From Lewinellaceae bacterium SD302 (GTDB taxonomy: Bacteria; Bacteroidota; Bacteroidia; Chitinophagales; Saprospiraceae): a DNA stretch of 64,000 nt. A model generated the notes under the pieces. The model was given only the letters and a program-made list of their open reading frames with translations. It searched no databases and was not told the DNA's origin. This document shows positions 1-64,000 of this stretch, one piece after another. The translations under genes were made by a program, and so were the position numbers. The DNA is taken from NCBI GenBank assembly GCA_002591745.1, contig PDLQ01000001.1:1-64000 (forward strand), written 5' to 3'. The stretch's first letter is position 1. Each line of letters starts with the position of its first letter.

Positions 1-82
1 CGCCATGATGGTCCATCAGGCAATAGTTGACGTCATTTTTGCTAACATCCCACCCCAAAAAATATCCGTACTTTTGACGCAT
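1..82 (-). CDS. IS110-family transposase, N-terminal fragment cut by window edge
   Basis: Reading leftwards from an ATG at 80-82, the open frame gives 27 residues before the window ends. They include YFLGWDVSKNDVNYCLMD, which fits the start of the RuvC-like DEDD domain of IS110-family transposases, where the first catalytic Asp sits in a G-x-D-V-S-K motif. Here that is GWDVSK. These enzymes are site-specific DNA recombinases guided by a bridge RNA. The start is supported by AT-rich non-coding sequence upstream and by the catalytic motif lying about 10 residues in, as is usual. Only the first motif is visible, so the family call rests on a short match; the body of the gene lies outside the window. 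The structured region just upstream (105-300) supports the IS110 subgroup rather than IS1111. Confidence 0.72.
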   Translation of the reverse strand, partial: MRQKYGYFLGWDVSKNDVNYCLMDHHG

Positions 83-104
83 AATAATTTGTTTTAGAAA
101 GACG

Positions 105-300
105 CGTTTGGAATAGCTCAATATCTTAACTAGAGGGTTGTTATCCCGAGATTGCTATAAGAGTTGATCTTCCAAACAATGGCCGGCGTGCTAAATCCAA
201 AAATGGGCTAGAACAGTAATTCTTCCCAGGACGCACAGTGCTTTACGCCGGCCATGTCTTTTTTAGTTTATAAATCTCGATAAAATTAATATATCGAGTT
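105..300 (-). ncRNA. Candidate IS110 bridge RNA in the left-end non-coding region
   Basis: Read on the minus strand, towards the transposase start at 82, this stretch holds three successive foldback structures. The first is a hairpin with arms 292-298 and 276-282 (CTCGATA/TATCGAG). The second has a perfect 11-bp closing stem (245-255 with 179-189, ATGGCCGGCGT). Inside that stem is a large internal loop (about 16 nt and 14 nt) and an apical hairpin (TGGG, AGAA / TTCT, CCCA, between 204 and 228). The third has a 7-bp closing stem (170-176 with 107-113, TTTGGAA), a large internal loop, and a short GGG/CCC apical stem. A 5' hairpin followed by two looped stems is the published layout of bridge RNAs, where the loops are the target-binding and donor-binding loops. 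There is no long open frame. Exact ends and guide bases are inferred, not demonstrated. Confidence 0.5.
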
Positions 301-309
301 GTCAAGCTA

Positions 310-529
310 ATACAAACTTAAAAGACGCTCGTGCCTCGCTTTTGGGGAGTTTGGAATCGGGGATGAAACTTTTAATTTTTAGTTCTAACGCCTCCAAAAA
401 ATCGCTTCAGCGACGGTCCTTTAGCTTGGTATCATTACTTATTCCAAGAGAAGCGCAGCGACGTCCAAAAGCCGGAGGCGTCCAAAAGAGAGGCGAAACC
501 GAACGCCTAAAAGGGCTTCGCCCGTCCAA
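310..529. repeat. Intergenic cluster of short palindromes with TTTTGGACG linkers (locus A)
   Basis: The gap between the IS110 left end and the pyrophosphatase stop holds several tiny palindromes with 3-nt centres: TCGCTTCAGCGA near 402, GCCGGAGGC near 471 and GGGCTTCGCCC near 509. They are joined by copies of CGTCCAAAAG or CTTTTGGACG-like linkers. The same modules occur at 3004-3189, 8120-8295 and 49150-49235. A 76-codon open frame (342-572) crosses the cluster but has no recognisable protein features and is not called. Confidence 0.6.
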
Positions 530-1153
530 TCACTCCTCCACTTTCCACTTCCTCACCTCCTCCCAGGCGTAGTGCTCGTCTTCCCAGCGGATGATTTCTA
601 CCATATCGCGTCCCTTATAATTGAGGAACCAGTTTTCGATGATCTGGCGGGCGGCATCGTAATTAATGGCGAAATCGAGGAAATCAGTAGCCGGAAGAAT
701 CTGTTGACTTTCGTCGGCGGGGATGGCAATGAGTTTGGTGTCGATCTCGCCACGGTCACGTAACAACAGGGCACCGATGGGAATTACGGGAATGAGACTA
801 CCGGTGGGGGCGCTTTCGGAAATCACCAGTACATCCAGCGCATCACCATCACCGCCACGCGCGGTATCCATGTAGGTGCCTGGGATGAACCCGTAGTTTC
901 CGGGATATGGCAGGAAACGGATAATGCGGGTACTTCCGTCGTCGTTTTTGTCATTAACGAAGCCAGCCTCGGCGTCGTATTCAATCTTGTGATTGCTGCC
1001 GGCGGGAATTTCAATCACTACGTTGATGTGCTGGTCATTAATGGCAGCCACCTCGTAGGGATTACTGATGCGCTGATAAACATCGCCCTGGGGCGAATCA
1101 CAGGCGGTAAAGTGACAAAGCGCTAAAAGACAAGTCAAAAGAACGATACGCAT
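530..1153 (-). CDS. Family I inorganic pyrophosphatase with lipoprotein signal
   Basis: Hydrolyses pyrophosphate to two phosphates. The 207-residue protein has the soluble family I pyrophosphatase fold. Visible active-site elements, by alignment to the E. coli enzyme, are IEIPAGSNHKIEYD (Glu, Lys, Glu), the aromatic stretch PYPGNYGFIPGT, the metal-binding DGDALDVL (three Asp; Ala replaces the usual Pro), and RDRGEIDTKL with the conserved D-x4-D-x-K. Unlike the usual cytoplasmic enzyme it begins with a signal peptide ending in a lipobox (LCHFTAC, Cys at about 18), so it should be anchored in the cell envelope and act on periplasmic pyrophosphate. ATG start at 1151-1153. It diverges from the gene at 1186 with only 32 bp between starts. 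All catalytic residues look intact, so an exported active enzyme is the best reading. Confidence 0.88.
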   Translation of the reverse strand: MRIVLLTCLLALCHFTACDSPQGDVYQRISNPYEVAAINDQHINVVIEIPAGSNHKIEYDAEAGFVNDKNDDGSTRIIRFLPYPGNYGFIPGTYMDTARGGDGDALDVLVISESAPTGSLIPVIPIGALLLRDRGEIDTKLIAIPADESQQILPATDFLDFAINYDAARQIIENWFLNYKGRDMVEIIRWEDEHYAWEEVRKWKVEE

Positions 1154-1185
1154 GGTAAATAAAGTTTATGTTTACTGTGTTATAG

Positions 1186-3003
1186 ATGTTGAATCCCAAA
1201 GTTGAACAAACACTTAAAAACACGAACGTGAGAAGTTGTTACAAAAGGAACATAGCTACGCTATGGTTCCTGTTCGGACTATGTTTTCTTGGTAACCACC
1301 TGGTTGCCGCGGCCCAAGATATAACACCGGTGCCCTACGATTCCGTACTAAACGTATTGCTTCGTCAATATTACCCGGAACTTGATCAGGATGAGTACCT
1401 GGCAATTAGCCGGCAGCCGGATGGTTACTACGTGGGTGTACAACAAAGCACGTCCACTTTTTCCAAAAGACAGTATCCTTTTTTGATCGAGGGCGAAGGA
1501 ACTTTTCGCAAGCTCCCATTTCGTGAACGCGGGGCAACTGACCTAAGTGCGCACTACGGCACCCTGACGGCCGGAAATTGGCGGGCCGCCCAGTTTGACC
1601 GTCATCTATATTTCGGTTTTCCCGGCTTCACTTCTGCCAGCATTGCTACTTTGTCAGCCAAAAAAAATCGCAGCGATCAGGAAACCCAACAGCTGGCCCG
1701 GGCCTACGCGGAGCACGCCATGAATTTGTTGAGCAACCAATACGGCACCAGTGACCCTGATTTGCGATTCAGCCTCGACGAGGCCACCTACGAATACCTC
1801 AGTCCGGAACAACTGGAAGAATATCTATATAACCAGCTACGGGCGATCAAGCACTACGGAGAGTTACCGTACGGCTTCGAAACACCGGTAGGAAACGCGT
1901 CCACCAAACAGGCCAATGAATGGCTGACCGGCTACGTAACCCTGCTGCAATACAACAGCCAGGAAGTAGCGGAAAATTTTATCGGGCAGATGCCGGATAC
2001 TTACGGAGAACATTTGAAATTTGCCGGAAAACTGCTACTGGAGAGCGTGCCGGAAAACGGTATTCTGATCACGGAATCCGATAACGACACTTATCCATTG
2101 CTATACCTTCAGCTGAAAGAAAATTTACGGACGGATGTCTTGGTGGTTAACCGCCACTTGCTGAACGTACCCCGTTACGTGAATATGCTGCGCAAGGGCA
2201 AGCAGGTCGGTGGTGCATTAAAACTGAGCACCGACGACGAGTTGGTCCGTTCCTGGTCTGGACGTTCGTTCATGCCCGGCGACCGCTACGAACTCTATAC
2301 CGCCTCCGAAGTGCTGGATGTTTTGACCGACCTGGCGGCTTATACCTCGGCTGATGTGATTCCGACCCTTCCTTTTGGCGGGATGCAGCTTTCGAAGAAA
2401 GTCGACGGTCCACTTTTTCGCCCCGAGGCTCGTCCACTGCGGATGGGAAATCTGGTGACCATGGATCTGATTGCCACGAACTTCAAGGATGGCCGGCAGG
2501 TAGCAGTTTCTACGGCCATTAATCAGGATTATTTTGCCTACGCTAACAGTTGGCAGCAGCTGGGACTGGTCTATAACCTTGGCGATGAGAAACCCAATTA
2601 CGCCATCGATCTTGAAGGCACCGTAGCCTGGAGTGCCTGGATGTTTCAGCGCACGCCTATCCGTTCCTATGGTAAGCAAAGTCGCTTTCTGCTGGATCAG
2701 ATGGAACGAATCATCGTCAAATCCAGTAACGTCATTCGTCTTGGTGGCCAGCACGATGTGGCATTTTCTCTGGTGAATCGCTATCTCAGTCACCTTGACT
2801 ATAAAGCTATCTTCGCCCGCCGTCAATCGATCGAACTGCTCGAGGAAATGCACGCTCTGGGTTATGACCCGGTTTCCATAACCGCCTACGCCAGCTATTT
2901 ACGCGACGTAATCGTAGATACTTCCGGGGAGGAGATGAGCCGGGGAGCTTACCATGATTTACGAAAGCTGAGCTACTATATTGCGCACGGGGAGTGGGAG
3001 TAG
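1186..3003 (+). CDS. Secreted protein resembling the soluble part of DUF2723 proteins
   Basis: A 605-residue protein with a long N-terminal extension and one hydrophobic segment (about residues 23-42) ending in AAAQ, consistent with a signal peptide or anchor. The central segment ENGILITESDNDTYPLLYLQ, followed by LRTDVLVVNRHLLNVPRY, strongly recalls the C-terminal soluble region of DUF2723/TMEM260-like membrane proteins. There a similar NGDNDTYPLWYLQ / RTDVRVVNLSLLN pattern follows the multi-helix transferase-like part. Here the polytopic part is missing, so this is a stand-alone soluble version. No catalytic function can be assigned. Bases 1641-1663 carry a copy of the dispersed TGCTACTTTG motif, encoding IATLSAK. 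The gene ends in a palindrome cluster facing the convergent YihY gene. Confidence 0.6.
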   Translation: MLNPKVEQTLKNTNVRSCYKRNIATLWFLFGLCFLGNHLVAAAQDITPVPYDSVLNVLLRQYYPELDQDEYLAISRQPDGYYVGVQQSTSTFSKRQYPFLIEGEGTFRKLPFRERGATDLSAHYGTLTAGNWRAAQFDRHLYFGFPGFTSASIATLSAKKNRSDQETQQLARAYAEHAMNLLSNQYGTSDPDLRFSLDEATYEYLSPEQLEEYLYNQLRAIKHYGELPYGFETPVGNASTKQANEWLTGYVTLLQYNSQEVAENFIGQMPDTYGEHLKFAGKLLLESVPENGILITESDNDTYPLLYLQLKENLRTDVLVVNRHLLNVPRYVNMLRKGKQVGGALKLSTDDELVRSWSGRSFMPGDRYELYTASEVLDVLTDLAAYTSADVIPTLPFGGMQLSKKVDGPLFRPEARPLRMGNLVTMDLIATNFKDGRQVAVSTAINQDYFAYANSWQQLGLVYNLGDEKPNYAIDLEGTVAWSAWMFQRTPIRSYGKQSRFLLDQMERIIVKSSNVIRLGGQHDVAFSLVNRYLSHLDYKAIFARRQSIELLEEMHALGYDPVSITAYASYLRDVIVDTSGEEMSRGAYHDLRKLSYYIAHGEWE

Positions 3004-3189
3004 ACGCTCGGCTTCGCCTTGCTTTTGGAGGGCCTTTGGCCTTTTAGACGTCGCTGCGCGACTTTTGGGAAGAGCTGGTTTTGTAGACGAATCTTTTGTT
3101 CTTCGGGCTATAGCACCCAAAAGGCGCTTGTGCCGTCCAAAAGCAAAGCGTCTAATAGCCGGAGGCGTCCAAGAGGCCGCAGGCCGCCC
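3004..3189. repeat. Intergenic cluster of short palindromes with TTTTGGACG linkers (locus B)
   Basis: The gap between two convergent genes is filled with miniature palindromes with 3-nt centres: GGCTTCGCC (3010-3018), GGCCTTTGGCC (about 3031-3041), GTCGCTGCGCGAC (about 3050-3062), GGCGCTTGTGCC (about 3123) and GGCCGCAGGCC (about 3175). Linkers such as CTTTTAGACG and CGTCCAAAAG separate them. Short open frames crossing the cluster (for example 2981-3391 on the plus strand) are not believable genes. Confidence 0.65.
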
Positions 3190-4257
3190 CTACTCCTCCT
3201 CCAACCACTCCACTTTCGGCGCTCGCTTCTCTTCTCTTTCCGAAATAGGCTTAAGCCCTTTTTCGGGGTCCAGTTCACGCAAGTCGCGATTGACCGCGAT
3301 GCTGGCATTCAGTTCGAATCCGATGAGCAAGATCAGCGCGTTGAGTTGTAACCAAAGCATTATGATAATGATGGTGGCGATGGAACCGTAAAACTTGGTG
3401 TAGGTGTCGTAACGGTTAAATTCATCAACGTAGAAACTAAAAGCCACGCTGGTCGCGAGACTCAGTAAGGCGGCCATAGTGACACCGGGAGAAAAGTAGC
3501 TGAACCGTTTTTTGGTGGCGGCCCCGTAACGGTAGAGACTCCCGATGGTAAAGTAATAGAGGGCAAGCATAATGATCCAGCGGGATACGTCGATAAGGAC
3601 AGCGGCGGCCTGGCTGAGGTTGATCAGGCCGGTGGCCCAGCGAATAATATTGTCGCCCAGAATGACCAGAAAAGAGCTGGCGACCAGGAAAAGGCCCAGT
3701 AAACCGGTAAGGCCGATGGCCACCATGCGTTTGCGCAATGCTCCGCGCTGGCGGAAGGTTTTGGCGTAGACCTTGTCGAAGCTGTTCATCATGGCCAACA
3801 TGCCATTACTACTAAAATAAATGGCAAGCAGGAAACCGAAACTCAGCAAACCCACTTTAGGTTGACTGGTGATCTCCTGGATAAAGCCGAAGATGGTCAA
3901 CCCTGCCTGGCCAGGCATGATGCGACTGATCTCGTCAAAGAGGGTGCGGTTGAAATTGGCCAGATCTGGGAACCAGATCGTCAGGAAATTGAGGACGAAA
4001 GGCACCAGGGTGAAGAGCATCAACAGGGAAGGAAAAATAGAAAGGAAGAAACTGAAAGCAATGCTGTTGGCTCGGGTGAAGAGATCGTCGCGTTTGGATT
4101 CCTGGATCACGAAGGCCATCACATCGTAGATCGGGACCCCGTGAAAACCCACCAGAGAGTTGTTCTTGGAGTAATCCAGGATTTGTTTCAGGATGGGTAG
4201 GTTCTCTATCCACTCCCGAATCCGTTGCAGTCTTTGTTGCCAGTTAATTTTAGCCAA
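3190..4257 (-). CDS. YihY/BrkB family inner-membrane protein
   Basis: A polytopic protein of about 355 residues with six or so hydrophobic segments. It has the YihY/BrkB signature region: SIAFSFFLSIFPSLLMLFT, followed by the loop with IMPGQAG and the YFSSNGMLAMMNSFDKVY motif. The family (formerly misnamed RNase BN) is widespread in the inner membrane and of uncertain function, with transport or envelope roles proposed. The start is ambiguous. An ATG at 4326 would overlap the upstream thioesterase by 77 bp. I prefer the in-frame TTG at 4255-4257, which overlaps that stop codon only slightly and begins AKINWQQRL just before the family N-terminal region. It forms a tandem pair with the thioesterase. 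Confidence 0.82.
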   Translation of the reverse strand: MAKINWQQRLQRIREWIENLPILKQILDYSKNNSLVGFHGVPIYDVMAFVIQESKRDDLFTRANSIAFSFFLSIFPSLLMLFTLVPFVLNFLTIWFPDLANFNRTLFDEISRIMPGQAGLTIFGFIQEITSQPKVGLLSFGFLLAIYFSSNGMLAMMNSFDKVYAKTFRQRGALRKRMVAIGLTGLLGLFLVASSFLVILGDNIIRWATGLINLSQAAAVLIDVSRWIIMLALYYFTIGSLYRYGAATKKRFSYFSPGVTMAALLSLATSVAFSFYVDEFNRYDTYTKFYGSIATIIIIMLWLQLNALILLIGFELNASIAVNRDLRELDPEKGLKPISEREEKRAPKVEWLEEE

Positions 4258-4660
4258 AGTGGGGTGCCAGTTTATCCAGTAAAAGCGAAGGAGCAGAAAT
4301 TGTTTTGTGGTCGCTGGGCTGCACAAAGCAAAGCTTCACGGATCCACCGTTAACCAATTTACCCGCTTCGTTGAAAATTTCGACATGAAATGTGATCGTC
4401 CGATCGGGCATTTTGCGTAGGGTAGTTGCAATGGTCAGTAGTTCGTCGTACAGGGCCGGGCGTACGTAGCGCATGTTCAGACTCATCACGGGCATCATGA
4501 CGTCGTGGGCTTTTTCAAGCTCGGCGTAGGAAAGGCCCAGATCACGCAACATCTCCACCCGGCCGATCTCGTAGAGTAGCGGGTAATTGCCATAATAGAG
4601 GTAGCCCATCTGGTCGGTTTCGCCGTAGCGGACACGGTGGGTGGTACGGTGGGTAAGCAT
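4250..4660 (-). CDS. Acyl-CoA thioesterase, hotdog fold (YbgC/FadM type)
   Basis: A 136-residue single hotdog domain, the normal length for the 4HBT YbgC/FadM family that hydrolyses acyl-CoA thioesters in the cytoplasm. The signature is RVRYGETDQMGYLYYGNY near residues 9-26; its Asp aligns with the catalytic Asp of YbgC. This is followed by the EIGRVEMLRDLG helix. Its stop overlaps the probable start of the YihY gene, suggesting co-transcription. The substrate cannot be told from sequence. No signal peptide. Confidence 0.85.
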   Translation of the reverse strand: MLTHRTTHRVRYGETDQMGYLYYGNYPLLYEIGRVEMLRDLGLSYAELEKAHDVMMPVMSLNMRYVRPALYDELLTIATTLRKMPDRTITFHVEIFNEAGKLVNGGSVKLCFVQPSDHKTISAPSLLLDKLAPHFG

Positions 4661-4797
4661 GGGGGGAAGGTAGGGAATCGGGCGGGAATTGCAAGTGCAC
4701 CGGGGCTACAGACTAATTGAGGGGGAAGAAATTTCCAATCGTGTTGCGGTTTCATGCAGAAGACGCAAAAGAGCGGAAGTTTCTTATAGCTATCGAT

Positions 4798-4818
4798 AAT
4801 CCCGCCGAGGGGCGGGTG
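4798..4818 (-). terminator. Possible transcription terminator downstream of miaA
   Basis: A GC-rich hairpin (CCCGCC at 4801-4806 with GGCGGG at 4811-4816, 4-nt loop) lies about 70 bp beyond the miaA stop, between miaA and the thioesterase gene. There is no clear T-run on the minus strand, so the call is weak. Confidence 0.3.
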
Positions 4819-4885
4819 TCTTGAAAATCTAAGCTGTTACAGCAAGTCTATAATTTTCTTGATTAAGAAAACGAGGTGCCTAGCT

Positions 4886-5827
4886 CTACTTTAGCTGCTC
4901 GATAATGTCGCTTGCATCAGCGGCTGGCCTATATTTATCGTCTCTTCCAAACCAGGTCGATTGTCTTTTAGCGTAGCGCCTGCTGTTGCGCTTGGCCAAT
5001 TCCAAAGCGTATTCCAGACTGGTAGAGCCCTCCAGGTAGGGGAAGAACTCCTGGTAGCCGACGGTTTGGAGGGCCGGCAGTTCGCGGTATTCGTAGAGGG
5101 CGACAACTTCGTCGAGCAGGCCATGGTCCATCATCTGATCCAGCCGTCTTTCGATACGGGCGTATAGGTTGAGCCGGTCGGGGTCCGGTGTATTGCGACT
5201 TTGTGTTTTCGGGGCGATGTAGTTCTCACGGGGAAGGGTAGACAAGTCGGGTTGAAAAAAATGACTGGTGAAAGATCGCTCGGCCTTGGGCCGTAAGAAA
5301 CTGGAATATGGTTTGCCAGCAGCCCAACTGACTTCCAGAGCACGTTGCAAACGACGGGGATTCTGGCGGTCTACGGTGGCGTAATAGTCAGGGTCAGCCA
5401 ATTCGACGGCTTTTTGCAGGCCCTCCAGACCCTCGTGTTTCAGGAGGCGTTCGACTTTGGCTTTGGTATTGACATCCACGCGGGGGAATTCGTTGAGGCC
5501 TTCGGTCACCGCGTCGAGGTACAGGCCGCTGCCGCCCACTATCACGACCTGCTCGCGGGTCCTGAAAAGCTCTTCCAGCAAGGTCAGTGCTTCACGGGCG
5601 AAAGCTCCGGCGGAAAGGGGCGCTAATACAGAGCGGTCAGCTACAAAATGATGCTTAACCTGGGCGAGTTCATCCGGATTTGGACGAGCGTTTCCGATCT
5701 CCATCTCCCGGTAGAATTGTCGACTGTCGGCGCTGAGAATCTCGGTAGATAACAGCTTTGCTACTTTGATAGCCAAAGAAGTCTTTCCGCTGGCGGTTGG
5801 TCCGCCGATAACAATAAGTTTAGACAC
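4886..5827 (-). CDS. miaA: tRNA dimethylallyltransferase MiaA
   Basis: Transfers a dimethylallyl group from DMAPP to N6 of adenosine 37 in tRNAs that read UNN codons. At 313 residues it is the standard length. The P-loop GPTASGKT is at residues 9-16, the catalytic Asp lies in SADSRQFYREMEIG (about 33-46), and the PRRLQRALEV segment and the C-terminal KRNSRRYAKRQSTWF tRNA-binding region are all present. ATG start at 5825-5827. Bases 5757-5776 (IKVAK, residues about 20-24) carry a copy of the dispersed TGCTACTTTG motif. It diverges from recQ with about 100 bp between starts. Identification is secure. Confidence 0.96.
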   Translation of the reverse strand: MSKLIVIGGPTASGKTSLAIKVAKLLSTEILSADSRQFYREMEIGNARPNPDELAQVKHHFVADRSVLAPLSAGAFAREALTLLEELFRTREQVVIVGGSGLYLDAVTEGLNEFPRVDVNTKAKVERLLKHEGLEGLQKAVELADPDYYATVDRQNPRRLQRALEVSWAAGKPYSSFLRPKAERSFTSHFFQPDLSTLPRENYIAPKTQSRNTPDPDRLNLYARIERRLDQMMDHGLLDEVVALYEYRELPALQTVGYQEFFPYLEGSTSLEYALELAKRNSRRYAKRQSTWFGRDDKYRPAADASDIIEQLK

Positions 5828-5929
5828 GGCCGCAAGATACTATTTGTAGAAAAATTTCCCAACTTTAAACTTTTTGCGTTTATTTGTGGCGGCCCGTTTT
5901 GAGGAAGCCACGTCAACCTTTTCGGATTT

Positions 5930-8119
5930 ATGAATGCAGGAGTCGCCCGCGAGGCGTTGAAAAAATATTTTGGTTACGCTAGCTTTCGTCCTCTCCAACT
6001 CGACATCATCGAAGGGGTCTACGCTGGTAAGGATGCCCTGGTGCTAATGCCTACCGGCGGTGGAAAATCCATGTGTTTCCAGATTCCTGCGGTAACCATG
6101 CCCGGCACTACGGTCGTTGTCTCACCACTGATTTCCTTGATGAAAGATCAGGTAGACGCCCTGAATGCCAATGGTATTCCGGCGGCTTTCCTCAACAGCA
6201 GTATGGATAGTGGGGAGGCTAGCAAAGTAGCAATGGCCTATGAGAACAACGAGCTCCAATTGCTTTACGTTTCCCCGGAACGGCTGTTGAGCGCTGGATT
6301 CTACGCCTTCCTCCGCCGCACCAGGGTGAATTTGTTTGCCATCGACGAGGCCCACTGTATTTCAGCCTGGGGCCACGATTTTCGTCCGGAATACACCAAG
6401 TTGCAATCCATTAAGCGGGCCTTCCCGGATACGCCGATCCTGGCCCTGACCGCCACAGCTGATCGTCTGACCCGCATCGATATCTGCAAGCAACTGGCCA
6501 TTCCGTCCGATAACCAGCACGTTTCTTCCTTTGACCGACCGAACCTTAGTCTTGAAGTTCGTCCCGGCCGACAGCGTCGTGAACAGATCGTCCGCTTTAT
6601 TCGGGAGCGCCCCGAGCAGCCGGGCATTATCTACTGTCTGAGCCGCAAGCAGACCGAGAACCTGGCCGGTAAACTCCGCGAGGCGGGATATGACGCCAAA
6701 TGTTACCACGCCGGGATGTCTTCCGGAGCTCGCGCAGATGTACAGTCGGATTTCGTGAATGACCGTACGTTAATTGTCTGTGCCACCATTGCATTCGGTA
6801 TGGGTATCGACAAGAGTAATGTTCGGTGGGTCATCCACTACACCATGCCCAAGAATCTGGAAAATTATTACCAGGAGATTGGTCGCGCGGGCCGGGATGG
6901 TTCTGATTCGGATACCCTGCTCTTTTACAGTTATAATGATTACCTGACGCTCCAGGATATGTTGGGAGGCAACCCCAATAGTGAAGTTCAGATCGCCAAA
7001 CTAAACCGCATGAAGGAGTATGCGGATGCCCTGGCCTGCCGGCGTCGGATCCTGCTCAACTACTTCAGTGAAGATAGCGGCGAAGATTGCGGGAACTGCG
7101 ATATCTGTAAAAACCCGCCCCAGCGATTTGACGGGACGGTACTGGCGCAAAAGGCTTTGTCAGTCGTAGCTCGTCTAAAGGAAAACGTGGGGGTCAATCT
7201 TGCCATCGACGTATTGCGGGGGGCTCAGACGGGTACGATTAGGCAGAATGGCTACGACCGGGTAAAGACTTACGGGGCGGGCCGTGACGTAAATACCTAT
7301 AACTGGAATCACTACTTCGGCCAGCTCATCAACCTCGGTTACGTTTACGTGGCCCACGAAGATTTTAACAAGCTGAAACTGACCAATGCTGCCCGCCGGG
7401 TTCTGTTCGAGCGTGAAAAAGTAGAACTGGTCCGCTTTGAAACGGTAAAGGCCCGCCGGGAAACTGAAGCCAAGACCAAAGTCAGAGTAGATAAGTCGGG
7501 TAACCCGCGTTTACGAGACGGTCTCTTCGAGCACCTGCGGGCGCTGCGGAAGGAACTGGCCAAGGCCAAAGGTGTACCGCCCTACAGTGTCTTCAGTGAC
7601 AAGACCCTGGAAGAAATGGCCGCCATGAAACCTACGAGTGGTGACAGCCTGGCAAAAGTAAGCGGGGTAGGGGAGTTCAAGCTTCGTGCCTACGGTGATC
7701 GCTTCATTGATGCCATCTGCGAATACGAAAGTATCGTCCGATCATCCCCGAAGATCAGCGATGGCAAAGAACCCGCAAAGCCCAAGAAGAAAGAACCAAC
7801 GACTATTTCGGACACCATGATGGACTCCGTCAAATGCTTCAAGTCGGGCATGGACGTCAATGAGATCGCCGAACAGCGTAGGCTCAGCCCGGCTACCATC
7901 ATAGGGCACTTATCCAAAGCTTATCAACGGGGGGAGGAATTGGATATGACCCGGCTGGTGGATAAGAACGTCATCAACCAGGTTGCGGAAGTGCTCAACG
8001 GGCTGGACGATAAAAAGTCGGTAACCCTGAGCCAACTGATGCCGCACTTTGAAGAAAATACGATCAGCTACAATGAGTTGCGCTTCGCAAAATTGCATCT
8101 GGAGCGGAACGCGTCATAA
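5930..8119 (+). CDS. recQ: ATP-dependent DNA helicase RecQ
   Basis: A 3'-5' DNA helicase of recombination and replication-fork repair. At 729 residues it contains, in order: the superfamily 2 helicase core with Walker A PTGGGKS (41-47), DEAH box (139-142) and the RecQ loop AWGHDFRPEY; helicase motif VI in EIGRAGRDG; a zinc-binding segment with four Cys (ACRRR...DCGNCDIC, about 370-395); a winged-helix RQC domain; an HRDC domain (about 530-600, FEHLRALRKELAKAKG); and a C-terminal helix-turn-helix extension common in Bacteroidota and Firmicutes RecQ. Bases 6217-6236 (ASKVAM) carry a copy of the dispersed motif. Downstream is a palindrome cluster and a convergent gene. Confidence 0.96.
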   Translation: MNAGVAREALKKYFGYASFRPLQLDIIEGVYAGKDALVLMPTGGGKSMCFQIPAVTMPGTTVVVSPLISLMKDQVDALNANGIPAAFLNSSMDSGEASKVAMAYENNELQLLYVSPERLLSAGFYAFLRRTRVNLFAIDEAHCISAWGHDFRPEYTKLQSIKRAFPDTPILALTATADRLTRIDICKQLAIPSDNQHVSSFDRPNLSLEVRPGRQRREQIVRFIRERPEQPGIIYCLSRKQTENLAGKLREAGYDAKCYHAGMSSGARADVQSDFVNDRTLIVCATIAFGMGIDKSNVRWVIHYTMPKNLENYYQEIGRAGRDGSDSDTLLFYSYNDYLTLQDMLGGNPNSEVQIAKLNRMKEYADALACRRRILLNYFSEDSGEDCGNCDICKNPPQRFDGTVLAQKALSVVARLKENVGVNLAIDVLRGAQTGTIRQNGYDRVKTYGAGRDVNTYNWNHYFGQLINLGYVYVAHEDFNKLKLTNAARRVLFEREKVELVRFETVKARRETEAKTKVRVDKSGNPRLRDGLFEHLRALRKELAKAKGVPPYSVFSDKTLEEMAAMKPTSGDSLAKVSGVGEFKLRAYGDRFIDAICEYESIVRSSPKISDGKEPAKPKKKEPTTISDTMMDSVKCFKSGMDVNEIAEQRRLSPATIIGHLSKAYQRGEELDMTRLVDKNVINQVAEVLNGLDDKKSVTLSQLMPHFEENTISYNELRFAKLHLERNAS

Positions 8120-8295
8120 ATGACTAGCGACCTCTTGGTCGCTCCGGTTTATTACGCGGATTTGCCGTCAACGGCTTCGCCGTGCTTGGGTATTTGGGAC
8201 ACTTAGTTATGCTCGTATGCTGTAGCCTTCTTCAGCGCGGCCTCACGAAGAAAATTACCCCCTCTGCATCCTTCAGCGCCCTCGGCGTCCAAAAA
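8120..8295. repeat. Intergenic palindromes after recQ (locus C)
   Basis: The gap between convergent genes holds a perfect hairpin AGCGACC-TCTT-GGTCGCT (8126-8143), which could terminate recQ, and ACGGC-TTC-GCCGT (8171-8183). It ends in a GGCGTCCAAAA segment (about 8284-8294) shared with loci A and B. No coding potential was seen. Confidence 0.5.
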
Positions 8296-8826
8296 TTACC
8301 GATTCTTCTTTAGCTCGATGTACAGTTTGTAGCCAGCCTCCGTGGCCCCCGCAGGTCCGCTCACACCGATGGTCACTGGATAGGGGTTGCGTACCGCGCG
8401 TAACTCAACGCTGCGCACATGCTTCGGGCGCTCACGGCCTCTTACCTCCTGCTCGATCGGAAAATCGGCTTCACAACTTACACAACTACTTAAATTGGGC
8501 GGAATGGCTCCGTGACCTCCGGAATAAGCGTACAGGCTAATATCCTGCTTCGGATCATCGGGGACCAGGGTAATAATCATCGTAGAATAGCTCGGTAGCT
8601 CGCTGCGATAAAGGACGTGATTGCCTTTATAAAATTCCTCGCGGGGTTCTACGAAGCAGGCGACGCTGCTGTTCCAGGCCCAGCTGAGATCGGTGATCGG
8701 TTCGCCTGCGGAAAGGTTGCCTTCCCAGTAGAGCGTGTTATTCTGCTCTGCTTCCAGTGTAAATATTTGGGCCGAAAGCGAAACGCCGGCAACTAATAAT
8801 AGTGAGAACAGAATAAGACGAGTCAT
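8296..8826 (-). CDS. Secreted protein of unknown function
   Basis: Not recognised. Starting at the ATG at 8824-8826 the protein has 176 residues and a good signal peptide (TRLILFSLLLVAGVSLSAQ), followed by a mature part rich in beta-type sequence. A pair of close cysteines (SSCVSC, about 105-110) and YKLYIELKKN at the C-terminus are the only notable features. An in-frame ATG at 8907 would add 27 polar residues before the signal peptide and is less likely. Probably periplasmic or exported. Confidence 0.6.
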   Translation of the reverse strand: MTRLILFSLLLVAGVSLSAQIFTLEAEQNNTLYWEGNLSAGEPITDLSWAWNSSVACFVEPREEFYKGNHVLYRSELPSYSTMIITLVPDDPKQDISLYAYSGGHGAIPPNLSSCVSCEADFPIEQEVRGRERPKHVRSVELRAVRNPYPVTIGVSGPAGATEAGYKLYIELKKNR

Positions 8827-9014
8827 GAGCGGGATGTTTTCTACAAAGGTAGGTCCAGCCGGCGAGTGAAACCTATCCGTTTTCCGGTACTTTTTGCGGC
8901 TTCCCACCGTGGGAACAAGCCAAGTGAGCGTAACCGCATCTTTTGTTTGTCAGAAAATTTTCGGGAAGATCAGGATCTTGGATATGAAATCAGCATGACT
9001 TCATTCTTGACCAA

Positions 9015-9050
9015 ACAAAAAGATGGGCGGGTCAAAGACCCGCCCATCTG
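9015..9050 (-). terminator. Intrinsic terminator after the YfcE-type gene
   Basis: A perfect 12-bp stem (GATGGGCGGGTC at 9022-9033, GACCCGCCCATC at 9037-9048) has a 3-nt loop. On the minus strand it is followed by TTTTTG. It lies about 115 bp beyond the stop of the minus-strand phosphoesterase gene. Confidence 0.8.
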
Positions 9051-9162
9051 CTTCATGAACTTAAAATTACTCCTACAAATTCACAAGAACACCGAAATGC
9101 CCTTGCTTATGTACCTATTAGCGGCTGGAACGAGAAACGTTGCACCAGGGGTGAAAAAAAGT

Positions 9163-9672
9163 TCAAGTTTTTTTCAGTGCGCCTCTAAGGCCGAGTTCGA
9201 TGACCTCAAGATTAGCAACTTTTTTGGCCTGAATATCGAAACGAAGCATAGTCTTCATGCGGTGAAAACCGTGCTTTCCACAAGCACCGGGATTCATATG
9301 TAGCAGCTGCCGTTTGGGATCGGGCATGACTTTCAGGATGTGACTGTGGCCGCAGATGTACAGGCCGGGACGTTCCTGGTCGAGCAACTTTCTCACTCTG
9401 GGTACATAGCGGCCGGGGTAGCCGCCGATGTGGGTCATGACCACTTTCAGACCAGCCAGGGTAAAGATGTTGTTCAGCGGAGCCCTGGCCCGGAGTTCCG
9501 GACCATCAATGTTGCCATAAACGGTCCGGAGTGGTTTGAAATTCTCGAGTTGATCCAGGGTTGCCAGATCGCCGATATCGCCGGCGTGCCAAATTTCATC
9601 GCAAGCTGCGAAGTGCTTGAAAATGCTTGGCTCCAGCCAGGAATGAGTATCGGAGAGCAGACCTATTTTCAC
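9163..9672 (-). CDS. YfcE/MJ0936-type metallophosphoesterase
   Basis: A 169-residue calcineurin-like phosphoesterase, the usual size for the YfcE/MJ0936 phosphodiesterase family. The metal-binding motifs appear in order: LLSDTHS (D-x-H), HAGDIGD (GD), YGNIDG (GN.D), MTHIGGYPG (GH-like) and CGHSH. The start is GTG at 9670-9672; its G is the last base of the upstream lipoprotein gene's TAG stop, so the two are translationally coupled. The physiological substrate is unknown. An intrinsic terminator follows. Confidence 0.88.
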   Translation of the reverse strand: MKIGLLSDTHSWLEPSIFKHFAACDEIWHAGDIGDLATLDQLENFKPLRTVYGNIDGPELRARAPLNNIFTLAGLKVVMTHIGGYPGRYVPRVRKLLDQERPGLYICGHSHILKVMPDPKRQLLHMNPGACGKHGFHRMKTMLRFDIQAKKVANLEVIELGLRGALKKT

Positions 9673-10520
9673 TATTCGCCGGTGGGTAGTTCTTCGAGGG
9701 TGAAAGTGCGACTGACGGGGTTGAGGGGAGCGTCTACGGCCTTGCCTTCCTTATCCATCAGGGTAAGCGTCAGGGTATGCTCGCCCATGCCCATACCTTT
9801 GATGTAGTAAGATTTCCAGTCGCTGAATTTAGCTAATGGTTCTCCGTCCAGTTCGGCCATTACAGTATAACCTTCCGCGAAGGGAGCATTAATGGGGTAG
9901 AAGTCGACCATTATGTTTTCGGTGGCCTTTTTTCCACGGTAAGTTCCTTTGGGGCGACTGTAGAACAACATTGGTTCTTTGATGTCTTCCATGCTGGTAA
10001 AGGCACCGTCCTGGGACATGACCTTGGCCACCCGGGCGGCGCGATCGCGCTTGATACTTTGGTGGTAAGACCGACTAAGGAAGGTCAGCATGTAATGCTC
10101 GCCGTCGGTAATGTCCTGCTCGAAACTGGGCTCGTATTTAGCCATATAGGGCTCGTTGTCAATGATCAGGTGGATATGCTGCCCCTTATCGGAGTTGGCA
10201 CACATCAGTTGTTCGGCGTCGGGCGTTTGTACACCGAATTCGTAGCCGGATACGTCGAAATCGAATTTGCCATTGCTGTAGGTAATGCCATTGATCTGGG
10301 CATCGGGGAAGCTATGGGAGGAAGGCATATCGACCAGGGTTACTCCGTCGGTTCGGTCAATGATTTCAAAGCCCGGTGCGTCGAGGACGGCCTCGTTACT
10401 TGGTTGTTCGGCTTCGATGTTTTCTTCCTCCATGGCTACTTTGTCAGCCATTCCCTCATTACCGCCACAGGCGAAAAGGAACAACAGGAAGAGTGAGAAT
10501 ACTGGAATTAATGGTCTCAT
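9672..10520 (-). CDS. Lipoprotein of unknown function
   Basis: A 282-residue protein with a signal peptide and lipobox (LLFLFACGG, Cys at about 18), then an acidic linker and a beta-rich domain. The central segment GQHIHLIIDNEPYMAKY and C-terminal GMGMGEHTLTLTLMDKEG suggest a domain of the kind seen in secreted sugar- or metal-binding proteins, but I do not recognise a family. It is translationally coupled to the phosphoesterase gene and divergent from the copper ATPase gene (57 bp between starts), so a shared control region is possible. The linker residues ADKVAM coincide with a near-match of the dispersed motif (10431-10450). Confidence 0.6.
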   Translation of the reverse strand: MRPLIPVFSLFLLFLFACGGNEGMADKVAMEEENIEAEQPSNEAVLDAPGFEIIDRTDGVTLVDMPSSHSFPDAQINGITYSNGKFDFDVSGYEFGVQTPDAEQLMCANSDKGQHIHLIIDNEPYMAKYEPSFEQDITDGEHYMLTFLSRSYHQSIKRDRAARVAKVMSQDGAFTSMEDIKEPMLFYSRPKGTYRGKKATENIMVDFYPINAPFAEGYTVMAELDGEPLAKFSDWKSYYIKGMGMGEHTLTLTLMDKEGKAVDAPLNPVSRTFTLEELPTGE

Positions 10521-10577
10521 AAGTGATCTAATGGTTTGGTTAGTTGTTGTAATTGCAAGTTAACTACGTGCGTAAAG

Positions 10578-12782
10578 ATGAGTAAAGAAACGATGAGATT
10601 AAAGGTAGAAGGCATGGATTGTGCCAACTGTGCCACGTCCATTACTCGTTATCTGGAACGTCAGGGACTCGCTGATGTTTTCGTAAACTTTCAAACCAGT
10701 GAGGTACGCTACCGACCGAATGATGCAGTTTTAACGTTGGAACAAGTTAAGGCCGGGATTGATAAACTCGGCTTTGAGGTAGTAGATGATGGTCTTAGAA
10801 ACGAAGCGGGCGGCTTGGAAAAAGCGGCTTTTCGGCGTCTTATCTTCTGTTCGGCACTCACTGCGCCACTACTGATCGGCCACTTGCTAATGACTTTTGG
10901 TCTCGACCTGCCGCTCTTGCACAACGGCTGGCTGCAACTGGCCCTTAGCCTGCCGGTTTATCTGGTCGGCGGATTGCACTTTGGCCGCTCGGCCTGGGCG
11001 GGACTACGCAATCGGTACCTGAATATGGATGTGCTGATCTTCCTGGGAGCTACTGCTGCTTTCGTTTACAGCCTGATCGGCCTGTACTGGCAAAATCCAC
11101 AATATTACTTTTTTGAAACAGCGGCCACCATCATTACCCTGGTACTGGTTGGCAACTGGCTGGAAAGCCGGGCAGTGGCGCGTACAACCACGGCCGTATC
11201 TGCCCTGGCCGACCTACAGGTACCCAAAGCGACCCGCATTATGCCAAGTGGTACGGAACTGAGCATCGAAGTTGAAGAATTGGGTGTTGGCGACCTGTTG
11301 CGCGTCAATACCGGCGATCGGGTACCACTGGATGGTACGGTGATGACCGGTAACGGAGCCGTAGACGAATCAATGCTGACCGGAGAGAGCCTGAGCGTGG
11401 AAAAATCCGAGGGTGATCAACTGATCGGTGGCAGTGTACTGGCCGGCGGCCAACTGACCATGCGTGTGACCTCTACGGCGGGTAATGGCACGTTGGATAA
11501 AATGATTCAACTGGTCAAGGATGCCCAGGCGGATAAGCCGCAACTGCAGCGGCTGGCCGACCGCATCAGCGCTATTTTTGTTCCGGTGGTAATTGCGATT
11601 AGTCTGCTGACTTTCCTGATCGGCTGGGGCAGCGGTTACGCCACGGCCACCCAGGCATTGATGAACGCCATCGCCGTATTGCTGATCTCTTGTCCCTGCG
11701 CCATGGGGTTAGCCACGCCGACGGCCGTGATGGTAGGGGTAGGGCGCCTGGCCCAACAGGGCGTACTGATCAAGGGCGGCTCGGCCGTAGAGCAACTGGC
11801 CGGCATCCAGAATATGGTTTTCGATAAGACCGGTACACTTACGACGGGTAATTTCAGGGTGGAAAAGATCGATTATTTATTAGATAACGGCTATCAAGTC
11901 AACTTAGAGAACGAGCGGCTTAGCAGTACTGTCAATGCACCACAGCGCCTAACGCCCGCAACCATCGACCAGCTGATTCTGTTCGCCGAACGCCAAAGCA
12001 GCCACCCCATCGCCCGCTCGATTGTGGCCCACCTATCCAAGGGCGGCCTCGAAGTATCTACGGAGCTAGAGGAAAGCTTTGAAGTAAAAGAAGTAAGCGG
12101 TATCGGTCTGGACATTTACGACCGGGCGACGCAAGCGCTGTTCTTTCGACTGGGGTCTTTCAAAATCCTGGCTGAAACCGTGCAGGTAGACTCCGGGGAA
12201 GTCTTTCTGACGGATAAAAACGGGATGCCACTGGCAGCCATAAGTTTGGGCGACGACCTTAAGCCTGGTGCTGCCGCAAGTCTTGCCGAGTTGAAAGCAT
12301 TGAACATTAGAACCTATTTGCTAAGCGGGGATCGTTTAGCCCGAACCGCCACTATCGCCGAGACTCTGAATATTGAAGTTTATGCCGCCGAGAAAAGTCC
12401 CGCCGAGAAACTGGATTACATCAGCAAATTGAGCCAGGAAAACCCGACGGTGATGGTGGGTGATGGTATCAACGACGCTGCCGCCCTGGCCCGGGCCGAC
12501 CTGGGCATCAGCATGGGTGGAGCCAGTGCCGTGGCGGTAGATGCTGCCGAAGTTGTCCTGCTCGGTGATCGGATGGACAGTTTACCGGAAGCGATCAAGA
12601 TTTCCCGGCTTACGTTAAAGACCATCAAGGAAAGTCTCTTTTGGGCGTTCTCTTACAATATCGTTGCCATACCAATTGCGGCGCTTGGCTTCTTAAATCC
12701 AATGTGGGCCGCCTTGTTCATGGCGTTCAGTGACGTTGTGGTGATTGGGAACGCGGTACGATTGAAACGGCGTAAGTGGTAA
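10578..12782 (+). CDS. copA: Copper-translocating P1B-type ATPase (CopA)
   Basis: Exports Cu(I) from the cytoplasm across the inner membrane. Starting at the ATG at 10578 the protein is 734 residues. It has an N-terminal heavy-metal-associated domain with GMDCANC (Cys 15 and 18), paired helices before the actuator domain, TGES (268-271), the intramembrane metal site CPC (372-374), the phosphorylation motif DKTGT (416-420), SSHP in the nucleotide domain and GDGINDAAAL in the hinge. The CPC motif and HMA domain point to Cu(I)/Ag(I) rather than Zn/Cd. An upstream in-frame ATG at 10536 would add a cysteine-containing 14-residue leader and is less likely. No CopY/CueR-type regulator is adjacent. 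Confidence 0.93.
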   Translation: MSKETMRLKVEGMDCANCATSITRYLERQGLADVFVNFQTSEVRYRPNDAVLTLEQVKAGIDKLGFEVVDDGLRNEAGGLEKAAFRRLIFCSALTAPLLIGHLLMTFGLDLPLLHNGWLQLALSLPVYLVGGLHFGRSAWAGLRNRYLNMDVLIFLGATAAFVYSLIGLYWQNPQYYFFETAATIITLVLVGNWLESRAVARTTTAVSALADLQVPKATRIMPSGTELSIEVEELGVGDLLRVNTGDRVPLDGTVMTGNGAVDESMLTGESLSVEKSEGDQLIGGSVLAGGQLTMRVTSTAGNGTLDKMIQLVKDAQADKPQLQRLADRISAIFVPVVIAISLLTFLIGWGSGYATATQALMNAIAVLLISCPCAMGLATPTAVMVGVGRLAQQGVLIKGGSAVEQLAGIQNMVFDKTGTLTTGNFRVEKIDYLLDNGYQVNLENERLSSTVNAPQRLTPATIDQLILFAERQSSHPIARSIVAHLSKGGLEVSTELEESFEVKEVSGIGLDIYDRATQALFFRLGSFKILAETVQVDSGEVFLTDKNGMPLAAISLGDDLKPGAAASLAELKALNIRTYLLSGDRLARTATIAETLNIEVYAAEKSPAEKLDYISKLSQENPTVMVGDGINDAAALARADLGISMGGASAVAVDAAEVVLLGDRMDSLPEAIKISRLTLKTIKESLFWAFSYNIVAIPIAALGFLNPMWAALFMAFSDVVVIGNAVRLKRRKW

Positions 12783-12859
12783 GAATTTTGGCAAGTGGGT
12801 CACTGTATACACCCCCGATTTGTCGCTGAATGAAATAACAATCTATCAAAGATTTAGAA

Positions 12860-13804
12860 ATGATTAGTCTATTCAGGTTTACCTTGCTTTTTTCGCTTAT
12901 CGCTTTACTGTTCGGCTGCGAGAAGGAATTCACACCCCCCGACGTGGAACCTGAACCCCAGATCGTTGTGGAAGGCTACGTAGAGGCAGCGGGGGATCAA
13001 TCTTCCCCTCCCTACGTCATTCTAACCCGCACTTTACCTTTTTTCAGCACCCTTGATTCCAGCCAGTTTGCGGATTTTTACGTCCATGATGCCGTGGTGA
13101 CGGTGGACGATGGCGATCAAATCGTCGCGCTTACTGAAATATGCCTGGCGGATCTAAGCCCGGCCCAACTTGCCCTGGCCGAAGGTTTCCTGGGAGGAAA
13201 CATCGATAGCAGGGCCAACTCATTTTGTGTCTATCTGGATCCGGGCTTACAGATGTTCGGGCAAGAAGGCAGGAGCTATGATCTCAGAGTGGAAGTGGAA
13301 AATGAAGTGCTTACCGCATCAACGACCATACCTGCTCACGTTCCCCTGGATAGCCTGTATTTTGTAGAGCCCCCTGGCGAAGATACCCGTCCGGATCTGG
13401 CACAAATGCAAGTTGGCATCACCGACCCACCGGGCCGGAACTTCTATCGTTATTTCGTGGGCATCAATGGTGGAAGCTTCCGGCGCGACGATTTCTCCGT
13501 TCTGGAAGACGCTTTTTTTGACGATCGGGCCATTGTATTTCCGCTCAACCGGCCCCTGCCGGATACCTCAGATTTTGACCTGTCTACCTTCGGCCTATTC
13601 ACCATCGGTGATACCGCCAAGGTAAAATGGGTAACCTTCGACGAAGCATCCTTTAACTTCTGGAATACCATTGAATTCGCTTCGGCCAACCAAGGGCCGT
13701 TTTCCAACTATACAATTATCGATTCAAACGTGGAAGGTGGTTTGGGAATCTGGTCGGGCCGCTCGGCTTCCTACTACGAAAGTATCGTAGAGTTGAAGGA
13801 GTAG
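12860..13804 (+). CDS. DUF4249 family outer-membrane lipoprotein
   Basis: A 314-residue lipoprotein (lipobox LLFGC, Cys at about 20) with the DUF4249 pattern: IVVEGYVEA near the N-terminus, then DAVVTVDDGD, a central YDLRVEVE and a C-terminal region ending in a YYESIVEL segment. DUF4249 proteins are Bacteroidota lipoproteins usually encoded next to TonB-dependent receptors and probably act as surface partners in nutrient uptake. Here no receptor is adjacent; the nearest is at 17276-20008, which has its own DUF4249 gene. Not recognisably co-transcribed with copA (77-bp gap). Confidence 0.75.
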   Translation: MISLFRFTLLFSLIALLFGCEKEFTPPDVEPEPQIVVEGYVEAAGDQSSPPYVILTRTLPFFSTLDSSQFADFYVHDAVVTVDDGDQIVALTEICLADLSPAQLALAEGFLGGNIDSRANSFCVYLDPGLQMFGQEGRSYDLRVEVENEVLTASTTIPAHVPLDSLYFVEPPGEDTRPDLAQMQVGITDPPGRNFYRYFVGINGGSFRRDDFSVLEDAFFDDRAIVFPLNRPLPDTSDFDLSTFGLFTIGDTAKVKWVTFDEASFNFWNTIEFASANQGPFSNYTIIDSNVEGGLGIWSGRSASYYESIVELKE

Positions 13805-13805
13805 G

Positions 13806-13819
13806 GCTTCAAAGTAGCC
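13806..13819 (-). repeat. Intergenic copy of the dispersed TGCTACTTTG motif
   Basis: GGCTTCAAAGTAGCCG starts 2 bp after the DUF4249 stop. It is one mismatch from the core (CAAAGTAGCC at 13810-13819) and sits just before the octamer hairpin array. Confidence 0.6.
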
Positions 13820-13849
13820 GTGTATTGATCAAGACCGGGCTGATAATAG

Positions 13850-13960
13850 AATGATCTAATGATCTGATGATGGAATGATCTAATGGAACCAACCGGCTAC
13901 CATCAGATCATTAACTCATTCCATCATTGACTCATTAATTCATTCTACCATTAACTCATT
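13850..13960. repeat. Octamer-period fold-back array (AATGANNN units), copy 1
   Basis: The gap between convergent genes holds a left arm of AATGATCT-like octamers (about 13850-13886), a short GC-rich centre (ACCAACCGGCTACC), and a longer right arm of complementary TCATTNNN octamers up to the symporter stop codon. The arms can pair imperfectly into a long hairpin. Related arrays lie at 23552-23674, 30735-30820 and 48455-48554. Confidence 0.8.
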
Positions 13961-15510
13961 TAGTCCTCAAAGCGAGCAATCTCACCCGACTTGATGCGAC
14001 TCATGTAGTCCTTATAAGCGCGTTTGACGTTCGGCATCAGGAAGTATAAACCCATCACGTTGGGGAAACACATGGCGAAGATCATGGCATCACCGAAGTC
14101 GAATACGGCTTTAGCAGAAATGGCCGAGCCTACGATCACGAAGAAACAGAACAAGACCTTATAGATGATCTCATTGGTCTTGCTTTCTCCGAAGAGATAA
14201 GTCCAGGCTTTGAGGCCATAGTAAGACCAGCTGATCATAGTAGACAAAGCGAATAGGATCACCGCAACACCGAGAACACTGGGGAACCAACTGATCACTG
14301 AGGCAAAGCTGTTTGAGGTAAGACCGATGTCACCAACGGTATCACGACCGTAGAAAGACGCTTCACCACCTGCACCGCCGTAGTTGGTTACGATGATGAC
14401 CAAAGCGGTCATGGTACAAATGACCACAGTGTCGATGAAGGGTTCGAGTAGTGCTACGACACCCTCACTTACTGGCTCGTCCGTTCTGGCGGCTGCGTGG
14501 GCAATAGAAGCTGAACCTACACCGGCTTCGTTGGAGAAAGCTGCCCGACGGAAACCCTGAATCAGCACACCGATGATACCACCGTAGAGTGCGTCACCAC
14601 TAAAGGCGCTGTTGAAAATGGTTGCGAAAGCAGCGGGAATGTCAGCAATGTGGTAGCCCAGTACGATCAGAGCACCGAGGATATAGATGCCTACCATCAG
14701 GGGAACGATCTTGTCGGTCACCTTGGCGATCGACTTGATGCCACCGATGATGACAATACCCACTACAATAGCCATGATGGTTCCGAAGATCCAGCCATTG
14801 TTATAGAAGATACTGCTTTCTCCACCGGTGATCTCAGCGAGCTGGAGGGTAGCCTGGTTGATTTGCACCATGTTACCACCTCCGAAAGAGCCGCCGATAC
14901 AGGCAACGGCGAAGAGGCCGGCCAAAAATTTACCGAGGATACCCCATTTGGGGCCTTTCTCGGCCAGACCTTTGTCAAGATAATACATTGGCCCACCGGA
15001 AACGCTGCCGTCCGCGTTGACGTTGCGGTACATAACACCCAGGGTACATTCTACGAACTTGGAAGACATTCCCAACAAGCCGGCAATGATCATCCAAAAG
15101 GTAGCACCGGGGCCGCCGATAGCTACGGCAAAAGCTACACCGGCAATATTACCGACACCTACGGTTCCCGAAAGGGCGGCAGTAAGGGCCTGAAAATGAG
15201 AAACTTCACCGGGGTCGTTAGGGTCGTCATACTTGCCGCGAACAACGTCGAGTGCGTGGCCAAAGGCCTTAATGTTGACGAAACCGGTATAGATTGTGAA
15301 AATGAGGGCACCCACGATCAGCCAGATTAGCACGAAAGGAATCGTGAAATCACCGAAAGTTACCGTAAAGAATACGATGCTTTCAATGAAAGCTGTTATC
15401 GGAGAAAACACTTCGTTGATGCGCTCGTCAACTGTTTTTTCAGCTTCCTGGGCGTATGCAGCCAGTGGTAAGAAAAGAGAAAAGAGTAGAAGGGTTAGCT
15501 TTTTAAACAT
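13960..15510 (-). CDS. Alanine/glycine:cation symporter (AGCS family)
   Basis: Sodium- or proton-coupled uptake of alanine or glycine through the inner membrane. The protein is 516 residues from the ATG at 15508-15510 (an upstream in-frame ATG at 15564 is less likely). It has an N-terminal signal-like helix ending in AYAQ, about 10-11 membrane segments, and the AGCS signature region [35 protein letters not shown] and [17 protein letters not shown] are typical conserved substrate- and Na+-binding loops. The extra N-terminal signal segment is common in Bacteroidota versions. Single gene, ending in the octamer array. Confidence 0.92.
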
Positions 15511-15616
15511 GGAAAAGGTTGAGTTGGAAACGACCGAAGGTATTGCTTTTCTGGGCTGACGCAAAATTTATTTCCCATGATGGATATATGATAAAAGCAT
15601 TTATATTGGGCTTGGC

Positions 15617-16195
15617 ATGTCAAAAGCGCGAAAAGAAACTGACGAAGAATTAATGCAACTGCTCCGAAGTGGAGACAGTAGCGGACTGGACGGACTTTTT
15701 CGGCGTTACTATGACTCACTGTGTCGACTGAGCCTGAGAATCATCAAAGATGCCGATAGTGCGGAAGACGTCGTCCAGGAATTTTTTCTATCCGTTTGGA
15801 AGAAACGCAATGTACTGCCCGAGATCGACCTGGTAGCTCCCTACCTGAAACGGAGCGTGAGAAACCGGTCCCTCAATTTTCTCAGAGACCAGAAGCGCAT
15901 ACCCACCGGAGAAGAGTCTGAACTACCGGTGTTGGCTACTACCAAAGAATGGGCCAGTGAGAAAATCGAATTGGAAGAGTTGCGGGAAAGGGTTGACCTA
16001 GCGATCAATTCACTACCGGAACGCTGCCGATTGATCTTTGTGCTCCACAAATTCGGAGGGATGAAGCAAAAGGAAATCGCCGTTGCCCTGAACATCAGTG
16101 TCAAAACAGTAGAGAATCAGATGGGGCGCGCTTATCAGCATTTACGTAGCCTTTTGTCCGCTATCCTACTTTTTGGAGTGATTGGAGGCGGTTAG
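15617..16195 (+). CDS. ECF RNA polymerase sigma factor
   Basis: A 192-residue sigma-70 family factor of the Bacteroidetes ECF group. Region 2 holds DSLCRLSLRIIKDADSAEDV, VVQEFFLSVWKKRN and the following helix; region 4 holds LPERCRLIFVLHKFGGMKQ, then the HTH KEIAVALNISVKTVENQM. Such factors are held inactive by a FecR-type anti-sigma factor and direct transcription of an adjacent TonB-dependent receptor gene. The next genes (FecR, receptor, DUF4249) fit this exactly. There is a 173-bp gap to the FecR gene. Confidence 0.93.
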   Translation: MSKARKETDEELMQLLRSGDSSGLDGLFRRYYDSLCRLSLRIIKDADSAEDVVQEFFLSVWKKRNVLPEIDLVAPYLKRSVRNRSLNFLRDQKRIPTGEESELPVLATTKEWASEKIELEELRERVDLAINSLPERCRLIFVLHKFGGMKQKEIAVALNISVKTVENQMGRAYQHLRSLLSAILLFGVIGGG

Positions 16196-16368
16196 AAGTG
16201 CCTTCGTCAGGTTAATGACCAAATTTTTGTTTTATTAGTCCTAAGATTGTGGGGGGTAGAATAAAAAAGGGTGTCCTTGTTATATAGAAGACCCAAAACG
16301 TGAGCCCCCCAATCAAAGATTTGAAAACTACGAAGAGCCAGTCTTGAAGCTCGAATTAAGTGTCGATA

Positions 16369-17256
16369 ATGACCAATAAAGAAAAAGGCCGCATTGATGA
16401 ATTGACGGAGCACTATCAAAGTATGCCCCGTTTTGACGTCGAGCAAGGTTTAGGTAAACTTCGGGCCAGGCTCGGGGAGACGGAAAATCAGGTCGGTAGT
16501 GTAGGGAAAGCCAGTCGTAAGCCATCCAGGCGTCGCTGGCTGTCCGTTGCGGCCTCGCTGGCTGTACTGCTGCTTGCCGGAGCCGTTTACTTTGCTACTT
16601 TGCCAGCCAAAACTACCATAACTGCCGAAGGTAAAACCGAGCGTATCCTGCTGCCGGACGGATCCGAGGTACTGCTAAAGGACGGCGGTACGCTAAGTTA
16701 TGACGAAGATTACGGAAAAGATGATCGCCGGATTGATCTGAAAGGCGAAGCTTTTTTCTCCGTAATTCCCAATCCGGAATTGGCATTTTTGGCCGAGCAG
16801 GGGCCAGTTACCCTGCGGGTGATCGGGACGACCTTTAATCTGAAGGCTCAGCCTGAACTGGATATCTTCGAAGTAGAAGTTGCCAGCGGTAAGATCATGC
16901 TGGAAACCAAAGAAGAGACGTTACCGGTGGCCGCCAAAGAGTGTGGGCGTTCCGAAGGACCCGGGCAGTTGAGCAAAATGCCGGCTCCCAATCTGAATCG
17001 CCACGCTTGGCGAACTGGTAAAATGGTTTTTGAAGACCAATTACTGAGCGAGGTAGTAGAGATCGTGGAGAACACCTATGACGTGAAGATCAAAATCTCC
17101 AATAAAGATATGAAGGCCTGTGATTTTGCCCTGACCGCAACTTTCAACCAGGCTGACCTCGCTGAGGTGCTGGCCCACCTTGAAAAGTTGAGTGGCGGCC
17201 ATTTCCTTAGCTCCAAATCAGGCCGTGTCTACCGCTTGATAGACTGGTGTGAGTAA
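16369..17256 (+). CDS. FecR-type anti-sigma factor
   Basis: Inner-membrane anti-sigma factor for the ECF sigma factor upstream. From the ATG at 16369 the protein has 295 residues: a cytoplasmic N-terminus of about 55 residues, one membrane helix (about 57-77), and a periplasmic FecR domain (EGKTERILLPDGSEVLLKDG; VIGTTFNLKA; FEVEVASGKIML). The C-terminal DUF4974-type domain (VVEIVENTYDVKIKI, then LAEVLAHLEKLSGG) contacts the receptor's signalling domain. A GTG at 16360 is an alternative start. Bases 16591-16612 (FATLPAK at the end of the membrane helix) are a copy of the dispersed motif. Twenty bases separate it from the receptor gene. Confidence 0.92.
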   Translation: MTNKEKGRIDELTEHYQSMPRFDVEQGLGKLRARLGETENQVGSVGKASRKPSRRRWLSVAASLAVLLLAGAVYFATLPAKTTITAEGKTERILLPDGSEVLLKDGGTLSYDEDYGKDDRRIDLKGEAFFSVIPNPELAFLAEQGPVTLRVIGTTFNLKAQPELDIFEVEVASGKIMLETKEETLPVAAKECGRSEGPGQLSKMPAPNLNRHAWRTGKMVFEDQLLSEVVEIVENTYDVKIKISNKDMKACDFALTATFNQADLAEVLAHLEKLSGGHFLSSKSGRVYRLIDWCE

Positions 17257-17275
17257 CTAACTAAGTGCGCGGAGG

Positions 17276-20008
17276 ATGAGTAATTTCGGAAAATCATGTT
17301 TTTTGCCGTTCGTCGTCTTCCTGAGTCTGCTGCTGTCGTTCCCGGTTGCTATGAATGCGCAATCGGATACCTGGCTTGGAGAGGAAATAAAACTCAAGAG
17401 CCAGACCATATCATTAGCTGATGCTTTGCAATTATTGATAGATAACGGCGTATCCATTAGTTACCGTAGTGATCGATTGCCGGAGCAACAAATATCCATT
17501 CGCGGTAAAAAACGAAGTATCGCAAGTTGGCTGAACTTTTTCCTGGTCGATACTGACCTGATCTATGAATCGATTGGAAAAGAAAAAAGCCTGGTCATTT
17601 TTCCCGATCCGGAGATCGTAGGCTACGAACGGACTCTTTATGGTCAGGTATTCGATGCCGCCAGCGGTGAGCGTCTGATCCTGGCAAACATCAATCTACA
17701 GAATCGTAAGCAGGGCATAAGTACCAACGAAGATGGACGTTACAGCGTGAGCCTGGCGGGCGGTATGCTGGACGTGAGTGTCAGTTATATCGGCTACCAA
17801 ACCAAAGTGTTTCAATTGGTTTTGCGCAAAGACAGCTTGTTGAACATCGCGCTGAAGCCGTCTTTGAGTTTACAGGAGATCACGGTCACGGCCAACAGCA
17901 CTTCCATGATTGGCGTAAGCCCGGATGCGGGCGGAATCCGAATCGGGGTAGAGGAAGCGGAGCAGCTAAGCGGCCTGGGTGGGGAAGCCGACCCTTTGTC
18001 AATTGTCAGTTTATTGCCCGGTGTGACGACGGGGGCTGACGGGGTCGGTGGAATCAATATCCGGGGTAGTGACGCTAGCCATAACCTGATTTTGCTGGAC
18101 GGGGTGCCGGTCTATAACCTGAACCATGCTGCCGGGCTCTTCAGTATTTTCAACTCCCAGGCCATTCGCCGGGTAGATCTTTATAAAAATGGGATGCCGG
18201 CCCGTTTCGGCGGTCGCCTTTCCGGAGTGCTGGATGTGCATACGCGGGACGGTAACTTATTTCGCAATGAGGTAAGGGTCAGTCAGAGCTTGCTGGCTAG
18301 TCGTTTAACGGTGGAAGGACCGTTGGTGCCCAAAGAAAGCTCTTACCTTATTTCCGGCCGCTATTTCTGGGCCGGGGCGCTGGTGCCGGGGATCAGTCGT
18401 AATTACAAAGCCCGACAGGGGCGTGACGGCGAGGCGGCTTACGATCTATACGACGTGAATTTTAAGCTGAACCAGCGCCTTGGAAAAACCGATCGCTTGT
18501 ACTTTAGTTTCTATAAGGGGGCGGACATACTGGTTAACGAAGCGGAAAAACGCCAACAAATCACCGACCTCACCGGTGGTGGTGGTGTAATTGTCAACGA
18601 CCTCACCCAAACGAACAGGCAAGAGATTAGCTGGGGCAATACGGTTGGTGCTTTACGCTGGAACCATATTTTTGACGAATCCTTATTCGCCAATATTTCG
18701 CTAACCTACTCTAATTTGGGATTGAGCGCCGGTTTTGATCGCCGGGATAGCATTGAGGTAAACAATTCGTTACGATCCAACTCGCTGGCTACGGGAATTT
18801 TTAAATCGGACATTCGGCAGATCGGTCTTTCATTTGATGGGCAGTGGCTACCGAGGGTGGGGCGTGAGATTCGTTTTGGTACCCAATTAAACTTCCACAG
18901 CTTTACGCCCTTATTGGTATCTAGCCGAAGCAGAGACATTTTGGGGGCAGAATTTCAGCTACCTGTTGCCAAGACTCATCAGCCCATCGAAGCCAATGCC
19001 TTTGCGGCTTACGTCATCAGAAAACCCGGCCTCCAATTTCGGGCCGGACTGCGTGCACAGCTTTGGAGTACCGGCAAAGGGAATCGTTATCTTAATTTTT
19101 CACCACGGCTGCTCTATACCCGTCGAATCGCCCCGGGTTTGAGTTGGCAAACTACGTTTGATGCCTCTACCCAGGCCGTTCATTTACTTTCCAGTTTCAC
19201 ACTTGGTCTTCCTGCGGATATTTGGGTGCCCAGTACGGAGAATCTGCGACCGGCCAGGGCCTATCAGTTCAGTACCGGACTGCGCTGGCAAGTGAAGCAG
19301 GCTTGGGAGCTCGAGCTTTCGGGCTACTCAAAACAAATGGAAGGCTTGGTGGAGTACCGGCCAAGCGAAGACCTGGAAGGAGATTGGGAAGGGCAACTCA
19401 GCGTTGGCCGTGGCCTCGCTTCGGGGCTTGAATTGAGCATTCGGAAAACAGAAGGCAAGATTAGAGGATGGGTATCCTATACCCTGGCTAAAACGAACCG
19501 GACCTTCGATGAGGAGATCAACGAGGGAGAAACGTTTCCTTTTCGCTACGATCGCCTGCATTCCGTTTCCACCTTATTAAGCTGGTACCCCGGCCCGCGG
19601 AGTTCTCTCAGCCTGAGTTGGAGGTTCGGTACCGGCGCGGCCTACAGTCTGAGTTTGAATGATCTGGGGGCTTTTCTGATCGATGATTCCGGGAATCCCC
19701 TGGGCCAATTTGGTTCCCGCAATAGTTTCAGGTTACCCTCTGTACATCGCTTGGATCTGAATTATCGTTTCGAATTACGCCGCAAAGCCAGCAGTCCTTA
19801 TACCCATACTTTTAATATCGGCGTTTACAATGCTTACGATCGCCGCAACGAAATTTACTACGAATTGAGAAAAGAATTCGTGCAGATCGATGGCCAATTG
19901 GATGAGAAAAGATCTTTTGTGAAGGTCTTCATTTCTCGCTTACTCCCTATTTTTTCTTACCAACTTCACTTTCGTGGAAAGCCGCATGTTAAGCCAGACT
20001 TGCGATAA
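17276..20008 (+). CDS. TonB-dependent receptor with STN signalling domain
   Basis: A 910-residue outer-membrane receptor. Order of parts: signal peptide (ending about residue 28), STN secretin/TonB short N-terminal domain (about 45-100, LADALQLLIDNGVSISYRSD) that signals to FecR, carboxypeptidase-regulatory-like beta domain (about 125-195, GQVFDAASGERLILANI), plug domain (about 215-330, GGINIRGSDASHNLILLDGV) and a 22-strand-type barrel to the C-terminus. No SusC-specific features were seen; it resembles FecA-type and DUF4249-associated receptors. The substrate cannot be read from the sequence; a siderophore or metal chelate, peptide or glycan are possible. Last receptor element of a sigma-anti-sigma-receptor-lipoprotein unit. 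Confidence 0.92.
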   Translation: MSNFGKSCFLPFVVFLSLLLSFPVAMNAQSDTWLGEEIKLKSQTISLADALQLLIDNGVSISYRSDRLPEQQISIRGKKRSIASWLNFFLVDTDLIYESIGKEKSLVIFPDPEIVGYERTLYGQVFDAASGERLILANINLQNRKQGISTNEDGRYSVSLAGGMLDVSVSYIGYQTKVFQLVLRKDSLLNIALKPSLSLQEITVTANSTSMIGVSPDAGGIRIGVEEAEQLSGLGGEADPLSIVSLLPGVTTGADGVGGINIRGSDASHNLILLDGVPVYNLNHAAGLFSIFNSQAIRRVDLYKNGMPARFGGRLSGVLDVHTRDGNLFRNEVRVSQSLLASRLTVEGPLVPKESSYLISGRYFWAGALVPGISRNYKARQGRDGEAAYDLYDVNFKLNQRLGKTDRLYFSFYKGADILVNEAEKRQQITDLTGGGGVIVNDLTQTNRQEISWGNTVGALRWNHIFDESLFANISLTYSNLGLSAGFDRRDSIEVNNSLRSNSLATGIFKSDIRQIGLSFDGQWLPRVGREIRFGTQLNFHSFTPLLVSSRSRDILGAEFQLPVAKTHQPIEANAFAAYVIRKPGLQFRAGLRAQLWSTGKGNRYLNFSPRLLYTRRIAPGLSWQTTFDASTQAVHLLSSFTLGLPADIWVPSTENLRPARAYQFSTGLRWQVKQAWELELSGYSKQMEGLVEYRPSEDLEGDWEGQLSVGRGLASGLELSIRKTEGKIRGWVSYTLAKTNRTFDEEINEGETFPFRYDRLHSVSTLLSWYPGPRSSLSLSWRFGTGAAYSLSLNDLGAFLIDDSGNPLGQFGSRNSFRLPSVHRLDLNYRFELRRKASSPYTHTFNIGVYNAYDRRNEIYYELRKEFVQIDGQLDEKRSFVKVFISRLLPIFSYQLHFRGKPHVKPDLR

Positions 20009-20056
20009 TGGCAATTTTAGGTTATATTTGAATTTACACTATCTCACTACATCCCT

Positions 20057-20974
20057 TTGCTGACAAAATCACATATTAGCGTCATTGTTCTCTTCCTTCT
20101 GGGGGGAGTGTTTAGCCGCTGTGAGGAGCCAGTTGAACTGGGTGTGGTCATTCAGAACGACGCCCTGATCGTCAATTCCGTACTTTATCCGGAAGCTCTG
20201 GCGGAAGTGCGTGTTGGTACGATTAGAAGTTACGCTACCAACGACGAAGCCGACTTTGTTGATGATGCTGTGGTAGAGATTTACGGAATCGGAGATGATC
20301 CGGAGGCTGTACTGATTTACCAACCAGGCACGAATGGTATTTATCGTGCCGAGGAATTTTCACCTCGTTCCGGCATGACCTACGAAGTAAAGGTCTATGC
20401 TGATGAATACGGTATTTCGTCTGGTCAAAGCTACGTTCCTTTTCCCTCTCAGATTACCAATCTGGAGTCCGGGAATCTCGTCATCACAGAAGCGGGCGGG
20501 GATCATATCTATTCTTTTGACCTGCAAATCGAATACGAAGACGCTTCGGATGAATTGAATTTTTACCACCTGAGACTCTTTCAGGGCCGTGACCAATTCA
20601 TTGTATCCGCCGATGGGGATACCATCATCTTTGATTCGACCAAAGAGTTAATAGAATTTCCTCCTGCCCCTGGCTACGAATATCAAATGGCGGGTAACAA
20701 CGATGGAATCCTCTTTGCCGACGGCGCTATATCTGGCAGACACGTCTTTTCGCTTGCTAGTCGGATTGATCCAGAAAAAGAGCTCTTTGGAGAAATCTAC
20801 ACTGAACTAAGAACAGTAACCCAGGAATACTATAAATACCAGAATTCTGTAGCCAACAGTTCGGTCAACATAGGCGGCTTCACCCAGCCCGGTTCCGGCT
20901 ACGGAAACGTCAAGAACGGTGCTGGCTCGGTAACCGGTTATTCGGGGTCCCTCGATACCATTGTTATTAATTAA
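20057..20974 (+). CDS. DUF4249 lipoprotein paired with the TonB receptor
   Basis: A 305-residue DUF4249 lipoprotein. It has a signal segment VIVLFLLGGVFSRC (lipobox Cys at about 22) and the family pattern LIVNSVLYPEALAEVRVG, DDAVVEIYG, MTYEVKVYADEYG and IYSFDLQIEYED. The only available start is TTG (20057-20059), which gives a proper K-containing n-region. It follows the receptor by 48 bp and is presumably its surface lipoprotein partner. Distinct in sequence from the other DUF4249 protein at 12860. Confidence 0.8.
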   Translation: MLTKSHISVIVLFLLGGVFSRCEEPVELGVVIQNDALIVNSVLYPEALAEVRVGTIRSYATNDEADFVDDAVVEIYGIGDDPEAVLIYQPGTNGIYRAEEFSPRSGMTYEVKVYADEYGISSGQSYVPFPSQITNLESGNLVITEAGGDHIYSFDLQIEYEDASDELNFYHLRLFQGRDQFIVSADGDTIIFDSTKELIEFPPAPGYEYQMAGNNDGILFADGAISGRHVFSLASRIDPEKELFGEIYTELRTVTQEYYKYQNSVANSSVNIGGFTQPGSGYGNVKNGAGSVTGYSGSLDTIVIN

Positions 20975-21141
20975 GATTTATTTTGCTTTCCCTTGGGGGG
21001 TGGCCTTATTCTTCGTGTCCTATTAGTAGAGCGCAAGCAGATATTGCCTTTTTAGTGCTGTTTGCCCAATTATTACTTACCTCCTCTCACAGTTTAAGCG
21101 GGCTCGATCCACGAGAATTGTCTGAGATTTGCTACTAGGAT

Positions 21142-21831
21142 ATGGACAACCAAGGAAAAATAGACCTGATCAACGAATTTGCCATTTTTGATCACTTGAA
21201 CGAAAACGAAAAAGTACAGTTGGCAGAAATGATGGAAGAATATCGCCTAAGTCGATATAGTGCCATCTATCAACCCGGCGACGTTTCCGATACAATTTAT
21301 TTGTTGTCTAAAGGCACCATCAAGATATCTACTCACAACGATGAAGGTAAGGAAGTCATTAAAAGACTGATCCACCCCGAAGCCATTTTTGGAGAGCGGT
21401 CCCTGGTAGGGGAGGCCTGTCGGTCGGAATCCGCTCAAGCCCTGAAGGGAGAGGTCGTTTTTTATGCTGTCAAAGTAGCAGCGTTTCAAAAGATCATGAT
21501 TGGTAATCCTGCGTTAAGCCAGGAGGTATTACGCCTTTTCGGTAGTCGCCTGATTGCCGCTGAAGACCGACTGGAAAACCTGATCTTCAAAGATGCCCGA
21601 GGCCGGATCATCGAATTCTTGCACGAAGTAGTATCACTGCGCGGTCAGCGTGTAGGCTTTGAAACACTGTTAAAGCACAGCCTGACCCATCAGGACATCG
21701 CTAACATCACCTGTACGAGCCGCCAGACAGTCACCCTGGTATTGAATGAACTCAGGAAGGATAACCTGATCTACTTTAATCGTGGACGGATCTTGGTCAG
21801 GGACATGCAGCAGTTAAGGGCGATTGCCTAA
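21142..21831 (+). CDS. Crp/Fnr family transcriptional regulator
   Basis: A 229-residue cytoplasmic regulator. The cyclic-nucleotide-binding beta-roll is at about residues 15-115 (QPGDVSDTIYLLSKGTIKIS; GERSLVGE). After the dimer helix comes a Crp-type winged helix at about 150-225 with recognition segment LTHQDIANITCTSRQTVTLV. The cAMP pocket Arg/Ser pair is not clearly preserved, so the ligand is unknown; no Fnr-type cysteine cluster. Its stop overlaps the convergent dynamin-like gene's stop region by 4 bp. Bases 21466-21480 (VKVAAF) include an exact core of the dispersed motif. Confidence 0.9.
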   Translation: MDNQGKIDLINEFAIFDHLNENEKVQLAEMMEEYRLSRYSAIYQPGDVSDTIYLLSKGTIKISTHNDEGKEVIKRLIHPEAIFGERSLVGEACRSESAQALKGEVVFYAVKVAAFQKIMIGNPALSQEVLRLFGSRLIAAEDRLENLIFKDARGRIIEFLHEVVSLRGQRVGFETLLKHSLTHQDIANITCTSRQTVTLVLNELRKDNLIYFNRGRILVRDMQQLRAIA

Positions 21832-23546
21832 AGCTCCTTTTTCAAATCCCGCAACGCCCCCTCGATCTCCTCGTGTTGCCCCTCGAGGATCGCCAGGGTC
21901 GTTTTTTCCCTTTTCAACATCTCGTCGAAGCGGTTGAAATTATCCTCGATCTTTTGGCGGAGTTGATTGATGTAAGTCTTGAGTTTGGTTTCCAGTTCTT
22001 TGCCCAACTGCGCCCGCCCGCTAGTGATTTCTTTTTCGAAACCCTCTACGATCTTACGACGCTTTCCCCTGGTGCTGAAACCGGCGAACAGAATTCCGAT
22101 GCTGGTCAACACGCCGCCGGTGATGTCGAAAACCGGCAGGCCGCTAAGTGCCATTAACACCACGCCGATGGCTGCGATGCCACCGCCGGCTGCCAGGTTC
22201 GGGGCCAGGCTTTCGCGACCATCAAACATGGAGGCATCGGTGAAATTTTCGGTACGACTGACGAAGCGGTTGAACTGGTCGCGTAGATCACGCAGGACGT
22301 TTTCCCGCCGCTCGGCAATGGAGGCGAAGAGTTCATGATCGTCCTTCAGGATTGTTTTACTGGAGCGTAGTTTCAGGTCGATCAGATGCGCCATCTGCTT
22401 AATGCTCTCGGCCAGGTCCACTACTCCCTCATTGAGTCGGTTGCGCAGTTCGGTGTTCAGCTCGTTTTCCAGTTCCTCGGCCATATTATCCAACCAGACC
22501 TTGGCGCCGGGGGTGGAAGTGAAAGTAGAAGAGACACTCCTTTTTATCAGCCCGAACATAGAAAGGCCACTCCGTAACTCTTCCAGGCGTTTGCGGGTTA
22601 TGCGATCATAGGTCAATAGTAGGTTTTCTGTCATCAGGTCCACCTGTTTGAGGCTTTGCTTTTCCTGGTCATCCAAGGTGATTTTGACCTCGTCACGAAA
22701 GGCCAGATCGGCGTCGAATTGCTGGCGTCGCAGTTGCATACCGTCGGCAATCCGGTTGTTGATCGTCTGGGCCGTCTCAATGCTATTGACCAGTTTAAGC
22801 TTGGTCGCCTGACCACCGGTAATATTTTCCTGAATGTAACTACGCAGGGGTAGGAAACCGCTGATCGTCTTCTGATCTTCCATTTCCTGCTTGGCACTTA
22901 CGGCAAAAACCCGGGGTGACTCAATACCTTTTTTTGTCGCGTATTCCCTGACACCCTGCATGTTTACCTCCAAATCTTCGGGGGGCATCAAGTCTTTTTG
23001 CTGGAGCACGAAGATGACTTTTTTTTGCCAGTCTGCGTGAATGTAGTCAAAGAACTCCCAGGCACTTTGGCGGTAGGGGTTCTTGGCTTCGAAGACGAAA
23101 ACGATCAGATCACTGGAGGGGATGAACCGCTCGGTAATTTCCTGGTGGTGCTCCACGATGGTGTTGGTGCCCGGCGTGTCCACGATGGCGATTTCCTTGA
23201 GAATCTCCACCGGAAGCATGATCTTTTTGAAGTATTTATTGATGATCACCTCCTGCTCTTCGGGGCCGTAGAGTATTTGCTGGATTACGTCCGTCATCGG
23301 CTGGGGAGCAGCCTTGGCTATTTCGCGGCCAGTATCCAACAGGGCGTTCACGAAACTACTCTTGCCGGCCTTCACTTCTCCGACGATCACGAACATGAAA
23401 GGTTCGAAAATACGGCTGCGCAGTTCGCTAACGGTTTCAGCCAGGTCCTCGTGGCCGATCCGAATGGTCAGTTCGTGCAGTGATTTGATTACTTCATCCA
23501 ATCTGGCCCGGCCGGCCTGTACGTTCGCTTCAATTAAGTTGGACAT
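21828..23546 (-). CDS. Bacterial dynamin-like GTPase
   Basis: A 572-residue large GTPase. The G1 loop GEVKAGKSS is at 56-64, the G2 Thr is probably in PMTDV (about 83-87), and G3 DTPG is at 123-126. A divergent G4 LQQKD is at 181-185, where T/NKxD would be canonical. Long coiled-coil regions follow, and then a hydrophobic paddle-like segment (about 450-500, IAAIGVVLMALSGLPVFDI) before the C-terminal helices. Bacterial dynamins remodel or repair membranes, and some act in phage defence; the sequence does not tell which applies here. An octamer fold-back array lies immediately upstream, in its leader. Confidence 0.88.
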   Translation of the reverse strand: MSNLIEANVQAGRARLDEVIKSLHELTIRIGHEDLAETVSELRSRIFEPFMFVIVGEVKAGKSSFVNALLDTGREIAKAAPQPMTDVIQQILYGPEEQEVIINKYFKKIMLPVEILKEIAIVDTPGTNTIVEHHQEITERFIPSSDLIVFVFEAKNPYRQSAWEFFDYIHADWQKKVIFVLQQKDLMPPEDLEVNMQGVREYATKKGIESPRVFAVSAKQEMEDQKTISGFLPLRSYIQENITGGQATKLKLVNSIETAQTINNRIADGMQLRRQQFDADLAFRDEVKITLDDQEKQSLKQVDLMTENLLLTYDRITRKRLEELRSGLSMFGLIKRSVSSTFTSTPGAKVWLDNMAEELENELNTELRNRLNEGVVDLAESIKQMAHLIDLKLRSSKTILKDDHELFASIAERRENVLRDLRDQFNRFVSRTENFTDASMFDGRESLAPNLAAGGGIAAIGVVLMALSGLPVFDITGGVLTSIGILFAGFSTRGKRRKIVEGFEKEITSGRAQLGKELETKLKTYINQLRQKIEDNFNRFDEMLKREKTTLAILEGQHEEIEGALRDLKKEL

Positions 23547-23551
23547 GGGAG

Positions 23552-23674
23552 AATGATCAAATGATTTAATGATCTAATGATACATTGATCTAATGATACA
23601 ATGATTTAATGATACAATTATGAAATGAAAGAATGGCTCACTTGATCATTGACGCATTGAATCATTCAATCATT
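23552..23674. repeat. Octamer-period fold-back array, copy 2
   Basis: About nine consecutive octamers of the type ATGATNNA (23552-23630: ATGATTTA, ATGATCTA, ATGATACA and variants) are followed by complementary TNATCATT units (23641-23674). Together they fold back into a hairpin. The array fills the gap between the dynamin start (23546) and the WbqC stop (23670), so it lies in the 5' leader of the dynamin transcript and overlaps the last codons of the WbqC gene. Confidence 0.8.
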
Positions 23675-24389
23675 GATGAGCCCGAAGATACGTTGCCGCC
23701 GCCGGTCCCTGACAAAACAAGAGATCAAGTACGGAAAGGTTGCCCTGGAAACCGTAGCGGTCGGTAAACAACTGCGGGTAGGACGGAGGCTGCAAAGGTA
23801 ATTCCTGACGGCTGGATCGCAAGTCGATTACCGCCGGTGTTTCCTGGTCGCCGGGCCGATAGGCCTCCGTAACACTAGGCGTAACGGGCGGCATTAACCA
23901 TCCGTTCAAAAGATCTTGCAGGGAATCATTCAGACTACAAAGTAGCAATGTTTTTTGGTCGAGGAGTGTGAAAATCGGCTCCGCATAGAACTCAAAATAA
24001 GGGGCTCTTCCGTAAGCGCTCATAATGGTCCTGCGGTGTTCTCTGGGCCAGTCATTGGAGTAGCTTATCCGGACTTCCCGGATCGGGGTAGCCTGGTGTT
24101 TGCCTTTTTCCAGTGGAATGCTCAACCACCTGCTACCATTGGCCGTAGCGATACGACAGCGGTTTCGGTAGCCTCCTTTTTGGTAGTTTTCGTGGGCTTC
24201 CCATTGCCAGGATTTGCTGCGAGCTGCCTGGAGGTACCAAGCCAGTGGAGGAAGGTAAGCGGTGGAAGTGAGTAAATTCGAATGGTCCAAAAACAAGAAT
24301 TTGGTCAAAAAGATCGGATATATTGTAAATATTACGGATTGCGACAAAGATACCTTCGTTTTGATTGTTTCTTTTCGGTGACTTTGCAT
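23670..24389 (-). CDS. WbqC-like family protein
   Basis: A cytoplasmic protein with the WbqC signature: LLTSTAYLPPLAWYLQAARS near the start, HENYQKGGYRNRCRIATANG, and WLSIPLEKGKHQATPIREV. Family members are linked by context to surface-glycan synthesis, but the reaction is unproven. The ATG at 24389 gives 239 residues with an atypical 38-residue leader before the conserved block. A TTG at 24288-24290 (DHSNLLTSTAYLPP) may be the true start. Bases 23938-23950 carry an exact core of the dispersed motif in a reading frame different from most other coding copies. Confidence 0.75.
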   Translation of the reverse strand: MQSHRKETIKTKVSLSQSVIFTIYPIFLTKFLFLDHSNLLTSTAYLPPLAWYLQAARSKSWQWEAHENYQKGGYRNRCRIATANGSRWLSIPLEKGKHQATPIREVRISYSNDWPREHRRTIMSAYGRAPYFEFYAEPIFTLLDQKTLLLCSLNDSLQDLLNGWLMPPVTPSVTEAYRPGDQETPAVIDLRSSRQELPLQPPSYPQLFTDRYGFQGNLSVLDLLFCQGPAAATYLRAHQ

Positions 24390-24560
24390 TATGTTCGGTA
24401 AAGTTTTTTGAGATTTTGTTTACTCCTACACCATAGCGAATATTTAAACGCTGTTGATTTTTCCTGATTCTGACTAACATCCAGCGGGGAAGGTCATTTA
24501 GTATTGCTACTCTGGCTTCACTGATCTTAGCAGGATACTAATGTTTTGGTCCCTTGATCG

Positions 24561-24584
24561 ACACTGCTACTTTGCTAGCCAAAA
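24561..24584 (+). repeat. Intergenic copy of the dispersed TGCTACTTTG motif
   Basis: ACTGCTACTTTGCTAGCCAA lies in the 270-bp gap between the divergent WbqC and S8 protease genes (exact core 24565-24574). The rest of the gap is AT-rich promoter-type sequence with no gene. Confidence 0.7.
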
Positions 24585-24658
24585 AATAGATTTAAGTGGC
24601 TCCCCGGAGCTATTATTCATACCTGTACTATCATACTTTTTAATAAAACCATTCTTTA

Positions 24659-27600
24659 ATGCGAATTTTTACCCGCGCTCTTAGCTTGCTGGTTTTGCTG
24701 CTTTTAGCTGCATCCACCCAGGCACAGAGTGATTACACTATTCCCTATCAGGATCGAATGATCGACTTGGAGGAAAACATCAGTTCGTTTAGCTGGTCCG
24801 ATCTCAACCGGGCCGATCGCATCCGTGGCGGCCACTATTTGTGGGTGCAATTCTATGCTACCCCGAAGCTGGAGGTCCAGGAGCGACTGGCTGCAGGCGA
24901 CGTAGAGTTGATCAACTTCATCGGCAACAAGGCTTACCTGGCCTACGTACCTACCAAGGTTGACGTGGATTTCCTCGCCCAAGCCGGCGTACGGAGTATT
25001 ACAAAGATCACCAACGACCTGAAATTGTCCGAAAACTTACGTTACGGCAACATTGGCGACTGGGCGATCGAGGACGGACGACTGCGGGTGAATCTGCTTT
25101 ACCACGATAAAGTATCGACTGAATACGCGTTGGATCAATTCCGTGAACTGAAGATCAGCATTGCTCAAAACTACAAGGGAGCTACTACTATCGAACTAAT
25201 TATTCCCGACGATTGCCTGACGCAATTGGCTGAGCTGCCTTTTGTAAGCTACATTGAGGTAGCTACCGCGCCGGACGTTAAAGACGATACCGATGGCCGT
25301 GGACTCCACCGTGCCAACAGCCTGGATACCCAGACGGAATTCGGCCGTAATTACGATGGTAGCGGCATCGGTGTCATGGTACGTGACGATGGTACCGTAG
25401 GACCACACATCGATTATACGGGGCGAATTGACAATACCTCGGCCACGGAAACAACCGGTACCCACGGTGATGGCGTTGGTGGAATTATGGCCGGAGCGGG
25501 TAACCTTAATCCGGATTACCGGGGCATGGCTGCTGGTTCGGACATTTACGTGATCGACTATAACTCCAGTTTCCTGGATAACGCCACCACTTCCCGCATT
25601 AACGACGGAACGGTACTGATCACGAATTCATCCTATAGCAATGGTTGTAACGACGGTTATACCTCAACGACCCGTACGGTAGATCAGCAATCCAACACGC
25701 TGCCAAACCTGCTGCACGTATTCTCAGCGGGTAACTCTAACAACCAGGATTGTGGTTACGGTGCCGGCAACCAGTGGGGTAACATTACTGGTGGTCACAA
25801 ACAAGGTAAGAACGTAATCGCCACGGCCAACGTATTTTCCGACGCCGGCCTGGTGACCTCCAGTAGCCGTGGCCCTGCTCATGATGGACGGATCAAGCCG
25901 GACATTGCCGCCAACGGGCAGAACCAGATATCCACTGACCCGAATAATGCTTACGCGCCCTTTGGAGGCACCTCCGGTGCTGCACCCGGTATCGCCGGTA
26001 TCAGCGCTCAGCTTTATCAGGCCTATCAGGAAACTTACGACGAGCTGCCGGAAGGTGCCCTTATCAAAGCTGCCATGCTGAACACCGCCAATGATTACGG
26101 TAACGTAGGACCCGACTTTCGCTTCGGCTGGGGTATCGTGAATGCTCTGCGTGCCGCCGAACTTATTGAGGATGGTCGTTTCGAAACCGGAGCCGCCTCC
26201 CAGGGCGTACTGAATGCTCACGAGATCGAGTTGCCGGAAGGAACTATTCAGGCCCGGGTTATGCTATACTGGCGTGACCCCGCCGCCGTTACGGGCGCCG
26301 CCAAGGCACTTGTCAATGATTTGGACCTGAAACTGGTAGCCGGTCCAGGAGTTGTCGATACTCTCTTACCTTACGTACTGGACCATACGCCAAACACTAC
26401 GGCTCTTAACTTGCCGGCGACCAATGGTGAGGACCACCTGAACAACGTGGAGCAAATCGTGCTCAATGAGCCCGCGGCCGGAACCTATACTTTTGACGTG
26501 AGTGGATTTGACGTCCCCCAGGGTAACCAGGGCTACTTCCTCGTTTACGAGATCATTACCGAACGGATCACGGTTACTTTCCCCAATGGCGGCGAACACC
26601 TGGAACGCGGTGGTTCCGAATTCATCCACTGGGATGCCGTAAACAGTCAGGGTACTTTCCTGATCGAGTACTCCCGCAACAACGGAATGAGCTGGAACGG
26701 TATCGCTGAGGTACCCGCCAACCAGCGCCTGTACGAATGGAGCCTTCCATTCGCCACCAGTGGAGAAGCCATTGTGCGTGTGACCAGTGAAAATGCCATG
26801 GATGTTAGCGACGAGACCTTCGATATGTGTGGCCGGGTCAACAACAATACGATCGAACTGACCTCGATCTGTCTGGACAGCAAGACCTTTACCTGGAATG
26901 CAGTCAATGGCGCAGATAGCTATGACTTCTACGTGCTGGGTGAAAAATACATGGAAGTACGGGGTACTTCAACCGAGCCGGAGATTACGATTGATAATCT
27001 GCCAGCTGGTGAAGAGGTATGGGTAGCCGTTACGGCTTCCAGTTCCGAAGACGGTTGGACGACCAAGCGTACCGTTGCGGTAATGTTTGATGGAAGCATC
27101 ACCAATTGTGTTCTTGGAAATGATTTGGTGGTCTCCGAAATTCTTAGTGGCGCTGGCAGTTTCTCCGAAGCATGTTCTTCTGATGCTGACAACCTGGTAC
27201 GGGTGATGCTGACCAATAATGGAATGGTGGATCTGACCAATTTTGAAGTTAGTTACCAACTTGACGAAGGTCCGGTTGTGAATGAAATTTTCGCCGGTAC
27301 CCTAGCCGTTGGGGAATCCGCTGAATACGTGTTCACCGAACCTCTTATAATCGAAAATGGCGGAGAATACGAGTTGACCATCAGTACTGAAAACGACGGA
27401 GATGAGTTCCTGCCGAATAATACTGCAACCATCTCCTTTACTCTTTCGACCACCCTGATAGATGCTCCCGTTGCCGAAGATTTTGAACTTGCCGGTTTCC
27501 CATCCTTAGATTGGGTGCTTCAGAACCCGGACAATGATTTCAGTTGGGTCCAGGCCAGCGTAACTGGTGCGGACGGTTTACAGACTACGGCCGGTTATAT

Positions 27601-28255
27601 CAATAACTACGATTACAATGCTGCTCCGGAGGAAGACTACGTTGTAACTCCCGTGTTCCGTCTTGGTACGAATGCAATGATGAGTTTCGATCTGGCCAAA
27701 GCCCAGTTCGGTGCGGACTTCTCTGATGCATTCCGGGTTGATATTTCTTCCGACTGTGGAGCTACCTACTCGGAAATATACTATAAAGAAGGACTGGAGT
27801 TATCAACTTTAGCCGGATACAATACCACAGCGCAATGGGCACCGGCTGCCGCTGGTGACTGGCGTACGGAAAGTGTTGATCTAGCCGACTTCGAAAATTC
27901 GAACGTATCGTTCCGTTTTGTTAACATCAATGGTTATGGCAACAGCACTTACCTTGATAATGTAAACGTGGTAAGCGATACCATCTCCAGTGTCCGCCAG
28001 TTTCAAACGCTGGAAGACGTGGAGCTGTTCCCCAATCCAACCAGAGGAGAACTGAACTTGATTGTTCCTTCCGTGGGCAGCCAGTCGGTGGATCTGCAGT
28101 TGATAAACAGCGTTGGCCAGACGGTCAGCCGCCAGCGCGCCGAGCGCAACGGTGGTAGTTACCGCCTGAACGTTAGTACTTACCCCTCCGGTATTTACTA
28201 CCTGCGCATTAGTGCGGGCGAACGCTTCGCCATTAAAAAGGTGATCGTGGAATAG
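24659..28255 (+). CDS. S8 (subtilisin-like) serine protease secreted by T9SS
   Basis: A 1198-residue exported protease. Signal peptide ends near residue 22 (STQAQ). An N-terminal prodomain-like region leads to the subtilase domain with the catalytic Asp in MVRDDGTVG (243/244), His in TGTHGDGVGG (269) and Ser in FGGTSGAAPG (439). The oxyanion Asn is probably in FSAGNSNNQ (about 359). Then follow a P-domain-like beta region, a segment starting VTFPNGGEHLERG, fibronectin-like and CARDB-like modules, a MAM/jelly-roll-like module near 950-1100, and a T9SS type A sorting domain (VELFPNPTRGELNL... to the end). Acts outside the cell, probably on proteins. A strong terminator follows. Confidence 0.92.
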   Translation: MRIFTRALSLLVLLLLAASTQAQSDYTIPYQDRMIDLEENISSFSWSDLNRADRIRGGHYLWVQFYATPKLEVQERLAAGDVELINFIGNKAYLAYVPTKVDVDFLAQAGVRSITKITNDLKLSENLRYGNIGDWAIEDGRLRVNLLYHDKVSTEYALDQFRELKISIAQNYKGATTIELIIPDDCLTQLAELPFVSYIEVATAPDVKDDTDGRGLHRANSLDTQTEFGRNYDGSGIGVMVRDDGTVGPHIDYTGRIDNTSATETTGTHGDGVGGIMAGAGNLNPDYRGMAAGSDIYVIDYNSSFLDNATTSRINDGTVLITNSSYSNGCNDGYTSTTRTVDQQSNTLPNLLHVFSAGNSNNQDCGYGAGNQWGNITGGHKQGKNVIATANVFSDAGLVTSSSRGPAHDGRIKPDIAANGQNQISTDPNNAYAPFGGTSGAAPGIAGISAQLYQAYQETYDELPEGALIKAAMLNTANDYGNVGPDFRFGWGIVNALRAAELIEDGRFETGAASQGVLNAHEIELPEGTIQARVMLYWRDPAAVTGAAKALVNDLDLKLVAGPGVVDTLLPYVLDHTPNTTALNLPATNGEDHLNNVEQIVLNEPAAGTYTFDVSGFDVPQGNQGYFLVYEIITERITVTFPNGGEHLERGGSEFIHWDAVNSQGTFLIEYSRNNGMSWNGIAEVPANQRLYEWSLPFATSGEAIVRVTSENAMDVSDETFDMCGRVNNNTIELTSICLDSKTFTWNAVNGADSYDFYVLGEKYMEVRGTSTEPEITIDNLPAGEEVWVAVTASSSEDGWTTKRTVAVMFDGSITNCVLGNDLVVSEILSGAGSFSEACSSDADNLVRVMLTNNGMVDLTNFEVSYQLDEGPVVNEIFAGTLAVGESAEYVFTEPLIIENGGEYELTISTENDGDEFLPNNTATISFTLSTTLIDAPVAEDFELAGFPSLDWVLQNPDNDFSWVQASVTGADGLQTTAGYINNYDYNAAPEEDYVVTPVFRLGTNAMMSFDLAKAQFGADFSDAFRVDISSDCGATYSEIYYKEGLELSTLAGYNTTAQWAPAAAGDWRTESVDLADFENSNVSFRFVNINGYGNSTYLDNVNVVSDTISSVRQFQTLEDVELFPNPTRGELNLIVPSVGSQSVDLQLINSVGQTVSRQRAERNGGSYRLNVSTYPSGIYYLRISAGERFAIKKVIVE

Positions 28256-28283
28256 TACCAGTTGGTACCATTTCGCCTGATTT

Positions 28284-28322
28284 AAAACGGCCGGTATCCC
28301 TCGGGGTGCCGGCCGTTTTTAT
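28284..28322 (+). terminator. Intrinsic terminator of the S8 protease gene
   Basis: An 11-bp stem AAAACGGCCGG (28284-28294) pairs with CCGGCCGTTTT (28309-28319), with a 14-nt loop and a run of T at the 3' side, 30 bp after the stop codon. Confidence 0.9.
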
Positions 28323-28363
28323 TAATGATTGAACAAGTTGTTGAGAAAAGGTGCTTATGCGAC

Positions 28364-28879
28364 ATGAAGAAAACGTATTTGGGGGGAGCAATTGCGGCAA
28401 TTATTATTTTAAGTGGCAACTACTTTATAGGACGGATCAACGAAGTTGACGCCATTCAATTGATCAACGCCAGCCAGCCGACGATTCGTTTTATGTGTTC
28501 GGCGATCATGACCGCAACCGCGACCATCCTGGCGCTTTTATTGACGGTATTGTCATTCAGTAGCAGTACTGACCAGCAGGTTAAGTCAAATCACTACGAA
28601 CGGATTCTGATTATTGCTAGAATATCAACGGGTACGTTTATCGCCGCAATGATTGGTTTGCTTCTACTCAGTATTCCGTTTGTCGAAGCGGATAAGGGAG
28701 AAGTAGAGCCTTACTTCAAATGGATATACTACTTCATGCAAGTTTACGCAGCTCTGTTAGCTGGCTCTCTGATCACGATCGTTTTCATGCTGTACGATAC
28801 GGCTAAAACGGTCATCATGCTAGCTCACCCGGATATGGACGATAGTGATTTTACGCAAGGAGGCCTGGAAGAAGAATAG
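28364..28879 (+). CDS. Small integral membrane protein of unknown function
   Basis: About 171 residues from the ATG at 28364; an ATG at 28325 would add 13 residues but would begin only 5 bp after the terminator. Four hydrophobic segments are visible: YLGGAIAAIIILSGNYFIG; FMCSAIMTATATILALLLTV; STGTFIAAMIGLLLLSI; and a fourth with YAALLAGSLITIVFMLY. The C-terminal tail is acidic. I do not recognise a family. It ends 3 bp before the stop of the convergent EAD11 gene. Confidence 0.65.
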   Translation: MKKTYLGGAIAAIIILSGNYFIGRINEVDAIQLINASQPTIRFMCSAIMTATATILALLLTVLSFSSSTDQQVKSNHYERILIIARISTGTFIAAMIGLLLLSIPFVEADKGEVEPYFKWIYYFMQVYAALLAGSLITIVFMLYDTAKTVIMLAHPDMDDSDFTQGGLEEE

Positions 28880-28881
28880 GT

Positions 28882-29877
28882 TCACTGACGTGATAAATGC
28901 CAGAATCCGGTGATCGCCTCATTTACCTGCGATTCTGAATATACGGTAAGTGGTTCACCAGCACCGGGAGGAGCGATAGCCAAAAGTCCCTGATCTCCGT
29001 TCATGGGTTCGGCATATTGCCCGATGTAAAAACCGTAAGTAGTTTGGTAGACGATTTGTAGAGTAGCGTTGCCCTGGGCATAAGTACCGTAGCTGCCGGT
29101 AGGGTCAAAGTTCAGATAACCCCAGCTGTGGTCGTACCAACTGGAATTTCCGAAGTGATTTTTCAGGGTTTGTGGATTTATGGCCAGTAAATCATTTTCG
29201 CTCAATTCTTCTCCGCTTTCCATCAGCTGCTTCATACGATCCGCGATCGCTTTGGTCATGGAAGGCAGTGTTTCCGCAGGAGGACTAACTTGGGGCTTCG
29301 GAGCTGGTGGTACAATGTTCTGCGGAGTTGCAGTCGCAGTAGAAGTAGAAGGCGGGTTGCCATTGGCTGGCTGGATGACTTCCGTCTCCATTCCACCAGG
29401 CTCGGTCTCCGGGTACTCATCGTTGCCCATCTCCATAAGTAGCCCGACAAAGGCCAGTACTCCCAAACCAACGAAGAACCAAGTCAGGTACTTCATCATA
29501 CCACCGGATTTTTCGGCGGGCGGGCGAGGGTGGGGGGCTTGCGGCTGTTGGTAGACCACGCCCAGAGGGTCGGGACTGGGTTGCGGTGGGGGATTATAAG
29601 GCTGAGACTGCTCACCCGGATTACGGAGGTTGTCGGCCAGGATCAGCAACTCACGGTTAATGCGGTTAAACTCTGCCGAGTCCTGTTTTATGCCGCTCAT
29701 TTTTTCATCTTCCCAATTGTGGTATTGGCCGGATAAAAGCGTGATTTGGCGAACAAGTTTCGGGGGGAGGTTTTTTCGGTTGCGCAGTGATTTTTGCAAC
29801 AGCACAATTGCTTTTTCCGTTTTTCCGCGTGACATCAACTCGTCGAACTCTTCCAGTATTTCCTTAGGTAACAGCAT
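28882..29877 (-). CDS. Membrane protein with N-terminal effector-associated domain (EAD11-like)
   Basis: About 331 residues in three parts. Residues 1-85 form a helical domain with the pattern of effector-associated domain 11: SRGKTEKAIVLLQKSL, then QITLLSGQYHNWEDEKMSGI and FNRINRELLILADNL. Next come a proline-rich linker, one membrane helix (about 129-148, YLTWFFVGLGVLAFVGLLM), a Pro/Thr-rich stretch, and a C-terminal domain of about 125 residues (HFGNSSWYDHSWGYLNFDPT; ITGFWHLSRQ at the end) that I cannot assign. EADs are adaptor domains of bacterial conflict systems that bring together effector and NTPase proteins sharing the same EAD. No effector or NTPase is adjacent. TTG at 29883 is an alternative start. 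Confidence 0.68.
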   Translation of the reverse strand: MLLPKEILEEFDELMSRGKTEKAIVLLQKSLRNRKNLPPKLVRQITLLSGQYHNWEDEKMSGIKQDSAEFNRINRELLILADNLRNPGEQSQPYNPPPQPSPDPLGVVYQQPQAPHPRPPAEKSGGMMKYLTWFFVGLGVLAFVGLLMEMGNDEYPETEPGGMETEVIQPANGNPPSTSTATATPQNIVPPAPKPQVSPPAETLPSMTKAIADRMKQLMESGEELSENDLLAINPQTLKNHFGNSSWYDHSWGYLNFDPTGSYGTYAQGNATLQIVYQTTYGFYIGQYAEPMNGDQGLLAIAPPGAGEPLTVYSESQVNEAITGFWHLSRQ

Positions 29878-30019
29878 GGGCAAATCGGTAGGTTGTTTTC
29901 TCGGGCCAGGGTAACGGCCAGAGAACTATACACAACGAAAGTAACGAAAAATGCGAGTCCTTCCAATACTGGCAATCAATGCTATCTTTGCCGGCATTCT
30001 TATAAAGACCATCTAAGCT

Positions 30020-30739
30020 ATGAAGCCCATCCGTTTTCGCGGCCTGTTCAAAGGTTTGTTTTTCGTTACCCGCGCACATTACCTGGTGCCCTCCTATGTG
30101 TTGAATTTTTTCGGCCATATTGCTGAATTATCCCGCTTCGTGCATAAACACAAGAACAGCGAATTCAACGATTTCTACACTTTTGAGTTTGATTACGCCA
30201 AGCGGGAAAAGATGTTCGACTACCTGATCGAAACCTACCAACTGGATAGCGAGATCGATTATCTGGAATTCGGGGTGTCTACCGGAGGCTCATTTCGCTG
30301 GTGGGTCGATAAGATAAAAAATCCCGGGGCCCGTTTCTATGGCTTCGATACCTTTACCGGCCTGCCGGAAGATTGGGGCCCTTTCAAGGCCGGTGATATG
30401 GCCAACGGCAACGAACCTCCAGTCATCGAAGATGATTCCCGCCACACTTTTTACCAGGGGCTTTTTCAACAAACGCTCATCCCCTTTCTCAAAAAATACG
30501 ACGGAGCAGACCGCCCCAAAGTCATTCATATGGATGCCGATCTTTATTCCGCTACCTGGTACGTACTCGCGCTCATTACGCCCTACCTGAAAAAAGGGGA
30601 CATCATCATGTTCGATGAGTTCAACGTACCGATGCACGAATGGAAAGCCTTCAGTGAATGGACTTCTTCTTTCTATATCAATTACCGGGTGATCGGTGGG
30701 GTGAATAACTTTTACCAGACTTCCGTAATGATTGAATGA
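30020..30739 (+). CDS. TylF/macrocin O-methyltransferase-like SAM methyltransferase
   Basis: A 239-residue class I methyltransferase-like protein. The SAM-binding motif I region is DYLEFGVSTGGSFRWW (about 79-94), FYGFDTFTGLPEDWG follows, and the acidic metal-binding segment IHMDADLYSATW and IIMFDEFNVP match TylF-type enzymes, which methylate sugar or polyketide hydroxyls with Mg2+. The substrate is not evident; the neighbourhood has no biosynthetic cluster. Its stop codon lies within the first unit of an octamer array that fills the gap to serC. Confidence 0.82.
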   Translation: MKPIRFRGLFKGLFFVTRAHYLVPSYVLNFFGHIAELSRFVHKHKNSEFNDFYTFEFDYAKREKMFDYLIETYQLDSEIDYLEFGVSTGGSFRWWVDKIKNPGARFYGFDTFTGLPEDWGPFKAGDMANGNEPPVIEDDSRHTFYQGLFQQTLIPFLKKYDGADRPKVIHMDADLYSATWYVLALITPYLKKGDIIMFDEFNVPMHEWKAFSEWTSSFYINYRVIGGVNNFYQTSVMIE

Positions 30740-30820
30740 TCTAATGAGACAATGACAAAATGATTTAATGGGGCACATTAGATCATTTCATCATTGTCTC
30801 ATTAGATCATTCTATCATTA
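30735..30820. repeat. Octamer-period fold-back array, copy 3 (best hairpin)
   Basis: The left arm (30735-30770) comprises AATGATCT AATGAGAC AATGACAA AATGATTT AATG. The right arm (30776-30811) is its reverse complement at 33 of 36 positions, with a 5-nt loop. A further right-arm unit extends to the serC stop at 30821. The array occupies the entire gap between convergent genes and could terminate both transcripts. The variable three bases of each octamer are matched between arms. Confidence 0.88.
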
Positions 30821-31882
30821 TTAGAACTCCCGCATTACCTTTACCAACAGCTCCACACTCTCTTTCGGCATGGCGTTGTAGATGCTGGCCCGGAAGCCGC
30901 CTACACTACGGTGGCCATTAATGGTGCTGATACCCGCAGCCTCACAGGCAGCGAAGAACTTTTGCTTGTCTTCCTCCATTGTGGGTACGAAAGTAACGTT
31001 CATCAACGAGCGGCTTTCCTGGTTTTTCACCGTTCCTTTAAAACGTGGATTATTGTCGATCTCATCGTAAAGCAATTGCGCTTTTTCGGCGTTGATCTTT
31101 TCCATCGCTTTTACGCCGCCCTGCTCTTTAATCCAACGCATAGTCAGCATACTTACGTAGATCGGAAAGACCGGGGGAGTGTTGAAGCTGCTGTTTTTGG
31201 CGATGTGGGTTTGGTAATCCAGCATCGTGGGAATGTGACGATTGGTCTGCCCCAGTAAGTCTTTGCGTACAATGACCAGCGTCGTACCGGCCGGGCCCAT
31301 GTTCTTTTGCGCTCCCGCGTAGATGAGACCGAATTTATCGATGGGCAACTCCCGGCTGAAGATATCCGAAGACATATCGGCCACGAGTGGAGCGTCCGTT
31401 TCCGGCCAGCTGTGCATTTGTGTGCCGAAAATGGTATTGTTGCTCGTTACGTGCAGGTAGCGCAGTCCTGCGGGTATATCGTAGCCGGTAGGAATGTGGT
31501 TGTAATTGTCTTCTTTGCTGGAAGCCACTACGGTCGTTTCTCCAAAAGCTTTGGCCTCTTTGATCGCTTTGGCACTCCAGGCACCAGTATCCAGGTAGCC
31601 GGCCATCTGATCTTCGGCCAGCAGGTTCATCGGTGCCATGAAGAACTGACTGCTGGCACCACCGGTAAGGAAGAGAACCTCATAAGTATCGCGTGGTATG
31701 TTCAGTAACTCATAGACCAGCTCAACGGCTTCTTCTAAAATAGCTACGAAGGCCTTGGAGCGGTGAGAGATCTCCAATACGGAGAGGCCCTCACCGTTCA
31801 GGTTCTTGACGCCTTCGGCCGCCTCGTTGAGAACGGATTGGGGAAGAATGGCCGGGCCGGAGGAAAAGTTGTGGATTTTCAT
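30821..31882 (-). CDS. serC: Phosphoserine aminotransferase SerC
   Basis: PLP enzyme converting 3-phosphohydroxypyruvate and glutamate to phosphoserine in serine synthesis; it may also serve 3-hydroxy-4-phosphothreonine in PLP synthesis. 353 residues from the ATG at 31880-31882, where the normal N-terminus MKIHNFSSGPAILPQSV begins; an upstream frame extension to 31933 is discarded. The PLP lysine is K193 in IYAGAQKNMGPAG. GGASSQF binds the cofactor phosphate, and NGHRSVGGFRASIYNAM is the C-terminal substrate-binding region. Monocistronic by context. Confidence 0.95.
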   Translation of the reverse strand: MKIHNFSSGPAILPQSVLNEAAEGVKNLNGEGLSVLEISHRSKAFVAILEEAVELVYELLNIPRDTYEVLFLTGGASSQFFMAPMNLLAEDQMAGYLDTGAWSAKAIKEAKAFGETTVVASSKEDNYNHIPTGYDIPAGLRYLHVTSNNTIFGTQMHSWPETDAPLVADMSSDIFSRELPIDKFGLIYAGAQKNMGPAGTTLVIVRKDLLGQTNRHIPTMLDYQTHIAKNSSFNTPPVFPIYVSMLTMRWIKEQGGVKAMEKINAEKAQLLYDEIDNNPRFKGTVKNQESRSLMNVTFVPTMEEDKQKFFAACEAAGISTINGHRSVGGFRASIYNAMPKESVELLVKVMREF

Positions 31883-31906
31883 GGGGTCTAAAATTGAGGT
31901 AAGCCG

Positions 31907-31914
31907 CAAATTTA
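31907..31914 (-). promoter_or_regulatory. Possible serC promoter (-7 box TANNTTTG)
   Basis: On the minus strand TAAATTTG, matching the Bacteroidota -7 consensus TANNTTTG, lies 25 bp upstream of the serC ATG. A TTTG 16 nt further upstream (31931-31934) could serve as the -33 element; it is part of a dispersed-motif copy. Confidence 0.35.
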
Positions 31915-31924
31915 GGAGGATTAT

Positions 31925-31943
31925 GGCTAACAAAGTAGCAATG
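31925..31943 (-). repeat. Intergenic copy of the dispersed TGCTACTTTG motif
   Basis: GGCTAACAAAGTAGCAATG contains an exact core at 31931-31940. It lies upstream of serC. The remaining gap to 32178 is AT-rich, with a small palindrome AGGTATAAATACCT near 32085 and no gene. Confidence 0.7.
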
Positions 31944-32178
31944 TCGTTGGTCTGCCGTAAAATTTAAAATTTGACATTCTTTTCAGGAAATCAAAATCCG
32001 GACGAGTACTCGCATCGGTGTAACTCCGGAGACCAAAAATCAACAAACTTGATTCCTGTTAATGTAACTAAATCGATCCGGCAGGTATAAATACCTGAAA
32101 TACTACCGCAACCGGATTTTATATACATAAGTCCCTTCGTGGCAGGTATTTATCATTTTCATCCTTAAATCCATCCTT

Positions 32179-33252
32179 ATGTACTTACGCTTTACACTCG
32201 TGACATTGTTGGCGCTGCTTGCTTCCGGCCAAGTAGTTACCCAAGATTGCAACACCCTCGACCTCGCCTTTTCCGATGTTGTCCTTCCTGCCTCTACTGG
32301 GACGGGCGGAACCTCAAATCGCTCTGGCGTAGCCTATAACCCCGTCTTCCAGCTCTACTACTCCGTGAACGCCGGTTCCAGTGCTTACCCGATCGATGCC
32401 TACGATGAGTCGGGCGCGCTGCTGGCAAGCCCGGTCCAGGATTTTGATTACCGCGGTTTATGGCATAATTCTCTGGCCGGCACAATTGAAGGAAATGGCT
32501 TCGGAAGCAATGGTGTTGCTATACAGTCTTTGAATGTCAATGACGGTCATCCCACTGGATCGGCTTCCGCAATTTTGCCCGTTAATCAACCGGATTCTCA
32601 ATCCGCGGGTGACTTCGATCCATCGACCAATCAGATTGTTTACTACGCAAACGGAGCTGTTTATCGCTACAACCGCGCGGATAACTCATTTGTGGATTCA
32701 TTTTCCATTCAGGGCTTGCCAGTAGCTTTGACCGATATAAATTTTAATACCCTGGTGTACGTCGGTTGCCCGAATAAAGAATATGGCATCTACGATTACG
32801 TGAATCGCCGCCTGATGTACGTCAATAAGGCCACCGGCCAGTACAGTGGCTTCACCCAGCTGCCCGTTTCGGCTCCTGAACGAAATGGTTTTGGGATGTC
32901 CTACGCCCGCAATCGCTTTTTTCTGTTCGATGCAGCTGGTCTGGAGTGGCAGGCATATTTCGTAACCGATGACGTAACCGACAATGAGGAACAGGCTTTA
33001 CTGGAAGCAGAGTTGACGGTGGGGCCAAACCCTACCCGCGGCGAGACTCAGCTTACCGTCTCCGGTCTGGCAGCCAACGAACAACTGGAAGCGCAATTAT
33101 TTGACTTTCTCGGCCGCCCGTTGCTGAACCGAACATTTATCAACACCCTGAACTTATCGCTAACTGACATTCCCGCCGGTACTTACTTTATTCGCGTCAA
33201 GAGTTTAGAAAGTGGTTTGCTAACCGCAGTTCAACCACTGGTGAAACAGTAA
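32179..33252 (+). CDS. Secreted T9SS protein of unknown function
   Basis: A 357-residue exported protein. Signal peptide about 1-20, then a beta-propeller-like domain without recognised catalytic motifs: repeated short strands such as GVAYNPVFQLYYSVN and DFDPSTNQIVYYANGAVYRY suggest six or so blades. A T9SS type A sorting domain occupies the last about 80 residues (LTVGPNPTRGETQLTVSG through DIPAGTYFIRV). Probably surface-displayed or released. Function unknown. Confidence 0.75.
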   Translation: MYLRFTLVTLLALLASGQVVTQDCNTLDLAFSDVVLPASTGTGGTSNRSGVAYNPVFQLYYSVNAGSSAYPIDAYDESGALLASPVQDFDYRGLWHNSLAGTIEGNGFGSNGVAIQSLNVNDGHPTGSASAILPVNQPDSQSAGDFDPSTNQIVYYANGAVYRYNRADNSFVDSFSIQGLPVALTDINFNTLVYVGCPNKEYGIYDYVNRRLMYVNKATGQYSGFTQLPVSAPERNGFGMSYARNRFFLFDAAGLEWQAYFVTDDVTDNEEQALLEAELTVGPNPTRGETQLTVSGLAANEQLEAQLFDFLGRPLLNRTFINTLNLSLTDIPAGTYFIRVKSLESGLLTAVQPLVKQ

Positions 33253-33277
33253 GCAACCACTATTGGAGAATCAATCG

Positions 33278-34504
33278 CTACGCTTCCAGCGCGTAGGCTC
33301 GCTGTACCGGCCACTGATCTTCGTAGCCGTCTTTCCATTTTTCAGTTGCCAACTCTTCTTCCGAGGCCAGGCATAGGTCGAGTTCAAATTTTATTTGCTC
33401 CTCGTCCATATCCTGGCCGATGAAGACGATCTCGTTTTTCCGATCGCCAAATTCTTTGCTCCAGTCGGATTCGATGACTTTCTGATTGTCCAGGAAGGCT
33501 CGGTAGCGGATACGGTCACCATAGGGCATACTGCTCCACCAGCTGCCCGCGCTATCGGCCCGTAACGAACCACCGGCCTGGTTCCAGATCAACGCTTGTT
33601 TTGGCCGCGAAGCAATCCAGAACAGACCTTTACTACGAATAACCGTTCTTGGAAATTTGTGCTGCACATAACTCCAAAAACGCTTGGAATCAAAAGGCTT
33701 TTTGCTGCGATAAACAAAGGAGCCGATACCATACTCTTCGGTTTCCGGCGTGTGCTCCCCGTTTTCCAGTTCCTTGATCCAACCGGCACTTTGTTCGGCT
33801 TCTTCGAAGTCGAACAAGCCCGTATTCAGAATCTCGTGGGGGGAGACCTTACTGAAGCTCGATTCGAGAATGCGGGCGGTCGGGTTGAGTTTAGCCAGGG
33901 CTGCTTTCAGGATACCGAGGTGTTCGGCAGTGACCAGGTCCGTTTTATTAAGGATAATGACGTTGGCAAATTCTATTTGATCGGTCAGTAGGTTGACGAT
34001 TGTTCGGTGAACACCCTCCATGTCGGTTAGGTCACGGTCCATCAATGTTTCCGGGCTACCGAAATCATTGAAGAAATTGAAAGCGTCTACCACCGTCACC
34101 ATGGTATCGATATAGCTGACTCTGGATAGATCGATGCCATTTTCTTCGTCGATGAATGAAAAGGTCTGGGCTACTGGTACCGGTTCACTAATGCCTGTGC
34201 TTTCAATGAGTAAATAGTCGAAGCGGTTTTCGTTGGCCAGTTTCTCCACCTCAACCATCAGGTCTTCTCTGAGGGTGCAGCAGATACAGCCATTGCTCAT
34301 CTCCACCAGCTTTTCTTCGGTGCGAGACAGGGAATTCTCGCTTTTGACCAGCTCGGCGTCTACGTTGACCTCGCTCATGTCGTTTACGATCACTGCTACT
34401 TTGAAGCCATCCTTGTTATGTAGAACGTGATTGAGTAGGGTAGTCTTGCCGGCTCCGAGGAAACCACTCAAGACCGTTACGGGAAGTTTTTTAACTGTAT
34501 TCAT
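33278..34504 (-). CDS. COG0523/CobW-family GTPase, probable zinc chaperone (ZigA type)
   Basis: A 408-residue G3E GTPase. The Walker A motif GFLGAGKT is at 14-21, the metal-binding CxCC motif CICC at 73-76, ESTGISEP is the switch region, and NKTD the G4 motif. The C-terminal CobW_C domain runs from about 260. COG0523 proteins deliver zinc or other metals to client enzymes, and the ZigA branch is induced by zinc starvation. The start overlaps the DUF1826 stop as ATGA (34501-34504), so the two are translationally coupled; an ATG two codons earlier (34510) is the alternative. Bases 34391-34410 (FKVAV) carry a copy of the dispersed motif. Confidence 0.88.
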
Positions 34505-35136
34505 GACCATAGATTTTGGGTGGCGTTGGTATCAATTCTGAGTAAAAGACGTTTTTGATTGTCGGCCACGATGGGGGGGCTGCGGTGGATAACTGGTTTT
34601 TTGGTGTCCGGGTAAATGGCACCTTTCAGGATTGCTACGTCTCCGGTCCTTACTTGACGGATATCATCTTGTCGAAGTACAATGGGGGCTTCGCTGCCGT
34701 AATTGTCAAGTGCTCGGTAGTTGATATTATCATCGCTTAGCCACAATGTACCCGGACCGTGGTAGGTACATAGCAGCCGTAGGTCGTTGATGTCCGTATG
34801 GAATTTGCTACACATATTCGTGCTTACGATGGCCAGTAGCAGGCGAAAGTTATCTGCCTTAGTTACTTCTGCGAAGAGGCTTAGAACGTTATGGATGTCT
34901 TGATAAATCAGTGGATAGATAGCTTGGTCGACAGTACTGGAGAGTTTTCGCATGATATCCTGAATCTCACCGCTTCCCCTGAATTCATTGTGCTGTTTCA
35001 GTAATTGATCCACCTCGCTTTTTAGGGCACTAGTGTCTCTTTCGTATACGACGATGTTTACGTCGCTTTGATGAATACCATTCAATACCCTGGGTGTTGA
35101 ATCGACCATCCAGTTTTCGGCTTCGGTAACCTGCAT
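34501..35136 (-). CDS. DUF1826 protein, partner of the COG0523 GTPase
   Basis: A 211-residue cytoplasmic protein of the DUF1826 family. The visible core is [20 protein letters not shown], containing a possible metal-binding His/Asp/His set, followed by GDVAILKG and VIHRSPPI, a double-stranded-beta-helix-like pattern. DUF1826 genes commonly neighbour Zur-regulated COG0523 genes, so a role in zinc-limited metabolism is likely but unproven. First gene of the two-gene unit; a 21-bp inverted repeat lies 59 bp upstream. Confidence 0.8.
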
Positions 35137-35194
35137 TGTTGAGGGATTTGAATGCGTTATTAGTTTGTGCAGTAAAGATAGAGAATTTGTTAGT

Positions 35195-35215
35195 TAATGC
35201 AACTTTGTTGCGTTA
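35195..35215 (-). promoter_or_regulatory. Candidate Zur/Fur-family operator
   Basis: An inverted repeat TAATGCAAC-TTT-GTTGCGTTA (8 of 9 positions symmetric) lies 59 bp upstream of the DUF1826-COG0523 unit. Its size and symmetry fit a Fur-superfamily operator, and the genes are of a type commonly controlled by Zur. No Zur gene is in the window. From here to 35556 the gap is AT-rich and I see no gene or further element. Confidence 0.5.
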
Positions 35216-35556
35216 GAGGTGTGTTCAAAAATTCTTTATCCAGTAGTGCAAGGTTTAACGGTGGTATTTGCTGTGTTTGCTTGTCTACTTAGTCCGCCAA
35301 ATTCAAAATTTAATTTTCGTCCGGTAATCTCCTCACGATGCAGATATGAGAGATTTTTTATGTTAAAATGACCAGATTCGCGGTTTACGAAATCCAGTAT
35401 TGGCTGAAACTTCGTAGATATAATTTGGCTTGTTTTATAACTAACATTTTGTAAGCTGTTTTTTAATAAAATTGTGTGAATATTCGAACATTGAAAAGCT
35501 GGTAACGTATTGATTTAAAAGCCGATATGGCTATTTATCCAATTAACCCAGCAATC

Positions 35557-38500
35557 ATGTTCAAAGCATACTACCTATTTATCAGCCTGGCGATGGTCCT
35601 GTTTTTCGGGAATCCACTGTCTGCGGCTACCATTACGGTTAACAATACTGCGGATGCCGGCGCGGGCACTCTTCGTCAGGCCGTAATGGATGCCATGCCC
35701 GGCGATACCATCCTATTTGATGCCTCCACAAATTTGTCAATTATCTCCCTCGCTAGTCAAATCGACGTATCCGATGATCTAACGATCATTGGTAACGGAG
35801 AACTGATGACGGTTCTGAACGGCGGTGGTGCCACCCGCCTGTTTAACGTGACCGACGGAGCCGTATCCATCTCTGGTATGGGAATCGGCGGCGGTTCAGC
35901 AACTAGCGGAGGGGCCATATTCGTCGGTAGCGATGCCGATCTGACCGTTTCCAATATTGCCTTCGGGGCAAACTTTGCCTCGGGTGCAACTGCCACTGAA
36001 GGTGGTGGTGCCATTGCCAACGACGGAGGTTCGGTCAGCGTGATGTCTTGCGTCTTCACTAATAACGCAGCCAACGGAGCAAGTGGTAGCGGTGGCGCGA
36101 TCCTGAACCTGAACAGTGGCACGTTAAGCGTCACCGATTCTGATTTTAGTGATAACAGCAGTTCACGTGCCGGAGGTGCCATCGAAGATAATAGTACCAA
36201 TGCCTCTTCCGTCGTTATATCCAATTGCGATTTCACGAACAATATAACCGGCCCTGCTCCCGGCAACGGTGGCGCCATTCATATTACCGGCAATGGTGGT
36301 ATGTCCATCACCGGTGGTACCTATTCCGGTAACGTAGCTGCCCGTGAAGGTGGTGCTATCTGGAACGGAAGTGGCGTAATGGGAATTGAAAGCGTGACCA
36401 TCGACGATAATGAGGCCAATGGCCCGGCCTCCGACGACGGTGGCGGCGGTATTTTCAATAATGGCGGAACCTGTATGATCTTCGGAGAAACTACCATCAC
36501 TAATAATCGTGCCCTGGGCACTTCCGGTAGCGGTGGCGGTATTCTGAATGCCACCGGTAGTACCATGACAATCTCTAATGCCGTACTACAAGGGAATTCA
36601 TCCAGCCGCGCGGGTGGTGCCATCGAAGACCAGTCTGGCGCAGGAACTACCCTGGCGCTTTCCAACGTCGACCTGATGACCAATACTACCGGCCCTAGCC
36701 CCGGTAATGGCGGAGGTCTGCACGTTACCGGACCCGGTGATGTCAGTTACGTTGGCGGTATGGTTTCCGGCAATACTGCTGCTACCGAAGGTGGTGGTCT
36801 CTGGAACCATACCGGAACCATGAATCTGGAAGACCTCAGCATCATTAACAACGAAGCACAGGGCCCCGACGCCAATCATGGTGGTGGTGGTCTGTTCAAT
36901 CTTGCTGGCGGCACTATGACGCTTTCCGGAGATATGCAGCTCATTGGCAACAGTGCTACGGGAACTTCCGGTAGTGGCGGTGGTATTCTGAATAGTCTGG
37001 ATGCATCATTGACGATTGAAGGTGCTACTTTCCAATCAAATACAGCCAATCGGGCCGGAGGAGCAATCGAAGATATATCGAACGACGATGATGTTCTGGT
37101 AATCAATAATACTGATTTTCTCAATAATGAAGCTGGTAGTAACCCCGGTAATGGTGGCGCATTGCACATCACCGGTAGCGGCCGCGTAGAAATTACGGGC
37201 GGTAGCGCACAAGCTAACGTCGCCGCTCGCGAAGGCGGTGCTTTCTGGAACGGTTTCGGACGAATGATTCTCTCCGGAGTCAATATCATAGATAATATCG
37301 CCCAGGGTGATGCTCCGGACGATGGCGGCGGTGGTATCTTCAACAACGGTGGTTTCGTAGTAATGAATGGCCTTTGTACGGTTTCCGGAAACATGGCTAC
37401 CGGTACTGCCGGTAGCGGTGGAGGTATATTCAATGGCCCGAGAAGTTCACTGGCCATTAACTTCTGCAGAATTTTAAATAATACCGCTAACCGCGCCGGT
37501 GGTGGTATTGAAGATCAGTCTGGTCCACCTGCGATCTCTATCACGAATAGCTCCTTCAGCAATAACAACGCCGGGGTAAGCCCGGGCAACGGTGGTGGTA
37601 TTCATCTCACCGGAAACGGCAATATCAGCTTGTCCAACGTATCTTTTACAAATAATCAAGCCGTTGAGGGAGGTGGTCTCTGGGTCGGTACCGGCCGGGC
37701 AATCCTTACGCGTACTTTTTGGTTTGAAAATGTCGCTACGGGCGACGAATCCGACCAGGGTGGCGGTGCCGTTTTCGTACTCCCCGGTGGAGAGCTTATG
37801 GTACGCCGTAATTCAGCCTTTGTCGGAAATATGGCCACCGGAGCCTCCGGTAGTGGTGGGGCTATCCTGGCTACAGATAGTACGACACTTACCGTTATGC
37901 AATCTCAGTTTATGCAAAACACTGCTTCCCGTGCAGGTGGTGCTATCGAGGATCAGTCCGGCGGACGAGCGGTTACTGAGATCGTTGATGTAGAATTTAC
38001 CGAAAATACGACGGGTGCTGCGCCTGGTAACGGTGGGGCCATTCACATTACCGGAGCCGGTAGTATGAACATTACCGGTGGTAAGGCTGCGTTCAACGTA
38101 GCTGCCCGCGAAGGTGGAGCTTTCTGGAACGGTGCCGGTACGATGATGATCGACAACGTCAACATTCACGACAACGTGGCCAACGGTACTTCCACCGATG
38201 ACGGTGGTGGTGGCGTATTCAACAATGGGGGTGTCGTACGCATCGAGAACAGTACCATCTGGAACAACAGTGCCCCTGAAGGAGCGGGTGCCGGTGGTGG
38301 TATCTTTAACCTTGATGATGGCAACCTCTTTATTGTTTCCTCCACGATTTCCGGCAACTCGGCCAATGCCGGTGGTGGCATCTTCAACGGAGATACTACC
38401 GTGGTCACAAATTCAACCATCGCCTTTAACGAGGCAGTTGAGATCGGCGGTGGTATTTTTGCGGCTGATGATGCTTTATCCTGCCTCGGCGGTACGATTG

Positions 38501-39159
38501 CAGCGGCCAATACAGCATCCAGCAATGCTGACGTAGCGGGTGGTGACTTTACCACCAACACTTACAATTTAATCGGTACCGGTAGCGGAATTTTCCCGAT
38601 GGGTGGTACCGGCGATATCGTGGGTACTGATGGCACCCCGGTAGACGCGTTTTTGGATACTTTGGCTGATAATGGTGGTGATCAACTTACCATCGCCCTG
38701 TTCTGCGAAAGCCCGGCCATTGATGCCGGTAACCCCGGTGACGATACGGAGGACCAACGCGGCTTGTCCGTCGCTAATGGTACTCGCGATATTGGTGCCT
38801 TCGAAAGTCAGGATGGCGAATGTGAAGACCGTGATCTTGGTGGAGACCTAAGACCGATTGCTCAGGGCAACACGCCAAATGACGGTCAAACCAGCATTGC
38901 TACCAATGAAGTACAAAGCGCGAAAATATTCCCAAACCCTAGTTTCAGCCAGGCTGTAAACCTCGTTCTTCCGTATCGTACGGATGCCAACGCGACAACT
39001 GAGGTCCAGTTATTTGATCTCTCCGGTAAAATGCATTTCCGCAATGTATTTGGTTCCGGTCAGCATCGTTTGGAACTTGGTGATCTGCCAACGGGAACTT
39101 ACCTGTTGCGCCTGATTACCAATGGTGAGACGGAGAGTCACCGCTTACTATTAAAGTAA
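35557..39159 (+). CDS. Giant parallel beta-helix adhesin-like protein, T9SS-secreted
   Basis: About 1200 residues from the ATG at 35557; the frame is open to an ATG at 35527, but the signal peptide FKAYYLFISLAMVLFFG starts here. After ATITVNNTADAGAGTLRQAV (the usual N-cap of this family) comes a Gly-rich right-handed beta-helix built of short GGA(I/L) turns. Super-imposed is a tandem repeat of about 147 residues seen at the SGSGG(A/G)I site at bases 36085, 36526, 36970, 37411 and 37849, with a sixth, degenerate copy near 38290. Then follow a choice-of-anchor-Q-like region (AIDAGNPGDDTEDQRG) and a T9SS type A sorting domain (AKIFPNPSFSQAVNL to the end). Probably a surface adhesin or polysaccharide-binding protein; no catalytic site recognised. 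Confidence 0.85.
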   Translation: MFKAYYLFISLAMVLFFGNPLSAATITVNNTADAGAGTLRQAVMDAMPGDTILFDASTNLSIISLASQIDVSDDLTIIGNGELMTVLNGGGATRLFNVTDGAVSISGMGIGGGSATSGGAIFVGSDADLTVSNIAFGANFASGATATEGGGAIANDGGSVSVMSCVFTNNAANGASGSGGAILNLNSGTLSVTDSDFSDNSSSRAGGAIEDNSTNASSVVISNCDFTNNITGPAPGNGGAIHITGNGGMSITGGTYSGNVAAREGGAIWNGSGVMGIESVTIDDNEANGPASDDGGGGIFNNGGTCMIFGETTITNNRALGTSGSGGGILNATGSTMTISNAVLQGNSSSRAGGAIEDQSGAGTTLALSNVDLMTNTTGPSPGNGGGLHVTGPGDVSYVGGMVSGNTAATEGGGLWNHTGTMNLEDLSIINNEAQGPDANHGGGGLFNLAGGTMTLSGDMQLIGNSATGTSGSGGGILNSLDASLTIEGATFQSNTANRAGGAIEDISNDDDVLVINNTDFLNNEAGSNPGNGGALHITGSGRVEITGGSAQANVAAREGGAFWNGFGRMILSGVNIIDNIAQGDAPDDGGGGIFNNGGFVVMNGLCTVSGNMATGTAGSGGGIFNGPRSSLAINFCRILNNTANRAGGGIEDQSGPPAISITNSSFSNNNAGVSPGNGGGIHLTGNGNISLSNVSFTNNQAVEGGGLWVGTGRAILTRTFWFENVATGDESDQGGGAVFVLPGGELMVRRNSAFVGNMATGASGSGGAILATDSTTLTVMQSQFMQNTASRAGGAIEDQSGGRAVTEIVDVEFTENTTGAAPGNGGAIHITGAGSMNITGGKAAFNVAAREGGAFWNGAGTMMIDNVNIHDNVANGTSTDDGGGGVFNNGGVVRIENSTIWNNSAPEGAGAGGGIFNLDDGNLFIVSSTISGNSANAGGGIFNGDTTVVTNSTIAFNEAVEIGGGIFAADDALSCLGGTIAAANTASSNADVAGGDFTTNTYNLIGTGSGIFPMGGTGDIVGTDGTPVDAFLDTLADNGGDQLTIALFCESPAIDAGNPGDDTEDQRGLSVANGTRDIGAFESQDGECEDRDLGGDLRPIAQGNTPNDGQTSIATNEVQSAKIFPNPSFSQAVNLVLPYRTDANATTEVQLFDLSGKMHFRNVFGSGQHRLELGDLPTGTYLLRLITNGETESHRLLLK

Positions 39160-39193
39160 ACCGACTGCTTGCGGTTTAACAGGTTCATTTACG

Positions 39194-39230
39194 GAAGCGG
39201 CACCGAAATTATTTCGGTGCCGCTTCTTTT
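39194..39230 (+). terminator. Intrinsic terminator of the beta-helix gene
   Basis: A 16-bp perfect stem (39194-39209 with 39211-39226, GAAGCGGCACCGAAAT) is followed by TTTT, 35 bp beyond the stop. Confidence 0.92.
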
Positions 39231-39321
39231 GATGATAACTCAAGTGTCCCGGGCTGTTGATCTATTATGCCTTGAATCAGGTGGAGGTCTATTTCCTGGC
39301 TCAATAGATGAGAATATACAA

Positions 39322-39512
39322 CTACGCCTCTCCGAGGTGCTTTTTATAGAATTTCCAAATATCTCTGGCTACTTCTCTTCCCAGTTCAAGTCCTGCAACA
39401 TTGTCTGCCTGAATATGGTATCCGCCCAGTACTCTTGAAATCCCCGCCATCTCTGCGGGTTTTGTGAAAGTTGGAAACTCCAACGTTATCGTGTCATCCC
39501 AGAGGACCGGCT
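39322..39512 (-). pseudogene. C-terminal remnant of a vanadium-dependent haloperoxidase/PAP2-type gene
   Basis: In one minus-strand frame the sequence between the pyc stop and 39322 encodes about 62 residues, including EMAGISRVLGGYHIQADN followed by VAGLELGREVARDIWKFYKK and a stop. The SR-x5-GYH-x4-DN pattern matches the last vanadate/phosphate-binding motif of vanadium haloperoxidases and PAP2-like acid phosphatases (Arg and catalytic His). The first two motifs and about 300 residues of such an enzyme are absent, since pyc begins directly upstream. It is best read as a decayed 3' fragment left by a deletion or insertion. An ATG at 39448-39450 could initiate only 42 residues. Confidence 0.6.
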
Positions 39513-42500
39513 TTAGCCCAACTCTACCACCAGATCATCCTGCTCCACCAGTGTTTTTTCCTTCAAGTGAATACCCGTAACCTCCCCGTCCATCGGTGCG
39601 GTGATGGTGCTTTCCATTTTCATGGCTTCAATAATGAAGAGAGGGTCGCCGGATCTAACTTCCTGCCCCTTTTTGACCAGGATGCGACTCAGGTTGCCCT
39701 GTAGCGGTGAGCCAACTTCGTTGTCGGCCATAGCTTTACGGTTGGCGACTACCTTAATATTCTGCCCCTGGTCGTGGACTTGAACGGAGCGGGTCTGGCC
39801 GTTTAGTGCGAAGAAAACCAGTCGGTTACCCTGGTTGTCCGGCTCGGTCTTGTTGAGGTATTTGATGGTAATGGTCTTGCCGGGGGCAATGGTGACCAAA
39901 ATCTCCTCATTGGGTTCCAGGCCGTAGAAAAAGGCGGGGGTGGGGAGCCTGCTGACGTCACCGTAATTGGTCTTGAACTCGTGGTAATCGGCGTAAACCT
40001 TCGGGTAGAGTAGGGCGCTCAGTAATGCCTGTTCGTCCGGTAGCTCACCGAATTTAGCTTTGAATTCCTGCTTTGCTACTTTGAAGTCAATCGCCTCCAA
40101 ATGAGCGTTGGGTCGATCAGTGTATGGCTTTTCATCTTTGAGGACCATCTTCTGCATCTCGGGCGGGAAACCGCCGTCGATCTGCCCCAGGTCGCCGCGC
40201 ATCAGCGATTTTACACTATCCGGGAAGTCCAGTTTATGGCCATCATTCAGGATGTCTTCCTTGTTGTAACCGTTGCTGGTCATGAACATGGCCATGTCTC
40301 CGACCACCTTGCTACTGGGTGTTACTTTGATGAGGTTGCCGAATAGGTCGTTGGCAATCGCGTAATTAGCTTTGATGGTCTCGAACTGCTCTTCCAGCCC
40401 TAGTCCGCGCGCTTGCGGGCGCAGGTTGCTGTACTGGCCGCCGGGAATTTCACTCTCGTAAATACTGGCGGTTCCGGCCCGTAATTCCGTTTCGAAGGGG
40501 TAGTAGTAGCTGCGTACGGTTTCCCAGTAAGCGCTGAATTCATTGAGTTTGGCCAGATTCATTGGCTGCTCCCGTTCGTGGCCTTCCATCATGGCCACCA
40601 TGCTGTTGAGGCTGGGCTGGCTGGTGAGGCCGCTAAGGGAGGACATGGCGCAGTCGATCACGTCCACGCCAGCATTTACTGCGCTGAGGTAAGTGGCACT
40701 TTGAATTCCGCTGGTGTCGTGAGTATGCAGGTGGATTGGGAGATCGGTTGTTGACTTCAAAGTAGCAATGAGCCGTTCTGCCGCAAGCGGCTTGAGGAGG
40801 CCCGCCATATCCTTAATGGCCAGAATGTGGGCTCCGGCGTCTTCCAGTTTTTTGGCCAGCTCTACGTAATACTCGAGGTTGAATTTGGTCTTGGTCGGGT
40901 CCAGAATATCGCCGCTGTAGCAGATACAGGCTTCGGCCAGGGAGTTGGTCCGTTCGCGGACGGTCTTGATGGAGACCAACATATTCTCCACCCAGTTCAG
41001 GGAGTCAAAAATGCGGAAAAGGTCGATGCCGGTTTTCGCCGCTTCCTCGATGAATTGTTCGATCAGGTTGTCCGGGTAAGCCTTATAACCCACCGCGTTG
41101 CTGCCCCTGAGGAGCATCTGCAGCAGGGTGTTGGGTACGGCTTTACGAATTTTTGCCAGCCGCTTCCAGGGATCTTCTTTGAGAAATCGGTGGGCAACGT
41201 CGAAAGTGGCCCCGCCCCAGACCTCCATGCTGAAGAGTTCGCCGGCTTCACTTTTGGCAAAACTTTCGGCTACGTTCAGAAGGTCGTAGCTGCGCATGCG
41301 GGTAGCCAAGAGGCTCTGGTGACCGTCGCGGAAGGTGGTGTCGGTGTATTGAATTTCCTTACTGTCCTTGAGCCATTTGACAAAACCCTCACGGCCTAAG
41401 TCTTCTAAGCGGTTCTTGGAGCCGGTGGGGAATTCGGCGTAGCGCTCATAGGCGGGCACTTTCGCTTTCAAAAAGCTTTTACCTTCAACCACCTTACCAG
41501 CCACATCCGGATTGCCGTTCACAACCGTCTCGGCTAAGTAGCGAAGCAGGCGGGTGCTACGGTCACGGAAGTTTCGTGAATCCATCAACTTCGGATGCTC
41601 CGGAATAAAGCGCACGGTTGCTTGTCCCTTGCGGAAAGTACCATTTTCCAGTAGGTTCAAGAGGAAACTTATATTGGTCTTGACGCCCCGGATACGGAAC
41701 TCCCGCAGGGCGCGGTGAAGCCGGTCGCTGGCTCCTTCCAGGGTTCGCCCCCAGGCAGTGACTTTCACCAGCAGGCTATCGAAATAGGGACTGATGACCG
41801 CGCCGGGGAAAGCTGAACCGGCATCCAGCCGGATACCCATGCCACTGGCGGAGCGGTAGGCGATGAGGGTGCCGTAATCCGGCTTGAAATCGTTGGCCGG
41901 GTCTTCGGTGGTTACCCGGCACTGGATAGCGAAGCCCTGGGCTTTTACGTCCGATTGCTCGTTGATAAATATAGTCTTGTGACTCAGCGGGTAGCCCATG
42001 GTGATGAGGAACTGGCTACGCACGATATCAATGCCGGTGATTTCCTCCGTGATGGTGTGTTCCACCTGCACGCGGGGGTTCACTTCGATGAAGTAAATAC
42101 TTTCGTCCTGATCGACCAGGAACTCTACCGTTCCGGCACAGTAATAGCCTACTTCATGGCCCAGGCGTAGGGCGTATTCGTAAAGTTTATCTCTGGTTTC
42201 TTGTTTCAGATTGGCAGCTGGCGCTACTTCAACTACTTTTTGAAAACGACGCTGCACGGAACAATCACGTTCGTACAAGTGGACCAATTTGCCGTGGCGA
42301 TCACCCAGCAACTGAACCTCAATGTGGCGTGGGTTCTCAATGAATTTTTCCAGGAATACCGTACCATCGCCGAAGGCTTTCAGCGCTTCGTTGCTGGCCT
42401 CTACGACTTCTACTTTCAGGTCGTCTTCGTTACGTACGACTCGCATTCCGCGTCCGCCGCCGCCGCTGGCTGCTTTAATTATGACGGGAAAGCCAATTCG

Positions 42501-42974
42501 ACGGGCTTCCTTTACGGCCAGTTTGGGGTTGGAAATATCTTCTTTACTATCTTGAATCAGTGGAACATCGACCCTGCGAGCCAGTTCTTTGGCGGCTACC
42601 TTATCGCCGAGCTGATCCATGCTGTCCGGGCTAGGTCCGACAAATTCAATGCCGGCGGCCAGACAGGCCCGGGCAAAGTCTACGTTTTCACTCAGAAAGC
42701 CGTATCCAGGGTGGATGGCGTCTACGCCTTTTTCTACGGCTAGTGAAATAATGCCGTCGATGTTGATGTAGGGCCGTAGCGGCTCGTCGTCGGGGCCCAC
42801 TTGGTAGCTCTCGTCGGCCTTATAACGGTGCAGACTGTAGCGATCTTCGTAGGTATAGATCGCTACGGTTTTGATTTTTAACTCACTGGCTGCCCGCAGG
42901 ATACGGATGGCAATCTCACCGCGATTGGCGACGAGAATTTTCTTGAATTTCTTGGGAGTTGGCTGGGTCGACAT
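39513..42974 (-). CDS. pyc: Pyruvate carboxylase
   Basis: Biotin enzyme making oxaloacetate from pyruvate, bicarbonate and ATP. At 1153 residues it is the full single-chain form. It comprises a biotin carboxylase domain (KKILVANRGEIAIRILRAA at the start; ATP-grasp GGGGRGMRVV; the EVNPRVQVEHT signature), a carboxyltransferase domain (DTTFRDGHQSLLATR; HTHDTSG metal site), a tetramerisation region, and a C-terminal biotinyl domain with EAMKME (biotinyl Lys at about 1119). Bases 40074-40083 (FKVAK) and 40758-40767 (IATLK) carry two copies of the dispersed motif in opposite orientation. Not in an obvious operon; trpG lies 310 bp upstream in the same direction. Confidence 0.97.
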   Translation of the reverse strand: MSTQPTPKKFKKILVANRGEIAIRILRAASELKIKTVAIYTYEDRYSLHRYKADESYQVGPDDEPLRPYINIDGIISLAVEKGVDAIHPGYGFLSENVDFARACLAAGIEFVGPSPDSMDQLGDKVAAKELARRVDVPLIQDSKEDISNPKLAVKEARRIGFPVIIKAASGGGGRGMRVVRNEDDLKVEVVEASNEALKAFGDGTVFLEKFIENPRHIEVQLLGDRHGKLVHLYERDCSVQRRFQKVVEVAPAANLKQETRDKLYEYALRLGHEVGYYCAGTVEFLVDQDESIYFIEVNPRVQVEHTITEEITGIDIVRSQFLITMGYPLSHKTIFINEQSDVKAQGFAIQCRVTTEDPANDFKPDYGTLIAYRSASGMGIRLDAGSAFPGAVISPYFDSLLVKVTAWGRTLEGASDRLHRALREFRIRGVKTNISFLLNLLENGTFRKGQATVRFIPEHPKLMDSRNFRDRSTRLLRYLAETVVNGNPDVAGKVVEGKSFLKAKVPAYERYAEFPTGSKNRLEDLGREGFVKWLKDSKEIQYTDTTFRDGHQSLLATRMRSYDLLNVAESFAKSEAGELFSMEVWGGATFDVAHRFLKEDPWKRLAKIRKAVPNTLLQMLLRGSNAVGYKAYPDNLIEQFIEEAAKTGIDLFRIFDSLNWVENMLVSIKTVRERTNSLAEACICYSGDILDPTKTKFNLEYYVELAKKLEDAGAHILAIKDMAGLLKPLAAERLIATLKSTTDLPIHLHTHDTSGIQSATYLSAVNAGVDVIDCAMSSLSGLTSQPSLNSMVAMMEGHEREQPMNLAKLNEFSAYWETVRSYYYPFETELRAGTASIYESEIPGGQYSNLRPQARGLGLEEQFETIKANYAIANDLFGNLIKVTPSSKVVGDMAMFMTSNGYNKEDILNDGHKLDFPDSVKSLMRGDLGQIDGGFPPEMQKMVLKDEKPYTDRPNAHLEAIDFKVAKQEFKAKFGELPDEQALLSALLYPKVYADYHEFKTNYGDVSRLPTPAFFYGLEPNEEILVTIAPGKTITIKYLNKTEPDNQGNRLVFFALNGQTRSVQVHDQGQNIKVVANRKAMADNEVGSPLQGNLSRILVKKGQEVRSGDPLFIIEAMKMESTITAPMDGEVTGIHLKEKTLVEQDDLVVELG

Positions 42975-43284
42975 ACAATAAATTATAGCTGCTCAAGGTA
43001 AGGTTATCATGTAGAATAAGCCCCTTCAATTGCAGGATTGTTTTACGATGCATGGTCGTATTATTCTTCGTTGAAGGCTTCCTGGTTTGCCCTGCCATTG
43101 CTGTTTCTATAAACGGGTCAGTCCCGTTAGATACATTGTCATAATACTATCTACTGCTTTTCTGTTTTCTACTTGCTTCTCCCAAATGTAGTGTTATTTA
43201 TGGGTTGGATGGAAAAGTAGCGGGTGAGGAAAGCCCCGGCTGCTTTTATGCATTGGCCTGTTCGTAGGAGTCTTCAGGTATATT
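42975..43284 (-). other. 310-bp intergenic region between trpG and pyc
   Basis: Contains the putative pyc promoter region near 42980-43050 (AT-rich) and a small hairpin AACGGG/CCCGTT (43112-43117 with 43123-43128) that could end the trp transcript, though without a good T-run. No open frame here has recognisable features. Confidence 0.4.
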
Positions 43285-43914
43285 TTATCGGGCGTGTCGG
43301 AGAGTAGAATTAGATGTGTCCTTCACTTTACAAATCCCTAGTAAATTTCCGATCATCCGTCTCCCCTCCGCCGTCATGATACTCTCGGGGTGAAACTGAA
43401 CGCCAAAGACTTTATACTTTTTGTGGCGCACCGCCATGATGCTCTGGTCATCCGCCGTACGTGCCGTCACTTCCAGGCAGTCGGGAAGGGTAGCGGGGTC
43501 GATACTCCAGCTGTGGTAACGGCCGGCTTTGAAATTATCGGGTACGCCGTTAAAGATCACGGAGTCTTTGACGGTGCGCACCATATCGTGCTCGATGCCG
43601 TGGTAGACTTCGTCAAGATTGTAAATATTCGCTCCAAAGGCTTCGCCGATCGCCTGGTGACCCAGGCAAACGCCGAAAATCACTTTCTCTGCGGCATACC
43701 GTTCAATCAAAGCCGGCATGATACCGGCTTCACTTGGAACGCCGGGCCCGGGGCTAAGGACGATCAAATCATAATTTGCCACGGCGTCGAGTTCGATCTT
43801 GTCGTTACGAAAAACATCGATGACCGTTGATGCATCCGTTTCGGTGGCTTCTTCGATGTATTGAACTAGGTTGTAAACGAAAGAATCGTAATTATCTAGA
43901 ATGAGAATTTTCAT
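43285..43914 (-). CDS. trpG: Anthranilate synthase component II (glutamine amidotransferase)
   Basis: Supplies ammonia from glutamine to TrpE for anthranilate synthesis, the first step to tryptophan. 209 residues. The class I amidotransferase signature LSPGPGVPSEAG is at about 53-64, the nucleophile Cys 83 in FGVCLGHQAIG, and the His 175/Glu 177 pair in FHPESI. It follows trpE by 6 bp. It could also serve aminodeoxychorismate synthesis (PabA), but linkage to trpE behind a Trp-rich leader favours tryptophan. The last 12 residues are a non-conserved tail. Confidence 0.93.
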   Translation of the reverse strand: MKILILDNYDSFVYNLVQYIEEATETDASTVIDVFRNDKIELDAVANYDLIVLSPGPGVPSEAGIMPALIERYAAEKVIFGVCLGHQAIGEAFGANIYNLDEVYHGIEHDMVRTVKDSVIFNGVPDNFKAGRYHSWSIDPATLPDCLEVTARTADDQSIMAVRHKKYKVFGVQFHPESIMTAEGRRMIGNLLGICKVKDTSNSTLRHAR

Positions 43915-43920
43915 GGAGGA

Positions 43921-45333
43921 TTATAATTTGACGGCTTTATCAAGAGATTTTGTGAGGGCGCGGAGTTTGTTGTAAACCTCCTGGGTTTCGCTTTCCTCGT
44001 CGCTGGCGGCTACCACTCCGGCCCCGGCCTGGTAGTAGAGTGTATTGTCCTGACTAAAGAAAGAACGGATCAGAATGGCCTGGTTAATGTTGCCGTTGAA
44101 ATTGACGAAGCCGATCGCCCCGCCGTAAAATCCGCGTTGTTGGTTTTCGTATTCGCCGATCAGTTCCAGGGCCTTGTATTTGGGCGCACCGCTAAGGGTA
44201 CCGGCCGGGAAGGTGTCGCCGAAAATACGGGCTGCCTGGCTACGGTCTTCCAGTCGGCCCTCCACGGTACTGACCAAGTGAATGACGTGACTGTAGTAAT
44301 GAACGTCCCGTAAGCTCTTTACTTCCACCTTACTGGTGTGGCGACTCAAATCATTGCGGGCTAAATCCACCAGCATAACATGCTCCGCATTTTCTTTGGG
44401 GTCTTTTAGCAGGGCTGCAGTAGCGGCTTGGTCTACCTCATCATTTCCGGTCCGTTTGTAAGTGCCGGCAATGGGGTTAAGACGGGCCGTTTCGCCGTCA
44501 ATAACCAATTGAGCTTCCGGACTGGAACCCATGATTCGGTAATCGCCGTAGTCGAAGTAGAAAAGGTAGGGAGAGGGATTAACACTCCTTAGTGCCCGGT
44601 AGACCTGAAATTCATCGCCCTGGAAGTCCCGCTGGAATTGACGGCTCAGTACAATCTGGAATACATCGCCCACTTGGCAGTGATGCTTACCCTTGCTGAC
44701 CAGCTCCCGGAACTGTTCATCCGTCAGATTGCTGCGTTCCTCTCCGGTGGGGCGGAAGGGGTGGACGGCTCCGGGACGGCGTAGGTAACCTTCTAATTCG
44801 TCCAGTCGGCTAGCTTCGCCGGTGGGGCAGTTTTCCAGCAAAATCAACTCATCGCGGTAGTGCTGGTAAATGAGCACGAAACGGTAAAGATGGTAGCGGA
44901 TATCGGGAGAACGGAGTACGCGTTTTTCCTCGTCGAAACTGAGCGTGTCGAAATACTGTACGCCCTCGAAGTTGGTGTGGCCGATCAGTCCGTTGAAGGG
45001 TTCCAGTTCAGGGTGGTCGCCATAGTCGAATTCGAAGCGGTCCGTAAAACGCTGTAAGGCATCGGGCACGTGTTCGTGGTCTCTGACCCGCATGCCGCCC
45101 GTTTGCTGGCGGGGCAGTCTCACGTTGATCACCCCCTTTGCTACTTTGAAGTCCGCCAAAGTATCCAGACCGATGAAGGAGTAATAATGTGCGTTATCAC
45201 GGCTCTCGTTACTTTCCAGTAATACGGGGTCGGTATAGCGGTCGCGCAGGCTCAGGTAGACGAGCACTGGCGTAAGCATATCCGCGGTGATGCGGCGGGT
45301 ATTGACGGTGATGTTTATTTTATGGTCGATCAT
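43921..45333 (-). CDS. trpE: Anthranilate synthase component I
   Basis: Converts chorismate to anthranilate. 470 residues. The N-terminal domain carries the tryptophan feedback motif LLES (38-41). The chorismate-binding domain is complete: PSPYLFYFDYGDYRIMGSSPE; NPIAGTYKRTG; DLARNDLSRHTSKV; TFPAGTLSGAPK; GFYGGAIGF. The start ATG (45331-45333) lies 10 bp beyond a terminator hairpin preceded by a leader peptide gene, so expression is probably controlled by attenuation as well as by feedback. Bases 45139-45148 (FKVAK) carry a dispersed-motif copy. The remaining trp genes are not in the window. Confidence 0.96.
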   Translation of the reverse strand: MIDHKINITVNTRRITADMLTPVLVYLSLRDRYTDPVLLESNESRDNAHYYSFIGLDTLADFKVAKGVINVRLPRQQTGGMRVRDHEHVPDALQRFTDRFEFDYGDHPELEPFNGLIGHTNFEGVQYFDTLSFDEEKRVLRSPDIRYHLYRFVLIYQHYRDELILLENCPTGEASRLDELEGYLRRPGAVHPFRPTGEERSNLTDEQFRELVSKGKHHCQVGDVFQIVLSRQFQRDFQGDEFQVYRALRSVNPSPYLFYFDYGDYRIMGSSPEAQLVIDGETARLNPIAGTYKRTGNDEVDQAATAALLKDPKENAEHVMLVDLARNDLSRHTSKVEVKSLRDVHYYSHVIHLVSTVEGRLEDRSQAARIFGDTFPAGTLSGAPKYKALELIGEYENQQRGFYGGAIGFVNFNGNINQAILIRSFFSQDNTLYYQAGAGVVAASDEESETQEVYNKLRALTKSLDKAVKL

Positions 45334-45342
45334 TGGGTATAT

Positions 45343-45378
45343 ATAAAAAGCCCGTCCGGACTGAGTCGGGACGGGCTT
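45343..45378 (-). terminator. trp attenuator (leader terminator hairpin)
   Basis: On the minus strand AAGCCCGTCC (45369-45378) pairs with GGACGGGCTT (45348-45357) around an 11-nt loop, followed by a T-run (45343-45347), 10 bp before the trpE ATG. A competing stem may form between 45402-45407 (at the leader peptide stop) and 45378-45383 (TAGGTA/TACCTA), abutting the terminator stem. Confidence 0.88.
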
Positions 45379-45400
45379 AGGTATGTCTAATGGATCAGGT

Positions 45401-45475
45401 TTACCTACGGGATGCCGGTCGCGCCTCAGGGAGGGTTGCGTGCCAGTGCCACCAGTTGGTTTTTTGATTGATCAT
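45401..45475 (-). CDS. trpL: trp operon leader peptide (24 residues, Trp-rich)
   Basis: An ATG at 45473-45475 opens a 24-codon frame ending in TAA at 45401-45403. It encodes the segment KTNWWHWHATLPEARP, with Trp at positions 8, 9 and 11. It sits directly upstream of a terminator hairpin and trpE, so it has the features of a classical ribosome-mediated attenuator: with scarce charged tRNA-Trp the ribosome would stall at the Trp codons and favour readthrough. Such a density of Trp codons at this position is very unlikely by chance. Too short for routine gene callers. Confidence 0.88.
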   Translation of the reverse strand: MINQKTNWWHWHATLPEARPASRR

Positions 45476-45519
45476 GGGGCGAAGATGAGGAATGGAATTA
45501 AGATGTGCAAGTCGTGGTC

Positions 45520-45945
45520 TTACAAAGATTTCTCTCCGATAGCTTGTTCAGCGTGGAATAGATTGATTACGATGGGCTTCAACAGAGTTGATAGTTTCTC
45601 GCGGTTGAGTTTGATCCAGTTGTCTATTTCCGGTTCAGCCGTTGCCAAATCAATTGGTAATAAATCAGTCTTCGTTTCAAATTCCGCAGCCCTTTTAGCT
45701 TTCTGACTCCAAGATAAGCCAGTAATCTCCTGGCCAACGACTAAGCTATCGATTTCCTCATCATGCTCAATATCGTCGTCATTGTAAAAGAGGTTTTCTT
45801 CTGGAATAACTATACCCCCACTGTTCAAAATCATGGCATCTCTGACATTAACGCGGGCAGCTGAATCCTTGTCCAGTACACAATCTTCCAAACTATGTCC
45901 TTGGTTTACTCTTTCAACCGCTTCTTCAACCGTCATCGTTTTCAT
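45520..45945 (-). CDS. Putative antitoxin partner of BrnT (unrecognised family)
   Basis: About 141 residues from the ATG at 45943-45945, overlapping the BrnT 3' end by 20 bp; an upstream ATG at 45972 is an alternative, giving 150 residues. The N-terminus MTVEEAVERVNQGHSLEDCV looks helical. The middle is very acidic (YNDDDIEHDEEID), and the C-terminal WIKLNREKLSTLLKPIVINL is again helical. It lacks the short ribbon-helix-helix BrnA domain usually encoded after BrnT and I do not recognise a family. Its position and overlap suggest an antitoxin or immunity role, which is inference. The trp leader lies just downstream. Confidence 0.6.
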   Translation of the reverse strand: MKTMTVEEAVERVNQGHSLEDCVLDKDSAARVNVRDAMILNSGGIVIPEENLFYNDDDIEHDEEIDSLVVGQEITGLSWSQKAKRAAEFETKTDLLPIDLATAEPEIDNWIKLNREKLSTLLKPIVINLFHAEQAIGEKSL

Positions 45946-46228
45946 CACTCTGGTTTTTAAGTTTACGTTCAATATACAGTTTTCGCTCGCTTTTACTGGC
46001 CTGTCGGGCAGAAATCAGCCTGATTACATACCCTCGTAATGTGTAAACAACAAAGAGTATGTATTTGGTTGCTGTTTTGCCAATTCTAATGATTCGATAT
46101 TCGCCATTACTGAACGCTTCAAATTCCAAGGAGTCTTCATCTTCGAAAACTGTCTTAGCGTCTTCAAAGCCAATCAAGTGTTTCCGTTTATTAGCAGCAT
46201 CCTTGTCCTTGTTCCATTCGAAATTCAT
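45926..46228 (-). CDS. brnT: BrnT family toxin (RelE-like ribonuclease)
   Basis: About 100 residues, the family's normal length. The BrnT pattern is clear: FEWNKDKDAANKRKHLIGFE, then DAKTVFEDEDSLEF, YRIIRIGKTATKYILFVVYT, and the C-terminal RLISARQASKSERKLYIE. BrnT is a type II toxin with an RNase fold that inhibits translation and is normally neutralised by BrnA. The ATG at 46226-46228 is 2 bp after the prolyl oligopeptidase stop; a GTG at 46234 would overlap it. The following gene occupies the antitoxin position. Confidence 0.85.
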   Translation of the reverse strand: MNFEWNKDKDAANKRKHLIGFEDAKTVFEDEDSLEFEAFSNGEYRIIRIGKTATKYILFVVYTLRGYVIRLISARQASKSERKLYIERKLKNQSDENDDG

Positions 46229-46230
46229 GA

Positions 46231-48396
46231 TCACTCGCTTTCCTTCACCCCATACTTCACTTCACTGTTCGTATTCTGAAAGAAAAACGACCACATATCT
46301 GCCTGCTCCTCGATCACTTTGCTGATCGGTTTGCCGGCACCGTGGCCCGCGTCGGTTTCGATACGGATCAGTACGGGATTGTCGCCTGCGTGGGCTTCCT
46401 GCAAACGGGCGGCGAACTTGAAGCTGTGAGCAGGCACCACCCGGTCGTCGTGATCGGCGGTGGTGACCATGGTGGCGGGGTACTCCACACCTTCTTTGAG
46501 GTTGTGAAGCGGACTGTAAGCCTTCAGGACGGGGAACATTTCGGCATCTTCGCTGCTGCCGTATTCGGGAATCCAGCCCTTACCCACGGTAAATTTATGG
46601 TAGCGGAGCATGTCCATTACGCCCACGGCAGGGAAGGCAGCCGCGAAAAGTTCCGGGCGCTGCGTCATGGCCGCACCTACGAGTAGCCCACCGTTACTGC
46701 CACCGGCAATGGCCAGTTTGTCGGAACTGGTGTAGCCTTCGGCGATCAGGTATTCGGCGGCGGCAATGAAGTCGTCGAATACGTTTTGCTTGTTCTTCAG
46801 CATACCGGCCTGGTGCCAGGCTTCGCCGTATTCGCCACCACCACGCAGGTTGGGCATAGCGTAGACGCCGCCGTTTTCCAGCAGGGCCATCCGCATGGTG
46901 CTGAAACTGGGCGACAGGCTGACGTTGAAACCACCGTAACCGTAGAGATAGGTCGGGTTCTGACCGTTGAGCTCCAGGTCTCTGGCGTGTACGAGAAACA
47001 TGCTTATCGGGGTGCCGTCTTTGCTGTTGTAGGTCACTTGTTTCTCCACGAACTGGGCGGGGTCGAATTTCAAATCCGGCTCGAAAAAGGGTTGGCTTTC
47101 GCCGCTCTCCACGTCGTAGCGGAAGATCGTGCTGGGGTAAGTGAAGCTGGTGAAAACGTAGAACAATTCTGTCTCATCTTTCTCTCCGCTGAATCCGCCG
47201 GCGCTGCCCAGTCCGGGCAGTTCTATCTCGCGACGCTGACTGCCGTCGGGCTTCATCTGGTAGAAACGGTCGGTGGCTTTTTCCAGGTAATTGGCAAAAA
47301 GGTAGCCGCCGCCACTGCCCACGCTTTGTAGCAGGTTATCGGTTTCGGGCAGTATTTCTTCCCAATCGGTGCGGTCGGTCCGGTCCAGATTCATTTTTAC
47401 CAGACGGTAGTTGGGGGCTTCGATATCGGTGAGTACCCAGGCGTTTTTACCTTCTGTCTTTACGATGCTGCTCTTGTTCTTGGTGCCGCCGAAAAGCTCC
47501 ACCATATCGCTGGCTTGGGGCATTTTACCGGACTCCAGAGGCAGATAGTAGGTACTGAAACCATCGGTGCCCGGGGCGGCGTACATAACCAAATAGTCCT
47601 CTTCCTCCGTGGTGCCGCCGTAGTGGTAGTAGCTTGGATTGCCCCGGTCTTCGTAGATCAGCTTGTCGGCCGATTGTGGTTGGCCCAACCGGTGAAAATA
47701 GACGCTGTGCATCTGGTTGTTACCCTTCAGTTCCTCACCGGCGTCCGGGGCAGGGTAGCGACTGTAAAAGAAGCCGTCTTCAAACCAGCCGGCTCCGCTG
47801 AATTTCACCCATTCCAGTTCGTCCTCCAGGTCGGTGTTTGTGGCTATTTCCCGCACGTAGATTTTGCGCCAGTCGCTACCGGCGTCGCTGCGGCTGTAGG
47901 CCATGTACTTATTGTCTTTACTGGCTCCCATAAGGCTGATGCTGGTGGTGCCGTCTGCACTTAGTGCGTTGGGGTCGATGAAGACTTCCGGCTCGGCGTC
48001 CAGTCCTTTTTGGTAGTAGATAACGGATTGGTTCTGCAGTCCGTCGTTCTTGGAAAAGAAATAATAATCGCCTACTCTGAACGGTGCACTCAGGCGGGGG
48101 TAGTTAACCAATTCGGTCAACCGATCTTCAATGGATTGGCGAAAATCTATCTGCTCCAGGTAACCGAAAGTTGTTTCGTTTTGGCTCTTAACCCAGGCTT
48201 TCGTGTCTTCGGCATTGTCGTCTTCCAGCCAGCGGTAAGGATCGGCTACTTCGGTGCCGTGGTAGTCTTCCACCACACTTTCGTCCTTGGCGGTTTCCAC
48301 GTAGGTGACGGGAATGGGATCGTATTTTGTTTTCAATGTTTTGGTTTCTTGGTTCGGGGTTTCGCCACAGCTTCCCAGCAGGAAGAGAAGTGGCAA
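46231..48396 (-). CDS. Prolyl oligopeptidase family serine protease (S9A), lipoprotein
   Basis: Cleaves proline-containing peptides in the periplasm or at the surface. About 721 residues: lipobox region LLFLLGSC (Cys about 10), the N-terminal DPYRWLEDDNAEDTKAWV motif, a seven-bladed propeller, and the alpha/beta-hydrolase domain with catalytic Ser 568 in GGSNGG, Asp 651 in DHDDRV and His 685 in AGHG. The only start available is TTG at 48394-48396, which leaves an unusually short, uncharged signal n-region. The frame stays open upstream (LEKTFYL), so the true start may be a rarer codon there. BrnT begins 2 bp after its stop. Confidence 0.92.
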   Translation of the reverse strand: MPLLFLLGSCGETPNQETKTLKTKYDPIPVTYVETAKDESVVEDYHGTEVADPYRWLEDDNAEDTKAWVKSQNETTFGYLEQIDFRQSIEDRLTELVNYPRLSAPFRVGDYYFFSKNDGLQNQSVIYYQKGLDAEPEVFIDPNALSADGTTSISLMGASKDNKYMAYSRSDAGSDWRKIYVREIATNTDLEDELEWVKFSGAGWFEDGFFYSRYPAPDAGEELKGNNQMHSVYFHRLGQPQSADKLIYEDRGNPSYYHYGGTTEEEDYLVMYAAPGTDGFSTYYLPLESGKMPQASDMVELFGGTKNKSSIVKTEGKNAWVLTDIEAPNYRLVKMNLDRTDRTDWEEILPETDNLLQSVGSGGGYLFANYLEKATDRFYQMKPDGSQRREIELPGLGSAGGFSGEKDETELFYVFTSFTYPSTIFRYDVESGESQPFFEPDLKFDPAQFVEKQVTYNSKDGTPISMFLVHARDLELNGQNPTYLYGYGGFNVSLSPSFSTMRMALLENGGVYAMPNLRGGGEYGEAWHQAGMLKNKQNVFDDFIAAAEYLIAEGYTSSDKLAIAGGSNGGLLVGAAMTQRPELFAAAFPAVGVMDMLRYHKFTVGKGWIPEYGSSEDAEMFPVLKAYSPLHNLKEGVEYPATMVTTADHDDRVVPAHSFKFAARLQEAHAGDNPVLIRIETDAGHGAGKPISKVIEEQADMWSFFFQNTNSEVKYGVKESE

Positions 48397-48435
48397 GAGA
48401 TAGAATGTTTTTTCAAGGTATGTGGTTTTGGTTAT

Positions 48436-48452
48436 GACTTCAAAGTAGCAAT
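48436..48452 (-). repeat. Intergenic copy of the dispersed TGCTACTTTG motif
   Basis: GACTTCAAAGTAGCAATG contains an exact core (48441-48450). It lies between the prolyl oligopeptidase start and an octamer array. Confidence 0.7.
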
Positions 48453-48454
48453 GT

Positions 48455-48554
48455 AATGAATGATCAAATGATCCGGGGGTACCACCATTAAATCATTTGC
48501 CCATTAAATCATTCCATCATTAGGTCATTAGATCACTAACGCATTGGATCATTG
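48455..48554. repeat. Octamer-period fold-back array, copy 4
   Basis: A short left arm (AATGATCA AATGATCC, from 48459) is followed by a GGGGGTACCACC centre and about nine complementary octamers (ATTAAATC, ATTCCATC, ATTAGATC and variants) up to the exonuclease stop codon at 48555. It fills the gap between two minus-strand genes. Confidence 0.78.
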
Positions 48555-49133
48555 CTAAAACTCCCAGTCGTCCAAAAATTTTCGAAACAGCTGAACCGTA
48601 TTCTTCGCGTCGTTCAGCGCCCGGTGCTGGTCGCCCAGCCAATCGAAGCCTTCGTGTTTGACGGCAGACTTGAGTCCTCGCTTTTTGGGTAATCCTTTAA
48701 TGATACGGTACTGCTCACGCAGGTTAATGCTACGTTCCAGAAATTCATCGCTGAAATCATTTAGCCGGCAGTCTTTGCGCAGTTGCTTTGGGTCGAAATT
48801 ACCCCAACTGCCCAGTACGATATCTTCACCGTCGTACCAGCCGGTCCAGTCCACAAATTCGTCGATCACCTCGTCGAAGCGACGGGCGCGGTTGATGTCT
48901 ACCTGGTCAATGCTGGTCAGCCGCCGGCAGTAGTGCGAAAGTTGGGGGTGAATCTCGGGTTTGATCAGGCGATCGAAGTAAGCTTCGATGTTGCCGACCC
49001 GGTCCAGCCGGTATGCGCCGATCTCGATGGTTTCCTGCACAACGCCAGGTGGCGTGCCTTCCCAGCAGGTGGCCTCAATGTCGTAGACGATAAATTTCAA
49101 AGTGAGTGATTTCCAGAATAACACGCTTTGCAC
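48555..49133 (-). CDS. DEDDh 3'-5' exonuclease
   Basis: A 192-residue nuclease of the DnaQ/ERI-1-like exonuclease superfamily. The catalytic residues are visible: D and E in FIVYDIEATCWEG, Asp in LGSWGNFDPKQL, and His/Asp in QHRALNDAKNT. Similar stand-alone proteins in Bacteroidota are annotated as 3'-5' exonucleases; the substrate (RNA or DNA) is not clear. The GTG at 49133 starts the longest frame. A TTG at 49100 (LKFIVYDIEAT) would begin immediately before the conserved core and is a plausible alternative. Confidence 0.85.
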   Translation of the reverse strand: MQSVLFWKSLTLKFIVYDIEATCWEGTPPGVVQETIEIGAYRLDRVGNIEAYFDRLIKPEIHPQLSHYCRRLTSIDQVDINRARRFDEVIDEFVDWTGWYDGEDIVLGSWGNFDPKQLRKDCRLNDFSDEFLERSINLREQYRIIKGLPKKRGLKSAVKHEGFDWLGDQHRALNDAKNTVQLFRKFLDDWEF

Positions 49134-49149
49134 GGTAGTAGTTTTAGAA

Positions 49150-49235
49150 CGGCCCGTGACCTTTAAGATGAGCGAAGCCCTTTAGACACTAGTTCCTCGC
49201 TTTAGGCCCCTAAAGCCGCAGGCGTCCTAATATTC
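49150..49235. repeat. Intergenic short palindromes (locus D)
   Basis: The divergent gap holds TTTAGGCCCCTAAA (near 49201-49214) and the segments GCGAAGCCCTTTAGAC and GCCGCAGGCGTCCTAA, which repeat elements of loci A-C. This is the only copy of the family in a divergent, promoter-bearing gap. Confidence 0.5.
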
Positions 49236-49248
49236 GTATTTTGCCCCC

Positions 49249-49755
49249 ATGAAATACACGCTTCCCATCCTTCTGCTGACCCTTCTTTCCTGTAACGCCA
49301 CCCCCGAGCCCGTCACGGCCGAACCGCCTCCCGCTCCGGTAGTGGACCAGGACAGCATTGCCGCAGATCGCTTCGTTTTTGACCATTACGCGGTCATCGT
49401 GGAGGATCTGGAAAGAGCCGCTGATTTTTACCTCAATGTTATGAATTTGGAGGAGGTCTACGATGCCACGGAGAAGGATCACATTCGCTGGTTCGACCTC
49501 GGCCCCGGCATGGCCCTTCACGTTATTGAAGACCCCGCCAGCAAGGATATTGCGATCAGTAAGCCGGTTCACCTTGCTCTGACCATGAAAAATTTCACCG
49601 GATTCGTGGATAAAATGCGGGAAATGGAATACCCATTTCAGAACTGGCCCGGTCAGGCGGATACCACTAACCTGCGACCAGACGGTGTGGCCCAGATCTA
49701 CCTCCAGGACCCGGATGGATATTGGATCGAGATCAACGATGCGGCCAATTTTTAG
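49249..49755 (+). CDS. VOC (glyoxalase/bleomycin-resistance fold) lipoprotein
   Basis: A 168-residue lipoprotein (lipobox LLTLLSC, Cys at 15) with a Pro/Ala-rich linker and one vicinal-oxygen-chelate domain: FDHYAVIVEDLERAADFYLN, IRWFDLGPGMALHVIE, SKPVHLALTM and LQDPDGYWIEIND. His and Glu ligands of a metal site are present (FDHYAV, PVHLAL, WIEI). Members include glyoxalase I and various lyases and dioxygenases; the reaction here is unknown. The envelope location is atypical for glyoxalase I. Confidence 0.82.
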   Translation: MKYTLPILLLTLLSCNATPEPVTAEPPPAPVVDQDSIAADRFVFDHYAVIVEDLERAADFYLNVMNLEEVYDATEKDHIRWFDLGPGMALHVIEDPASKDIAISKPVHLALTMKNFTGFVDKMREMEYPFQNWPGQADTTNLRPDGVAQIYLQDPDGYWIEINDAANF

Positions 49756-49963
49756 CTCGGTCAAACCAGTCAAGATACCAGTGCTTGTCGTTTAAGTCAT
49801 GCCCGGATTCGGGAATTAATGAGGATTTAAAATCAAGCCCACATCCTTAATTCAGGGCTAATCTGCATAACATTAAATATATGTTTTCGTAACCGTCAGC
49901 TAAGTCTGCGGTAACCTTACCTCATGAGATTTGCGGTGGATTTAAACAAAACTATCCATCGCT

Positions 49964-51871
49964 ATGAGAACATTTTACTTCCTTTTGGGTCTAATGACCC
50001 TTTCAGCTGGCGCGATAAACGCCCAGTTGGTTTTTCCTACTGAGATTGAACTCCCCGAAGGGTTTGCACCCACTCAGGTCCTGATGCCTGGCAGCCCACT
50101 GGACTTACAGGTACTATTCATCGGTGGGGTTGATTTGGTACAAACGACCCCGACCTACGGCAACCCCGCCGGTGTAGCCGTAGCCAAAGAATGGCACGAC
50201 TTTATCGGCTTCACGCCCGACGATACCGGTGAGACCATGGGCTGGGTCACCGTTAACCACGAAAGTATCTACAATGACGATCGCATTGGCGACGGTGGCG
50301 GGATGACCGCCTTTCGCGTTGAACGCGATCCCATCACCGGCCTGTTGAACGTCGTTGACCAGGAGTTGAGTGACGGCCGCGAAGGCAAATTTTTCAACGT
50401 TGATTTTGTTAATACCGTCGGTGAGACCGGTATGAACTGTGGTGGCATCAGTTCCGTGGTAGACGGCCGCATTTGGACCGCGGAAGAATGGTTCCGTGGC
50501 GACAACTCTGCCATCAACAACGGGGTTTTTAGCAACAACAATGCTTTGGGTGCCGGCCCCTACGGTATCGGCAGCAGCTCTAACCAGGGTGTGCGTGATA
50601 CCAGTGAATTCACCATCGACAGCCCCGACTTTCCGGCCTTCGATGGAATGACCATCCCCAAATACCAGAATTTCAACTGGATGGTGGAGATCGACCCCCG
50701 CGAGGCCACGGCTATTCGCAAGCAGTACAATTGGGGCCGCCAGGGCTTCGAGGGTGGTGCAATCACTCCGGACAACAAGTACGTTTACCTGGGTGTGGAC
50801 GCTACTCCCGGCTTCTGGTTGCGTTTTGTAGCCGATACCCCCGGTGACTTCACTCAGGGTGATTTACAAGTCTATAAGCACGATGCCGATAACAAGTGGA
50901 TTTCCATCGGTGAGAATGACCCGGAAAAACTGTTGAACCTCTCCGCCGAGGCAGTTGCCGTTGGTGCCACCATGTATAACCGCAACGAGTGGGTAACCGT
51001 AGATCCCAATACCGGCGATATCTACTGGACCGAAACCGGTCGTGACGAGCCAGCCGGAAGCTGGAACGACGAAGCCGCAGCCGGTGCGGTTTTCGCACCC
51101 CATCATCTGGCCCGGGCGATCGAACAAGGCGTGACCGGCCCGGACGCAGAGGATTACAAAGATTACTACGGCCGTGTACTGAAGTACGATGCCATCACCG
51201 AAGAGGTCAGTGTAGCCATCGAAGGTGGTCCTTTCTTCGAAGTATCTCCTCTGGAAGCAGACTATCCCGAAAAACACCTGTCTAACCCGGACGGTCTGAG
51301 CTTTATGGAAATCGACGGGCAATCATTCCTGATTATCTGCGAAGACCTCAATGGTGACGACCACGGCCGGATGCCCTTTGAAAATGATAACGCCAACGGT
51401 GGTCTTGGTAACCGTCTCTGTGAGCTCTTTCTGCTGGACCTGAGCATCGAAGATGCTGTAGTTGATGACCTGATTCGCATCACCGCCGTACCGCTGGGTG
51501 CGGAAATCACCGGTGCCGTGGTTACTCCCGACGGTAAAAGCCTGCTGGTTAACTCTCAGCACCCCTCCGGAATCAATCCTTTTCCTTACAACCACAGCTT
51601 GACCTTTGCCATCCACGGCTTTGACGAGCTTTTGGTGAGCAACCTGACTGGTCCTAATGGTGTCCCTTCCGAGACTTTCTCCGCCTACCCGAATCCGACC
51701 CTGCAGACCGTATTCCTGAACGATCGCCAGGACGTAGCCCTTTACAGTCAGCTTGGTCAGCGCCTGCGCGTTTACCGCAACGTAAGTCAGATCGACGTAA
51801 GTCAACTGGCCGCCGGTATCTACTACCTGCAAAATGAAAATGGTGAGACGATCGAGATCGTCAAAGAGTAA
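49964..51871 (+). CDS. PhoX-like (DUF839) phosphatase secreted by T9SS
   Basis: A 635-residue exported protein. Signal peptide ends near residue 20 (GAINAQ). A PhoX/DUF839 beta-propeller follows: GWVTVNHESIYNDD; MNCGGISSVVDGRIWTAEEW; EGGAITPDNKYVYLGVD; GDIYWTETGRDEPAG; and LSNPDGLSFME. PhoX enzymes are Ca/Fe-dependent alkaline phosphatases releasing phosphate from organic phosphomonoesters. The Cys in MNCGG matches the iron-ligand Cys of that family (established for PhoX, inferred here). The last about 75 residues are a T9SS type A sorting domain (FSAYPNPTLQTVFLND to the end), replacing the Tat export usual for PhoX. Confidence 0.85.
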   Translation: MRTFYFLLGLMTLSAGAINAQLVFPTEIELPEGFAPTQVLMPGSPLDLQVLFIGGVDLVQTTPTYGNPAGVAVAKEWHDFIGFTPDDTGETMGWVTVNHESIYNDDRIGDGGGMTAFRVERDPITGLLNVVDQELSDGREGKFFNVDFVNTVGETGMNCGGISSVVDGRIWTAEEWFRGDNSAINNGVFSNNNALGAGPYGIGSSSNQGVRDTSEFTIDSPDFPAFDGMTIPKYQNFNWMVEIDPREATAIRKQYNWGRQGFEGGAITPDNKYVYLGVDATPGFWLRFVADTPGDFTQGDLQVYKHDADNKWISIGENDPEKLLNLSAEAVAVGATMYNRNEWVTVDPNTGDIYWTETGRDEPAGSWNDEAAAGAVFAPHHLARAIEQGVTGPDAEDYKDYYGRVLKYDAITEEVSVAIEGGPFFEVSPLEADYPEKHLSNPDGLSFMEIDGQSFLIICEDLNGDDHGRMPFENDNANGGLGNRLCELFLLDLSIEDAVVDDLIRITAVPLGAEITGAVVTPDGKSLLVNSQHPSGINPFPYNHSLTFAIHGFDELLVSNLTGPNGVPSETFSAYPNPTLQTVFLNDRQDVALYSQLGQRLRVYRNVSQIDVSQLAAGIYYLQNENGETIEIVKE

Positions 51872-51920
51872 AAATTAATCGTTCTTTAATTCCTATTGCT
51901 TATCTCATTATAGAGTGTTT

Positions 51921-51955
51921 TGGCGCGGACTTTGGAAACCAAGGTCCGCGCTCTT
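51921..51955 (+). terminator. Intrinsic terminator of the PhoX-like gene
   Basis: GCGCGGACTTTGG (51923-51935) pairs with CCAAGGTCCGCGC (51939-51951), with one G-T wobble and a 3-nt loop, followed by TCTTTG. It argues that the next gene starts after it, at 51972. Confidence 0.8.
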
Positions 51956-51971
51956 TGTAAAACCTGCCATC

Positions 51972-53915
51972 ATGCGAGGGATTATCATATTTACCATAAC
52001 CACCAGCATTTGCTACCTGAGTCTTTTACTTCCTTTTGGAATGTCGACAGAACAATCGTCAGCCAATCGGGGCAGAAGTGAACTCGAGGCGGCCCGTCTG
52101 GCGGTAATTGGGGACTTTAAGGTCGGATTAGACAAATTGAGCCGTGAAATCGAATTGTACCAACAAGTAGCAGCCACTGAGCAGGTTGCGCAACTACGGC
52201 AACAACACGCCGCTACCCGCGAGGCATTTAAAAGGGTAGAATGGTTGCTGGAATACATCGACCCAACTGCGGTAAAAAGATTCATCAACGGCGCGCCCTT
52301 GCCTAAAACGGAACCTCACGTTCCAGCCATCGTTATCATTGAACCCAGTGGTTTGCAGCGACTGGATGAACTGGTCTGGGAGGAAGAACCAGACTTTGCC
52401 GCCGTCCGGAAAATGCTGAATAAATTGCAAAGGGAATACGCTGATCTTCAGTTGTACGCCCGTAATCGCCGGCTACAGCATCGCCAGCTATTCGAAGCAT
52501 TAAGACTTGAAGTAGTACGCATCTTTACCCTGGGTGTCAGTGGGTTCGATACTCCAGCATCGGGTCTGGCGATGACCGAAAACCTGGCTACTTTGTTAGC
52601 CATAGATCATGTTTACGACTACTATGCTGAATCAGTAGAAGAACAAGATGCTATTCTTCACCGGCGTATCGTCACCGCTTTACGCAGAGGCGAAGAATTA
52701 TTAAGCGGTGCAGACTTCAACACTTTCAACCGGCTGACTTTCCTGACCGAAGTGATCAACCCGCTCACCAGCGGTCTGGTAGACGCCCAGGAATTGCTGG
52801 AAGTTGAATTTTCCGCCGCTGCCCGTAATCCGGTGAACCCCAGAGCCAAATTACTCTTCGGAGCAGATTGGTTGAACGCCGACGTTTACGCCAAGTTGCC
52901 GCTCTCCGATTACGAAGCCGCTCGCGTAGAATTGGGGCGCTTATTATTTTTTGATCCTATACTTAGTACCAATAATCAACGGGCCTGCGCCAGTTGCCAC
53001 CTTCCGGAAAAAGCATTTACCGATGGCAGTGCCCGCAGCCTTGCTCTGGACAGAGAGGGAACCATTTTACGTAATAGCCCGACACTGATTAATAGCGTTT
53101 TTGCCGAAAAATTCTTTTATGATTTACGCGAAGAGCGGCTGGATCGCCAAATCAAGCACGTGGTCCACGACAGCCTGGAATTCGCTACTGATTTTATTGA
53201 GATCGTAGAAAAGCTGAGTCAAAGTGAGGAGTACGTAGCATTGTTTCGGGCCGCCTACCCGGAAAATCCTGATTACATGCTAAGTCGTTACAGCGTTAGT
53301 GACGCCTTGGGCCGCTTCGTCAAGAGCTTGCGCGCTCATAATTCTCCTTTTGACCGGATGGCCAGGGGAGAAGCGGCTGCGGATTCGGAAGTAGCTGCGG
53401 GCTTCAACTTGTTTATGGGCAAGGCCGCCTGTGGAACCTGTCATTTCGCGCCGACCTTTAGCGGACTAGTGCCTCCTTATTTCCGTGAAAGCGAATCGGA
53501 AGTACTCGGCGTCCCCGCCACTAAAGTTTGGGAAAACGCACAAATCGATTCCGACCTGGGTCGTCTGACCAATTCAAAGCCCGGTGACGAAGCTTACTTC
53601 CACGCCTTTTCTTTCAAAACGCCAACGGTTCGTAATGCCGCACTGACGGCTCCCTACATGCACAATGGCGTTTACGCCGAGCTGGAAGAAGTGATGGATT
53701 TTTACAATCGAGGCGGAGGTGCCGGCATCGGCAGTTTCGTCGACCACCAGACCCTGCCGCCGGATGCACTGGAACTGGATACGGAAGAGATCGGCAGTTT
53801 GATCACTTTCATGGAAGCGCTAACGGATACGAGTGGATTGACAAAAACCCCCATCCATCTACCCGAATTTTCGGTAGCCGAATGGAACGGACGCAGGATC
53901 GGCGGTGAGTACTAA
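51972..53915 (+). CDS. Di-haem cytochrome c peroxidase with long N-terminal domain
   Basis: About 647 residues from the ATG at 51972, preceded by a terminator; an in-frame ATG at 51915 would lie before that hairpin. A signal peptide is followed by a roughly 300-residue helical domain (EAARLAVIGDFKVGLDKLSR; REAFKRVEWLLEYIDPTAVK) resembling imelysin-like or helical-bundle extensions. Then comes the MauG/CcpA domain with two c-type haem sites, CASCH (about 338) and CGTCH (about 486), and the distal segment APYMHNGVYAELEEVMDFYN. It reduces peroxide or acts as a MauG-type oxidase in the periplasm. The FG-GAP lipoprotein gene overlaps its end by 11 bp. Confidence 0.9.
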   Translation: MRGIIIFTITTSICYLSLLLPFGMSTEQSSANRGRSELEAARLAVIGDFKVGLDKLSREIELYQQVAATEQVAQLRQQHAATREAFKRVEWLLEYIDPTAVKRFINGAPLPKTEPHVPAIVIIEPSGLQRLDELVWEEEPDFAAVRKMLNKLQREYADLQLYARNRRLQHRQLFEALRLEVVRIFTLGVSGFDTPASGLAMTENLATLLAIDHVYDYYAESVEEQDAILHRRIVTALRRGEELLSGADFNTFNRLTFLTEVINPLTSGLVDAQELLEVEFSAAARNPVNPRAKLLFGADWLNADVYAKLPLSDYEAARVELGRLLFFDPILSTNNQRACASCHLPEKAFTDGSARSLALDREGTILRNSPTLINSVFAEKFFYDLREERLDRQIKHVVHDSLEFATDFIEIVEKLSQSEEYVALFRAAYPENPDYMLSRYSVSDALGRFVKSLRAHNSPFDRMARGEAAADSEVAAGFNLFMGKAACGTCHFAPTFSGLVPPYFRESESEVLGVPATKVWENAQIDSDLGRLTNSKPGDEAYFHAFSFKTPTVRNAALTAPYMHNGVYAELEEVMDFYNRGGGAGIGSFVDHQTLPPDALELDTEEIGSLITFMEALTDTSGLTKTPIHLPEFSVAEWNGRRIGGEY

Positions 53916-55482
53916 AATTAATGATTTGTCTAAGGAAAGTTTATTTATGCTGATTACGTGCTTCGCGGTGCTGGGTTGCAGCCGGGAGGTCGACGGTGAT
54001 TTGCCGTTAACCGGTGAGGAACTCAGTGCCGTTTTTTGTGGTAATTGCCACCTGCGGCCAGAGCCAGGCGATTTAACGTGGAGCATTTGGTCGGAGGTTA
54101 TCCTTCCCAGAATGGGAAATCGTCTTGGTATTTATGACAGCATACACAACCGGGCCGCAGCACTGTCGTTAGATCCCTTTGGAGGAAACTCTGAATTTTT
54201 AAAGTCGCGGTATCCTGATTCTCCGGTACTGCCCGAAGAGCAGTGGTTGGCGATCAAGGATTATTACCTGGCCTCATCTCCGAAGTCGTTAGGTGTTGAT
54301 ACCTTGGAAATGAGCGATGAAACCGACCTTTTTCGTCCGAGGTTCCCCGAAGTCTACCTGTCACCTCCAGCGGGTACGCTGCTCAGGTTTTTACCCGAAT
54401 CCCGGCAAATCTTATACGCGGATGCTCATAAACAGCAGCTCATACTTTTTAGTGATGACCTGAAGCCGCAGTCTGCCTTGGCGGTAGGGGAGGGAGCAAC
54501 ATCTTTCGAAGTGGCTGATAACGGGGATGCCTACCTCTCCGTTCTGGGTTCATTTTCCCCGACTGACGGACCATTAGGTAGTGTATGGCGGTTGGCTGAC
54601 CAAGGTGAAACAGAGCTGATTATTAGCGGTTTGCGGCGTCCTGGCAAAGTAGCAGTGTCGGATATAAATCAGGATGGTCTTACGGACTTGACAATAACCG
54701 AATTCGGTAAAGAAACCGGAAGGCTGGCCTGGTGGACCGAGAGCGATCCGGGCAAATGGACACCACACGATCTTTTTCTGGGCCCCGGAGCTACCGAAGC
54801 GATTCCCGTAGACCTCAATCAAGACGGGCAGTTGGAAATACTGGCGCTGCTGGCCCAAGGGAACGAGCGGGTCGTGCGGTACCAGTACGGCCCCGATGGC
54901 TTCAGGGAGGAAACATTGATTCGGTTTCCACCCAGTTACGGTTCCAGTTCATTGGATACGCTGGACTGGAATGGCGACGGACTCCTGGATCTCCTGTACA
55001 CCGCCGGAGATAACGCGGATTACCAACCGATACTTAAGCCTTATCATGGCATCTATTTGTATCTGCAAAGACCAGACGGTGATTTCGAGCAATCGCTATT
55101 CTTGCCTTTGCCGGGAGCTTACGATGCGGAAGTAGCCGATTACGATCAAGACGGGGATCTTGACATTGTGGCCATTTCATTTTTCCCCGACTTTCCCCGG
55201 CAGCCGGAACAGGGGATCGTATATTTTGAATGTATCGCCGAGGGTGAATTCATTGTTCATCGGTTATCCGCAGCCACCTCCGGACGATGGATCAGGCTGG
55301 ACGCTGCTGATTGGGACAATGATGGGGACATAGATATCGGCGCCTCCTCACTGGCATTCGAAACCGTACCGGACAATGGGGAAGTTGCCGGTTGGGTAGA
55401 ACAGGGGCTACCGTTCGTCATTTGGGAAAATCAAACTCAACATCCCGCTGCGAGAACTTACCACCCGTCCGATGGTTTGTAA
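53905..55482 (+). CDS. FG-GAP/VCBS-repeat lipoprotein with a CXXCH motif
   Basis: A 525-residue lipoprotein (GTG start at 53905; lipobox FAVLGC, Cys about 25). A single CGNCH haem-c-type motif near residue 47 is followed by a beta-propeller with at least five FG-GAP/VCBS calcium-binding loops: DINQDGLTDLTI; DLNQDGQLEIL; DWNGDGLLDLL; DYDQDGDLDIV; DWDNDGDIDIG. It overlaps the cytochrome c peroxidase gene by 11 bp and is presumably translationally coupled. A shared envelope redox role is likely (inference). A 54645-54654 dispersed-motif core encodes GKVAV just before the first FG-GAP loop. Confidence 0.82.
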   Translation: MSTKINDLSKESLFMLITCFAVLGCSREVDGDLPLTGEELSAVFCGNCHLRPEPGDLTWSIWSEVILPRMGNRLGIYDSIHNRAAALSLDPFGGNSEFLKSRYPDSPVLPEEQWLAIKDYYLASSPKSLGVDTLEMSDETDLFRPRFPEVYLSPPAGTLLRFLPESRQILYADAHKQQLILFSDDLKPQSALAVGEGATSFEVADNGDAYLSVLGSFSPTDGPLGSVWRLADQGETELIISGLRRPGKVAVSDINQDGLTDLTITEFGKETGRLAWWTESDPGKWTPHDLFLGPGATEAIPVDLNQDGQLEILALLAQGNERVVRYQYGPDGFREETLIRFPPSYGSSSLDTLDWNGDGLLDLLYTAGDNADYQPILKPYHGIYLYLQRPDGDFEQSLFLPLPGAYDAEVADYDQDGDLDIVAISFFPDFPRQPEQGIVYFECIAEGEFIVHRLSAATSGRWIRLDAADWDNDGDIDIGASSLAFETVPDNGEVAGWVEQGLPFVIWENQTQHPAARTYHPSDGL

Positions 55483-55528
55483 TGAAGACAGCGCGATCGA
55501 CTTCCATACCGTTCGCGCTGTCTTCATT
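55481..55528 (+). terminator. Hairpin terminator after the FG-GAP gene
   Basis: A perfect 16-bp stem (55481-55496 with 55513-55528, AATGAAGACAGCGCGA) begins at the stop codon and has a 16-nt loop. It lacks a long T-run, so it may act as a processing or partial terminator signal. Confidence 0.65.
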
Positions 55529-55544
55529 AGAAACCCTTTAGTTT

Positions 55545-56864
55545 ATGCCCGCTACGAAGATCAATTTACCAGAATCCGAAATGGAACGCATCGTCATTGT
55601 CGGTGGCGGATTCGGTGGCTTACAGCTGGCCCGAAAGCTGGCCAAGAGCAAGTATCAGGTTGTTTTGATCGATAAGGAAAACCATCATCAGTTTCAGCCA
55701 CTTTTCTACCAGGTGGCCATGGCTGGACTGGAACCCAGCAGTATCGTTTTTCCGTTTCGACGTATTTTTCAGAATCGGCCCAATGTTTTCATCCGTAATA
55801 CTCAGGTAGATTCCGTCGATCCGGAGAAAAAGCGAATTTTTACCCCACTGGGTTACGCCAATTACGATCACCTGATTGTGGCCACCGGAGCGAATACCAA
55901 TTATTTCGGTAACGAGGAATTACGCAGACACGCCATTCCGATGAAGTCGGTAGGCGAAGCCCTGCGCTTGCGCAACGTTATTCTGGAGGACTACGAAAGA
56001 TCACTGGTGACCCCCGAATTTGACGAGCGCCAAAGCCTGGTCGATATCGTCATTGTTGGCGGTGGACCCACGGGTGTGGAGTTGGCTGGTTCCCTGGCGG
56101 AAATGAAAAAACATGTTTTACCCAAGGATTACCCGGAACTAAATGTGGAGGCCGAAGTCGATATCTATCTCATCCAGGCTGGCCCATTGCTGCTAAAGGG
56201 CATGAGTGAAAAGTCATCGAACAAGGCCCGGGAATACCTGGAGAAACTCGGGGTTAAAGTGCTGCTTAATACCAGAGTGACAAGCTTCGATGGCGAGACC
56301 GTGAAAATGAAGGACGGCGGACAGATCAAGACCACAAAAGTTATCTGGGCTGCCGGTATCAAAGCTATGCCAATTGCCGGCCTGCCGGAAGACGTTATTA
56401 CTTACGGTAATCGCATCGCGGTAGATCGTTACTGCCGTATTGAAGGTATGCAGGACGTCTATGCGATCGGTGACGTAGCCTATATGGAAGAACCGGATTT
56501 TCCTAAAGGACATCCCCAGGTTGCTCAGACGGCCATTCAGATGGGGGGGCATCTGGCTAAAAATTTTAAACGAATACAGCAAGGCAAAGAAGCTGAAAAA
56601 TTCAGCTATAGCGACAAAGGCAGCATGGCTACCATCGGTCGGGCTCGTGCAGTTGTCGATTTGCCCAACTTTCACTTTAATGGCTTTTTTGCCTGGATTA
56701 CCTGGTTGGTGGTTCACTTGTTCGCGATACTGGGTACCCGCAATAAACTCTTTGTATTCATAAATTGGTTGATCAACTACGTCAACTACAACCAAAGTTT
56801 GCGCTTGATCATTCGCCCGGCACTACCAATTGTCAAGCAGGAAGAGGAGCAACAAAAAGATTAG
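55545..56864 (+). CDS. ndh: Type II NADH:quinone oxidoreductase (NDH-2)
   Basis: A non-proton-pumping FAD enzyme passing electrons from NADH to quinone at the inner-membrane face. 439 residues. The FAD-binding motif is RIVIVGGGFGGLQLARKL (about 15-32) and the NADH-binding motif IVIVGGGPTGVELAGSLAEM (about 168-187). DVYAIGDVAYMEEPD is the second FAD contact; the quinone-site AQTAIQMGGHLAKN helix follows. A C-terminal membrane-associating region comes after ITWLVVHLFAILGTRNKLF. The ATG at 55545 is used; ATG at 55581 would start right at the FAD motif. The DUF427/ergothioneine genes follow on the same strand. Confidence 0.92.
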   Translation: MPATKINLPESEMERIVIVGGGFGGLQLARKLAKSKYQVVLIDKENHHQFQPLFYQVAMAGLEPSSIVFPFRRIFQNRPNVFIRNTQVDSVDPEKKRIFTPLGYANYDHLIVATGANTNYFGNEELRRHAIPMKSVGEALRLRNVILEDYERSLVTPEFDERQSLVDIVIVGGGPTGVELAGSLAEMKKHVLPKDYPELNVEAEVDIYLIQAGPLLLKGMSEKSSNKAREYLEKLGVKVLLNTRVTSFDGETVKMKDGGQIKTTKVIWAAGIKAMPIAGLPEDVITYGNRIAVDRYCRIEGMQDVYAIGDVAYMEEPDFPKGHPQVAQTAIQMGGHLAKNFKRIQQGKEAEKFSYSDKGSMATIGRARAVVDLPNFHFNGFFAWITWLVVHLFAILGTRNKLFVFINWLINYVNYNQSLRLIIRPALPIVKQEEEQQKD

Positions 56865-56936
56865 GCCAAAGTCAACAATTTGGAGGGAAATCCACTTTCT
56901 CAGTTGTATTCAGTTTTAAACTCAGCAAAAAGAATT

Positions 56937-57227
56937 ATGAAACGAGCGATTTGGCGCGGTAAAATATTAGCCGAAAGCGATGATATCGTTAACCTGGAGG
57001 GCAATGCTTATTTCCCCATGTCAAGTATCAAGGACCGATCGGTTTTGTCCAATAGTGATACCCAGACTTACTGCGGCTGGAAAGGCGATTGTAGCTACTA
57101 CAATGTCACCGTCGACGGAGAAACAAATAAAGATGCCGTCTGGTACTATGCCGACCCCAAACCGAGTGCCGAAGAAATTCGCGACCGCGTTGCTTTCTGG
57201 AAAGGAGTAGAAGTAATCGACGTTTAA
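56937..57227 (+). CDS. DUF427 domain protein
   Basis: A 96-residue protein matching DUF427 (beta-tent fold): MKRAIWRGKILAESDDIVNL, YFPMSSIKDRSVLSNSDTQT, CGWKGDCSYYNV, and NKDAVWYYADPKP. Length is typical. The catalytic role of the family is unknown. The stop lies 1 bp before the EgtB start, so it is almost certainly co-transcribed with egtB and egtD. The ATG at 56937 is preferred to one at 56880, which adds a non-conserved leader. Confidence 0.9.
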   Translation: MKRAIWRGKILAESDDIVNLEGNAYFPMSSIKDRSVLSNSDTQTYCGWKGDCSYYNVTVDGETNKDAVWYYADPKPSAEEIRDRVAFWKGVEVIDV

Positions 57228-57228
57228 C

Positions 57229-58518
57229 ATGACCAAATTGCCTGAGCCCGATCTTTCCAAAGCGAAAGAAATATCACGCCATTATGACTTCGTAAGGAAG
57301 CAAACCATTACCCTCTGCGAGCCCTTACAGCCGGAGGATTACGTGGTTCAACCCACCGGAGATGTCAGTCCACCCAAATGGCACCTCGGCCACACGACCT
57401 GGTTCTTTGAAAACTTCGTCCTGGCCAAAGAGCTGCCGGATTACGAATTGTTCGATGAACGTCTTAACTGGTTCTTCAACAGCTACTACGAGAGCCAGGG
57501 GCCCCGTATCCTGCGGACTAGTCGTGGGAACATGACCCGTCCCAGTTTAGACATTGTTCTGGCATACCGCAAACACGTTGATACGGAGATGAAGCGTCTT
57601 TTCGCCCATCACGATGGCCTTTTGCCCAGGGCGCTGGGCGACCTCATCACCCTTGGCCTTCACCACGAACAACAGCACCAGGAGTTATTGCTGACTGACA
57701 TCAAGTACATTCTGGGCACGAATCCGCTACATCCCGCCTTGGTAGAATCCGCTGATATTTTGGCTGACAAAGTAGCAATGCCGGTTGTGAAACAAGGGTG
57801 GTTGGCAATACCGGAAGGACTGTACGAAATAGGCTATCAGGGCAATGACTTTTGTTGGGACAATGAGCTCAGCGTTCACAAACACTACCTGGAAGCGTTT
57901 GAAATCGGTGATCGCCTGGTTACCAACGGTGAATACCTCCGGTTTATGGAAGACGATGGCTACGCCCGCTTCGAACTCTGGCAAATGGAGGGGATCGAAT
58001 GGGCGCGTGGCTTAGATGTTAAGGCGCCGCTATACTGGTACGAAAATGATGGCCAGTGGCAGTATTATACCCTCAACGGAATGCGCCCAATTGATCTAGA
58101 CGTACCAGTCACGCATATTTCCTGGTACGAGGCCGATGCGTACGCCCGCTGGGCCGATGCACGCCTGCCTACCGAACAGGAATGGGAGATCGCTTGCCGC
58201 CAGAATGCTAGAGAAATATCCAAATCAAAGGGCTGGGTCGAAAATACCCGTTATCATCCTCAGGTTAAGGATGTTGACCAGGATCACCAGTTCCTCGGCC
58301 ATGCTTGGGAATGGACCAACTCAGCTTATTTACCTTATCCCCGCTATCCTCGCCCGGAAGGTGCTTTAGGAGAATACAATGGAAAGTTCATGATCAACCA
58401 GATGGTACTCCGCGGAGGATCTTGTGCTACGCCGGAAAGTCATATTCGTCTTACCTACCGTAATTTTTTTCAAACCGACAAACGCTGGCAGTTTACCGGC
58501 ATCCGGCTAGCCCGCTAA
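57229..58518 (+). CDS. egtB: Ergothioneine synthase EgtB (sulfoxide synthase)
   Basis: A non-haem iron enzyme that joins hercynine to cysteine or gamma-glutamylcysteine with O2 to form the sulfoxide precursor of ergothioneine. 429 residues. The N-terminal DinB-like bundle carries the iron-binding histidines in WHLGHTTWFFENF (H52/H55) and HHEQQHQE (H146 and H150). The C-terminal FGE-sulfatase domain runs from about residue 190 to the end (WYEADAYARWADARLPTEQE; GHAWEWTNSAY; MVLRGGSCATP). EgtD follows 9 bp later. Which thiol donor is used cannot be decided by eye. Bases 57761-57780 (ADKVAM) carry a copy of the dispersed motif between the two domains. Confidence 0.94.
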   Translation: MTKLPEPDLSKAKEISRHYDFVRKQTITLCEPLQPEDYVVQPTGDVSPPKWHLGHTTWFFENFVLAKELPDYELFDERLNWFFNSYYESQGPRILRTSRGNMTRPSLDIVLAYRKHVDTEMKRLFAHHDGLLPRALGDLITLGLHHEQQHQELLLTDIKYILGTNPLHPALVESADILADKVAMPVVKQGWLAIPEGLYEIGYQGNDFCWDNELSVHKHYLEAFEIGDRLVTNGEYLRFMEDDGYARFELWQMEGIEWARGLDVKAPLYWYENDGQWQYYTLNGMRPIDLDVPVTHISWYEADAYARWADARLPTEQEWEIACRQNAREISKSKGWVENTRYHPQVKDVDQDHQFLGHAWEWTNSAYLPYPRYPRPEGALGEYNGKFMINQMVLRGGSCATPESHIRLTYRNFFQTDKRWQFTGIRLAR

Positions 58519-58527
58519 TCTCGCATC

Positions 58528-59523
58528 ATGACTATGAAGATCAGCCCATCCGAAATTATTGAAACTCCTCGGGAGAAATTGTCTGCCTTCGGCGAGGAAG
58601 TGCTGGAGGGGCTTTCCGCGCATCCACGAAAGATATCCTCCAAGTGGTTCTATGATGAACGCGGCGACGAACTTTTTCAGCGGATCATGGCTGCACCAGA
58701 ATATTACCTGACGGAGAGTGAACGGTCCATTTTTCAGCAACAGGCGGGAGCATTTCTGGAAGCTACCAACGGGCAACCTTTCGATTTGGTAGAACTCGGT
58801 GCCGGTGACGGAACTAAGACCCAATACCTCATTGAGCATTTCATCGATGAGGGTGTTGATTTTCGTTATTTGCCCATCGATATCAGTGCTCATGCTTTGG
58901 ATCTGATCTCCGATTTGGTTAATCGTCGCTGGCCAGCCCTTGACTTTCACCCGGTGGAAGGCGATTATTTTCAGGCGCTGAACAACTTACCTACGGCTCA
59001 GGGGCCAAAACGACTTAAAGTCGTCTTGTTTCCCGGTGGCAATATCGGCAACTTTACTCCCGCTGCCGCAGCGGCGTTTCTCACCAGATTAAATTTACGC
59101 CTTAGTGACGGCGATTTGCTCATAACTGGTTTTGATCTGAAAAAGAATCCGGTGACCATCCTCGCCGCCTATAATGATGCGGGGGGAGTAACTGCCCAAT
59201 TCAATCTAAATCTTCTGCACCGAATCAATCGGGAGCTGGGCGGTGATTTTGATGTATCTGCCTGGAATCACTGGCCTACCTATAATCCAATTACCGGCGC
59301 GACCCGAAGTTTCATCGTAGCCAATCGCGACCAGGAAGTACGGATTGACGCTCTGAATAAAAGTTTCACATTTAAAGCATGGGAGGGCATCGACCTGGAG
59401 ATCAGTCAAAAATATAGCCTGGGAGAAATTGAAGCACTTGCGGCTTGTTCCGGATTCCGATTTGAACGCCATTTGTCTGACGACAGCGACTATTTCGTTA
59501 ACAGTATTTGGCGGGTGGCCTAA
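58528..59523 (+). CDS. egtD: L-histidine N-alpha-methyltransferase EgtD
   Basis: Trimethylates histidine to hercynine with three SAM. 331 residues, the normal length. The N-terminal substrate region has SSKWFYDERGDELFQRIM and APEYYLTESER. The SAM motif LVELGAGDGTKTQYL is at about 88-102; LFPGGNIGNF and the C-terminal SLGEIEALAACSGF, YFVNSIWRVA match the family. With EgtB it makes a short two-enzyme ergothioneine pathway; no EgtA, C or E is seen here. Ergothioneine is an antioxidant thiol of the cytoplasm. Confidence 0.95.
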   Translation: MTMKISPSEIIETPREKLSAFGEEVLEGLSAHPRKISSKWFYDERGDELFQRIMAAPEYYLTESERSIFQQQAGAFLEATNGQPFDLVELGAGDGTKTQYLIEHFIDEGVDFRYLPIDISAHALDLISDLVNRRWPALDFHPVEGDYFQALNNLPTAQGPKRLKVVLFPGGNIGNFTPAAAAAFLTRLNLRLSDGDLLITGFDLKKNPVTILAAYNDAGGVTAQFNLNLLHRINRELGGDFDVSAWNHWPTYNPITGATRSFIVANRDQEVRIDALNKSFTFKAWEGIDLEISQKYSLGEIEALAACSGFRFERHLSDDSDYFVNSIWRVA

Positions 59524-59529
59524 CTGGTT

Positions 59530-60183
59530 TTAACACCCACTGAAAGGGGACATGCCGTTGATCAGAAAGCCAAAATGTTCCATACTGGTCGTCACCTTGT
59601 CTCCGCACTCAATTGTCTTGTTGGGTACCTCGTTCGGGTTGGTCGGTAGTTCGATCCACGAGCGGAGGACGTAATCTTTACGCAAACAATTCAATGGTTC
59701 TTGTCCTGAATTCAGGTAAAAACGAAATTCGCTGATGTTGTCCTGAGTATTAGGTACGGTTGGGTCACTTCCCTCGGGCCCGGCAAAGGTCCAGCTTTCT
59801 TCGGTCAGGTGAATGAAGACCGGCTTTTCATCGATTAGGTAATAGCTTTCAGTGGCCCCGAAATGATCGCCCTGGTAATAATCGTGTTTGATCATGACCA
59901 ATTCGCCCGCTTTACGAAAAAAACTGATCCTGCCACCCGTGGGGTCATCCGGGCAGTCATACTCCATAGAGTCCATTGATAGGTCAGCTTGCTTTAACCA
60001 GCCGTCAATTTCCTGGAAACGCTCTCTGATGATGACAGCGGGGTCTGCTGATACTTTCTCTTTGCTTTCCAGAGACGATGCCGTCGCCTCCGGCGAATCG
60101 ACCTGCCCACCACAGGCAGATAACAGGATCAGAAGTACAAGTAACAGGTTTAATTGAGGATGGTGATTTTCCGGGCGTTGCAT
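59530..60183 (-). CDS. Lipoprotein of unknown function
   Basis: A 217-residue lipoprotein (lipobox LILLSACGG, Cys about 24) with a short acidic linker. A beta-rich domain has the features SYYLIDEKPVFIHLTEESWTF across about residues 110-130 and four later cysteines. I do not recognise a family. Convergent with egtD and only 6 bp from its stop. Confidence 0.6.
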   Translation of the reverse strand: MQRPENHHPQLNLLLVLLILLSACGGQVDSPEATASSLESKEKVSADPAVIIRERFQEIDGWLKQADLSMDSMEYDCPDDPTGGRISFFRKAGELVMIKHDYYQGDHFGATESYYLIDEKPVFIHLTEESWTFAGPEGSDPTVPNTQDNISEFRFYLNSGQEPLNCLRKDYVLRSWIELPTNPNEVPNKTIECGDKVTTSMEHFGFLINGMSPFSGC

Positions 60184-60516
60184 GCGGTTGATTTGGTAAA
60201 AAAATATTAGAAGTAGTCATTTAATACAAATACACCGATACTTGCTAATAGGCCTTAGGCTTTTACGGTTAAAAGGTGTTCTCTCTCGCATCAAATCAGC
60301 ATTGCTACTTTGTTAGCCAAAAAGATAATCTCTAAAAATACTCTTTTATGTTAAGAGCTTGTTTGGGACAAGCTATGAACTGAAAAACAATGATTTATGG
60401 TTCTGACTATACCATCAAATTGTGAGTTTGGCGGGTCAAGCGATCTATCTTTGGTGACGCCAGGTTCATAAATGCTTGATTTTCAGGAAATAGAAATCCA
60501 GACAAGCTCTAAGTGA
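60184..60516. other. 330-bp intergenic region with one dispersed-motif copy
   Basis: AT-rich gap between two minus-strand genes. It carries an exact TGCTACTTTG motif (next entry) and a segment TTTTCAGGAAAT (60481-60492) resembling one near 31980 (TTTTCAGGAAATC, each followed within a few bases by AAATCC or similar). No gene was recognised. Confidence 0.4.
60299..60320 (+). repeat. Intergenic copy of the dispersed TGCTACTTTG motif
   Basis: GCATTGCTACTTTGTTAGCC followed by AAAA, the closest match to the full consensus (core 60303-60312). Confidence 0.75.
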
Positions 60517-60546
60517 AAAGGGCCTCTTCCCGAAGAAAGAGACCCT
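60517..60546 (-). terminator. Intrinsic terminator of the right-edge repeat protein gene
   Basis: On the minus strand GGGTCTCTT (60538-60546) pairs with AAGAGGCCC (60521-60529) with one wobble, followed by TTTTC. It lies 27 bp beyond the stop of the gene at 60573. Confidence 0.75.
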
Positions 60547-60572
60547 CACGCAAATCACTTAAGTGTGATGTT

Positions 60573-63500
60573 TTAAATTTTTACAAACCGTCGGCTGATC
60601 ACTCCGGTATTGCTGCTGATCTGCAGGGAATAAACTCCCCTGGCCAAGAGTGCAGTGGGAATTGAAACTAACTGCTCACCCAGTTCACTGTCAAATGCAC
60701 GAACCCGGCGACCATTTTGGTCTAAAATACTGATCGTGACTTTACCCAGAGATGCTCCGGCTACGAAGATATTCAGTTGCTCATTAACCGGATTAGGGAA
60801 TAAAGTGAGCTTAGTATTGGCGAACGGATCCTGAGCTGAACTGGGAGATTCATTGGGTAAACAGGGCGTTGGCGCCATGGTCCGCCAATCCATCAAACCG
60901 TTTTGGTCGATCAACTGTAATGAATTTTCCGGGTTAGGAGGGTCGAGCGAAACGTTTACTTCCCAACAATTCGCATCGACGGCCATCTCGTAATAGCTTG
61001 AGGCGGCATTGCCCCAGCGGAGGTAGTCGACCATGTTGAAAGCACTGAAGCTGGCAGCGCTGAAAAGAGCAAGTTCGCCGCCGGGAATATCAAGACTGGG
61101 TATTTGCTCGATCACCATTATGTCGCCGGGTGCCAATTGCAGTTCGCCACAACTAAGGTTCAGTTCATTGAGGCGAAATTGCTGTTGGCCGGTAGTGAGG
61201 TAGAGAGAGGCCAGATTGATTGTTTCACTTCCTGTATTAAGGAGTTCGAGCTCACCATTTGCCGTCAATTCACTGATGACGATGTTTCCGGTAAAACCAT
61301 CATCGCAGTCTTCGGTGCGGATGACCGTGATATTATTCGAAACGTCGATACAACCTTCGAGGTTACCTACGTTTTGCCCGGGTATTAGGGGGAGGCTGTC
61401 CTGGAAAGCCATATACCAGATAAAGCAGATACCGGGTCCAACGTTGCCAAAGTCGATGACATTACCGGACTGCACGGCCAGAATATCCAAATTTTCGTCG
61501 GAGATCACGTAATTGAAGGTGGTGCCCGAAACGGAATCCGGTTGAACTTGGATAACCGTAACCGTCGTTGAGTCGCTATCCAGGCAAATTTCAAGTTCTG
61601 TACTGCCGTCGAGGTGAGTGATCATGCCTGCGTTGGCGGGGCAGAAAGGCTCTTCGCAGAACTCCCTTACCGTAACTATGCCATTGGAAAGGTCAAAACA
61701 GCCATTGATGCTGTCGATCGGCCCTCCGACGGTGTCGCCCTGAATTTCTCCTTCGGAAGCCAGGAAGTAGATTACGCAGTTACCTTCCCCGGCATCCCCG
61801 ACGTCGAACATCCCCGTTTCGTTGTCGACGGCCAGAATGTTGCCTTCAGCGTCGGTAATGATAAATTCCAGGTTGTCTCCCATGACCGAGCCGCCGTTAC
61901 TAACGAATGCCTGTACGATGGTGTTGGAATCGGGGTCCAGGCAGACGAGGGTTTCGGTACTACCGTCGGCGAAAGTGATATTGCCGGCATTTGCTTCGCA
62001 ATCAGGGAACTCACAGAGTATCCTGTTCGTGATGATACCGTTACTCAGGTCGAAGCAACCGGTGAGGTCGATTAGTCGGCCACCGACGGTGTCGCCCTGA
62101 ATCTCACCCTCAGCGCTGAGAAAATAAATCACACATTCGTCAATACCCGCGTCAGCCAGGTCAAATACTCCGTCCTGGTTGCCCGCACCGAGGATGAAGC
62201 CGTCCTGGTTGGTAATGATGAATTGAGTATTGTCACCTGCGGGCATACCCGTTTGTATGGCCTGCACCATGCTGTTGGAGTCAGGGTCGAGGCAAACGAT
62301 GATGCTGTCACTACCGTCAGCAAACGTAATCATGCCTCCGTCTGCCAAACAAGGGTTGCAAATTTCGCGGACGGTAACGATCCCATTCGAGAGATCGAAA
62401 CAACCATTGATACCTGCGATCGGTCCCCCGACCGTATCTCCCTGAATTTCGCCTTCGGAAGCCAAAAAGTAAATTACGCAGTTCCCTTCCCCGGCATCGC
62501 CGACATCAAACATCCCCGTTTCATTATCAACGGCGAGGATGGTACCATCCGCGCTGGTAATGATGAATTCGAAATTGTCGCCCATAACCGAGCCGCCGTT
62601 GCTGACGAAAGCTTGTACTATAGTATTGGAGTCTGGATCCAGGCAGACGAAAATTTCGGTGCTACCATCGGCGAAAGTGATATTACCGGCGTTGGCTTCA
62701 CAATCCGGGAACTCACACAGGATTCTAGTGGTGACAATGCCATTACTCAGGTCGAAGCAGCCGGTCAGGTCGATGATTCGACCACCAACGGTATCTCCCT
62801 GAATATCTTCATCGGCACTGAGGAAGTAGATTACGCAGTTGTCGATGCCGGCGTCAGCCAGGTCGAAAACACCGTCCTGATTACCCGCACCCAAAATAAA
62901 ACCATCCTGGCTGGTGATGATGTACTGAGTACTGTCTCCTGCCGGCGCGCCTACTTGCAGGGCCTGGACTACACTATTAGAGTCCGGGTCGAGACAAACT
63001 ATAATGCTGTCACTACCGTCCGCAAAGGTGATCATTCCGGCATCAGCCAGGCAAGGGTTACAAATTTCCCGCACCACGCTCAGGGGGTTGGATAGATCAA
63101 AGCAGCCTTCCAGATCACTGGCGTTGTTGCCAACGGCTGCACCTTCCAACCCGTCTTCAAAAGCAAGATTCCAAATCAGGCAAGTACCTGCTCCGGCTTC
63201 ACTGAGGTTAAAGGGAGGTTCGGTTGGTAGACCAAGAATATTGCCATCCAAATCAGTAATCACGAAAGTAAAGTTGGCCCCGGAAAGAGCGCTCGAATCG
63301 ATTTGTTCTACGAAAATACTGTCAGCACCACCTTCATCGAGACAAACCGAAATACTGTCGCTGCCACCGGGGAAGGCCAGGGTGCCTCCGTCTACTTGAT
63401 TGCGGATAACCTGGATCGGCGAAGAAAGGCTGAAGCATCCCTCCAGATCATCGGCGTCCAGACCAATCTCCAAACCGGTCAGCCCGTCTTCGAAGCTAAT

Positions 63501-64000
63501 ATTCCAGATCAGGCAAACGCCTCCGCCAGCGCCTTCCAGATCGAATGGAGGAGCAGCGGGTAAGCCCAGGATCGTACCTTCCGTATCGGTGATCAGCCAG
63601 GCCATGTTTGAGCCCTCTGCGTTGTCCAATGATACTTCAATAGAGTCTGGTTGTCCGTCACCGGCACAGATCGTAATCGATCCGCCGCCACCGGCCAGAC
63701 TTAAATCTCCACCTTCTACGTCGCAGTTCAGGCCCGCACAGTCTTCACCGGTTAAGCGGATTACGGTGATATAGGTAGAAAGACTGAAACAACCGTCGTC
63801 TGCAGTCAGGTCGCAAACGTTGTCGCCCACGTCAATTGATCCGGTAAAGGTCGGATCTGTAACGACATTATAGATGAAAACAGGTCCGTCGCCAGTACCT
63901 TCAAAGTTGAAAACCGGGGTAAGCTGGGTTGACAGAATCAGGCCAAACGGGGTAGTGACCACGTAATTGATCTCACCGTTGGAGTTGCCATTAATATTGG
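60573..64000 (-). CDS. Giant repeat-rich T9SS protein, start outside window
   Basis: The frame is open to the right edge, giving at least 1140 residues. From the visible N-terminal side it is a string of about 100-120-residue beta modules, each with an SDSIxVCLDPDS-type strand, an FI(I/V)T-x-DG turn, a GNCVIYFL strand and a GCFDLSNGI strand. Two alternating module types form a 234-residue super-repeat duplicated with a 702-bp spacing (for example 61702 and 62404). Next comes a lamin-tail-like domain (NIVISELTANGELELLNTGS). A T9SS type A sorting domain ends the protein (LTLFPNPVNEQLNIFV to the end). Paired cysteines in each module suggest disulfides. Likely a surface or adhesive protein; no enzyme motif. 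Confidence 0.85.
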   Translation of the reverse strand, partial: NINGNSNGEINYVVTTPFGLILSTQLTPVFNFEGTGDGPVFIYNVVTDPTFTGSIDVGDNVCDLTADDGCFSLSTYITVIRLTGEDCAGLNCDVEGGDLSLAGGGGSITICAGDGQPDSIEVSLDNAEGSNMAWLITDTEGTILGLPAAPPFDLEGAGGGVCLIWNISFEDGLTGLEIGLDADDLEGCFSLSSPIQVIRNQVDGGTLAFPGGSDSISVCLDEGGADSIFVEQIDSSALSGANFTFVITDLDGNILGLPTEPPFNLSEAGAGTCLIWNLAFEDGLEGAAVGNNASDLEGCFDLSNPLSVVREICNPCLADAGMITFADGSDSIIVCLDPDSNSVVQALQVGAPAGDSTQYIITSQDGFILGAGNQDGVFDLADAGIDNCVIYFLSADEDIQGDTVGGRIIDLTGCFDLSNGIVTTRILCEFPDCEANAGNITFADGSTEIFVCLDPDSNTIVQAFVSNGGSVMGDNFEFIITSADGTILAVDNETGMFDVGDAGEGNCVIYFLASEGEIQGDTVGGPIAGINGCFDLSNGIVTVREICNPCLADGGMITFADGSDSIIVCLDPDSNSMVQAIQTGMPAGDNTQFIITNQDGFILGAGNQDGVFDLADAGIDECVIYFLSAEGEIQGDTVGGRLIDLTGCFDLSNGIITNRILCEFPDCEANAGNITFADGSTETLVCLDPDSNTIVQAFVSNGGSVMGDNLEFIITDAEGNILAVDNETGMFDVGDAGEGNCVIYFLASEGEIQGDTVGGPIDSINGCFDLSNGIVTVREFCEEPFCPANAGMITHLDGSTELEICLDSDSTTVTVIQVQPDSVSGTTFNYVISDENLDILAVQSGNVIDFGNVGPGICFIWYMAFQDSLPLIPGQNVGNLEGCIDVSNNITVIRTEDCDDGFTGNIVISELTANGELELLNTGSETINLASLYLTTGQQQFRLNELNLSCGELQLAPGDIMVIEQIPSLDIPGGELALFSAASFSAFNMVDYLRWGNAASSYYEMAVDANCWEVNVSLDPPNPENSLQLIDQNGLMDWRTMAPTPCLPNESPSSAQDPFANTKLTLFPNPVNEQLNIFVAGASLGKVTISILDQNGRRVRAFDSELGEQLVSIPTALLARGVYSLQISSNTGVISRRFVKI

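What the first reader, a model, noticed from the sequence alone, without database searches (positions are those of the whole stretch)
1641..60320. A dispersed 19-bp motif (core TGCTACTTTG) every few kilobases on both strands
Sixteen exact copies of the 10-mer core or its complement occur in 64 kb. Core positions are 1644, 5759, 6223, 16593, 21471, 23938, 24565, 31931, 34394, 40074, 40758, 45139, 48441, 54645, 57768 and 60303. Three one-mismatch copies lie at 10434, 13810 and 52586. About 0.12 exact copies would be expected in random sequence of equal base composition on both strands (2 x 64,000 / 4^10). Flanks extend the consensus to roughly GGCTNNCAAAGTAGCAATG, with a GACTTC variant. Orientation is balanced (10 and 9) and the largest gap is about 7.4 kb. 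Five copies are intergenic. Most coding copies read KVA or ATL depending on strand, and one (23938) is in another frame, so the constraint appears to be at DNA level. Spacing, lack of strand bias and tolerance inside genes resemble DNA uptake sequences; a chromosome-organising or recombination-control motif is also possible. I know of no described motif of this sequence.
Basis: partly seen in the sequence, partly recalled or inferred. Interest (0 to 1): 0.82.

Follow-up and report, generated by a model that had tools for sequence, protein, structure and literature searches.

The report
Strand-spaced self-DNA mark with dialects
A marine bacterium carries about 1,300 copies of one short DNA word, its sister species carry related but different words, and on each DNA strand the copies are kept kilobases apart, which looks like an unreported self-recognition mark comparable to bacterial DNA uptake signals.

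Summary
The window genome (Bacteroidota, Lewinella/Neolewinella group) has 1,344 exact copies of TGCTACTTTG (675+669), against 16 for the reversed control. The 20 other genus genomes have 1-12 copies and the 395 other order genomes examined have at most 56. Congeners carry other words of similar layout, mostly GCACCYGCG-NNN-GCGC, up to 1,315 copies per genome, varying along the genus tree. Where testable, sites arise by substitution. They are about 8 times denser between genes than inside them, and 4 of 5 tested sites are kept in a related species at 68-79% DNA identity. In 867 kb, 8 same-strand pairs lie under 2 kb against about 59 expected, while opposite-strand pairs are not depleted; pooled sister dialects agree. 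A tailed-phage group carries the mark at host-like density. It most likely works like a DNA uptake sequence, but read in a strand-specific way and with no convincing type IV pilus motor found. A Chi-like signal is the main rival. Function is untested.

The parts
1644..1653 (+). core TGCTACTTTG; extended motif about 1639-1665; inside a called gene (ATL frame)
5759..5768 (+). core; extended about 5754-5780; inside a gene on the - strand (KVA)
6223..6232 (-). core; extended about 6211-6237; inside recQ (KVA)
16593..16602 (+). core; extended about 16588-16614; genic (ATL)
21471..21480 (-). core; extended about 21459-21485; genic (KVA)
23938..23947 (-). core; extended about 23926-23952; intergenic by my gene caller
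24565..24574 (+). core; extended about 24560-24586; intergenic
31931..31940 (-). core; extended about 31919-31945; intergenic, divergent region
34394..34403 (+). core; extended about 34389-34415; genic (KVA)
40074..40083 (+). core; inside the pyruvate carboxylase gene (39513-42974, -), KVA; aligns without gaps to relatives
40758..40767 (-). core; inside the pyruvate carboxylase gene, ATL; aligns without gaps to relatives
45139..45148 (+). core; genic (KVA)
48441..48450 (-). core; intergenic
54645..54654 (-). core; genic (KVA)
57768..57777 (-). core; genic (KVA)
60303..60312 (+). core; intergenic
10434..10443 (+). near copy GGCTACTTTG with matching flank
   Evidence: G at the first base is the commonest near-miss in 422 kb, 11 against 2 in control
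13810..13819 (-). near copy GGCTACTTTG
52586..52595 (+). near copy GGCTACTTTG

Best explanation
It is a dispersed, directional self-DNA mark of about 27 bp (RRC[A/T][T/C]TGCTACTTTGNN[A/G]GYC then A-rich), the dialect used by this species of a mark found across the Lewinella/Neolewinella genus. It most likely works like a DNA uptake sequence: a receptor or processing protein prefers DNA carrying the mark, that DNA is recombined back into the chromosome, and so the mark is written in place by substitution, mostly in tolerant positions, and rewritten when receptor specificity shifts. Because same-strand copies exclude each other over 2-4 kb while opposite-strand copies do not, the machine probably reads one strand or works to one side of each site. 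Shown by computation: the mark, its copy number, related words in most genus genomes examined, substitution origin where testable, conservation of some sites, and strand-specific spacing. Inferred: a receptor, biased uptake, recombination as the driver, and polarity of the process.
For: Copy number 1,344 against control 16, strands 675/669. Genic copies 49 against 1.7 by codon shuffle; one-mismatch variants near background except at core positions 1, 7 and 8. Substitution, not insertion: both pyruvate carboxylase sites gapless against seven relatives; of 12 testable genic sites among 49, 11 gapless at the core and one gapped. Intergenic density about 8.3 times genic; congeners 54 intergenic and 40 genic of 94 sites, 7.5-fold. 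Dialects: GCACCYGCGNNNGCGC has 204-1,315 copies in 12 of 17 genus genomes and 0-10 in the 379 others examined; GCTCCCGCGNNCCNGC 259 in G004; ACCYGCGCTCCGSCGC 316 in G001 and 148 in its sister G007; C at -4 in 96% of own sites and 73-95% in seven congeners. Four of five full G014 sites are kept at the orthologous place in at least one of four species. Same-strand exclusion. ComEC in 21 of 21 and DprA in 20 of 21 genus genomes. Known uptake sequences share high copy number, genic sites, intergenic excess, no orientation bias and substitution origin (PMC1939737, introduction and passages read) and dialects following phylogeny (PMC3630211, abstract and one section read). Another Bacteroidota species, Riemerella columbina, is naturally competent and prefers its own DNA (PMC7965970, passages read).
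Against: No uptake or transformation data for this genus. The pilus/secretion ATPase family PF00437 gave only marginal partial matches in 20 of 21 genus genomes: best 24.9 bits, about 84 of 370 positions, 11 of 21 at or just over the 24.9-bit cut-off, in frames of about 950 residues; the machinery used by known uptake sequences therefore seems missing, though pilins and secretin were not searched. ComEC and DprA are widespread and do not discriminate (10 and 11 of 14 control genomes). A tailed-phage group carries the clade-B mark at host-like density, unexpected if mobile DNA lacks the mark. Orientation-specific exclusion is not predicted by orientation-blind uptake; for H. influenzae, orientation had no effect on uptake (PMC1939737). 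Only 12 congener sites could be mapped on own DNA; 0 of 12 had a same-strand own site within 300 bp and 2 of 12 an opposite one (controls 10.5% and 9.4%), so sites were not visibly converted in place between these dialects. Of the five G014 sites, one is lost in G008, one is degenerate in G018 and one is absent in G002 and G018.
Confidence: 0.5

Rival explanations
1. Chi-like signal: a helicase-nuclease that enters at broken DNA ends reads the mark in one orientation and switches from degradation to recombination. Each strand is its own track and needs a mark every several kilobases; phages benefit from carrying it.
For: Strand-specific exclusion with independent strands fits two tracks. Phages carry the mark. 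The mark is asymmetric and regularly spaced, about 7.5 kb per strand with gap CV 0.56-0.59 against about 0.96 for random placement.
Against: No local strand bias, although known Chi sites are strongly oriented to replication (recalled): 50 against 40 in the 362 kb of C1 and 675/669 genome-wide. The mark is far longer than known 5-8 base Chi sites (lengths recalled). Core differs at up to 5 of 9 positions within one genus. About 8-fold intergenic enrichment.
Confidence: 0.22
2. Binding site of a chromosome-organising or directional boundary protein, spaced to build or orient chromosome domains.
For: Regular spacing per strand, rigid sequence and intergenic preference.
Against: Hundreds to over a thousand sites would have to be rewritten for each dialect, which ordinary binding-site turnover does not explain well; phage carriage is hard to explain.
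Confidence: 0.13
3. Regulatory or promoter element upstream of genes.
For: Intergenic sites favour tandem and divergent regions over convergent ones: 1.18 and 1.27 against 0.33 per kb (only 2 convergent sites in 6 kb).
Against: 49 of 105 sites lie inside genes in both orientations. Intergenic orientation in tandem regions is 20 with and 13 against the genes, at widely varying distances. Strand exclusion over kilobases.
Confidence: 0.05
4. Mobile or REP-like repeat that inserts copies.
For: High copy number; one of 12 testable genic sites sits in a gapped stretch.
Against: Not palindromic; 11 of 12 testable genic sites gapless at the core; information fades outside about 27 bp; kilobase-scale same-strand exclusion.
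Confidence: 0.02

Closest known systems
DNA uptake sequence (DUS) of Neisseriaceae
   Same: Thousand-copy non-palindromic word, species dialects that follow phylogeny, one dialect with an inserted base and one genome with two dialects (PMC3630211); genic and intergenic sites (PMC1939737)
   Different: Unrelated sequence and phylum; longer with an A-rich tail; strand-specific exclusion; no convincing type IV pilus motor found; uptake untested
Uptake signal sequence (USS) of Pasteurellaceae
   Same: About 1,500 copies, asymmetric, substitution origin, two versions; even spacing reported by Karlin as cited in PMC1939737, though the same paper's discussion calls them not as even as a compaction signal would need, and PMC2346458 (part 1 of 3 read) cites an apparently random distribution
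   Different: Unrelated sequence and phylum. The best USS receptor candidate is a type IV minor pilin (PMC12616744, passages read). Whether USS shows same-strand exclusion I could not test
Self-DNA preference in Riemerella columbina (Bacteroidota)
   Same: Same phylum; [quoted passage not shown]
   Different: The candidate words listed there are A-rich k-mers a few-fold over expectation, left unresolved by the authors; nothing like the excess here (1,344 against 16)
Chi recombination signal
   Same: Asymmetric, over-represented, read by a directional machine
   Different: Known Chi sites are 5-8 bases and strand-biased (recalled); this mark is longer, strand-balanced and strongly intergenic

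Membership tests
DUS/USS uptake sequences | short non-palindromic word far above chance, about equal on both strands | tested here: met
   675/669 against control 9/7; congener word in 12 of 17 genus genomes
DUS/USS uptake sequences | sites within and between genes, with intergenic excess | tested here: met
   49 genic and 56 intergenic of 105; 8.3-fold density ratio; congeners 40 and 54 of 94
DUS/USS uptake sequences | origin by substitution in existing sequence | tested here: met
   11 of 12 testable sites (of 49) gapless at the core, ten of the 12 resting on one or two homologs; pyruvate carboxylase against seven relatives
DUS/USS uptake sequences | dialects distributed along phylogeny | tested here: met
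   one-gene tree; G017 and G007 hold mixtures at lower counts; G003, G010, G011 and G018 were not counted for the word
DUS/USS uptake sequences | preferential uptake of DNA bearing the word | not testable with these tools
   needs a wet assay
DUS/USS uptake sequences | type IV pilus uptake machinery with a pilin receptor | tested here: inconclusive
   PF00437 gave only marginal partial matches (about 84 of 370 positions; 11 of 21 genomes at or just over the cut-off), so no convincing motor; pilins and secretin not searched; ComEC and DprA present
DUS/USS uptake sequences | depleted in mobile DNA | tested here: inconclusive
   no mark-free desert in 867 kb, largest gap 13.6 kb; a phage group carries the mark
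Chi sites | orientation bias along the replication arm | tested here: not met
   50 against 40 in C1 with excess alternation, runs z=+3.98; arm positions unknown, assembly in 147 contigs
Chi sites | recognition by the resident helicase-nuclease | not tested
   enzyme type not searched; recognition needs a wet assay
REP or other mobile repeats | inserted copies, palindromic units | tested here: not met

The most novel reading that the evidence does not exclude
A whole Bacteroidota genus uses a strand-tracked self-DNA mark, with species dialects, read by an unknown machine that is not a type IV pilus and that treats the two strands as independent, evenly spaced tracks; phages of these hosts have adopted the mark. 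It would be neither a classical uptake sequence nor a classical Chi site.
Probability: 0.4. Interest if true: 0.93.

Novelty: new variant of a known kind. Interest (0 to 1): 0.85.

Why it matters
In the sources I read, genome-wide uptake words are established only for Neisseriaceae and Pasteurellaceae, and their known or proposed receptors are type IV pilins. An independent case in Bacteroidota, with about 20 species in several dialects and no convincing pilus motor, would let the question of whether uptake words spread by molecular drive or by selection be tested afresh, and could explain self-DNA preference of the kind reported for Riemerella columbina in the same phylum. The same-strand exclusion is a simple statistic that can be run on existing DUS and USS genomes and could reveal polarity in those systems. 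It also predicts barriers to DNA exchange between dialects.

Tried and rejected
Chance and codon usage: rejected by dinucleotide and codon shuffles. Insertion element: rejected by gapless orthologs. Strand-biased elements such as KOPS (recalled): no local bias. Promoter: sites inside genes, mixed orientation. Close opposite-strand pairs as an effect of intergenic clustering: a simulation keeping the genic/intergenic split predicts the close opposite pairs (12 seen against 8.6 under 600 bp) but not the absence of same-strand pairs (0 against 8.6; 2 against 23.9 under 2 kb). Same word in relatives: genus 1-12 copies; order at most 56, in G370, whose reversed control is 15. Other genera of the family (G021-G024 at 80 kb each, G081 and G155 at 20 kb each): no word like this mark, though G023 has TTCGTAATTAA in 6-8 one-kb bins and G021 CACCCCGTGACT in 4-5, not followed; the stretches of G041 and G127 were fetched but not analysed. 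In-place conversion between dialects: 12 mapped sites, no signal. Mobile islands without the mark: largest gap 13.6 kb, four gaps over 12 kb against 9.9 expected, and no mobile gene recognised by eye in the four largest. Own word in viral contigs: one single stretch, L342, chance-like. Literature: the 10-mer itself gave 106 papers, top 20 listed and none of those about this; searches listed no such word in Bacteroidota, apart from the A-rich candidates of PMC7965970 (listed, passages read); only open PMC papers were searched.

Limits: gene calls are from my own simple caller. The congener pooling mixes 194 sites from many species, includes low-copy genomes (for example G017) and some orthologous pieces, and uses a looser pattern. 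The tree is of one gene, and the tree program flags the window species as a long branch whose place is unsure. Expected pair counts ignore contig ends. In one search a sixth G014 site (2107), which has the core only, was left out of the five. Statements about Chi length and bias and about KOPS are recalled.
Full report
OBSERVATION. In the whole assembly (5,478,864 bases, 147 contigs) the word occurs 675 and 669 times on the two strands; read backwards it occurs 9 and 7 times. Shuffling synonymous codons within genes leaves 1.7 genic copies on average, against 49 seen in 422 kb. So it is real and acts at DNA level.

ANATOMY. From 226 sites in 867 kb of own DNA the motif runs over about 27 bases: RRC[A/T][T/C]TGCTACTTTGNN[A/G]GYC followed by an A-rich stretch, with C at -4 (counted from the G of GCT) in 96% of sites. 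128 of 226 have two bases before AGYC and 55 of 226 have one. It is asymmetric. Single-mismatch forms in 422 kb are near background except at core positions 1, 7 and 8.

TAXON. T9SS sorting domains in 3 of 9 proteins scanned point to Bacteroidota. Pyruvate carboxylase orthologs place the genome in the group of Neolewinella persica, N. maritima and Lewinella spp., Lewinellaceae. In the pyruvate carboxylase tree the window species branches before the 19 other genus genomes included (support 100/99; G010 was not included), but the program flags it as a long branch whose place is unsure.

SPECIES-SPECIFIC WORD, GENUS-WIDE SYSTEM. The word has 1-12 copies in the 20 other genus genomes and at most 56 in the 395 other order genomes examined (G370, reversed control 15). 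But k-mer enrichment in stretches of congeners found another word. GCACCYGCGNNNGCGC has 204-1,315 copies in 12 of the 17 genus genomes examined, 4-41 in the other five (the window genome has 6), and 0-10 in the 379 genomes outside the genus; reversed controls are 0-9. GCTCCCGCGNNCCNGC occurs 259 times in G004, 81 in its sister G017, 49 in G007 and 0-5 in the other 18. ACCYGCGCTCCGSCGC occurs 316 times in G001 and 148 in its sister G007, but also 26-46 times in seven others and never in the window genome. G017 and G007 are mixed and weaker; no clear word emerged from 80 kb of G017. The cores align as GCACCTGCG, GCACCCGCG, GCTCCCGCG and own GCTACTTTG, followed by a short spacer and a second GC-containing block, with C at -4 in 73-95% of sites in seven congeners; the G001/G007 form fits less exactly, lacking the leading GC and having a different spacer. 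I read these as dialects of one mark.

ORIGIN AND PLACE. Both sites in pyruvate carboxylase align without gaps to four congeners and three further relatives. Of 49 own genic sites, 12 had a homolog spanning them in the stretches held, ten of them with one or two homologs; 11 are gapless at the core and one is gapped. In 422 kb, 56 of 105 are intergenic; density is 1.27 (divergent), 1.18 (tandem), 0.33 (convergent) and 0.13 (genic) per kb, 8.3-fold overall. In six congeners 54 of 94 are intergenic. Of five full sites in a G014 stretch, four are kept at the orthologous place in at least one of G008, G003 and G002, inside alignments of 68-79% identity (in G002 one of these by gene anchors only); one is lost in G008, one is degenerate in G018, and one is absent between anchors in G002 and G018. 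Between own and other dialects, 12 sites could be mapped and none had a same-strand own site within 300 bp.

STRAND-SPECIFIC SPACING. On the first 362 kb, strands alternate too often (64 runs, 45.4 expected, z +3.98). Over 867 kb, adjacent pairs are 157 opposite and 63 same (label shuffle mean 112, sd 7.3, 0 of 20,000 as high); leaving out the first contig the counts are 94 and 37. Same-strand pairs under 2 kb number 8 against about 59 expected, and 13 against 29.5 at 2-3 kb; beyond 3 kb they are near expectation. Each strand alone is evenly spaced, mean 7.5 kb, CV 0.56 and 0.59 against 0.96 (sd 0.08) simulated. A simulation that keeps the genic/intergenic preference gives 23.9 same-strand pairs under 2 kb in C1 against 2 observed, while opposite pairs fit chance. 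In 1.02 Mb of congener stretches with other dialects, same-strand pairs under 4 kb are 17 against 63, with a surplus at 4-6 kb (38 against 26); adjacent pairs are 98 opposite and 43 same. Opposite pairs under 2 kb more often point outward: 46 against 25 own, 25 against 11 in congeners; two-sided binomial P 0.017 and 0.029. The exclusion is thus shared across dialects and strand-specific.

PHAGE. A scan of viral contigs with TGCACCTGCGNCCGCGCC gave 59 stretches. Counted with a looser pattern, 41 hold one copy, at varied G+C, and look like chance; 18 hold two or three, and 11 of these 18 belong to one related group; the other seven were not followed. In 29 kb of one 38.7-kb contig of the group (L343 and L311) there are six full marks; the three and two that can be compared are kept in the near relatives L344 and L345, while the distant relatives L346-L349 have no full mark. 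The contig encodes tape-measure, head-protease and helicase proteins, and a relative (L296) a terminase, so it is a tailed phage. Its host and lifestyle are unknown; only part of the contig was seen.

MECHANISM. The features match DNA uptake sequences as described in PMC1939737 (introduction and passages read) and PMC3630211 (abstract and one section read): about 1,500-2,000 copies or more, genic sites, intergenic excess, no orientation bias, substitution origin, dialects along phylogeny. PMC2397512 (passages read) links DUS spacing to conversion-fragment length, which the regular spacing here recalls; the same passages argue that many recent DUS arose by recombination, not by point mutation. 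Riemerella columbina, also Bacteroidota, is naturally competent and prefers its own DNA (PMC7965970, passages read). ComEC is in 21 of 21 and DprA in 20 of 21 genus genomes, but both are widespread. The pilus motor family gave only marginal partial matches, 11 of 21 at or just over its cut-off but over about 84 of 370 positions, so if this is an uptake word the outer-membrane step probably differs from the known ones. A Chi-like role fits polarity and phage carriage, but the lack of strand bias, the length and the dialect changes speak against it. I put the uptake-like reading at 0.5 and the Chi-like one at 0.22.

NOVELTY. Nine searches of open PMC text bearing on this listed no report of such a word in Bacteroidota among the rows shown, apart from unresolved A-rich candidates in PMC7965970; subscription papers and preprints were not searched.

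Noticed in passing
L343 4680, 9973, 13559, 16543; L311 4022, 7761: A tailed-phage group in viral contigs carries full clade-B marks about every 5 kb, some kept at the same place in near relatives (L344, L345) and none in distant ones (L346-L349).
   Followed up: partly
L328 (8.8 kb viral stretch): Three looser and two strict marks in a viral contig with no match over 1 kb to the phage group above.
   Followed up: no
own C1 and C2, 422 kb: Short inverted repeat of the type CCTGGCCGA...CCGGCCAGG, its 9-mers about 28-31 times in 422 kb; perhaps a terminator or REP-like element, separate from the mark.
   Followed up: no
window (k-mer table): CATTAGATCA and AATGATCTAATG / AATGATTTAATG words occur 5-9 times in the window.
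   Followed up: no
L133:2264-2323 (G014): A roughly 60-bp element matching over 30 places in G003 at about 85-90% identity and several in G002; a different dispersed repeat near a mark site. L133:6214-6255 likewise repeats in G018.
   Followed up: no
L124-L127 (G005): TTGCAGGGG units in tandem dominate its k-mer table.
   Followed up: no
L107 near 3605-3637 and 15043-15077 (G019): Marks in tight inverted pairs that could form hairpins, as reported for DUS terminators (PMC2397512).
   Followed up: no
L168-L171 (G023) and L160-L163 (G021): Other enriched words in neighbouring genera: TTCGTAATTAA in G023 and CACCCCGTGACT in G021.
   Followed up: no
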